Source: a virus
Virus record (IMG/VR): IMGVR_UViG_3300032053_000406
Location: 1-28,001 of that record
Length of the DNA stretch: 28,001 nucleotides
Direction: 5' to 3' (one strand)
Position 1 is the first letter of the stretch, and each line of letters opens with the position of its first letter. Of this stretch, positions 1-28,001 are shown in pieces. Under the pieces are notes generated by a model, which saw only the letters and a program-made list of their open reading frames with translations, was not told the DNA's origin and made no database searches. Made by a program: the position numbers and the translations under genes.

Positions 1-58
1 CTACCTCACGCCTCCCGCCACCGAATTCGTCTACCTCACCGGCATCAGCTCGGTATAG
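1..58 (+). CDS. 3' end of an upstream gene (partial)
   Basis: An open frame enters from the left edge (codons from base 2) and ends at TAG 56-58. The visible C-terminus is 18 residues, ending in TGISSV. It runs in the same direction as the head genes and stops 7 bases before the protease start. In Mu-like phages this place is held by a portal or head-morphogenesis protein, but the fragment is too short to assign. The stop codon lies inside the first copy of the 9-base repeat, so the repeat may have set the end of this protein. Confidence 0.35.
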   Translation, partial: YLTPPATEFVYLTGISSV

Positions 59-98
59 GTCCGATATGCCAGATCCGACCAATCCGACCTATTCCGAA
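54..98 (+). repeat. 9-base tandem at stop/start junction
   Basis: TATAGGTCC, GATATGCCA, GATCCGACC, AATCCGACC, TATTCCGAA. It contains the upstream TAG stop and the protease ATG. Confidence 0.85.
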
Positions 99-1121
99 CT
101 CTCCGGTGTCTTCTCCGCCCAGGGCGCTCTCTCTGCCAACCCTCCGGTCGACGTCCAGATTCCCGCCGACCTCCTCGCCCGGGTCAAGATCGTAGACCCC
201 GAGCCCTTCCTGGTCTCGGGCATGATCGCCAAGGCCGGGACCCGGTTGCCGGTGATGATGGCAGGGAAGAGCGGCAAGCCCGAGCGCGTAGAGGTGCTCT
301 TCACTAGAGGATTCCTTGCCGACCTCTCCGGACAGGTGCCGGTCGTCCAGCATCCCGAGCACCTCGACCCGCAGCGCAGCGCTCACGCTCGCCGCGCGAA
401 CACGAGCTACATGCTCGCCGCCGCGCTCACCGCGGACGGCAACGAACTCTGGGGCAAAGCCTGGATTCCCGCGAGCCAGGTCGAGATGATTGCCGAGGTG
501 CGCAACGGCCTCGCCGTCAACCTCCCGCCCGCCTGGAGCATCGAAGGCCCGAGCGCCTTCATCCGTGCCGGCGACGACTGGGTCCCCAAGCCCGGCAGCG
601 CCAGGCTACTGTCCATCGACTGGGTCGAAACCGGTCGCCCTGCGGTCCCCGGCGCCGGCCCAACGCAAATCGTTTCTGCGCAGAATCCCCTAACCCCCTC
701 CAAGGAGGAACCCATGACCGAAGCAGACCGGGTGGCGGTAATCGCCGCCCTGACGCTGAAGGAGCTGCAGGACGGCCGTCCGGACCTGGTCAGCTCCCTC
801 CTCAGCGCGCAGGCCGGGAGCGAGAAGCTCACGGCCCTCGAGGACGAGAACAAGAAGCTCAAGACGCAGGTCGCGGGCTTCGAGCAGGCCACCCTCACGG
901 CCCAGCTCACCGAGAAGCGGACGACGCTCCTCTCGGCCGTGAAGGACGACGCGCTCCGCAACGTCGCGGACGGCCTCCTGACCGGCCAGACCGTGGCCGA
1001 GCTCGACGCCAACTGGCCCGGCGTCCAGGAGCGCATCAAGCCGCTCATCAAGCCGATGCCTGCCATCCCCGGCGCATCGGACCCGGCCACCGGCAAGCCC
1101 GCGAAAGGCCTGAATTTCTAG
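66..1121 (+). CDS. Prohead serine protease with C-terminal scaffold region (Mu gpI-like)
   Basis: A 351-residue protein at the head of the capsid module. Residues about 30-200 look like a phage prohead protease: a QHPEHLD segment (His96) is followed by a W-S-I-E segment (Ser158), the usual spacing of His and Ser in herpes-type/U35 maturation proteases. The catalytic assignment is inference. Residues 217-351 are hydrophilic, with a coiled coil near 255-285, typical of a scaffold. Its likely job is to build the prohead and then cleave the scaffold. The ATG at 66 has no clear SD, and the first 11 codons (D-P-T-N-P-T) come from the 9-base repeat, so the native start may have been altered. It precedes the decoration and capsid genes, as expected in Mu. 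Confidence 0.75.
   Translation: MPDPTNPTYSELSGVFSAQGALSANPPVDVQIPADLLARVKIVDPEPFLVSGMIAKAGTRLPVMMAGKSGKPERVEVLFTRGFLADLSGQVPVVQHPEHLDPQRSAHARRANTSYMLAAALTADGNELWGKAWIPASQVEMIAEVRNGLAVNLPPAWSIEGPSAFIRAGDDWVPKPGSARLLSIDWVETGRPAVPGAGPTQIVSAQNPLTPSKEEPMTEADRVAVIAALTLKELQDGRPDLVSSLLSAQAGSEKLTALEDENKKLKTQVAGFEQATLTAQLTEKRTTLLSAVKDDALRNVADGLLTGQTVAELDANWPGVQERIKPLIKPMPAIPGASDPATGKPAKGLNF
702..708 (+). promoter_or_regulatory. Internal Shine-Dalgarno for the nested scaffold
   Basis: AAGGAGG lies inside the protease reading frame, five bases before the in-frame ATG at 714. A perfect SD at the junction of the protease and scaffold domains is what decides the nested start. Confidence 0.8.
714..1121 (+). 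CDS. Nested scaffold protein (internal in-frame start, Mu gpZ / lambda Nu3-like)
   Basis: Codon 217 of the protease is ATG (714), preceded by AAGGAGG at 702-708 with five bases between, a far better ribosome site than that of the full-length protein. Translation from here gives a 135-residue protein beginning M-T-E-A-D-R. It is rich in K, E, L and Q, with a heptad-like stretch (LEDENKKLK) and a Pro/Gly/Lys tail, as in phage scaffolds. Separate production of scaffold from the 3' part of the protease gene is established for Mu (I/Z) and lambda (C/Nu3). Here it is inferred from the SD, frame and composition. Confidence 0.75.
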   Translation: MTEADRVAVIAALTLKELQDGRPDLVSSLLSAQAGSEKLTALEDENKKLKTQVAGFEQATLTAQLTEKRTTLLSAVKDDALRNVADGLLTGQTVAELDANWPGVQERIKPLIKPMPAIPGASDPATGKPAKGLNF

Positions 1122-1132
1122 TGAGCTTCCGC

Positions 1133-1174
1133 GATAGGTCCGATATGTCCTATCCGTCCGATCGGTCCTATCCC
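1133..1174 (+). repeat. 9-base tandem between genes
   Basis: GATAGGTCC, GATATGTCC, TATCCGTCC, GATCGGTCC, TATCCC, ending seven bases before SD AAGGAG. Confidence 0.85.
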
Positions 1175-1191
1175 GCTCACAAGGAGAAATA

Positions 1192-1545
1192 ATGCAGAAC
1201 CGCGAAGTCCAATCCTTCCCGACCCAGAACTACGAAGTCACGGTCGCGGTCGCCCACGCGGCCGGCGACATGTGCCTCGAGGGCGGCCGCTATGGCCGCA
1301 TCGTCGACACGGCGCTCATCTCCACGGCGCAGATGATGAGCTGCCGTGGCGTCTTCGAGTGCGCCAAGACCACCAAGGCCAACACCTGGAACGACCGCCA
1401 GGAACTCGAAGCCGTGGTGAACGGAACCACCAAGAACTTCACCCTGAAGGCGCGCGACAACGGTCCGTGCGTCGCCGAGGCCATCGGCCCCACGACGGCC
1501 AACGACGACTTCTGCGTCTTCGAGTTCACGCCCGAGAAGAACTAA
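1192..1545 (+). CDS. Capsid decoration / cement-type protein (DUF2190-like)
   Basis: A 117-residue protein directly before the major capsid region. The pattern of short beta-prone stretches with spaced glycines (a V-A-x-A-x-G start, then G-x-Y-G-x-I, and later alternating V, A and T) resembles the small capsid cement proteins of the DUF2190 kind, which coat the capsid at its threefold axes. AAGGAG at 1181-1186 supports ATG 1192. Its place between scaffold and capsid genes fits. Family assignment is by overall pattern and position, not by a decisive motif. Confidence 0.5.
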   Translation: MQNREVQSFPTQNYEVTVAVAHAAGDMCLEGGRYGRIVDTALISTAQMMSCRGVFECAKTTKANTWNDRQELEAVVNGTTKNFTLKARDNGPCVAEAIGPTTANDDFCVFEFTPEKN

Positions 1546-1557
1546 CCAGGAGCATCC

Positions 1558-1911
1558 ATGAAACGCTTTTCAGCCTTTCAGCTTTTCAGCTTCCTCCTTG
1601 TCCTCGTGACCCTCGCGGTGGCCGTCACCGCGGTCACCCCGGCCAAGGTCAACCTGCCGAAGTCGACCGTCATCTACTTCGGCCACAGCCGCTTTCTGCT
1701 GACCCACGTCGCCGACACGCTGGTCTGGTCCTCGGCGCGCAAGTTCGTGGACAGCACGAACTACTACTGCGAGATCTTCGTCAGCGGCCGGACCACCAGC
1801 GGCGTCCTCAGTGCGAAGCCCCTAAACGACTCGAGCATCATTGTGACGAGTACTGTCGCCGCTGATTCGGCGTTCAGCTACTACTATCAGGCGCTGCTCC
1901 AGGCAAAGTGA
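1558..1911 (+). CDS. Small protein with hydrophobic N-terminus, head module
   Basis: A 117-residue protein starting with K-R and followed by about 20 hydrophobic residues (roughly 8-27), like a signal peptide or membrane anchor, then a polar, beta-prone region rich in S, T and Y. AGGAG at 1547-1551 precedes ATG 1558. Codons 3-13 are made by a TTTCAGC-type tandem repeat that also occurs at 21244-21280, so part of the hydrophobic N-terminus is repeat-derived. I do not recognise the family. A head decoration or minor structural protein is possible from position, but a signal-like start is unusual for a capsid component. Confidence 0.6.
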   Translation: MKRFSAFQLFSFLLVLVTLAVAVTAVTPAKVNLPKSTVIYFGHSRFLLTHVADTLVWSSARKFVDSTNYYCEIFVSGRTTSGVLSAKPLNDSSIIVTSTVAADSAFSYYYQALLQAK

Positions 1912-1922
1912 GGTAACCCCAG

Positions 1923-2987
1923 ATGATCTTCGACATTCGCGAATTCCCGAACAAGGGCGACCTCCGCGCCTTCCTGGCCGACCCCACGAAGCGCGCGGAA
2001 GCCCATGCGGCCTTGCGCCGCTACCTCTCCCAGGGTCTCTACTCGGCCCAGGGCGAGGCCATCCGTCCGCCGCTCTTCAACGCAGCCGAGGGCTTCCACG
2101 GCCGCGGTGAGACCAGGGGCTACATCTCGGCCGCCATCTCGCCCGGCGACGTCGGCGGCGCGGCTGCCGGCGGCGAAGCCAACCAGGCCGCCCCGCTGGT
2201 CTACTGGATTCCCATCCCGGGCGTCGACCAGCAATGGAAGAACATCTTCTCGCGCCGGCCGTCGACGAGCGACGGCGAGACCTACGAAGGCGCGGCCGCG
2301 ATCTTCCTGTACAAGAAGATCAAGCTCGGTGACAAGCCCGAGTTCGCCATCATCAACGACGACAAGGCGTTCGTGCCCAACCTCAAGTACGGCGCGGCCG
2401 TCAGCATCTTCCGCGACTGGCTCGACGACAACAAGGTCTGGACCATCAACAACGTCCTCGAAGCCGGCCGCCGCGACGGTCTTCGCTACCAGGCCTACCT
2501 CGCGTACAAGGCCCTCAGCGACGCGAGCTGGACCACCGAGACCGCGGCCGACACCAGTTGGGTCAAGGCCCTGAACAAGGGTTTCGCCGCCCTCAAGCGC
2601 GCCGGCACGCTCACCGACGGCATGACCCCGACGGTGCTCTGCTCCCCGGAGATGTCCTACCTCTTCGTCCAGCTCAAGCACGACCGCAGCTCCTACCTCC
2701 TCACCGGCAACCAGCTCACCGACGACTTCAACACCATCAGCACCCAGTATTGGACCGCGGCCCAGGCTCCGCTCCTGGTCGTCCCCGGCGAGGCCATGTG
2801 GTGGCAGGACCGCCAGGCCCTCGTCATGGACCAGGCCCGCGACATCTTCCTCGACAGCGACGCCACCACGTTCGACTTCCGTGGCAACTTCGAGATCATG
2901 GCCACCAAGGGTCTCAGCGCGACCACCGGCCGCATCGAAACCGCGGCGTCCCTCAAGCAGGGCGTCAAGCTCGCAGTAACGGGTTAG
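1923..2987 (+). CDS. Major capsid protein (HK97 fold, Mu gpT-like position)
   Basis: A 354-residue protein with the size and position of a Mu-type major capsid protein. An acidic/basic helical N-arm (residues 1-60) is followed by a Gly/Ala-rich loop (about 75-95) and a mixed alpha/beta body with long helices near 160-235. The C-terminal part has the D-x-x-x-F-L-D-S-D and F-D-F-R-G-N-F-E strands usual in HK97-fold capsids. AGGTAA at 1912-1917 provides a modest SD. It self-assembles into the icosahedral shell with the scaffold and protease encoded upstream. The body is free of repeat insertions, unlike many neighbours. Confidence 0.75.
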   Translation: MIFDIREFPNKGDLRAFLADPTKRAEAHAALRRYLSQGLYSAQGEAIRPPLFNAAEGFHGRGETRGYISAAISPGDVGGAAAGGEANQAAPLVYWIPIPGVDQQWKNIFSRRPSTSDGETYEGAAAIFLYKKIKLGDKPEFAIINDDKAFVPNLKYGAAVSIFRDWLDDNKVWTINNVLEAGRRDGLRYQAYLAYKALSDASWTTETAADTSWVKALNKGFAALKRAGTLTDGMTPTVLCSPEMSYLFVQLKHDRSSYLLTGNQLTDDFNTISTQYWTAAQAPLLVVPGEAMWWQDRQALVMDQARDIFLDSDATTFDFRGNFEIMATKGLSATTGRIETAASLKQGVKLAVTG

Positions 2988-3003
2988 TCCGAATGACCGA
3001 GCG

Positions 3004-3128
3004 CCTCACCCTCCTCCCTCCCTGGCAAACCGGGGAGGGAAGGGGTGAGGGTCAGTGTTCGTCCGTGGCTCCTGTCCGTGCCCGTCCGTGCCCGTCACTA
3101 GGAATTAGTAATTCGTCATTCGTCATTG
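3004..3128 (+). repeat. CCCTCC hairpin, GTCCGTG units, ATTCGTC array
   Basis: The hairpin CCTCACCCTCCTCCC / GGGAGGGAAGGGGTGAGG spans 3004-3051. GTCCGTG units span 3058-3096 and the ATTCGTC array 3104-3128. GGAGG follows at 3145. No T-run follows the hairpin. Confidence 0.75.
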
Positions 3129-3153
3129 CGGCCAACGGCCGCATGGAGGTTCC

Positions 3154-3417
3154 ATGAAATCCCTTCTCTCCGTCGTCCTCATCCTGGCCATCGTAGCTGT
3201 GGCCGCGGTGTTCTCTCAGGTCTACCAGTTCGACGCGCCGGTCATCGCTAAGCTCTTGAATGTCGCCGGTCTGTCAACTCTCACCGGCGGCATCAAGGTC
3301 GGCAGCGACGTGAATAAGGTGCTCGTCCTCGGGATCGTCACCACCGGCGACAGCACCGGCTTCGTCGTCCTGAACGGCACGACTACCGACACCGCCTGGG
3401 TCCACAACGCCCACTAA
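3154..3417 (+). CDS. Small anchored or exported protein, head module
   Basis: An 87-residue protein with an excellent SD (GGAGG 3145-3149, four bases before ATG). Residues 4-24 form a hydrophobic helix after a Lys-Ser start, signal peptide or anchor. The rest is Gly/Thr/Val-rich and beta-prone. It follows the capsid gene across a 166-base spacer full of repeats. The family is not recognised. Together with the genes at 1558 and 3870 it forms a group of three small proteins with hydrophobic N-termini inside the head cluster. Confidence 0.6.
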   Translation: MKSLLSVVLILAIVAVAAVFSQVYQFDAPVIAKLLNVAGLSTLTGGIKVGSDVNKVLVLGIVTTGDSTGFVVLNGTTTDTAWVHNAH

Positions 3418-3419
3418 TG

Positions 3420-3507
3420 ACAGCTAACAGCCAACAGCTAACGGCCAACGGCAGGAATCCGGCATCCGGACTCCGAAGCCGTAAGCCGTCAGCCGTAAGC
3501 CGTAGGC
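3420..3507 (+). repeat. AGCTAAC / AGCCGTA heptamer array between genes
   Basis: AACAGCC/AGCTAACGGCC units grade into AGCCGTAAGCCGTC units up to the next start. Confidence 0.75.
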
Positions 3508-3514
3508 TCTCTTG

Positions 3515-3868
3515 ATGCCCGCCACCCTCTCCAGTCTCAAGCTCCGCCTCGGCCCCGTGGCCGCCGCCCGCATCGGCGACACCGACCTTGCCGCCTTCCT
3601 GACCGATGCGTCCGATCAGTCTGATCAGTCCGAGGTCATCCTCACCCTGGCAATGGCCCTGGTCTACCGTCGTCTCGCCGCCGAGAGTGCCGCCAACCTC
3701 AAGTACAGCCAGGCCGACGAGAGCGTGGATAAGACCGCCGAAGCCGCTCAATGGCGTGCGCTCTTTGACTCGACCTGGGCCAGTCTCCCCGAGACCATCC
3801 GCGAATCCGGCGCCGCGCTCCCCGACGTCGGCACCTTCGGCGCCGACCCAACCCCAGTGGAGGTCTAG
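3515..3868 (+). CDS. Head-tail connector protein (Mu gp36 / DUF1320-like candidate)
   Basis: A 117-residue, mostly helical protein starting at ATG 3515 (a TTG stands just before it in frame). The order of a short N-terminal strand, a helix ending in A-A-F-L-T-D-A, then a long helix with A-L-V-Y-R-R-L-A-A-E-S resembles the small gp6/gp36-type connectors that seal the portal vertex. The loop D-A-S-D-Q-S-D-Q-S-E is encoded by a 9-base tandem repeat at 3605-3634, placed between the first domain and the main helix, so the insertion sits in a turn. There is no SD. An AGCCGTA-type heptamer array stands directly upstream. Confidence 0.5.
   Translation: MPATLSSLKLRLGPVAAARIGDTDLAAFLTDASDQSDQSEVILTLAMALVYRRLAAESAANLKYSQADESVDKTAEAAQWRALFDSTWASLPETIRESGAALPDVGTFGADPTPVEV
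3605..3634 (+). repeat. 9-base tandem, in frame
   Basis: GATGCGTCC, GATCAGTCT, GATCAGTCC in the connector gene, read as D-A-S, D-Q-S, D-Q-S. Confidence 0.85.
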
Positions 3869-3869
3869 C

Positions 3870-4502
3870 ATGTCCAAGACCCGTCAGGCCGTAGTCGCTT
3901 TGGTCATTTGTGTCCTTTCGGTCGCTTGCCTGATTTCCCTCTGCCGTCCTCAGTGCAAGCGCCCCACCCTCGGCAGTTGGCTGGGCATCTCCGGCCCCTC
4001 CTTCTCCTGGCCGTCAATCCCGTCCGCTCCCTCCCTGCAAACTGCAAACTGCAAACTGCAAACTTCCCTCTTCGGCCCCGCCGACGACTACCTCGACATC
4101 ACCGTACTGCCCTCGACGGAGACCACTCACATCCGCGTCACTCCGGACCTGGTCCCGCATTTCTCCGATTCCGGTTCCGCTCATCGCTCATCGTTCATCG
4201 TTCATCGTTCTCTAATCCGCTTCCGCCCTTCCCTTCACCTCTCCGTCCTATTCGAGCCGTTAGCCGTCAGCCGTAAGCCGTCAGCGAGTTTCGCCTTCGG
4301 CCTGAAGATTCGCCCGGTCGAAGTCGGCCGCTTCGGTTTGGCCGGTTACGTAACCAGTAAAGGTCCGGGTGCGGGCCTGGACTGCCGTCTCCTGGGCAAT
4401 CTATCTGCCGACGCGGTCTGTCTCTGGCGCGTCGACAAGTTCACTCCGCTCCCCGTGCCCCTCACGCCTGCCCTTTACCTGGGAATTTCGCTTCGCCTCT
4501 GA
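3870..4502 (+). CDS. Unknown membrane-anchored protein carrying three repeat-derived segments
   Basis: A 210-residue frame starting at ATG 3870, one base after the previous stop, with GGAGG at 3859-3863. Residues 7-26 are a hydrophobic helix ending near Cys, so it is either a membrane anchor or an exported protein. Three heptamer arrays are translated in frame: CAAACTG units (giving L-Q-T-A-N-C-K), TCATCGC units (H-R-S-S) and AGCCGTC units (A-V-S-R-K-P-S). Between them are short stretches that look like genuine protein, for example F-G-P-A-D-D-Y-L-D-I-T-V and a beta-rich C-terminal 80 residues. The frame is open despite the insertions. No family is recognised, and it may be a decaying gene. 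Confidence 0.5.
   Translation: MSKTRQAVVALVICVLSVACLISLCRPQCKRPTLGSWLGISGPSFSWPSIPSAPSLQTANCKLQTSLFGPADDYLDITVLPSTETTHIRVTPDLVPHFSDSGSAHRSSFIVHRSLIRFRPSLHLSVLFEPLAVSRKPSASFAFGLKIRPVEVGRFGLAGYVTSKGPGAGLDCRLLGNLSADAVCLWRVDKFTPLPVPLTPALYLGISLRL
4035..4285 (+). repeat. Three heptamer arrays in one gene
   Basis: CAAACTG (4035-4064), TCATCGC/TCATCGT (4180-4210) and AGCCGTC/AGCCGTA (4255-4285), all translated in the gene at 3870. Confidence 0.8.
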
Positions 4503-4797
4503 GCATGACCGATACGTCCTATCCGACCAATCCGACCGATTCCGCTTCTCATTCATCGCTCATCGCTCATCGCTCATCGTTTTCCTCGCCAGCAGCCCCG
4601 CCACGCGGTCGAGCCGCCCGGCAAGGGTCAACGGGCCTGCCCGAAAAGTTAAACGAAGTTAAACGGGTCTGGTGCGTTCTGCGGCCCATCATGGCCTCCC
4701 TCCGCGCCCTCGCGCCGCGTCCGATCGGTCCTATCGGTCAGATCGGTCCGACTTCGGATTCCCGCCCCTGCAAACTGCAAACTGCAAACTGCAAACT
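4503..4797 (+). other. Repeat-filled spacer with a possible gene remnant
   Basis: About 295 bases between two genes. In order it holds a 9-base tandem (4511-4546), a TCATCGC array (4552-4580), about 140 bases of non-repetitive sequence, another 9-base tandem (4723-4759) and a CAAACTG array that runs up to the next ATG. The middle part contains a direct duplication of GAAGTTAAAC (about 4646-4666) and frames reading L-N-E-V-K-R and S-L-R-A-L-A-P that look protein-like but change frame. An open frame at 4505-4807 exists, but most of it is repeat. I read this as a degraded small gene invaded by repeats. Confidence 0.4.
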
Positions 4798-5298
4798 ATG
4801 CCTTTGACTGCCGCCGACCTCGCCGCCATCCGCTCCACCTCCGCCTCGCTCATCGCCGCCACCGGCGAGACCATCCTCCGTCGCCGCTACCGTCGCGACC
4901 CCTTGCCCGAGGGCTACGATTCCGATTTCCGGGAGCTTGTTCCCGGAGCTCCCGAGCCGGTCCACGACGACCTCCAGCTCACGGCCAAGATTTTCTGGGA
5001 TACGACGACCAAGCGTATCCAGAGCGCCTACGGCCCGCTCGAAGACGCCGACGCCCTCATCCACGTCCCTGCCGGCTCCGACCTCCTCGAGACGGACCTC
5101 CTGATCATTCGCGGTGGCCGCTTCCGGATTCTCTGGCTGAAAGAGCCGCCCCTCCGCGGCTTCCTCGCCGCTCCGATAGCCCTGATTCCCGGGTTCCCCA
5201 TGCAGGGTGCGTTCGGTCCCCGCGAGGCCGCCGCCGGCATCCTCGACGGTGGCGGGCCTGGCTCGGACGGCGCTCCGTTGGATGGCGGAGGGCCGTAA
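4798..5298 (+). CDS. Head-tail adaptor / neck-type protein candidate
   Basis: A 166-residue protein from ATG 4798, which directly follows a CAAACTG array and has no SD. A helical N-terminus (residues 1-30) contains T-G-E-T-I-L-R-R-R-Y. The central region has F-W-D-T-T and a beta-rich segment L-L-E-T-D-L-L-I-I-R-G-G-R-F-R-I, as in small phage proteins that close the head or attach the tail. The last 40 residues are Gly/Pro/Ala-rich and look disordered. Its stop overlaps the next start (TAATG), which suggests translational coupling with the collagen-like fibre. The family is not certain. Confidence 0.5.
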   Translation: MPLTAADLAAIRSTSASLIAATGETILRRRYRRDPLPEGYDSDFRELVPGAPEPVHDDLQLTAKIFWDTTTKRIQSAYGPLEDADALIHVPAGSDLLETDLLIIRGGRFRILWLKEPPLRGFLAAPIALIPGFPMQGAFGPREAAAGILDGGGPGSDGAPLDGGGP

Positions 5299-6920
5299 TG
5301 GCAGTCAAAATTCAACTTCGTAGAGGATTGGCGGCGAGTTGGATCTCGATCAATCCTGTTCTCGTGCAGGGCGAATCGGGGGTCGAGGTCGACACGCTGA
5401 AGCTCAAAATCGGCGACGGCATCCGCCGCTGGAACGACCTCCCGTACCTGGTCGGCTCCGGCGGCGGCGGTGGCACCCAGGGGCCCCAAGGCCCGCAAGG
5501 GGACCAGGGCGACCCATCGACCGTTCCCGGCCCGCAAGGCGATTCGGTTCAAGGCCCGCAGGGCGACCCCTCGACCGCCCCCGGCCCCCAGGGCAACCAG
5601 GGCAACCAGGGCGCTTCCGTCCAGGGGCCGCAGGGCAACCAGGGGAACCAATCCAGCGTCGCCGGGCCGCAGGGCAATCAGGGTACCTCGGTCCAGGGGC
5701 CGCAAGGCAATCAGGGTACCTCGGTCCAGGGCCCGCAAGGTGAACCTTCGACCATCCCCGGCCCCCAGGGGAACCAAGGTGCGTCCGTGCAGGGGCCGCA
5801 AGGCAATCAAGGGACCTCAGTCCAAGGGCCGCAAGGCGATCAGGGTACCTCGGTCCAGGGCCCGCAAGGTGAACCTTCGGCCGTCCCTGGCCCCCAGGGC
5901 AACCAGGGCGCTTCCGTCCAGGGGCCGCAGGGCAACCAGGGGAACCAATCCAGCGTCGCCGGTCCGCAAGGCAACCAGGGTGCCTCGGTCGAGGGCCCGC
6001 AGGGCAACCAGGGCGCCTCGGTCCAAGGGCCGCAGGGGGATCAAGGGGCTTCCGTCCAAGGCCCGCAGGGAAATCAAGGATCCTCGGTCCAGGGCCCGCA
6101 AGGCGAACCCTCGACCGTCCCCGGCCCCCAGGGCAACCAGGGCGCTTCCGTGCAGGGCCCGCAGGGCAACCAGGGGTATCAGGGCGATCCCTCGACCGTC
6201 CCCGGCCCCCAGGGCAACCAGGGCGCTTCCGTCCAGGGGCCGCAGGGCAACCAGGGGACCTCGGTCCAAGGGCCGCAAGGTGAACCTTCGACCGTCCCCG
6301 GCCCGCAGGGGGATCAGGGGGCTTCGGTCCAAGGGCCGCAGGGCAACCAGGGGAACCAATCCAGCGTCGCCGGTCCGCAAGGCAACCAGGGTGCCTCGGT
6401 CGAGGGCCCGCAGGGAAACCAGGGCAACCAGGGGACCTCGGTCCAAGGGCCGCAGGGCGACCAGGGAACCCAGGGCACCGCCGGCGGCACAATCACCACC
6501 GGCTATCAGGGCGCGCAACAGACCGTTACGTCGCAGACGCTAGTCAATATCGGCGGGCTGGTCATCGCGATTGCGGCGGCGGGAACCTATATCTTCGAGG
6601 CGCTGATCGAGTGCACGGCCTCCACCGGCACCAACGGCGCCCAGTTCGGCGTCCAGTACACCGGCACCGTCACCACCCTTGACTGCAATGTCATGGGCAA
6701 CCAGTCTGCCATCCTGATGCGAACGGCGCGGATCACGGCCAAGGCCACCGCGGCCGTCGCCGACTATTGCAAGATTTCCACTGACGAGTGTTGCGTTCGG
6801 ATTTCCGGTTTCATTATAGTCTCGACCACCGGCAATTTCTCCATTCAGGCCCTGAAGGTGTCCAGCCAGAACCTGTATATCCGGGCCGGTTCGTCGGTCT
6901 GGATTGTGAAGGTCGCGTGA
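5298..6920 (+). CDS. Collagen-like tail fibre with Mtd-N-type base and jelly-roll-like head
   Basis: A 540-residue protein in three parts. Residues 1-55 (I-Q-L-R-R-G, then D-T-L-K-L-K-I-G-D-G, then W-N-D-L-P-Y) match the small N-terminal domain found in phage fibres such as the major tropism determinant and hyaluronidase-type fibres. A run of glycines (about 53-59) leads into roughly 335 residues of collagen-like repeat built from G-P-Q-G-N-Q-G and G-A/T-S-V-Q-G units. The last 145 residues are beta-rich, resembling a C1q/TNF-type trimeric head. Such proteins form trimeric stalks with a receptor-binding tip. Many Ser/Thr in the repeat are possible modification sites for the enzyme encoded next. 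It overlaps that gene by four bases. Confidence 0.8.
   Translation: MAVKIQLRRGLAASWISINPVLVQGESGVEVDTLKLKIGDGIRRWNDLPYLVGSGGGGGTQGPQGPQGDQGDPSTVPGPQGDSVQGPQGDPSTAPGPQGNQGNQGASVQGPQGNQGNQSSVAGPQGNQGTSVQGPQGNQGTSVQGPQGEPSTIPGPQGNQGASVQGPQGNQGTSVQGPQGDQGTSVQGPQGEPSAVPGPQGNQGASVQGPQGNQGNQSSVAGPQGNQGASVEGPQGNQGASVQGPQGDQGASVQGPQGNQGSSVQGPQGEPSTVPGPQGNQGASVQGPQGNQGYQGDPSTVPGPQGNQGASVQGPQGNQGTSVQGPQGEPSTVPGPQGDQGASVQGPQGNQGNQSSVAGPQGNQGASVEGPQGNQGNQGTSVQGPQGDQGTQGTAGGTITTGYQGAQQTVTSQTLVNIGGLVIAIAAAGTYIFEALIECTASTGTNGAQFGVQYTGTVTTLDCNVMGNQSAILMRTARITAKATAAVADYCKISTDECCVRISGFIIVSTTGNFSIQALKVSSQNLYIRAGSSVWIVKVA
5479..6480 (+). repeat. DNA repeat array coding the collagen-like stalk
   Basis: About 1 kb of near-identical units with core GGGCCGCAGGGCAACCAGGG and variants, arranged in higher-order blocks. 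The block containing N-Q-S-S-V-A-G occurs three times with nearly the same surroundings. The long open frames seen in other phases and on the minus strand here are shadows of this periodicity. Such arrays change length readily by recombination. Confidence 0.9.
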
Positions 6921-8134
6921 AGATCAGCATCAGCATCTTCACTCCGACCCACGATTCCCGCTTCCTGCGGGAAGCCTACGAATCAATCAAGGGCCAGAAC
7001 TTCCACGAATGGGTCATCATCTACAATAACGGCGCTCAGGTCATTGATTTCGGCGACCCCCGGGTCAAGTCATTCGTGTGGTCGAACGCTCCGAAGTGGG
7101 TGGGGCCGCTCAAAGCCTACGCCTGTGAGCGGGCGACCGGCGACGTTCTCCTCGAGCTGGACCACGACGATCTGCTGACCCCTGATGCCCTGGCAGAGGT
7201 CGCCGCTGCTTTCGACGACCCGGCGGTAGGGTTCGTCTACTCCAACACGATACACGCGACCGGCGATCTCCAGCCGGTTCGGCGCTTCGACGAGTGCTGG
7301 GGCTGGAAGTTTCGGGAGGTCATGTTCCAGGGACACCAACTGGACGAGCACATCTCCTTCGAGCCGAGCCCGGAATCGGTGAGTCGAATCTGGTACGCTC
7401 CGAATCACCTTCGTGCATTCCGCCGCGACGTGTACCAGAAAGTCGGCGGGTACAGTTGGGAAATGCGCATTTTGGACGACCTGGACCTGATGTGCCGGCT
7501 CTATCAGGCGACGAAGTTCAAACACATCGACAAGGGCCTCTACGTCTACCGGGTGCACGGGCAGAACAGTTGGCTCCGGTACAATGCAGAGATTCAACAG
7601 AACGTCTATCGCATCTACGACCAGTACATCGAGGCGTTGGCCGAGCGCTGGTCGACCATGAACGGCCTGCGCCGGGTCGAACTCGGCGGCCGCATGGCCG
7701 CCAAGCCCGGATACGAGGCGGTGGACCTGAAGGACGCGGGTATACTCTGCGATCTCAACGGCGAATGGCCGTTCTTGGCTTCGTCGGTCGGCGTGATCCG
7801 CGCCTTCGATGTGTTCGAACATCTGAAGGACCCGCTGCACACTATGCAGGAGGTCTCCCGCGTCCTCGCGCCGGGCGGGTGGCTGTTCTGCCAGGTCCCG
7901 TCGGCCGACGGGCGCGGCGCGTTTTCGGACCCGACGCACCGCTCGTTCTGGAACGAATTGAGTTTCGCCTATTACACCCGGGCCGTCAAAGCGAAGTACA
8001 TCGACACCCCGGTCCGGCTTCAGGCGCCGAGGCTATACACGACCGAGAAGGATACCGAGGGCGTGTGCTGGGTGGTAGCGCACCTGATAAACCTCAAAGG
8101 GGGCTATCGTCCCTGCGGCGCGGTGGAAATATGA
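6917..8134 (+). CDS. Glycosyltransferase family 2 fused to a class I SAM-dependent methyltransferase
   Basis: A 405-residue protein starting at GTG 6917 inside the fibre's stop (GTGA). Residues 1-215 are a GT-A glycosyltransferase: I-S-I-F-T-P-T-H-D at the start, the metal/nucleotide-sugar motif L-D-H-D-D at 81-85, and the I-L-D-D-L-D region near 185-190 where the catalytic base usually lies. Residues 253-405 match a small class I methyltransferase: L-G-G in place of the usual G-x-G loop, A-V-D-L, F-D-V-F-E-H-L (297-303) and R-V-L-A-P-G-G (315-321). The likely role is to transfer and methylate a sugar on a phage or host surface polymer. The adjacent collagen-like fibre is the obvious candidate, but the substrate is inference. 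The gene carries no interspersed repeats. Confidence 0.85.
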   Translation: MKISISIFTPTHDSRFLREAYESIKGQNFHEWVIIYNNGAQVIDFGDPRVKSFVWSNAPKWVGPLKAYACERATGDVLLELDHDDLLTPDALAEVAAAFDDPAVGFVYSNTIHATGDLQPVRRFDECWGWKFREVMFQGHQLDEHISFEPSPESVSRIWYAPNHLRAFRRDVYQKVGGYSWEMRILDDLDLMCRLYQATKFKHIDKGLYVYRVHGQNSWLRYNAEIQQNVYRIYDQYIEALAERWSTMNGLRRVELGGRMAAKPGYEAVDLKDAGILCDLNGEWPFLASSVGVIRAFDVFEHLKDPLHTMQEVSRVLAPGGWLFCQVPSADGRGAFSDPTHRSFWNELSFAYYTRAVKAKYIDTPVRLQAPRLYTTEKDTEGVCWVVAHLINLKGGYRPCGAVEI

Positions 8135-8400
8135 TGTACAACGCCATTCACGAGGAGACTCGCGCGGTTAAGGAGGCGTTCAAGGCCGCCGGCGTCGTCG
8201 CCCACGTCGGGCATGGCACAGGCAGGGAACGACGTTGGTTGCGCGTCGAGGGTGTACTGGCTCCCGGCTGCGACTCCCGTGCGCTGACGGACCGGATTCT
8301 CGGCATAATCAGGACGGTAACGGGCCGGACCGGCGAGCGGAGTTGCTGCGTAAGCGTCAACTTCCGGCGGTCGGACAAGACGGAGATGAAAGGAGAATGA
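8131..8400 (+). CDS. Small protein of unknown function
   Basis: An 89-residue alpha/beta-looking protein starting at ATG 8131 (a second ATG follows at 8134), overlapping the end of the glycosyltransferase. A helix at residues 5-20 (H-E-E-T-R-A-V-K-E-A-F) is followed by G-V-V-A-H-V-G-H-G-T-G and then a helix and strand. GGTGGA just upstream may serve as a weak SD. No family is recognised. It belongs to the overlapping cassette 6917-9182 and has no repeats. Confidence 0.6.
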   Translation: MMYNAIHEETRAVKEAFKAAGVVAHVGHGTGRERRWLRVEGVLAPGCDSRALTDRILGIIRTVTGRTGERSCCVSVNFRRSDKTEMKGE

Positions 8401-8401
8401 C

Positions 8402-8515
8402 ATGACACCCGACGATACGCCTATTCGGCAGCGAATCTTCATCGACCTCAAAGGTCAGGATATCGACGTGGTAGTTATCGGGCCGGCCAAGAAACAGGAC
8501 AAGGAAGACGCATGA
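8402..8515 (+). CDS. 37-residue small protein
   Basis: A short frame beginning M-T-P-D-D-T-P-I-R-Q and ending K-K-Q-D-K-E-D-A. It has a strong SD (AAAGGAGA at 8390-8397, four bases before ATG 8402) and its TGA overlaps the next ATG (ATGA at 8512). The middle I-F-I-D-L-K-G-Q-D-I-D-V-V-V-I-G looks like a beta hairpin. SD quality and coupled overlap make it a likely real gene. No function can be assigned. Confidence 0.6.
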   Translation: MTPDDTPIRQRIFIDLKGQDIDVVVIGPAKKQDKEDA

Positions 8516-8694
8516 GCAAATTCAGTGGCATGACCGCTTTGATATTGACGGCGATTCTGATAGTCGGCAGCCTCGTAGGTGAGCGAATCCTGCACCTGCA
8601 GGGGATGCTGCCGCTCTACGGCTTTCTCGCAATTCTGATTTGCGTCCTGGTGGCGATTTGCGTCGTCACCTACGGGGGCAAGGCGATAAAGTGA
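8512..8694 (+). CDS. Two-helix membrane protein, holin candidate
   Basis: A 60-residue protein with two hydrophobic helices (about residues 8-24 and 34-54) joined by a short polar turn and ending in a Lys-containing tail. Size and topology suit a small class II holin, which would open the inner membrane at lysis. They also suit a generic phage membrane peptide. It overlaps the genes on both sides (ATGA, GTGA). No endolysin is recognised next to it, which weakens the holin reading. Confidence 0.55.
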   Translation: MSKFSGMTALILTAILIVGSLVGERILHLQGMLPLYGFLAILICVLVAICVVTYGGKAIK

Positions 8695-9182
8695 CACCCG
8701 CCGCACACGCCTCCGCCGGTATCTTGGCTTTTGCCTACTGCCCCGGCCCGTGGCCGGTCAAGTTGGCCGCTGCCGTGTTCTCTCACGTCGCGGTAGATTC
8801 GCTAAGCGGCTGGCATCCGACCGATGACGAAGTACAGGGTTCGACGTGGGCCAGCACGGTCTGGAACGGCGACACACCGGAGAAACGGGCCGTCATAGCC
8901 GCGAACGTGCTCGGTATCGGGTTGGCCGTATGGTTCACTTGGCTGCATCCGTGGGCGATCCTCTACATCGCGGCGGCGGGGCTATTTGACCTGGAGTGGG
9001 GGGCGCGGTTGCTCTGGCCCGCGTGGAGGCCGTGGTCGCCACACCGGCGCCTGGTAGACCCGATTGCACAGAGGCTTTGGGGTTCCCGCCGGGACTGGCC
9101 GGGGGCGTTGTGGCTTGAAACCGCTATTTGTGTGAGTGGGTGGCTCGTCCTCCCCATCGCGCTTCTGAGGTCCGCCTTGTGA
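8691..9182 (+). CDS. Membrane protein, YdjM/DUF457-like candidate
   Basis: A 163-residue protein starting at GTG 8691 within the previous stop. Residues 5-40 include A-H-A-S-A-G and F-S-H-V-A-V-D-S-L, similar to the H...H-x-x-x-D pattern of the DUF457/YdjM group of membrane-bound metal-dependent hydrolase-like proteins. Further hydrophobic helices lie near 65-105 and 140-160. Trp is unusually frequent. It closes the repeat-free cassette and overlaps the tail completion gene by four bases. The assignment rests on a loose motif, and a general membrane protein is the safe reading. Confidence 0.5.
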   Translation: MTPAAHASAGILAFAYCPGPWPVKLAAAVFSHVAVDSLSGWHPTDDEVQGSTWASTVWNGDTPEKRAVIAANVLGIGLAVWFTWLHPWAILYIAAAGLFDLEWGARLLWPAWRPWSPHRRLVDPIAQRLWGSRRDWPGALWLETAICVSGWLVLPIALLRSAL

Positions 9183-9730
9183 CCGGTTCCACCTTCGGTT
9201 TTCCCGCAGCCGCCGCCGGCCTTGCCGCCCTGACCAAGGACCTCGGCACCCGCCAGGCCAACGGCCTCAAGGATTGCGCCCTCATCGTCTCCAAAGCCGC
9301 CAAAGAAAACATCAACCACGGCCGCGCCGACTGGCCGGCCCTGAAACCCATCTCCCTGGCTCACCGCACCTCCAAGCTCTCCCGCGGCCGCAAAGTCGGC
9401 AAGCAGGGGAGAACCGAAGACTCCCGCTCGCGCAACCGCACCCCGCTCCTCGACACCGGCCGCCTGATGCGCGACATCCACGAAGAGATCGAGCCGACCA
9501 TCGCCGTCATCGGCTGCAGCCTGGTCTATGCCCCGTCTCACGAGCTCGGCGCCCACATCAAAGTCACCCCCAAAATGCGCGGCTACCTCCACAGCATCGG
9601 CATCCACCTCAAGCCGAGCACGACGCATATCACGATCCCCCAGCGCGCCTTCCTAGTCCCCGCCGTGCGCGAAAACATCGACCAGATGCGAGCCGCGATG
9701 ATTCGCGCGCTTCAGGGGTCCGGTTCATGA
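9179..9730 (+). CDS. Phage virion morphogenesis / tail completion protein (P2 gpS, Mu gpG-like)
   Basis: A 183-residue protein from GTG 9179. It carries the hallmarks of the virion morphogenesis family: P-L-L-D-T-G-R-L-M-R-D-I in the middle, then G-C-S-L-V-Y-A-P-S-H-E-L-G-A and, near the end, I-P-Q-R-A-F-L-V, a pattern shared by tail-completion proteins that finish the head-proximal tail end. A basic region (about 55-80) precedes these motifs. Four bases of overlap couple it to the membrane protein gene before it. Confidence 0.75.
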   Translation: MTGSTFGFPAAAAGLAALTKDLGTRQANGLKDCALIVSKAAKENINHGRADWPALKPISLAHRTSKLSRGRKVGKQGRTEDSRSRNRTPLLDTGRLMRDIHEEIEPTIAVIGCSLVYAPSHELGAHIKVTPKMRGYLHSIGIHLKPSTTHITIPQRAFLVPAVRENIDQMRAAMIRALQGSGS

Positions 9731-9844
9731 GTCCGTGTCAGTGCTGGATCGTCCGTGGTGTGTCCGTGTTCCTTTCCTGCGTGCGCGCTCTGCGCGCGCA
9801 CGCCGACTGCAAACTGCAAACTGCAAACTGCAAACTGAATCATC
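9731..9844 (+). repeat. Composite spacer: GTCCGTG array, GC hairpin, CAAACTG array
   Basis: The whole 114-base gap is repeats. GTCCGTG-type units fill 9731-9772. The inverted pair GCGTGCGCGC / GCGCGCACGC occupies 9779-9803. CAAACTG units fill 9806-9837. The next ATG follows seven bases later without an SD. Confidence 0.8.
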
Positions 9845-10474
9845 ATGCTTGACCTCGTCGAGCGTCACCTTGCCCGCGCCCTCGAAAAGCTCCTCGCCCA
9901 TCCCGTCGTCATCGGCGTCCCCGACCCGCGCTGGTACCGTGCCCAGGGCATCCCGGCCGCCAGCATCAAAGTCGCCAAGCGCTCCTACCTCGACTGGATT
10001 TCCAGCGGCGCTCCCGACTCCGAGGACGACCTGCCTGATAACAAGGTCAAACAAACCTGGTCTCTCGCCGAGTGCAAAGTCATCTTCGTCCTTCACCTCT
10101 TCGACACCGCGGTCACGCGCCTCGAGCAAAACGAATTCAAACTCGCCAGCATCCTCGCCCGCGTCAACACCCTCCCGGAGTTCTGCTCCCTCGCCTCCCG
10201 CCTCGCCGATTCCCCCGGCCTTCTGCTCCTCGACCAAGGGGACTGTCCCCAGGGTCCGGATCAATCAGAGGGGACTGTCCCCTTGGTCGATCCCATTCCG
10301 AACTGGTCCACGGGTCTCCTGGAAGTCGAAGACAGCGATCCCGGCCCCCAAGACGAGCGAGTAATCGAGCGCATCATCTCGATCCCCTTAAGCGGCGACC
10401 TCGAGCTAGCCATCATCGTCGACAAGACCACCCTCGAATGGCAACTCGCCATCAGCCCCGAGGTCGAATCGTGA
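9845..10474 (+). CDS. Tail terminator candidate (Mu gp37 / DUF1834-like position) with palindrome insertion
   Basis: A 209-residue protein between the tail completion and sheath genes, where Mu has gp37. It begins with a helix (L-D-L-V-E-R-H-L-A-R-A-L-E) and ends with beta strands (L-E-L-A-I-I-V-D-K-T-T-L-E-W-Q-L), as in tail terminators. A 57-base paired palindrome (10232-10288) is translated in frame as a Gly/Pro-rich loop containing G-D-C-P and G-T-V-P, near residues 130-148. The TGA stop lies within the arm of a second such element. There is no SD. CAAACTG units stand just upstream. Confidence 0.5.
   Translation: MLDLVERHLARALEKLLAHPVVIGVPDPRWYRAQGIPAASIKVAKRSYLDWISSGAPDSEDDLPDNKVKQTWSLAECKVIFVLHLFDTAVTRLEQNEFKLASILARVNTLPEFCSLASRLADSPGLLLLDQGDCPQGPDQSEGTVPLVDPIPNWSTGLLEVEDSDPGPQDERVIERIISIPLSGDLELAIIVDKTTLEWQLAISPEVES
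10232..10288 (+). repeat. Paired GGGGACTGTCCCC element, in frame (copy A)
   Basis: Two palindromes GGGGACTGTCCCC at 10238-10250 and 10270-10282, enclosed by perfect outer arms GACCAAGGGGAC / GTCCCCTTGGTC. The total of 57 bases is 19 codons, so the host frame is kept. Confidence 0.9.
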
Positions 10475-10529
10475 AAAAGGGGACTGTCCCGCGCGTCCTC
10501 GCGCTCCGGGGGACTGTACCCTTTTTCAC
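10471..10529 (+). repeat. Paired GGGGACTGTCCC element at a stop codon (copy B)
   Basis: Arms GTGAAAAAGGGGAC and GTACCCTTTTTCAC enclose two near-palindromic cores. The TGA of the upstream gene (10472-10474) is part of the left arm. Confidence 0.9.
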
Positions 10530-10609
10530 CCTCGCAACCGTCCTGCGTGCGCGCGGCCGCGCGCGCGCCATACGTCCCATAAGTCCTATAGGTCCCATTC
10601 CCTTCCTGC
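10530..10609 (+). repeat. GC hairpin followed by 9-base tandem
   Basis: A GCGTGCGCGC / GCGCGCGC inverted pair (10545-10569) is followed by CATACGTCC, CATAAGTCC and TATAGGTCC (10569-10604). These lead directly to the SD AGGAGG (10610-10615) of the next gene. Confidence 0.8.
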
Positions 10610-10622
10610 AGGAGGAAACCAA

Positions 10623-10832
10623 ATGAAAGTCCGAGTCAAGATCCCCGAATTCACCTGGCACGACGAGAAGGGCTACCACACGGTCGCCCACGTCGGCGAG
10701 GTCCCGGCCGACCACCCGGCCATCAAAGCGGCCCTGGTCGCCGGCTACCTCGTGAGGGACATGACCGAAACGTCCGACGTTTCGGATCGTGTCCCGAGCG
10801 AACCCCGCAAGTCAACCAAGAAGGAGGCCTAA
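10623..10832 (+). CDS. Small protein before the sheath (Mu gp38 position)
   Basis: A 69-residue protein with a strong SD (AGGAGG 10610-10615). It starts M-K-V-R-V-K-I-P-E and has a compact beta-rich first 45 residues. The last 20 residues are S/T/E/K-rich, partly encoded by a degenerate 9-base tandem (GAAACGTCC then GACGTTTCG from 10767). A small gene sits at the same position before the sheath in Mu-like phages. Its stop is followed at once by the sheath ATG. No defined function. Confidence 0.55.
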   Translation: MKVRVKIPEFTWHDEKGYHTVAHVGEVPADHPAIKAALVAGYLVRDMTETSDVSDRVPSEPRKSTKKEA

Positions 10833-12287
10833 ATGCCGCTTCCCGGCGTAGTTCTCGAAACCATTCCGCCTTCCGGCGCACCGGCCAACCCTGCCGGCAC
10901 CGGCACGGTCGGCCTCATCGGCCGATTCAAGATCGGTGACATCGGCGTGCCGATCCGCTGCGGCACAAAAGAGCAGGCCGTGAGCCTGTTCGGCCCTGCC
11001 ATCCCCGGCTCGGCTATGTACGACGTCGGCGATGCCTTCGACTCCCACGCGCCCGCGGTCGTGATCGTGCGCATCGACGACACCGACGCCACCATCGCGA
11101 TTGTCGACCGCGCCACTCCGACCCCGGCGGCCAAGATGAGTTTGACCGCGCTCATCTGCGGCACGCAGAACAACTACGCGGCCGGCCCGCCCGTCGTCGG
11201 TATCCGCGCCGTCATCGCCGCCGGCACCCAGACCGAAACCTTCAAACTCACCGTCACCCTCGGCTACACCGAGTGGGACGACGTCACCGGCGCCATCGTC
11301 GGCAAGACCTTCGTCGAAGAGTGGGACAACCTCAGCATCGACACCACGGCCGCGAGGTACTTCCCCACCATCATCAACGCCGCGAGCACGCTCGTCGTGG
11401 CCGTGGACTCGGCTCCGACCCACGTCACCTGGCCGACCCACGCGCCCGCCACCGGCAACCACGACCTGGCCGGCGGTCTCGAGCCCGAGTACGTCGGCGC
11501 CGGCGCCATCGAGGCCTTCGAGAAAGACTCGAACATCAACCTCGTCATCGCCGACACCGACACCTCTCCGGTCCGCGCCGCGCTCATCGCCCACTGCAAC
11601 AAGATGGACAACCGCATCGCCATCCTGAACCCGCCCATCGGCATCACCACGACGGCGGTCAAAGTCATCACCGACGCCTACGACGAAGAGTTCGCCTTCC
11701 TGCCGTACCCGTGGCAGTCGATGTACGACCCCATCCTCGGCGTCAACCGCTGCCGGCGTCCGGCTGCCGGCGTCGCCGGCCTGGTCGCCGGTCTCCTCCC
11801 CGAGGTCTCGCCCTGCAACAAGAAGCCCGAGAACCTACTCTCGCCCGAGCGCGCGCTGACTGAGGCGGAGCTTCTCGACCTCCAGGACCACAAAGTCACC
11901 CCGCTCTACTACTTCGACAACCGCGGCATCCGCCTCCGCAACGGCATCAACCTCAGCTCCAACCCCAACACCCAGCAGGTCTTCCGCACGAGGATGCAGT
12001 TCTACATCGGCGAGAGCCTGCGGAACTCCAGCGGCTGGGCCGTCGGCGGCCAGATCAAGCCCAACGAGACGAAAGCGGTTTCCGCGCTCGCCTCTGCCTT
12101 CCTCGCCGGCCTCCTCGACGCGGGCCGCATCGAAGGCTTCAGCGTTGTCAAGGTGGATTCCGCCGCCTACCGCAGCGCGCGCAAGGAAGTCTTCCTCGTC
12201 AAGGTGCGCCTGTACCAGGTGCGCGACGAACTCCGCTGGCAGCTCGAAGTCGGACCCGACGCCGTGGTAGTCACGGCGGCCGCATAA
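10833..12287 (+). CDS. Contractile tail sheath protein (Mu gpL / P2 FI-like)
   Basis: A 484-residue protein with SD AAGGAGG (10821-10827). The N-terminus P-L-P-G-V-V-L-E-T-I-P with early T-G-T-V-G-L-I-G-R-F, the V-V-I-V-R-I-D-D strand near 75 and the variable central domain are typical of sheaths. The conserved C-terminal region includes V-F-R-T-R-M-Q-F-Y-I-G-E-S-L-R and L-V-K-V-R-L-Y-Q-V. Sheath subunits stack around the tube and contract on infection. The tube gene follows 9 bases later. The gene is free of repeat insertions. Confidence 0.9.
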   Translation: MPLPGVVLETIPPSGAPANPAGTGTVGLIGRFKIGDIGVPIRCGTKEQAVSLFGPAIPGSAMYDVGDAFDSHAPAVVIVRIDDTDATIAIVDRATPTPAAKMSLTALICGTQNNYAAGPPVVGIRAVIAAGTQTETFKLTVTLGYTEWDDVTGAIVGKTFVEEWDNLSIDTTAARYFPTIINAASTLVVAVDSAPTHVTWPTHAPATGNHDLAGGLEPEYVGAGAIEAFEKDSNINLVIADTDTSPVRAALIAHCNKMDNRIAILNPPIGITTTAVKVITDAYDEEFAFLPYPWQSMYDPILGVNRCRRPAAGVAGLVAGLLPEVSPCNKKPENLLSPERALTEAELLDLQDHKVTPLYYFDNRGIRLRNGINLSSNPNTQQVFRTRMQFYIGESLRNSSGWAVGGQIKPNETKAVSALASAFLAGLLDAGRIEGFSVVKVDSAAYRSARKEVFLVKVRLYQVRDELRWQLEVGPDAVVVTAAA

Positions 12288-12296
12288 GGAGCAACA

Positions 12297-12713
12297 ATGG
12301 CAAAAAGACCAATCGTCTCCCGCCAGGTCATCGCCCAGGTCGTCGGTCCCAACGGTCCGGTCGACTGCGGCAAATGGGAATCCGGCAAAGTCACGCACAA
12401 GATGGACGAGATCGCGTACAAGCCGACCGACGGCACGACCATCCATCTCGTCGAAGGCTACGACTACTCAGGCAGCCTGAGTCGCGGCGTCTTCGACGCT
12501 CGCCTCGCCGCGCTCATCTGGAACCAGATGCACGCCGGCACGAGCGACCCCCCGCGCCTGATGTTGCTCTTCTCTCACGTCCTCAACGAAGACCCCACCG
12601 TCGTCTACGTCTGCAAAGAGGTTCTCATCACCAACCTCGACGTCGGCTGGCAGCGCGGCCAGCCGGTAAAAGAAGACCTCACCTTCGTCTGCGAAGACCT
12701 CGAAATCGTCTAA
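12297..12713 (+). CDS. Tail tube protein (Mu gpM / P2 FII-like)
   Basis: A 138-residue beta-rich protein immediately after the sheath, with AAGGAG just before ATG 12297. It has the size and strand pattern of a tube protein, including G-K-W-E-S-G-K-V-T-H-K-M-D-E, V-E-G-Y-D-Y-S-G-S-L-S-R and a C-terminal V-K-E-D-L-T-F-V-C-E-D. Hexameric rings of it form the inner tube through which DNA passes. The sheath-tube pair in this order is diagnostic of a myovirus tail. Confidence 0.85.
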   Translation: MAKRPIVSRQVIAQVVGPNGPVDCGKWESGKVTHKMDEIAYKPTDGTTIHLVEGYDYSGSLSRGVFDARLAALIWNQMHAGTSDPPRLMLLFSHVLNEDPTVVYVCKEVLITNLDVGWQRGQPVKEDLTFVCEDLEIV

Positions 12714-12726
12714 TGCCCGCCCGCGC

Positions 12727-12880
12727 TCTCTCCCTTCTCCCTCTCCCGCTCCTTGCGGGAGAGGGTGGGGGTGAGGGTCTGTCATTCCGAGGCTCGTCCG
12801 AGGAATCTCGTTCTTCCCGCGTGCGCGCTCGGCGCGCGCACGCCCTTATGCCGCTCATGTCCCTTATGTCCCTTTCCTTC
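12727..12880 (+). repeat. Composite spacer: CTCTCCC hairpin, TCATTCCGAGG element, GC hairpin, 9-base tandem
   Basis: Four families in a row. A CTCTCCCGC / GCGGGAGAGGG hairpin spans 12727-12777. TGTCATTCCGAG through GAGGAATCTCG spans 12780-12810. GCGTGCGCGC / GCGCGCACGC spans 12819-12843. CTTATGCCG, CTCATGTCC and CTTATGTCC span 12845-12880. SD AGGAGG follows directly at 12881. No T-run follows the hairpins, so they are not typical terminators. Confidence 0.85.
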
Positions 12881-12891
12881 AGGAGGCTATC

Positions 12892-13727
12892 GTGAAAGAA
12901 TTCCCCTTCACCCTTCCCAGTGGTCGTAAGATCGTGCTGCGCGAATCCACCGGCTCCGACGAGCTCGCCGCCTTCCGCCGTTGCGGCGCCAAACCCGAAG
13001 AGCTGGAACACCAGCAATTCGAGCTCATCGCCTCGAACGTCCTCTCCCTCTCCGGAGGGGGACTGTCCCAGGGTTCTCCGGGGACTGTCCCCAAAACCGA
13101 TGGCTACGAGTCCCTGTTGTCCCTCCCCTCCAAAGACCGCCAGTCCCTCCCCATCCTTTGGAACCGCATCAACCTCCCGACCGCCGCCGAAGTCGCCGCC
13201 CTTCGTTCCTCTGTCTCAGTCCTCAGTCCTCCATCCTCCGTCCTCAGTCCTCTCCGCGTCGTCTCCTTCCGCCTCCCCTGCGGTGCCACGGCTACCATGC
13301 ACCAGTGCACCGGCCTCGAAGAATTCGCGGCCCAGCGCGCCTTCATCGGCAAACCCGCGCGCGAAGCCGACCTCTACCGCAAATGGGACGAGCTCGCCCG
13401 CTGCGTCGCGCGCCTCGGAGGGGGACTGTCCCAAGGTCCTCCGGGGACTGTCCCCAAAACCGATTCCTACTCCGGTTTCGAGGACCTCTTCTCCCTGACC
13501 TCCAAATCCCTCGCCTGCCTCTTCATCATCTTCACCGACGAGAACATTCTCAGTGGCGAAGAGCTGACCGGGCTTCGGGATTTCTCAGCGACCGGCTCGC
13601 CCTCACCAAGCTCGCAGAGCTAGCCGGCATGACACTCCGCGAGCTCCTCGCGCTGCCCGCCTCCGCGCGGCAGACGGTCCTCGAAGTCGTCCTCGAACAC
13701 CACCCCGAGCTGAAGGCGGAGGACTGA
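12892..13727 (+). CDS. Tail assembly chaperone, with probable -1 frameshift extension (0-frame product 12892-13623)
   Basis: GTG 12892 has SD AGGAGG (12881-12886). The 0-frame product (243 residues) begins F-T-L-P-S-G-R-K-I-V-L-R-E-S-T-G-S-D-E-L, typical of Mu/P2-type tail assembly proteins located between tube and tape measure. After R-D-F the 0 frame runs into S/P-rich residues and a stop. The -1 frame reads L-S-D-R-L-A-L-T-K-L-A-E-L-A-G-M and continues to 13727, a plausible helical tail. Chaperones of this type are classically made in two forms by frameshifting. GGGATTTCTC near 13576-13587 is a candidate slip site (tRNA-Phe moving from TTC to TTT). Two almost identical palindrome pairs and a TCAGTCC array are inserted in frame. 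Confidence 0.65.
13054..13099 (+). repeat. Paired GGGGACTGTCCC element, in frame (copy C)
   Basis: Cores at 13058-13069 and 13080-13092 within the chaperone gene, read as G-L-S-Q and G-T-V-P, followed by AAAACCGAT. Confidence 0.9.
13207..13254 (+). repeat. TCAGTCC heptamer array, in frame
   Basis: Units of TCAGTCC / TCCATCC / TCCGTCC give S-V-L-S-P inside the chaperone. Related arrays stand at 13762-13812, 18415-18449 and (as TCGGTCC) 22586-22619. Confidence 0.75.
13416..13464 (+). repeat. Paired GGGGACTGTCCC element, in frame (copy D)
   Basis: Cores at 13421-13432 and 13443-13455. It is nearly the same as copy C, including the trailing AAAACCGAT, and is read in the same phase, which suggests duplication within the gene. 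Confidence 0.9.
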
Positions 13728-14049
13728 AGATGGAAGATAGAGGACGGAGAATGGAGACCGGAGGTCAGTCCTTTCTCAGTCCTCATTCCTCAGTCCTCAT
13801 TCCTCCTTCCTCTCCCTCTTACCAGGGACTGCGTTCCCCCAACCCCGGGCACACGCCTCCGCCCGGGCTCACCCGCGGAGGCGCGAGCGCCCGCCTGCAG
13901 CCAGCACCTGCAGCCCCTCGCGCCTCCGTTCCTGCGTGCGCGCGCGGCCGCGCGCACGCCGACAAGGCCGATATGTCCTATCCGACTGATCCGTCCGATT
14001 CCGCCTTTCACTCTTCACTCTTCACTCTTCACTCTTTCGGAGTGTCCTC
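13728..14049 (+). repeat. 322-base composite spacer before the tape measure
   Basis: In order: GGAGGACTGAAGATGGAAGATAG-type purine-rich sequence reduced here to short AGATGGA units, a TCAGTCC/TCATTCC array (13762-13812), about 110 GC-rich bases with PstI-like CTGCAG palindromes and no gene, a GC hairpin (13934-13960), a 9-base tandem (13970-14005) and a TTCACTC array (14008-14037) ending at the start region. No convincing gene is present. The open frame through it is repeat-encoded. Confidence 0.7.
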
Positions 14050-16152
14050 ATGATGAACACCGCCTTCACCGTCGGCGTGGTCTTGATGGCCAAAGACCTC
14101 TACTCCGGCGTCCTGGCCAAAGCCCAGCGCGACATCACCCAGCTCGGCAAAGTCAGCCAGGTCCAGGCCGACGCCTTCTCGCAGTCGCTGGCCAAATGGC
14201 AGCGTGTCGGCGTCATCGGCCTCGGCGTCACGGCCGCGAGCTACAAAGTCGCCGGCGTCTTCGAAGACCTGGTCCGCGAAGCCGGCTCGGCCGAAGCCGC
14301 AGTCGGCAAAGCCTTCATCCAGATGGGCGGCCGGGGCGGCCTTACTCGGGACCAACTCGCCCGCGTCTTCTCCGGAATCCAGACCACCTGGGGCATCGCC
14401 AGTGAACAGACCTCAGCCGCGCTCGGCCAGGCCGGCGGCCGCCTTGACGACTACGCCAAAGGCCTCGGCGTCGTCCAGGTAGCCGCGACTCTCTCCACCG
14501 CGCGCCAGATGGACCTAGCCACGTCCACTGACATCATCACGACTCTCTACAAGCAGTTTGGCAAGACTATCACCAGCGTCAGCACCGACCAGGACAAATT
14601 CCGCCTCATCGCTTCCGAAGTCTCGTCCGCGCTCAAATCCTCCGGCGGTGACGCCGGCGAACTCGGCACCATCCTCGGGACGTTTGCCATTAAGGCTGCC
14701 GGCGCGGGCCAGTCTCTAGAAACCGTCCTCGGCCTGATCGCCATGCTCGGCGCTTCTGGCGCTGGCCCGCGATACGCGGCGGGGCTCATGGACCTCTTCG
14801 GCAAGATGTCCGAAATGCGGCTCAGCTCCCCAGAGGGTTTTGCTGCCATGTACCCGACCGCTGCCAAGACCGGCGACATCCTGGATTTCCTGGGGGACCT
14901 CAAGAAGCGCTTCGCTACCCTCGGTGTCACCGATGCCAATGACCAGCTTGCGCTCCTGCACGGGGTTTTCGAGGCTTCGGATGAATCTGTCCAGTTCCTC
15001 CTCAACAACATGGACAAGCTCAGCGGAGCGACGGATCGCATGTCCGCCGCCGGCAAAGACCTCACCGCGGTCGAGCGCCAGGCCGAAGACCAGATGGGCA
15101 CCTGGGACGGCGTCCAAAAGCGTCTCACCGGCCGGGTCCACGAGTTCAAAGAGATGCTCGGCACCGGCGCTCTCCCGGTCGTCAAAGCTTTCGACAAGGC
15201 CCTCGGTGGAGCGCTCCTAACCGCCGGCAAGTCGCAGGGGCTGGACCGGCTGATGTCCGGCTTCGTCGCGGTCGTGGGTCTATCCGCGGAGTTGGGCAAG
15301 GTCGCCGGGCCGGTCATGACCGCTGTCTCGGCCCTGCAGCTTTACAATCTGAACCAGAGGCTCGCCGCCAGTCTTACCGCCACGACCACCGGGACCGTCC
15401 AGGCCCAGCAACTCTCCATGCTCGGCCTCAAGGGCGGCCTCACCGGCGTCGTCGGGCTCATGGGGGAGATCGCCGCGATTGGTGGCACCTTCCTCCTCGG
15501 CTGGAACATCGGCCGCGCCATCGGCGAGTTGACCGGCCTCGACGACGCGCTGCAGAAGTTTCTCGGCCATCTCTTCCACGGCAACGTCGAGTTGACCAAG
15601 GGGCAGGAAAAGACTGTGGAGGATGTGACGGCGAAACTCCGCGCCGGCAAAGCCGCGAGCGTCTCCAAAGAGGACATGACGACGTACCTGCGCTACCAGC
15701 GCGAGATTTCCAAGCGCGAGGAAAACGAAGGTCAGTTCGTCCGCCGCATGCAGCGCTCCGGTGTCCCCCAGGGAGCCCTGGTTGGTGCGGGTTTCTCCCT
15801 GGCACCTGCGGCCGCCGACTCGTCCAAGGCCGGAATCACCGCCGCCGTCCCCAACCAGTTCGCCTCCGGCGGTCCAGTCGGCAGCACCGGCCTCGCCCTG
15901 GTCCACGAAGGCGAGTACGTCCTCCCGCGCAGTCTGGTCCGGAAAATGGGGACTGTACCGCGCGCCGAGCGCTCCGGGGGACTGTCCCCATTTTCATCCG
16001 CCTCCGGTTCCGCTCCGCACGTCTCCATCCGCATCGAGTCTATTTCCGTCCAGGGCTCCGGCCATCTCGACTACGACGTCCGCGCCCTGGCCAAAGCCAT
16101 CATCCGCATCCTCCCCGGAGAATTGAAAGCTCAAGCGCGGAGATACGCGTGA
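14050..16152 (+). CDS. Tail tape measure protein
   Basis: A 700-residue protein starting at tandem ATGs (14050, 14053). The N-terminal 350 residues show the tape-measure core: A-K-D-L-Y-S-G-V-L-A-K-A, long helices, then A-A-G-A-G-Q-S-L-E-T-V-L-G-L-I and M-G-T-W-D-G-V-Q-K-R-L-T-G-R. Hydrophobic segments lie near 405-430 and 470-495. The C-terminus has A-S-G-G-P-V then L-V-H-E-G-E-Y-V-L-P, common at the end of these proteins. It sets tail length. At roughly 0.15 nm per residue, 700 residues would suit a tail near 100 nm. A palindrome pair is inserted in frame at about residues 631-649, just after the V-H-E-G-E-Y motif. Confidence 0.9.
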   Translation: MMNTAFTVGVVLMAKDLYSGVLAKAQRDITQLGKVSQVQADAFSQSLAKWQRVGVIGLGVTAASYKVAGVFEDLVREAGSAEAAVGKAFIQMGGRGGLTRDQLARVFSGIQTTWGIASEQTSAALGQAGGRLDDYAKGLGVVQVAATLSTARQMDLATSTDIITTLYKQFGKTITSVSTDQDKFRLIASEVSSALKSSGGDAGELGTILGTFAIKAAGAGQSLETVLGLIAMLGASGAGPRYAAGLMDLFGKMSEMRLSSPEGFAAMYPTAAKTGDILDFLGDLKKRFATLGVTDANDQLALLHGVFEASDESVQFLLNNMDKLSGATDRMSAAGKDLTAVERQAEDQMGTWDGVQKRLTGRVHEFKEMLGTGALPVVKAFDKALGGALLTAGKSQGLDRLMSGFVAVVGLSAELGKVAGPVMTAVSALQLYNLNQRLAASLTATTTGTVQAQQLSMLGLKGGLTGVVGLMGEIAAIGGTFLLGWNIGRAIGELTGLDDALQKFLGHLFHGNVELTKGQEKTVEDVTAKLRAGKAASVSKEDMTTYLRYQREISKREENEGQFVRRMQRSGVPQGALVGAGFSLAPAAADSSKAGITAAVPNQFASGGPVGSTGLALVHEGEYVLPRSLVRKMGTVPRAERSGGLSPFSSASGSAPHVSIRIESISVQGSGHLDYDVRALAKAIIRILPGELKAQARRYA
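15941..15996 (+). repeat. Paired GGGGACTGT(A/C)CCC element, in frame (copy E)
   Basis: Arms GGAAAATGGGGAC / GTCCCCATTTTC lie inside the tape measure gene and are read as G-T-V-P and G-L-S-P. Confidence 0.9.
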
Positions 16153-16225
16153 GGGAAATCCGGGGACTGTCCCCACTCCGGTTCACGCTCCGAGCGCGAA
16201 CTGGGACTGTCCCCAGGGATTTCCC
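16153..16225 (+). repeat. Paired GGGGACTGTCCCC element between genes (copy F)
   Basis: Arms GGGAAATCC / GGATTTCCC enclose two cores. The element starts right after the tape measure stop and ends just before the CGGAGAG SD of the next gene, so it fills the whole junction. Confidence 0.85.
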
Positions 16226-16234
16226 GGAGAGCAC

Positions 16235-16624
16235 GTGAGATACTTTTTGGGAACCACGGTCGCGTTTGATTCGGATGGTGACCTTGCCGTCGAGAACGGT
16301 CGCGTGAAGCTCCTCTCCGACCAGGATTCCCTCCGCCAGGCGCTGGCCCACCGCGTCATGTCCTCCAAGGGCGACCTCCTCATGCACCCCGAATACGGCG
16401 CGGGCCTCCCCGACGAAATCGGCGTCCCGATGAGCCCCGACGCCAACCAGGAACTCTGCAACAAACTCAAGCACGTCCTCCTCGATGAGCCTCGTGTCGC
16501 TGAAGTCCTTTCGGTCACTTCCGTCGCTTCCTCCAGCGTTCTCACTCTCACCGCCAGCGTCAAGACCATCACCGGCGACATCCTCGAAAACCTGATCTTC
16601 CCCTTCCCTCTTTCTCTCCCATGA
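16235..16624 (+). CDS. Baseplate wedge protein, gp25/gpW-like (Mu gp46-like)
   Basis: A 129-residue protein from GTG 16235 with CGGAGAG upstream. It shows the gp25-family layout: D-G-D-L-A-V-E-N-G-R-V, then the Q-D-S-L-R-Q-A-L-A-H-R helix, and K-G-D-L-L-M-H-P-E-Y-G-A-G-L-P-D, followed by a helix and strands. gp25 sits in the inner baseplate and nucleates sheath assembly. The gpJ-like gene follows, which is the standard W-J order of P2. Confidence 0.85.
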   Translation: MRYFLGTTVAFDSDGDLAVENGRVKLLSDQDSLRQALAHRVMSSKGDLLMHPEYGAGLPDEIGVPMSPDANQELCNKLKHVLLDEPRVAEVLSVTSVASSSVLTLTASVKTITGDILENLIFPFPLSLP

Positions 16625-16670
16625 TTTTGCACTTTGCATTTTGCACTTTGCATTTTGAATTGCCCGGAGG
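16625..16670 (+). repeat. TTTGCAC/TTTGCAT array plus SD module (copy 1)
   Basis: A TTTGCAC/TTTGCAT tandem, then TTTTGAATTG, then CCGGAGG. The same sequence with one change recurs at 17827-17873, again just before a start codon. Confidence 0.85.
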
Positions 16671-16675
16671 TCCCC

Positions 16676-17791
16676 ATGAAGACTGCCTCTGAGTTATATT
16701 CCCGTCTCGAATCCAAGTTCCTCAGCCTCTACTCCAAGATCACCGACTGGAACATCGGCGCGGACATCCGCTCGCTGCTGGAGTCCGCGGCGGTGCTGTT
16801 CCAGGAAGTCTGGTTCCGGCTCGACGGCATGTACGCCGACCTCTTCCTCACCACCGCCCGCGGCGACGCCCTCCGCTGGCGCGGCCTCGAACTCGGCGTC
16901 GACGACAAAGAAATACAGGCGGCCGTCTGCTCGAGCCAACAGTTCACTGGTAGCGCCGGCTCCACCATTCCCGCCGGCACTTTGGTCACTACCGACCCCG
17001 CCGTCGACCCGATGGTGGAATTCGTCACCGACGCGGCCTACGTGATCCCGACCGGCGCGACTACCGTCAGCGGCGCGATCACCTGCCGCGAAACCGGTCT
17101 CGCCGGCAACGTCCCTGCCGGCCGCATCGCCTTCCTCCCCCAGAGCGTCGCCGGCATCTCGGCCACAGTCAACCTGGAGGCCGCGACCGGAGGACAGCCC
17201 GAGGAGGACGAGGAATCGTATCGCCAACGGGCAATGCTCAGGCCCTACGAATCCGCGGCCGGCGCCATTGAAGACTACTTCGTGAGCCAGGCTCTGCGCG
17301 TCCGCGGCGTCGCGGAAGCCAGGCTAAAAGAAGGCGGCCGGGGCCCCGGCTCGGTGGTCCTGTATGTCTGGTCGAAGGATTCCACCGGCAAGCTCGTCCC
17401 CGGCTCCGCCACCCTGGTCGCGACGGTCCAGTCCTGGCTCGACGATCCTCTCCGCCGGCCTCTCTGCACTCGCCTCTACGTCGAGCAGCCCTCCGGCGCC
17501 ATCGTCGACGTCAGCATCCTCCTCCGTCCGGCTTCGGGCTATACCTTTGCCTCTACCTCTACCTCAGTCGCCGCCGCCGTCCGTGCCTTCTTCGCTGCTC
17601 TCGCCCCGGGCGACGACCTGGTCCTCTTCCATCTCCTCGCCGCCTGCAGCGCCGTCGCCGGCCTGGACGACCTCCGCATCGCTTCCCCGAGCGCCAACGT
17701 CACGGCCGACGCGACGGAAACCCTTCTCCTCGGCCGTTTGGACATCCAGCTCTTCGACGCCACCCGCGGCTACTACGGGCAGGCAGAATGA
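16676..17791 (+). CDS. Baseplate assembly protein J (P2 gpJ / Mu gp47-like)
   Basis: A 371-residue protein starting at ATG 16676, chosen because CCGGAGG lies five bases upstream. An earlier in-frame ATG at 16634 would translate the repeat. Conserved features are I-G-A-D-I-R-S-L-L-E-S, L-F-L-T-T-A-R-G-D-A-L-R-W-R-G near 60, the G-S-A-G-S-T-I-P-A-G-T strand motif, E-E-D-E-E-S-Y-R-Q-R-A and V-S-Q-A-L-R-V-R-G-V-A. gpJ forms the baseplate wedge with gpW and gpI. A CCTCTA hexamer tract gives S-T-S-T-S near residues 290-297. Confidence 0.9.
   Translation: MKTASELYSRLESKFLSLYSKITDWNIGADIRSLLESAAVLFQEVWFRLDGMYADLFLTTARGDALRWRGLELGVDDKEIQAAVCSSQQFTGSAGSTIPAGTLVTTDPAVDPMVEFVTDAAYVIPTGATTVSGAITCRETGLAGNVPAGRIAFLPQSVAGISATVNLEAATGGQPEEDEESYRQRAMLRPYESAAGAIEDYFVSQALRVRGVAEARLKEGGRGPGSVVLYVWSKDSTGKLVPGSATLVATVQSWLDDPLRRPLCTRLYVEQPSGAIVDVSILLRPASGYTFASTSTSVAAAVRAFFAALAPGDDLVLFHLLAACSAVAGLDDLRIASPSANVTADATETLLLGRLDIQLFDATRGYYGQAE
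17545..17567 (+). repeat. CCTCTA hexamer tract, in frame as Ser-Thr
   Basis: CTCTACCTCTACCTCAG within gpJ, read as S-T-S-T-S. Other tracts of this family (19594, 21930, 27444) are read in the same phase. Confidence 0.75.
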
Positions 17792-17804
17792 CGTCGCGGA
17801 TTGT

Positions 17805-17873
17805 CCTTCGTCCATCGTCCTTCGTCATTTTGCACTTTGCATTTTGCACTTTGCATTTTGAATTGTCCGGAGG
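17805..17873 (+). repeat. CTTCGTC array and TTTGCAC/TTTGCAT array plus SD module (copy 2)
   Basis: CTTCGTC/CATCGTC heptamers (about 17805-17827) run into the second copy of the TTTGCAC/TTTGCAT array with TTTTGAATTG and CCGGAGG. Confidence 0.85.
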
Positions 17874-17879
17874 CATCTC

Positions 17880-18644
17880 CTGATCACTGCAGATAGGTTG
17901 TGGTCTTTCCTGCCCCCCTTCCTGAAGCGCACACCAAAGGTCGATCCCAACACCAACAAGGCCTCCCTCATCTGGAGTATCTGCCGTGCCCTCGGCGACG
18001 ACGCCGACCTGGCTCTCGATGCCGGCGTCTTCCTCGCCGCTCGCGGCCTGGCCAACCGCGCCTACCCCTCGGCTTTCCCGGACTACTACGTCGATCCGTC
18101 CGATCAGTCCAATCCGTCCGAAGACCGCATGGACGACCTCTATCTCCTCGGCGCAAGCCGGGGATTGTATCGCCGCGAGTCCGAGACCTGGTTCGAGTTC
18201 GAGTCCCGTCTCATCCTCTTCCCAACCGACGTCCAATCCTTCGGCACCCCGAGCGGCCTAATCCGCGAACTAGAGCGCACCGGCCTGCAGGTGGACCTCC
18301 TCGAGGAACTCGCGGGCGACCCTCAGAGCTGGGTCCTCCTGAGCGCCGAAGACGCCTGCTCGGTCCCGGACAACCAGGAATCCCACCTCTTCGACTTTTC
18401 CGATTCTTCCGAATCCTCAGTCCTCAGTCTTCCATCCTCCGTCCTTCGGGGCGACCCTCGGGTTGTCCGCGGCTGCCGCATCTACGACTCCGAAGAAGAA
18501 TACTTCACCTTCTATCTGGTCCTCACCGGTTCCGCGCCCTATTCGGAATCCGAACTCCGCGCCATCATCCGAACAGTCAAACCCGCCCACACCCGCGCCT
18601 ACGTCCGCTACCCCTCGGCCGACTACTACGAGGCAGTCCTGTGA
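17880..18644 (+). CDS. Tail protein I / Mu gp48-like baseplate protein, apparent CTG start
   Basis: A 254-residue protein following gpJ. GGAGG (17869-17873) is six bases before an in-frame CTG (17880). No ATG, GTG or TTG lies at a normal distance, and the next candidate is TTG 17898, 24 bases away. I chose CTG, which gives an N-terminus I-T-A-D-R-L-W-S-F-L-P-P-F-L-K-R, typical of tail protein I/gp48. The C-terminus has T-V-K-P-A-H-T-R-A-Y-V-R-Y, as in the Mu gp48 group. A 9-base tandem (D-P-S-D-Q-S-N-P-S) and a TCAGTCC array (S-V-L-S) are inserted in frame. Confidence 0.75.
   Translation: MITADRLWSFLPPFLKRTPKVDPNTNKASLIWSICRALGDDADLALDAGVFLAARGLANRAYPSAFPDYYVDPSDQSNPSEDRMDDLYLLGASRGLYRRESETWFEFESRLILFPTDVQSFGTPSGLIRELERTGLQVDLLEELAGDPQSWVLLSAEDACSVPDNQESHLFDFSDSSESSVLSLPSSVLRGDPRVVRGCRIYDSEEEYFTFYLVLTGSAPYSESELRAIIRTVKPAHTRAYVRYPSADYYEAVL
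18093..18121 (+). repeat. 9-base tandem, in frame
   Basis: GATCCGTCC, GATCAGTCC, AATCCGTCC inside tail protein I, read as D-P-S, D-Q-S, N-P-S. Confidence 0.85.
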
Positions 18645-18646
18645 TC

Positions 18647-18763
18647 TGTCATTCCGAGGTTCGTCCGAGGAATCTCGCCCTGTCTGTGTTCGACCGTGTC
18701 TCCTGTCCGTGTTCGTCTGTGTTCCTTCCGTCTTTCACTCTTCACTCTTCACTCTTTCCGTTC
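18647..18763 (+). repeat. Composite spacer: TCATTCCGAGG element, GTCCGTG units, TTCACTC array
   Basis: The TCATTCCGAGG element spans 18647-18680, GTCTGTGTTC/GTCCGTGTTC units 18681-18731 and the TTCACTC array 18732-18758, followed by SD AGGAGG (18764-18769). Confidence 0.8.
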
Positions 18764-18773
18764 AGGAGGCCTC

Positions 18774-21194
18774 ATGAATCGCTTTAACCCCTTCTCCGGT
18801 GTTAAGCCCCAGGTCCGTGATTTGAACTTCGCCCGCGACTCCGCGGAGTCCGCCATCCGCGACCGTCTCATCGCCCTCACCGGCGACGGCACGGGCATCG
18901 TCAAAGACGTCCTCGGCACCGCCGCGGTCACCTTCGACTCCGACGTCCTCACCACGGTCACCATCGCCGGCTGCCTGGCGTACATCGCGGCCGAGCGCGT
19001 CTACCGTCCGGACGCCGAACCCGTCACCTTCGACGACGTCCACGACGAGGCCAACATCATCTACCTCGAATGGAAGCTCGCCGACTCGAGCGACGCCGAC
19101 GGCCTCCGCAAACACTACCTCACCGGCATCGAGCACCAGGTCTGGCAGCAAGACTCCTACCAGCTCGTCGCCGTGAAAGAATCCCAATTCGTCCAGACCG
19201 CCGCCCGCATGAAGCTCTATCGCTTCCAGGTCGACGACTCCATCCTGGTCAAGACCCACGACTACCGCGTCTACCTCACCCTCGACCCCTACCTCATGAA
19301 CACCCACATCGAAGACCGGGAAATCCTCACCCGCCAGGCCGCCCCGCCGATTCCGACCCGCCTCCGTATCGAGTCCGCCTTCGAAGATGCCTTCCGCTCC
19401 GCCGCCGACGAAATCGCCGGCAACGTCAGCCTCCGCCAGGCCTACATCCTCGCTGAGTTCGGCGACTCCGGCACCGGCACCGCCAGCGGCAACACCTTCA
19501 CCAAATCCTCAAGCGAATTCACCTGGACCACCAACGAATGGGCCGGCCAGTACCTCACCGACTCGGCCGACAACTCCTTCCTCGTCCTTTCCAACTCTAC
19601 CTCTACCTTAACCTTTGCCTCTGATGCTGCTCCCGTCAGCGGCGCCTTCGTCCTCGGCCCTGCCGCCCCCGGCTACCGTTTCCTCCTCGAACCGTTGGAC
19701 CCCGACACCCTTGAACCCATCTCCCATTCCCAGGTCGAGATGCTCTACTCCGAATCCCCGACCAAACAGGAATTCATCTGGCACGGCTTGACTCCTGCCA
19801 TCAAATACCGCGTCCGCGTTTGCTCCCTCGGCGACTGGTTCCAGTCCTCGGCGAGCGCGTACTGCACCCCGGTTGACGCCGTTGCCGGCGGCACCAAAGT
19901 GATTCCCGAAAACTGCGCCAGCTCCCTCGAGGCGGTTTCCACCGAGGCCCTCGATGCCGGCATCAAGATCACCTGGTCTCGGGTCATCGCCTACCAGGGC
20001 GAAATCGCCGGCATCGAAATCGTCTGGACCGACAACGGCGACACCCCCAACTTCGTCGATCTCAGCCAGCGCCACGCCTACGTCGTGCACGACTTCGCAA
20101 TCCTGCCGGTCAAGTACTCAACGCCCACGGCCCCGGTCTCGGTCAAAATCGCCCTTCGCTGCGTAGATAGGGCCGGCCGCCACTGCACCACGCCGATCTC
20201 GGTTACTCCGGTCCCCTCCAAGCAGCTCGCCATCAACATCGAAGACGCGATCGCGGAAATCATCACCGCGCGCGGCAGCGCGGCGAGCCTCGACGAGCGC
20301 CTCGGAGCGGCCTTCGAACTCGACGGCACGCCGAAAGCGCTGAGTGCGCTCGAAGACGAAATCACCTCCGCCCGTTCCGGCTACAGCTCGGTCAAAGGCG
20401 CGGTGGACGCCATCAGCCGCGCCGCGGTCCTCTGGGAATACGTCCGCATCGTAGCCAAGACCGGCGGCCACTACACCACCATCCAGGCCGCCGTCACCAG
20501 CGTCACGACCGGTCCCTGCCTCATCCTCATCATGCCGGGAACGTATCAGGAAGACGTGGACGTCACCGACAAGGTCGTCGACTTCGTCGGTCTGGGCTAC
20601 GTCAAACTCACCGGTCGCCTCTACAGCTCCGACACCTACACCGACATCCGGCTCATCGAGAACATCCACTTCTACAACTGGGAGCCGACCGCGGCCTACC
20701 CATTGCTCGCGCTCCAGGGCGGCACCGTCACCCACGTCCGTCACTGCACCTTCCAGTACGCCGGCACGGTCGACGCCATCACCGCCGACAGTACTGTGGG
20801 CGGCGCGTCGGTCATCCTGGACGACTGCGTCCTCTACGGCGACCTCGAATCCGGCAAGGTTCTCCTCAATCTTCTCTCGACGGCCGTTGCCGCCTCCGCC
20901 GTGGTCAAGCACTGCCGCCTCGGGGTGAAGGCCGGGGCCACCAACGCCTGTATCCTGCTCACCGGCACCACCTACGTCTGCACGCTTCGCGCCTTCCACT
21001 CCACGCTCTTCACCGCCGGCACAAACTCCATCCTCGGCTCCGGGACAAAAGCCAATCTCCGTCTCTACCACGGCCACAACGCCTACACCGGCATCGCCGA
21101 TTCCGGCACGCTGACCATCGTCACCGACGCTCAGGACGGCACCAGCAGCAACAGCATCTTCAGCGACGCCAACGCTCTCCCGGTCCTCCTCTGA
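18774..21194 (+). CDS. Large tail fibre / spike with FN3-like middle and pectin-lyase-like beta-helix
   Basis: An 806-residue protein from ATG 18774 (SD AGGAGG). Residues 1-190 are a mixed N-terminal domain, probably for baseplate attachment. About 225-500 contains fibronectin-III-like strands (I-T-W-S-R-V, G-L-T-P-A-I-K-Y-R-V-R-V). About 505-560 is helical. From about 565 the G-G-H-Y-T-T-I-Q-A-A-V-T-S-V and I-M-P-G-T-Y-Q-E-D-V-D-V motifs open a right-handed beta-helix of the pectin lyase type, common in fibres that bind or cut surface polysaccharide. Catalytic residues cannot be assigned. A CCTCTA tract gives S-T-S-T near residue 278. Confidence 0.75.
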   Translation: MNRFNPFSGVKPQVRDLNFARDSAESAIRDRLIALTGDGTGIVKDVLGTAAVTFDSDVLTTVTIAGCLAYIAAERVYRPDAEPVTFDDVHDEANIIYLEWKLADSSDADGLRKHYLTGIEHQVWQQDSYQLVAVKESQFVQTAARMKLYRFQVDDSILVKTHDYRVYLTLDPYLMNTHIEDREILTRQAAPPIPTRLRIESAFEDAFRSAADEIAGNVSLRQAYILAEFGDSGTGTASGNTFTKSSSEFTWTTNEWAGQYLTDSADNSFLVLSNSTSTLTFASDAAPVSGAFVLGPAAPGYRFLLEPLDPDTLEPISHSQVEMLYSESPTKQEFIWHGLTPAIKYRVRVCSLGDWFQSSASAYCTPVDAVAGGTKVIPENCASSLEAVSTEALDAGIKITWSRVIAYQGEIAGIEIVWTDNGDTPNFVDLSQRHAYVVHDFAILPVKYSTPTAPVSVKIALRCVDRAGRHCTTPISVTPVPSKQLAINIEDAIAEIITARGSAASLDERLGAAFELDGTPKALSALEDEITSARSGYSSVKGAVDAISRAAVLWEYVRIVAKTGGHYTTIQAAVTSVTTGPCLILIMPGTYQEDVDVTDKVVDFVGLGYVKLTGRLYSSDTYTDIRLIENIHFYNWEPTAAYPLLALQGGTVTHVRHCTFQYAGTVDAITADSTVGGASVILDDCVLYGDLESGKVLLNLLSTAVAASAVVKHCRLGVKAGATNACILLTGTTYVCTLRAFHSTLFTAGTNSILGSGTKANLRLYHGHNAYTGIADSGTLTIVTDAQDGTSSNSIFSDANALPVLL
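19594..19619 (+). repeat. CCTCTA hexamer tract, in frame as Ser-Thr
   Basis: CTCTACCTCTACCTTAACC inside the beta-helix fibre gene, read as S-T-S-T-L-T. Confidence 0.7.
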
Positions 21195-21201
21195 TGCACC
21201 C

Positions 21202-21280
21202 TGTCATTCCGAGGAGTCCGACGACGAGGAATCTCGCCCTCCCTTCAGCCCTTAAACCCTTCAGCCTTTCAGCTTCCTCC
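21202..21280 (+). repeat. TCATTCCGAGG element and TTCAGCC/TTTCAGC array
   Basis: The TCATTCCGAGG element spans 21202-21240, and TTCAGCC-type units span 21244-21280, ending two bases before the next ATG. No SD is visible between the array and the start. Confidence 0.8.
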
Positions 21281-21282
21281 TG

Positions 21283-22212
21283 ATGCTCTGCAAGCTCGGC
21301 TCCTACCAGTTCGTCCCGCTCCCCGACGGCATCGACCTCGAAGGCGCGCACAAACTCGCTCACCTCGAGATCCCCGACTTCCCCGACGTCCTCCAGGACT
21401 TCGGCCCCGGCCCCTTCAGCTTCACCATCACCGGCATCATCAAAGCCAGCGCCGGCGGCCTCGAGCAAGCCATCGGCGAGCTCGACGCGGTCCGCCGCGA
21501 CGGCAACGGCCCCTGGCTCCTGTCAATCGGCAGCCTGAGTTGGCCGGTCCTGATTGCCGCGCCCCACTACACCCGCCTCCGCAGCGGCCACTGCCGCTAC
21601 ACGGTCCAGTGCCTCCAATACGCCCCGCCCAGCGACTTCGTCTACGTCCGGGCCCCGGAACTCACCGGTCCGGACCGGATGGACTTCTGGCTCCAGCAAG
21701 CCATCGCTCGGGCCAAAGCCTTCAACCTCCAGGGCGCCATCGCTCGCCTCTACAACAAACTCTCCGACATCGAACAATTCATCTCCCGCGTCCACCGCGT
21801 CGTGAAGGATATCCAAAACCTCGCCGAGCTACCAGCGGGCCTGATTGCGCGGTTGCGTGCCGACCTGTCCCTCGTCCAACTCTACGCCTTCGGCGCCCAA
21901 ACCTCCGCCCTCGCAATTCTGAATCCTGGCTCTACCTCTACCTCTACCTCTACCTCATCCCTCCAAGACGCCGCCGCTGCCATCTATCAGTACCTCCAGC
22001 TCCTCCACACCGAAGCCGCCCTGATGTCCTCCCGCGCCGGCGCGCTCCCCACCAAAGACCAGACCTACCTCGTCTGCGGCCAGGACACCCTCCAAAGCAT
22101 CAGCATCCACTTCTACGGCAGCATCAACCGCTGGCAAGACATAGCGGTAGCCAACAAACTCTGGGACCCCACCCTCCTCGCCCCCGGCGACATCCTGGTC
22201 ATTCCTGCATGA
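21283..22212 (+). CDS. LysM-containing baseplate/tail protein
   Basis: A 309-residue protein. The N-terminal half (D-I-E-L-like G-I-D-L-E-G, P-G-P-F-S-F-T-I-T-G) resembles phage DNA-circularisation or gp53-type baseplate proteins. The last 48 residues are a LysM fold: T-Y-L-V-C-G-Q-D-T-L-Q-S-I-S, then Y-G-S-I-N-R-W-Q-D-I-A and a final L-A-P-G-D-I-L-V-I-P. LysM binds peptidoglycan glycans and here probably helps the tail tip engage the wall. It has no lytic domain. A CCTCTA tract gives an eight-residue S-T run near 216. There is no SD, and a TTTCAGC array abuts the ATG. The stop lies in a palindrome element. Confidence 0.75.
   Translation: MLCKLGSYQFVPLPDGIDLEGAHKLAHLEIPDFPDVLQDFGPGPFSFTITGIIKASAGGLEQAIGELDAVRRDGNGPWLLSIGSLSWPVLIAAPHYTRLRSGHCRYTVQCLQYAPPSDFVYVRAPELTGPDRMDFWLQQAIARAKAFNLQGAIARLYNKLSDIEQFISRVHRVVKDIQNLAELPAGLIARLRADLSLVQLYAFGAQTSALAILNPGSTSTSTSTSSLQDAAAAIYQYLQLLHTEAALMSSRAGALPTKDQTYLVCGQDTLQSISIHFYGSINRWQDIAVANKLWDPTLLAPGDILVIPA
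21930..21957 (+). repeat. CCTCTA hexamer tract, in frame as Ser-Thr
   Basis: Four to five CTCTAC units inside the LysM gene, read as S-T-S-T-S-T-S-T between two helical regions. Confidence 0.8.
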
Positions 22213-22350
22213 AAATGGGGACTGTACCGCTCTGGGGACTGTACCCATTTTCATCCTGCGTGCGCGCTCGGCGCGCGCACGCCTTCATCCTTCACCCTTC
22301 AACCTTTGAGCCTCCCTCCGTTTCGTGCTTTCGTGCTTTCGTGGCTCAGT
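22209..22350 (+). repeat. Palindrome pair (copy G), GC hairpin, and TTTCGTGC array
   Basis: Copy G spans 22209-22254 with arms ATGAAAATGGGG / CCCATTTTCAT and carries the upstream TGA in its left arm. The GC hairpin follows at 22258-22282. Then come CTTCA/CAACCTTTGAGCC units and TTTCGTGC octamers, and finally CCGGAGG (22351-22357). Confidence 0.85.
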
Positions 22351-22363
22351 CCGGAGGCCCTTC

Positions 22364-23527
22364 GTGACCCCGGTTTCGATTTTCCTCGACGACCTCGAAA
22401 TCACCTCCCACGTCCTCCTCACCATCGACAAAAACATCGGCTTCGCCGCCGACGAATTCCAGTTCGAAATCGAGAACAGCGAAGAGCGCTACACCGACCT
22501 CTTCTACGGCACGGCAGGGGAGAAGCTCGGCATCAAGATTGCGGGTGCGTTGACCTTCGCCGGCCAGGTCGACTCGGTCAACTTCTCGGTCCTCGGTCCC
22601 CGGTCCTCGGTCTCCGTCCGCGGCCGCGACCACACCGGCCGGCTCTGCGACTCCCTGGTAACGGCCGAGTTGACCGCCAAGTTCAAAGGCAAGTCTGATT
22701 CCAAGATCGTGCAACTGATTGCGACCGATCAGTCCTATCCGACCGATCTGACCGACACCACCAAAGTCCACTCCGAAGAATCCCTCCCTCCGGTCGGCGC
22801 ATCCCTCTGGTACGTGATTGTCGAACTAGCCCAGCGCAACGGCTTCGACGCCTGGGTCGGCCCCGACAAAACCATCCACTTCCGCAAGCGCGTCCTCTCG
22901 AACGACCCCAAGCGCGTCTTCGACGTCCGTTCCCTGTCATTCCGAGCGCCGAGCGAGGAATCTCGCCCCTCCTGCTCCCTCTCCTTCGACCAAGACAAGC
23001 TGTTATCCCGCGGCCTCAAAGTCCTCGTCATCGGCTACGACCCGAAGACTGGAAAGGGTCATCGCGTCGAAAAGAAGACCAATCCTCTCATCCCCGAGGC
23101 GACCTCCAAGTCCTCCAACCCTCTCCTTCCCGGCAGCCCCGGCCGCGACACCCAGCAAGGCCGTCGCCCAGGCGAAATCCAGTACACCGCCGAGAGCAGC
23201 CAGCGCAACAGCGCCAACTACCAGCTCGTAGTCGTCAAAGACTACAGCCTGGACACCAAAGAAAAGTGCATCGCCAGGGCAGAGGCCTTGCTCCGCGAGT
23301 ACTCGGCTGGCCTGATCCAAGGCAACCTGGTCGTCCCCGGTGACAGCGACCTCGAAATCAACGACTGCATCCAGATCACGGGCAGCAAGATCGCGGACCT
23401 CACCGGCGGCAAATACTACGTCATCGGCCTCCACCACGACCACTCCGTCGCCCGCTTCGCCACGACCATCACCTTCGCCTCCAAGGTTCTCACCGAAAAC
23501 ATCGTGACCACCGAGGCGGTTCTGTGA
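22364..23527 (+). CDS. Baseplate hub protein (P2 gpD / Mu gp44-like)
   Basis: A 387-residue protein starting at GTG 22364, six bases after CCGGAGG. It matches the gpD/late control hub pattern: V-S-I-F-L-D-D-L-E near the start, F-A-A-D-E-F-Q-F-E-I-E-N, G-R-D-H-T-G-R-L-C-D-S, and a C-terminal G-D-S-D-L-E-I-N-D-C-I-Q-I-T-G followed by Y-Y-V-I-G-L-H-H-D-H-S. The hub joins the tube to the spike. Three repeat families are translated inside it: TCGGTCC heptamers (22586-22619), a 9-base tandem (D-Q-S-Y-P-T) and a TCATTCCGAGG element (S-F-R-A-P-S-E-E-S-R). Confidence 0.8.
   Translation: MTPVSIFLDDLEITSHVLLTIDKNIGFAADEFQFEIENSEERYTDLFYGTAGEKLGIKIAGALTFAGQVDSVNFSVLGPRSSVSVRGRDHTGRLCDSLVTAELTAKFKGKSDSKIVQLIATDQSYPTDLTDTTKVHSEESLPPVGASLWYVIVELAQRNGFDAWVGPDKTIHFRKRVLSNDPKRVFDVRSLSFRAPSEESRPSCSLSFDQDKLLSRGLKVLVIGYDPKTGKGHRVEKKTNPLIPEATSKSSNPLLPGSPGRDTQQGRRPGEIQYTAESSQRNSANYQLVVVKDYSLDTKEKCIARAEALLREYSAGLIQGNLVVPGDSDLEINDCIQITGSKIADLTGGKYYVIGLHHDHSVARFATTITFASKVLTENIVTTEAVL
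22727..22759 (+). repeat. 9-base tandem, in frame
   Basis: GATCAGTCC, TATCCGACC, GATCTGACC in the hub gene, read as D-Q-S, Y-P-T, D-L-T. Confidence 0.85.
22935..22970 (+). repeat. TCATTCCGAGCG...GAGGAATCTCG element, in frame
   Basis: This copy lies within the hub gene and is read as L-S-F-R-A-P-S-E-E-S-R. The four other copies (12780, 18647, 21202, 25551) are between genes. All five have the same orientation. Confidence 0.85.
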
Positions 23528-23609
23528 AAATGGGGACTGTACCGCTCTGGGGACTGTACCCATTTTCACGTCCGACGTGTCCTACAGGTCAGACCCGTCA
23601 GACTCCTCT
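23524..23609 (+). repeat. Palindrome pair (copy H) and 9-base tandem
   Basis: Copy H (23524-23569) is nearly identical to copy G and again includes the upstream TGA (23525-23527). The 9-base tandem GACGTGTCC, TACAGGTCA, GACCCGTCA follows at 23574-23609. Confidence 0.85.
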
Positions 23610-23612
23610 CCC

Positions 23613-24308
23613 ATGATTTCCGCCATTCGCTCCGAAATCCGCAAAGCCCTCTCCGGCCTGGTCCCCACCGCCATCGGCACCATCGAGGCGGTCGACCTCA
23701 AAGCCTACCAGGTCCAGTGCCGCCTCAAGACCAGCGGCCAGCTCACCAACTGGCTTCGTCTCGGCAGCGACTACGTCGGCGACAAGATGGGCCTGGTCAT
23801 CGCCCCGGCCGCCGGCGACGAAGTCCTCATCGAGTTCCTCGACTGGAACCCCAGCGGCCCCGGCATCGTGGTCCGCCGCCTCTTCGGCAAAGACGCTCCT
23901 CCGTCCGTGGACGCCGACCAAGTCCACTTCGTCCACAAGTCTGGAACGGAGATTCTGGTCAAAGCCGACGGCTCGGTCGAGGTCCTCTATAAATCCGATG
24001 CGGCCTATTCGGCGAATAAGGCCTATTCCGTCTCCGCCCAGGGAGATGCCTCCCTCTCCTCCCAAGCCAAAATCACCATCTCCGCCTCCGGCCTCTGCGA
24101 AATCTCCGGCACGCCGCAGATCACCCTCAACGGCACCGGCCAGGGCGCGGTGACCTACGAAGGCTTGAAGACTGTGCTCAAAAGCATCGAGACCCAGTTC
24201 CTCGCGCACATGCACGCCGGGAACCTCGGCGCGCCGACGCCGCTTCTGACGCCGTTTACCATCGTCGTGGACCCGGCCAAATCCCTCAAAGTCGACCTTG
24301 GAGGCTAG
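23613..24308 (+). CDS. Baseplate spike / assembly protein V (P2 gpV, Mu gp45-like)
   Basis: A 231-residue protein, placed at ATG 23613. An in-frame GTG at 23577 would add 12 repeat-coded residues. An OB-fold domain spans about 20-95 (G-T-I-E-A-V-D, V-Q-C-R-L-K-T, V-I-A-P-A-A-G-D-E-V-L-I-E-F). It is followed by repetitive beta strands (about 105-180) of a trimeric spike and by an H-x-H in L-A-H-M-H-A-G near the C-terminus, which in related spikes can bind metal. The spike is the membrane-piercing tip held by the gpD hub, the gene just upstream. No SD is visible. Confidence 0.85.
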   Translation: MISAIRSEIRKALSGLVPTAIGTIEAVDLKAYQVQCRLKTSGQLTNWLRLGSDYVGDKMGLVIAPAAGDEVLIEFLDWNPSGPGIVVRRLFGKDAPPSVDADQVHFVHKSGTEILVKADGSVEVLYKSDAAYSANKAYSVSAQGDASLSSQAKITISASGLCEISGTPQITLNGTGQGAVTYEGLKTVLKSIETQFLAHMHAGNLGAPTPLLTPFTIVVDPAKSLKVDLGG

Positions 24309-24350
24309 CCTTGAACCCTTGTAACCCTGTAACCTTGGAACCTTGTAACC
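24309..24350 (+). repeat. AACCTTG/TAACC tandem before a start codon
   Basis: Units of GAACCCTTG, TAACCCTG, TAACCTTGG, AACCTTG and TAACC run directly into ATG 24351. No SD is present. Confidence 0.75.
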
Positions 24351-24572
24351 ATGCTTGACCCCTCCGCTCTCGCCAACGACCTCATCCAGCAGCTCGGCAT
24401 CCCCGCCGGCGCCGCCCAGGACAAAATCCGCATCCTGGCCAAAGTCATCATCGAGCACTTCGCGGCCAACGCCGAGGTGGACCTCTCCGGCGTCGGCATC
24501 TCGGTCGACCAGGTCTCCGCCGGCGCCGAAACTCGTTCGGCCTCCAAATCCGGCTCCGGCCGCCTCCACTGA
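24351..24572 (+). CDS. Small protein after the spike
   Basis: A 73-residue protein. A helix (residues 4-40, L-I-Q-Q-L-G then D-K-I-R-I-L-A-K-V-I-I-E-H-F) is followed by a short strand and a Ser/Gly/Arg-rich tail. It starts exactly after a repeat array without an SD. Its stop TGA (24570-24572) overlaps the first unit of a 9-base tandem. The helical part looks like true protein with biased third positions. Function unknown. Confidence 0.5.
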   Translation: MLDPSALANDLIQQLGIPAGAAQDKIRILAKVIIEHFAANAEVDLSGVGISVDQVSAGAETRSASKSGSGRLH

Positions 24573-24650
24573 TATGTCCAATCCGTCCTATCGGTCCAAT
24601 CCGTCCGATTCCGAAAGCCGTAAGCCGTGAGCCGTAAGCCGTCAGCCGTC
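24571..24650 (+). repeat. 9-base tandem followed by AGCCGTA/AGCCGTC array
   Basis: GATATGTCC, AATCCGTCC, TATCGGTCC, AATCCGTCC, GATTCCGAA (24571-24615), then AGCCGTA/AGCCGTGA/AGCCGTC units to 24650, next to the GTG start at 24651. Confidence 0.85.
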
Positions 24651-25544
24651 GTGACCCTCGGCTCCCTCGCTCTCGACCAGTTCTTCGCCGTCATCCTCGA
24701 CCCCGCCGACCCTCACTACGGGTACTTCCGCAAAGAATACGTCTGGCCGGTGCCTCTCGACGGAGCGACCGGTCCCATCTACTGGCACGGCGCGTGGTCT
24801 AATTCCCATCCCTACGTCCTCGGTGACGGCGTCAGCTACGAGGGTTCCAGCTACATCTGCATCCAGGCCCACACCGGCGAGACCCCGGGCCCGACCGGCG
24901 CCGCGTACTGGGACCTCCTCGCCGCCGAAGGCGACCCGGGGCCGACCGGACCGACCGGGCCGACTGGCCCGACTGGGCCGACTGGGCCGATCTACTGGCA
25001 CGGGGCATGGGATAATGGGCACCCGTATGTCATCGGGGACGGAGCGAGTTTCGTCGGGGCGAGCTACCTCTGCCTCATAGCACACACTAATCAGACGCCG
25101 ACGCCGGCGGGGACCGCGTACTGGGGAGTGCTGTGCGCCAAGGGCGATACCGGCGATCCCGGCCAGGCCTGGCCGGTGGGGAGCGTGTTCGTCGGGGTAG
25201 TCGCTACGAGCCCGGCGACGCTGCTGGGGTACGGCACCTGGGCGGCAATCGGCGCAGGCAAGGTTCTCGTCGGGTTGGATTCGGGGGACACGGATTTCGA
25301 TACGGTCGAGGAGACCGGCGGGGCGAAGACCCATCAGCACGCGGCCATCAGCGCGGGGACGCCGACCGGGTCGGTTCCCGACCACGGGACGGCGGTAACC
25401 GCGGCCGGGGCGGGCGCGCCAGTGACCTACGTCTCCACCAAAGGGCATTCGTTCAGCGGGACGCCGATGGCGACCCACCAGCACCAGGCAGCCTCAAACG
25501 TGATGCCGTACTTTGTGGTGTACATGTGGAAGAGGACGGCATGA
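24651..25544 (+). CDS. Second tail fibre: two carbohydrate-binding-like repeats, collagen-like linker, tail collar end
   Basis: A 297-residue protein. I placed the start at GTG 24651, because the earlier in-frame GTG 24627 lies in a repeat array. Two copies of a module resembling chitin-binding (CBM5/12-like) domains, Y-W-H-G-A-W...H-P-Y-V-x-G-D-G...Y-x-C-x-x-A-H-T, lie near 44-90 and 109-160, separated by five G-P-T collagen-like triplets. The rest matches the conserved fibre/collar end: P-V-G-S-V-F-V-G, L-G-Y-G-T-W, T-H-Q-H and a final V-V-Y-M-W-K-R-T-A. It probably binds surface glycans. From about 24900 the third codon positions shift from C to G, unlike the neighbours. Confidence 0.8.
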   Translation: MTLGSLALDQFFAVILDPADPHYGYFRKEYVWPVPLDGATGPIYWHGAWSNSHPYVLGDGVSYEGSSYICIQAHTGETPGPTGAAYWDLLAAEGDPGPTGPTGPTGPTGPTGPIYWHGAWDNGHPYVIGDGASFVGASYLCLIAHTNQTPTPAGTAYWGVLCAKGDTGDPGQAWPVGSVFVGVVATSPATLLGYGTWAAIGAGKVLVGLDSGDTDFDTVEETGGAKTHQHAAISAGTPTGSVPDHGTAVTAAGAGAPVTYVSTKGHSFSGTPMATHQHQAASNVMPYFVVYMWKRTA

Positions 25545-25550
25545 CCTCTC

Positions 25551-25585
25551 TGTCATTCCGAGGTTCGACCGAGGAATCTCGCCCT
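25551..25585 (+). repeat. TCATTCCGAGG...GAGGAATCTCG element
   Basis: It sits seven bases after the fibre stop, in the same orientation as the other four copies. Confidence 0.8.
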
Positions 25586-25607
25586 CCCTCGGACCCTTCA
25601 ACTCCCC

Positions 25608-25694
25608 CTGGCCGAAAAGCAGCGCCGCGGCCAACTAAGCAGCCGCGCCGCCCTGGCCCTCCTGCCGCTGCTGATGCTCGGAAGTGACCTGTGA
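25608..25694 (+). CDS. Possible remnant of a small membrane peptide
   Basis: Frame reading L-A-E-K-Q-R-R-G-Q-L-S-S-R-A-A-L-A-L-L, then P-L-L-M-L-G-S-D-L, and ending at TGA 25692-25694, which overlaps the next GTG start as true junctions do elsewhere in this window. It has no ATG, GTG or TTG. The TCATTCCGAGG element and a CCCTTCAA stretch sit where its start would be. It may be a truncated gene that lost its start to repeats, or may start at CTG 25608. A different frame open from ATG 25541 is mostly repeat and less convincing. Confidence 0.3.
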   Translation: MAEKQRRGQLSSRAALALLPLLMLGSDL

Positions 25695-26173
25695 CCATCG
25701 TCGCCTTCCTCCAGCACCTCTGGGTCAAAGACCCTGACCGTGTGAGGGCAATCATCGCCCGGGGCGGCACCGCTGCCCGCCGGCGTGTGGTCCGCACGAC
25801 GCTGTTCGGCGGTTGCCTGACCGGCCGCCGGCTCCTGGCGGCCTTCGGTCAGGACCTCTGCGACCGCATCATCTGGGAAGAAGCCTCGCCGGAGATCGCC
25901 GGCGACGCCAAGACCATCTTCAAACCGGACCACGAGCACATCCGCACGGTGATCGGCGCCGAAGACCCCGGCCTGGTCATCACCTTCGGCCGGATGGCCT
26001 TCGCCGCCGTCGACCGGCACTGCAACGTCGAACTGATTCGCGCCCCGCATCCCGCCGCCCGCCGCGCAGACACCGTGGCCAGGCTCCGTTCCGCGGCCGA
26101 CCGCGTCCGCTCCTTTCAACCTTTGAACCCTTCAGCTTTCAAGCCTCCGGAGGCCGTAAGCCGTGAGCTGTAA
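25691..26173 (+). CDS. Uracil-DNA-glycosylase-like phage protein (tentative)
   Basis: A 160-residue protein from GTG 25691. The layout F-L-Q-H-L-W, then L-F-G-G-C-L-T-G-R-R-L-L-A-A-F-G, then I-I-W-E-E-A-S-P-E-I, then L-V-I-T-F-G-R-M-A and finally L-I-R-A-P-H-P-A-A-R recalls the UDG superfamily: an early G-x-x-x-G loop, a central strand ending in F-G, and a late H-P loop. I cannot name a catalytic residue, so enzymatic activity is unproven. It directly precedes a DNA methyltransferase, which fits a DNA modification or repair role. The last 25 residues (F-Q-P-L-N-P-S-A-F-K-P-P) are encoded by a TTCAGC/TTTGAACCC-type array. Confidence 0.45.
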   Translation: MTIVAFLQHLWVKDPDRVRAIIARGGTAARRRVVRTTLFGGCLTGRRLLAAFGQDLCDRIIWEEASPEIAGDAKTIFKPDHEHIRTVIGAEDPGLVITFGRMAFAAVDRHCNVELIRAPHPAARRADTVARLRSAADRVRSFQPLNPSAFKPPEAVSREL

Positions 26174-26197
26174 GCCGTGAGCCGTCAGCCGTCAGCC
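26112..26197 (+). repeat. TTTCAACC/TTCAGC array and AGCCGTA/AGCCGTC array
   Basis: The first array (26112-26150) forms the C-terminus of the UDG-like gene. The second (26155-26197) covers its stop and the first codons of the methyltransferase (S-R-Q-P-S-A). Confidence 0.8.
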
Positions 26198-27481
26198 GTC
26201 CTCTGCGGCGACGCCCTGACCCACCTCCGCACCCTCCCCTCCGACTCGATAGACTCCTGCGTCACCGACCCGCCCTACCACATCTCCTTCATGGGCAAAG
26301 CCTGGGACAACCCGAAAACGGGGACTGTACCGCTCGGGGGACTGTCCCCATTTTCGCAATCGCAGGCCTGGCACCACTCCTGGGCCGTCGAAGTCCTCCG
26401 CGTCCTCAAACCGGGCGGGCACGTGCTCGCCTTCGGCGGCACGAGGACCCATCATCGCCTCTACTGTGCCACCGAAGACGCCGGCTTCGAAATCCGCGAC
26501 ACCCTCTGCTGGCTCTACGGCCAAGGCTTCCCCAAAAGCCTCGACGTCTCCAAGGCCCTCCGCAAGTCCGATATGTCTGCTCCGACTGATCCGTCCGATT
26601 CCTCTCCCTGGTCCGGCTGGGGCACCGCCCTCAAACCCGCCTGGGAAGCCATCTGCCTGGCCCGCAAGCCCCTGGACGGCACAGTAGCCCACAACGTCCA
26701 GCGCTGGGGCACCGGAGCCCTGAACATCGAGGCCTGTCGGATCGTTGGCGCGGACGGCAGCGGCAACTGGGGCTCGTCCAACGTCCACTGCAAACCCGCC
26801 TTCTGCTCCGCGCGCACTCGCCACGAGTACCGTACCGAACGCCATTCCTCCGGCCGTTTCCCCGCCAACCTAATCCTCGGTTGCTCCTGCCCGCCCTCCC
26901 GAAAATCTGATACGTCCGATCCGTCCAATCCGACCGAGGCCCATCTTCCCTCCTGCCCGGTCGCCCTCCTCGACTCCCAGAGCGGGAAGTCAGTCAGAGC
27001 TGGCAACCTTCAGCCGGCCAGGTTCGGGTCCAAGGGTGGCAGGACGTCGGTCTGGGGAATTGGCGCTGAAGTCCCTCACGTCTACGACCGCGGCGGCTTC
27101 GCCTCCCGCTTCTTCTACTGCGCCAAAGCCAGCCGCTCCGAGCGCGATGGCAGGAACCTAACGGGCAATTCTCCTCACAGGCTTAACGGTTCGGGGAAGC
27201 TGGTGAACGGAACGGGGAAAGTCAAGTTGGTGCAGAACAATCACCCGACTGTGAAGCCGGTGGCGCTAATGCGCTGGCTGGTCCGCCTGGTCACCCCGCC
27301 CGGCGGTCTAGTCCTCGACCCCTTCGCCGGCAGCGGTAGCACCGGCGTAGCCTGCCGGCAGCAAGGATTCCGCTACCTCGGCATCGACCTCAACCCCGAG
27401 TACGTGCGCATCGCCCGCGCCCGCATCGCCTCCGCTCGTCCGATCTCAACCTCAACCTTAACCTCAACCTCTTCTCGGTGA
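26177..27481 (+). CDS. Site-specific DNA methyltransferase (N6-adenine/N4-cytosine, D-P-P-Y type)
   Basis: A 434-residue protein. The catalytic motif T-D-P-P-Y is at 30-34, followed by H-I-S-F-M-G-K-A-W-D. The AdoMet-binding motif D-P-F-A-G-S-G-S-T-G is at 381-390, with N-H-P-T-V-K-P before it, so motif order is the beta-type arrangement of N4C/N6A enzymes. It would methylate phage DNA against host restriction or alter host DNA. Start GTG 26177 lies in an AGCCGTC array with no SD. Four repeat insertions are translated in frame: a palindrome pair (about 47-60), two 9-base tandems (about 132-143 and 245-254) and a Ser-Thr tract at the C-terminus. Activity after such insertions is uncertain, though motifs are intact. 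Confidence 0.85.
   Translation: MSRQPSAVLCGDALTHLRTLPSDSIDSCVTDPPYHISFMGKAWDNPKTGTVPLGGLSPFSQSQAWHHSWAVEVLRVLKPGGHVLAFGGTRTHHRLYCATEDAGFEIRDTLCWLYGQGFPKSLDVSKALRKSDMSAPTDPSDSSPWSGWGTALKPAWEAICLARKPLDGTVAHNVQRWGTGALNIEACRIVGADGSGNWGSSNVHCKPAFCSARTRHEYRTERHSSGRFPANLILGCSCPPSRKSDTSDPSNPTEAHLPSCPVALLDSQSGKSVRAGNLQPARFGSKGGRTSVWGIGAEVPHVYDRGGFASRFFYCAKASRSERDGRNLTGNSPHRLNGSGKLVNGTGKVKLVQNNHPTVKPVALMRWLVRLVTPPGGLVLDPFAGSGSTGVACRQQGFRYLGIDLNPEYVRIARARIASARPISTSTLTSTSSR
26314..26355 (+). repeat. Paired GGGGACTGT(A/C)CCC element, in frame (copy I)
   Basis: Arms GAAAACGGGGAC / GTCCCCATTTTC lie in the methyltransferase shortly after D-P-P-Y and are read as G-T-V-P and G-L-S-P. Confidence 0.9.
26570..26605 (+). 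repeat. 9-base tandem, in frame
   Basis: GATATGTCT, GCTCCGACT, GATCCGTCC, GATTCCTCT in the methyltransferase, read as D-M-S, A-P-T, D-P-S, D-S-S. Confidence 0.85.
26909..26939 (+). repeat. 9-base tandem, in frame
   Basis: GATACGTCC, GATCCGTCC, AATCCGACC in the methyltransferase, read as D-T-S, D-P-S, N-P-T. Confidence 0.85.
27444..27472 (+). repeat. CTCAAC hexamer tract, in frame as Ser-Thr
   Basis: CTCAACCTCAACCTTAACC forms the C-terminal S-T-S-T-L-T-S-T of the methyltransferase. Confidence 0.75.
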
Positions 27482-27669
27482 AGCCCGCCTGGCTCCGTCG
27501 CAAGCTCTCCCGCATCCGCAAGCCTGGCCGGCCCGTCCACGTCGCCCGATTGTCGGTACGGATGTCGGAGATGGTCGACCGCAGCCGTCGAATGAGCAAG
27601 CGAGCGGCCACGATCCTGCGCCAGGCCGACGCCCGCTTCCTCACGAACCTCGCCGGCGAGGGACGATGA
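27478..27669 (+). CDS. Small basic protein
   Basis: A 63-residue, very Arg-rich helical protein from GTG 27478, overlapping the methyltransferase stop (GTGA) and itself overlapped by the next ATG (ATGA). The segment M-S-E-M-V-D-R-S-R-R-M looks like a DNA- or RNA-binding helix. No family is recognised. The overlaps make it a credible gene. Confidence 0.5.
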   Translation: MKPAWLRRKLSRIRKPGRPVHVARLSVRMSEMVDRSRRMSKRAATILRQADARFLTNLAGEGR

Positions 27670-27875
27670 CCACTCGCGAGTACTGGATCGGCCGTTGCTA
27701 CAAAGAGGACTCGTTCGACTGTCGCCGGTGCGGGCTGGTCTGTCGGGCCGGCGGTTGCGGATTCCCGACCGGCGCACCATCCGACGCGATGAAGCCTCCC
27801 GTCCGCTACACCGCAGGCTCAACCGAGGGCCGTTGCACCCTGGGAGTGAAGCAGACGCTAAGACTTCACCAGTGA
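27666..27875 (+). CDS. Small Cys-rich protein, possible zinc binding
   Basis: A 69-residue protein from ATG 27666 (ATGA overlap). Four cysteines are clustered near residues 19-31 (C-R-R-C-G-L-V-C, then C), with another at 11 and one near 57, which could bind zinc. It begins M-T-T-R-E-Y-W-I-G-R-C. No family is recognised. It is the last supported gene. The remaining 126 bases (27876-28001) hold no gene, array or clear signal that I can see. Confidence 0.5.
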   Translation: MTTREYWIGRCYKEDSFDCRRCGLVCRAGGCGFPTGAPSDAMKPPVRYTAGSTEGRCTLGVKQTLRLHQ

Positions 27876-28001
27876 AGCGACACGCCCCCTACACTTTCAG
27901 CTAAAACCGCCCCGTTCCGTACCCACAAAAGCCGCTTCCTCCTACCAAATGACACGATTTCAACCGGGTCTCCTCTCCGCCCCGCAACACGGCGTGAGGC
28001 G

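Follow-up and report, generated by a model that had tools for sequence, protein, structure and literature searches.

Paired palindromes in and beside phage genes belong to a probably mobile hairpin family of WOR-3 genomes with ends resembling RAYT repeats

The stretch of DNA analyzed here (the window) comprises 28,001 nucleotides of the IMG/VR virus record IMGVR_UViG_3300032053_000406. Gene calling in the window, with a model trained on 771 kb of the WOR-3 genome G001, placed 29 genes, all on the + strand. Distributed among them are nine elements, each with paired GGGGACTGT[A/C]CC palindromes, of which GGGGACTGTACCG, GGGGACTGTACCC, and GGGGACTGTCCCA are variants (Table 1). All nine pairs of the original prediction were present: a pattern scan with GGGGACTGTCCCC, allowing two mismatches at most, returned 32 matches in the 28-kb window against 1.63 expected, and none of 100 shuffles gave as many. 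Five of the elements (10232, 13054, 13416, 15941, and 26314) lie wholly within genes called with the host codon model, as had been claimed, and the reading frame is unbroken in all five genes. Three others (10471, 22209, and 23524) overlap the stop of the upstream gene, with the TGA located within the element arm, and the element at 16153 begins directly after a stop codon.

Table 1. Positions, arms, and gene context of the nine paired elements in the window
Element	Position (strand)	Palindromes	Arms	Context
1	10230..10290 (+)	10238-10250 and 10270-10282	TCGACCAA/TTGGTCGA	within ORF 9845-10474
2	10471..10529 (+)	10479-10491 and 10509-10521	GTGAAAAA/TTTTTCAC	TGA 10472-10474 is the stop of ORF 9845-10474
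3	13058..13092 (+)		armless; right flank AAAACC	in-frame in ORF 12892-13623 (GGGLSQGSPGTVPKTD)
4	13421..13455 (+)		armless; right flank AAAACC	in-frame in a similar loop, second half of ORF 12892-13623 (GGGLSQGPPGTVPKTD)
5	15942..15995 (+)			in-frame in tape measure gene 14050-16152; encodes MGTVPRAERSGGLSPFS
6	16153..16225 (+)		GGGAAATCC/GGATTTCCC, bulged	directly 3' of the tape measure TGA stop (16150-16152)
7	22209..22254 (+)		ATGAAAAT/ATTTTCAT	TGA 22210-22212 is the stop of ORF 21283-22212
8	23524..23569 (+)		44-base unit as in element 7	TGA 23525-23527 is the stop of baseplate hub ORF 22364-23527
9	26313..26356 (+)			in-frame in DNA methyltransferase gene 26177-27481; encodes KTGTVPLGGLSPFS between FMGKAWDNP and QSQAWHHSW

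The element can be described as an imperfect hairpin of 30-70 bp, in which two GGGGACTGT[A/C]CC half-palindromes surround a variable inner stem and are usually enclosed by outer arms of 6-8 bp. An outer inverted repeat had been proposed for every copy; we found complementary outer arms in seven of the nine, the copies at 13058 and 13421 being without them. Similarly, the 13-mer core contains no stop in any of the six frames, as originally noted, but only three of the nine full elements, arms included, remain open in all six, owing to stops in some of the arms or spacers. When folded as a single strand, as had been suggested, each of the nine copies formed one long and strong hairpin (z -1.9 to -5.5). 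In this fold the two half-palindromes, left and right, pair with each other around a central mismatch, instead of each forming a small hairpin of its own.

The DNA methyltransferase gene (N6_N4_Mtase match, 4e-34, in addition to a CcrM match) encodes 14 extra residues in a loop of family-variable length, and the element peptide is absent from 40 of 40 viral relatives. For the tape measure, two distant partial relatives were recovered, and their homology ends at residue 630, which is the element start, so that presence or absence at this site is not decided by them. The two halves of ORF 12892-13623 have the look of a diverged repeat, and their elements are nearly identical and occupy loops of a similar kind; either two insertions or conversion between the halves would explain this arrangement. 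A search with the chaperone-like ORF as query retrieved no relative. Neither did a tail sheath search of viral contigs, hence no close phage relative is at hand, and element absence at the phage sites was judged from distant protein relatives.

WOR-3 is a little-known bacterial phylum. In an exact scan for GAAAATGGGGACTGTACCG across 84,980 species represented by one genome each, 21 of the 23 matching stretches fell into two WOR-3 MAGs. Paired elements are present in 8 of 147 WOR-3 genomes at 2 to 55 pairs each (G118, 55; G001, 53; G119, 46; G002, 32; G117, 23; G120, 13; G109, 4; G138, 2), and a reversed control pattern had zero matches in WOR-3 genomes. The element, which the original prediction had proposed to look for elsewhere in the host genome, is thus abundant in candidate hosts. 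Tetranucleotide composition of the window correlates with that of the seven GC-rich element-bearing genomes at 0.90-0.94. Based on the shared elements and the similar composition, we infer that the phage host is probably a member of the element-bearing WOR-3 clade; a tail sheath search of the eight host genomes found no related prophage. Stop-free copies make up 63% of host copies and 11.5% of shuffles, an excess that is inflated by palindromy and by kinship within subfamilies and that we therefore did not take to prove selection.

Among 86 distinct host copies, pairing of the outer arms exceeded that of controls, in which right flanks were dealt out at random, at positions 1-7 outside the core (z 2.1 to 6.4), and at bases 8-14 no pairing above shuffles was found. 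The boundary of the element is therefore placed about 7 bp beyond the core. Arms and inner stems change in sequence while pairing is kept: in equal-length classes of 8-18 copies we observed two-sided stem changes, with 92-99% of cells paired, where the counts include related copies and do not represent independent events. The 30-base core class had no two-sided stem changes.

Alignment at orthologous sites, also proposed earlier, was carried out for five element sites with syntenic WOR-3 relatives and identified empty sites in host genes. Net length changes were 36, 45, 54, 60, and 78 bp, all of which are multiples of three. The 36-bp insert of G118 is missing in six genomes, and four genomes lack the 60 bp inserted into a helicase-like gene in G119. 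At this position in the helicase-like gene, G002 has a different insert of 102 bp and G001 a GGGGACAC-type insert of 54 bp, and the site is thus an insertion hot spot (L278 7418-7478, L280 near 14160-14300, and L110 near 13180-13280). Insertion was not always clean, with about 20-23 bp of target replaced or lost at one host site. No target-site duplication or fixed target was visible at the aligned host sites, where orthologues are 15-25% divergent and a short duplication could be blurred. A sister element, GGGGACACATCC...GGACGTGTCCCC, was seen at L029 1040-1160 and 1870-1970, is at times nested in a GGGGACTGT element, and occupies about 18 sites in G001, 9 in G119, and 1 in G002.

In all nine window elements the T-centered strand is the coding strand (two-sided p = 0.004 under a coin-toss model), a bias that was absent from the original prediction. 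Together with the position of four of the nine at or adjoining stop codons, the strong fold of all copies, and the covariation of the arms, this orientation is what would be expected of RNA structures kept for phage gene regulation, namely terminators, mRNA 3' stabilizers, or translation attenuators. We consider such a function unlikely. Five of the nine elements lie within coding genes, the element is present or absent at orthologous sites, and host copies have no clear orientation preference relative to genes. Moreover, conserved structure is equally expected for the hairpins of a single-strand transposase. A scan for intrinsic terminators, defined by a GC stem and a U run, found 12 against 11.7 expected and flagged one element, and a terminator reading was discarded as being at chance. 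Strand-specific insertion as a general rule was likewise set aside, given the mixed orientation of host and other viral copies. We are confident that the element is a mobile, host-shared hairpin that preserves reading frames.

Paired palindromes of this kind had been considered typical of REP/BIME elements mobilized by RAYT transposases. Y1_Tnp (RAYT-type) genes are present in every element-bearing WOR-3 genome. A search among them for a host RAYT flanked by the same palindrome had been proposed; none of the genes examined was flanked by the GGGGACTGT palindrome or a TGT-centered repeat, in a search that was not exhaustive for all genomes. We did observe inverted GGGAC repeats on both sides of 19 of 33 RAYT genes in the seven GC-rich element-bearing genomes after correction for orientation (GGGGACGCTACCCATTTTC, AGGGACACTTCCC, GGGGACACAATACTT, and others). 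The RAYT end GGGGACGCTACCCATTTTC, present in G001, G002, G117, G119, and G109, differs from the phage window unit GGGGACTGTACCCATTTTC by two bases. In G130 and G003, which have no paired elements, none of the RAYT genes (4 and 5, respectively) had GGGAC repeats on both sides, and when 591 gene positions of G001 were subjected to a similar test, only RAYT genes and one element site passed. G108 has a RAYT with a repeat of the same type, AGGGACACTTCCC, yet no GGGGACTGT pairs. In 771 kb of G001 there are 72 occurrences of the TGT unit against 6 of the ACT repeat and 5 of the GCT repeat, which identifies the TGT family as the amplified one. In agreement with the statement that the window encodes no RAYT transposase, a home-made profile detected no RAYT gene within or adjoining an element in the window or at other viral loci. 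Taken as a mechanism, movement by a RAYT-type enzyme is supported by these similarities in sequence, and it is the reading towards which we lean.

The look of imperfect terminal inverted repeats, and the failure to find a cognate transposase with exact ends, would also suit MITEs derived from some unrelated insertion sequence of the DDE type, the autonomous copy of which went unsampled. This origin appears quite improbable to us, considering that no clear target-site duplication is visible at the aligned sites, where a short one could be blurred, and that RAYT ends in the same genomes match the build of the element closely. Membership in the GTAG or CGTC superfamily of true REP/BIMEs with a standard REPtron is very improbable, despite the paired palindromes, the high copy number, and the RAYT genes of the host genomes. 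Of 172 host flanks, 2 carried a GTAG/CTAC tag and 12 a CGTC/GACG tag, the latter being about chance, and GTAG/CTAC was absent from all 18 window flanks, where chance amounts to about 3 per 86 flanks per tag; both are thus at or below chance at the ends, and no RAYT flanked by the same palindrome was among the genes examined. What stands of the original assignment is a RAYT-related mobile palindrome, given RAYT flanks of the same architecture; strict REP/BIME membership is not supported.

We regard it as probable that the nine features are copies of a short, non-autonomous mobile palindrome living mainly in genomes of the WOR-3 clade and moved by RAYT. A RAYT-type single-strand Y1 transposase would recognize ends of the GGGGAC-N3-CCC type and could move the elements in trans, and the phage may have gained its copies while inside WOR-3 cells. 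Purifying selection would then leave only copies in loops, at gene ends, and around stop codons, where the arm TGAAAA could act as a stop codon source. A benefit to the phage is not needed by this explanation.

RAYT TIRtrons are Y1 tyrosine transposase genes with flanking inverted repeats that can form dispersed families (Rocco et al. 2013, PMC3733652). In phage and host, the element ends are built like the inverted repeats that flank RAYT genes of the WOR-3 genomes carrying the element, but no RAYT gene belonging to the amplified TGT-centered family was present in the genomes searched. Palindromic elements inserted in-frame are known from Rickettsia and some REP-rich bacteria, and the Rickettsia palindromic elements and CGTC REPs occur in-frame in many unrelated genes without a dedicated transposase flanked by them (PMC10969869; PMC3733652). 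The element reported here is likewise in-frame in protein-coding genes and not found flanking a transposase; by comparison with the Rickettsia elements it is shorter, lacks the CGTC tag, has no visible sequence relation, and occurs in phage genes too. GTAG REP/BIMEs combine paired palindromes with RAYT genes in the genome (PMC3733652, PMC8266576), and GTAG REP ends can supply the stop codon TAG (PMC3733652). Similarly, our element is paired, accompanied by RAYT genes, and supplies TGA; it differs in lacking GTAG, in forming one long hairpin from the pair, in its sequence-variable arms, and in being often intragenic instead of extragenic. Among described systems, the element comes nearest to the terminal-repeat families of RAYT TIRtrons and to the in-frame Rickettsia palindromes, and the best label is that of non-autonomous, RAYT-repeat-like palindromes common to host and phage, comparable to Rickettsia palindromic elements. 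Neither the core sequence nor a paper treating WOR-3 together with palindromic repeats was encountered in the literature searched, and in-frame palindromic elements in phage genes were unreported in the papers found.

A scan of IMG/VR for the paired pattern returned 34 matching stretches, distributed over about 30 other contigs; the inner stems differ, and GC ranges from 45 to 72%. In a terminase gpA gene (L322 4338-6395), an in-frame element lies between two Cys-x2-Cys motifs at about residue 283, inside the ATPase match (residues 61-345). The element is also in-frame in a prohead protease gene and, positioned between the two halves, in a Terminase_6 gene. Antisense copies were seen in an AAA gene and in a Portal_Mu gene, in the latter beyond the domain match. 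The pair on contig L340 resembles a coding repeat, and its match may be coincidental. Seven matches of the half-element GGGGACTGTACCGCGC in viral contigs, all unpaired, were taken as chance. It is conceivable, although we hold this only tentatively, that RAYT-moved hairpins form a class extending across phyla, with arms that may vary in sequence so long as they pair, and that this class spreads between bacteria and their tailed phages, supplying stop codons and repeatedly inserting short peptides in-frame into essential phage proteins (terminase, tape measure, and methyltransferase). If so, the class would be a standing source of new phage protein loops. The phage, the empty host sites, and the look-alike RAYT ends provide a concrete system for testing RAYT movement in trans and phages as carriers of repeats between hosts, and for asking how proteins tolerate repeated peptide insertions at one loop.

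The window contains further repeats. Short tandem arrays of 7-base units (CTGCAAA, TTCACTC, AGCCGTC, and others) are located at 4035-4062, 4768-4795, 9806-9833, 14007-14034, 18734-18754, 26180-26200, and elsewhere, some of them adjoining gene starts; the units are rare in G001, and GCAAACT has two matches in 50 kb of G120. A second dispersed palindrome family, TGTCATTCCGAG...CGAGGAATCTCG, was noted at 12778, 18645, 22933, and 25549, with 5 matches in the window, 1 in G001 (771 kb), and 2 in G120 (50 kb). Dispersed copies of GTCCGATCGGTCCTATC..., a repeat whose period is close to 9 bases, occur at 1138, 3601, 4507, 4719, 13966, 22723, 24576, and 26566, in some cases within called genes including that of the methyltransferase. 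Positions 5485-6487 encode collagen-like GPQGNQG repeats of a candidate tail fiber.
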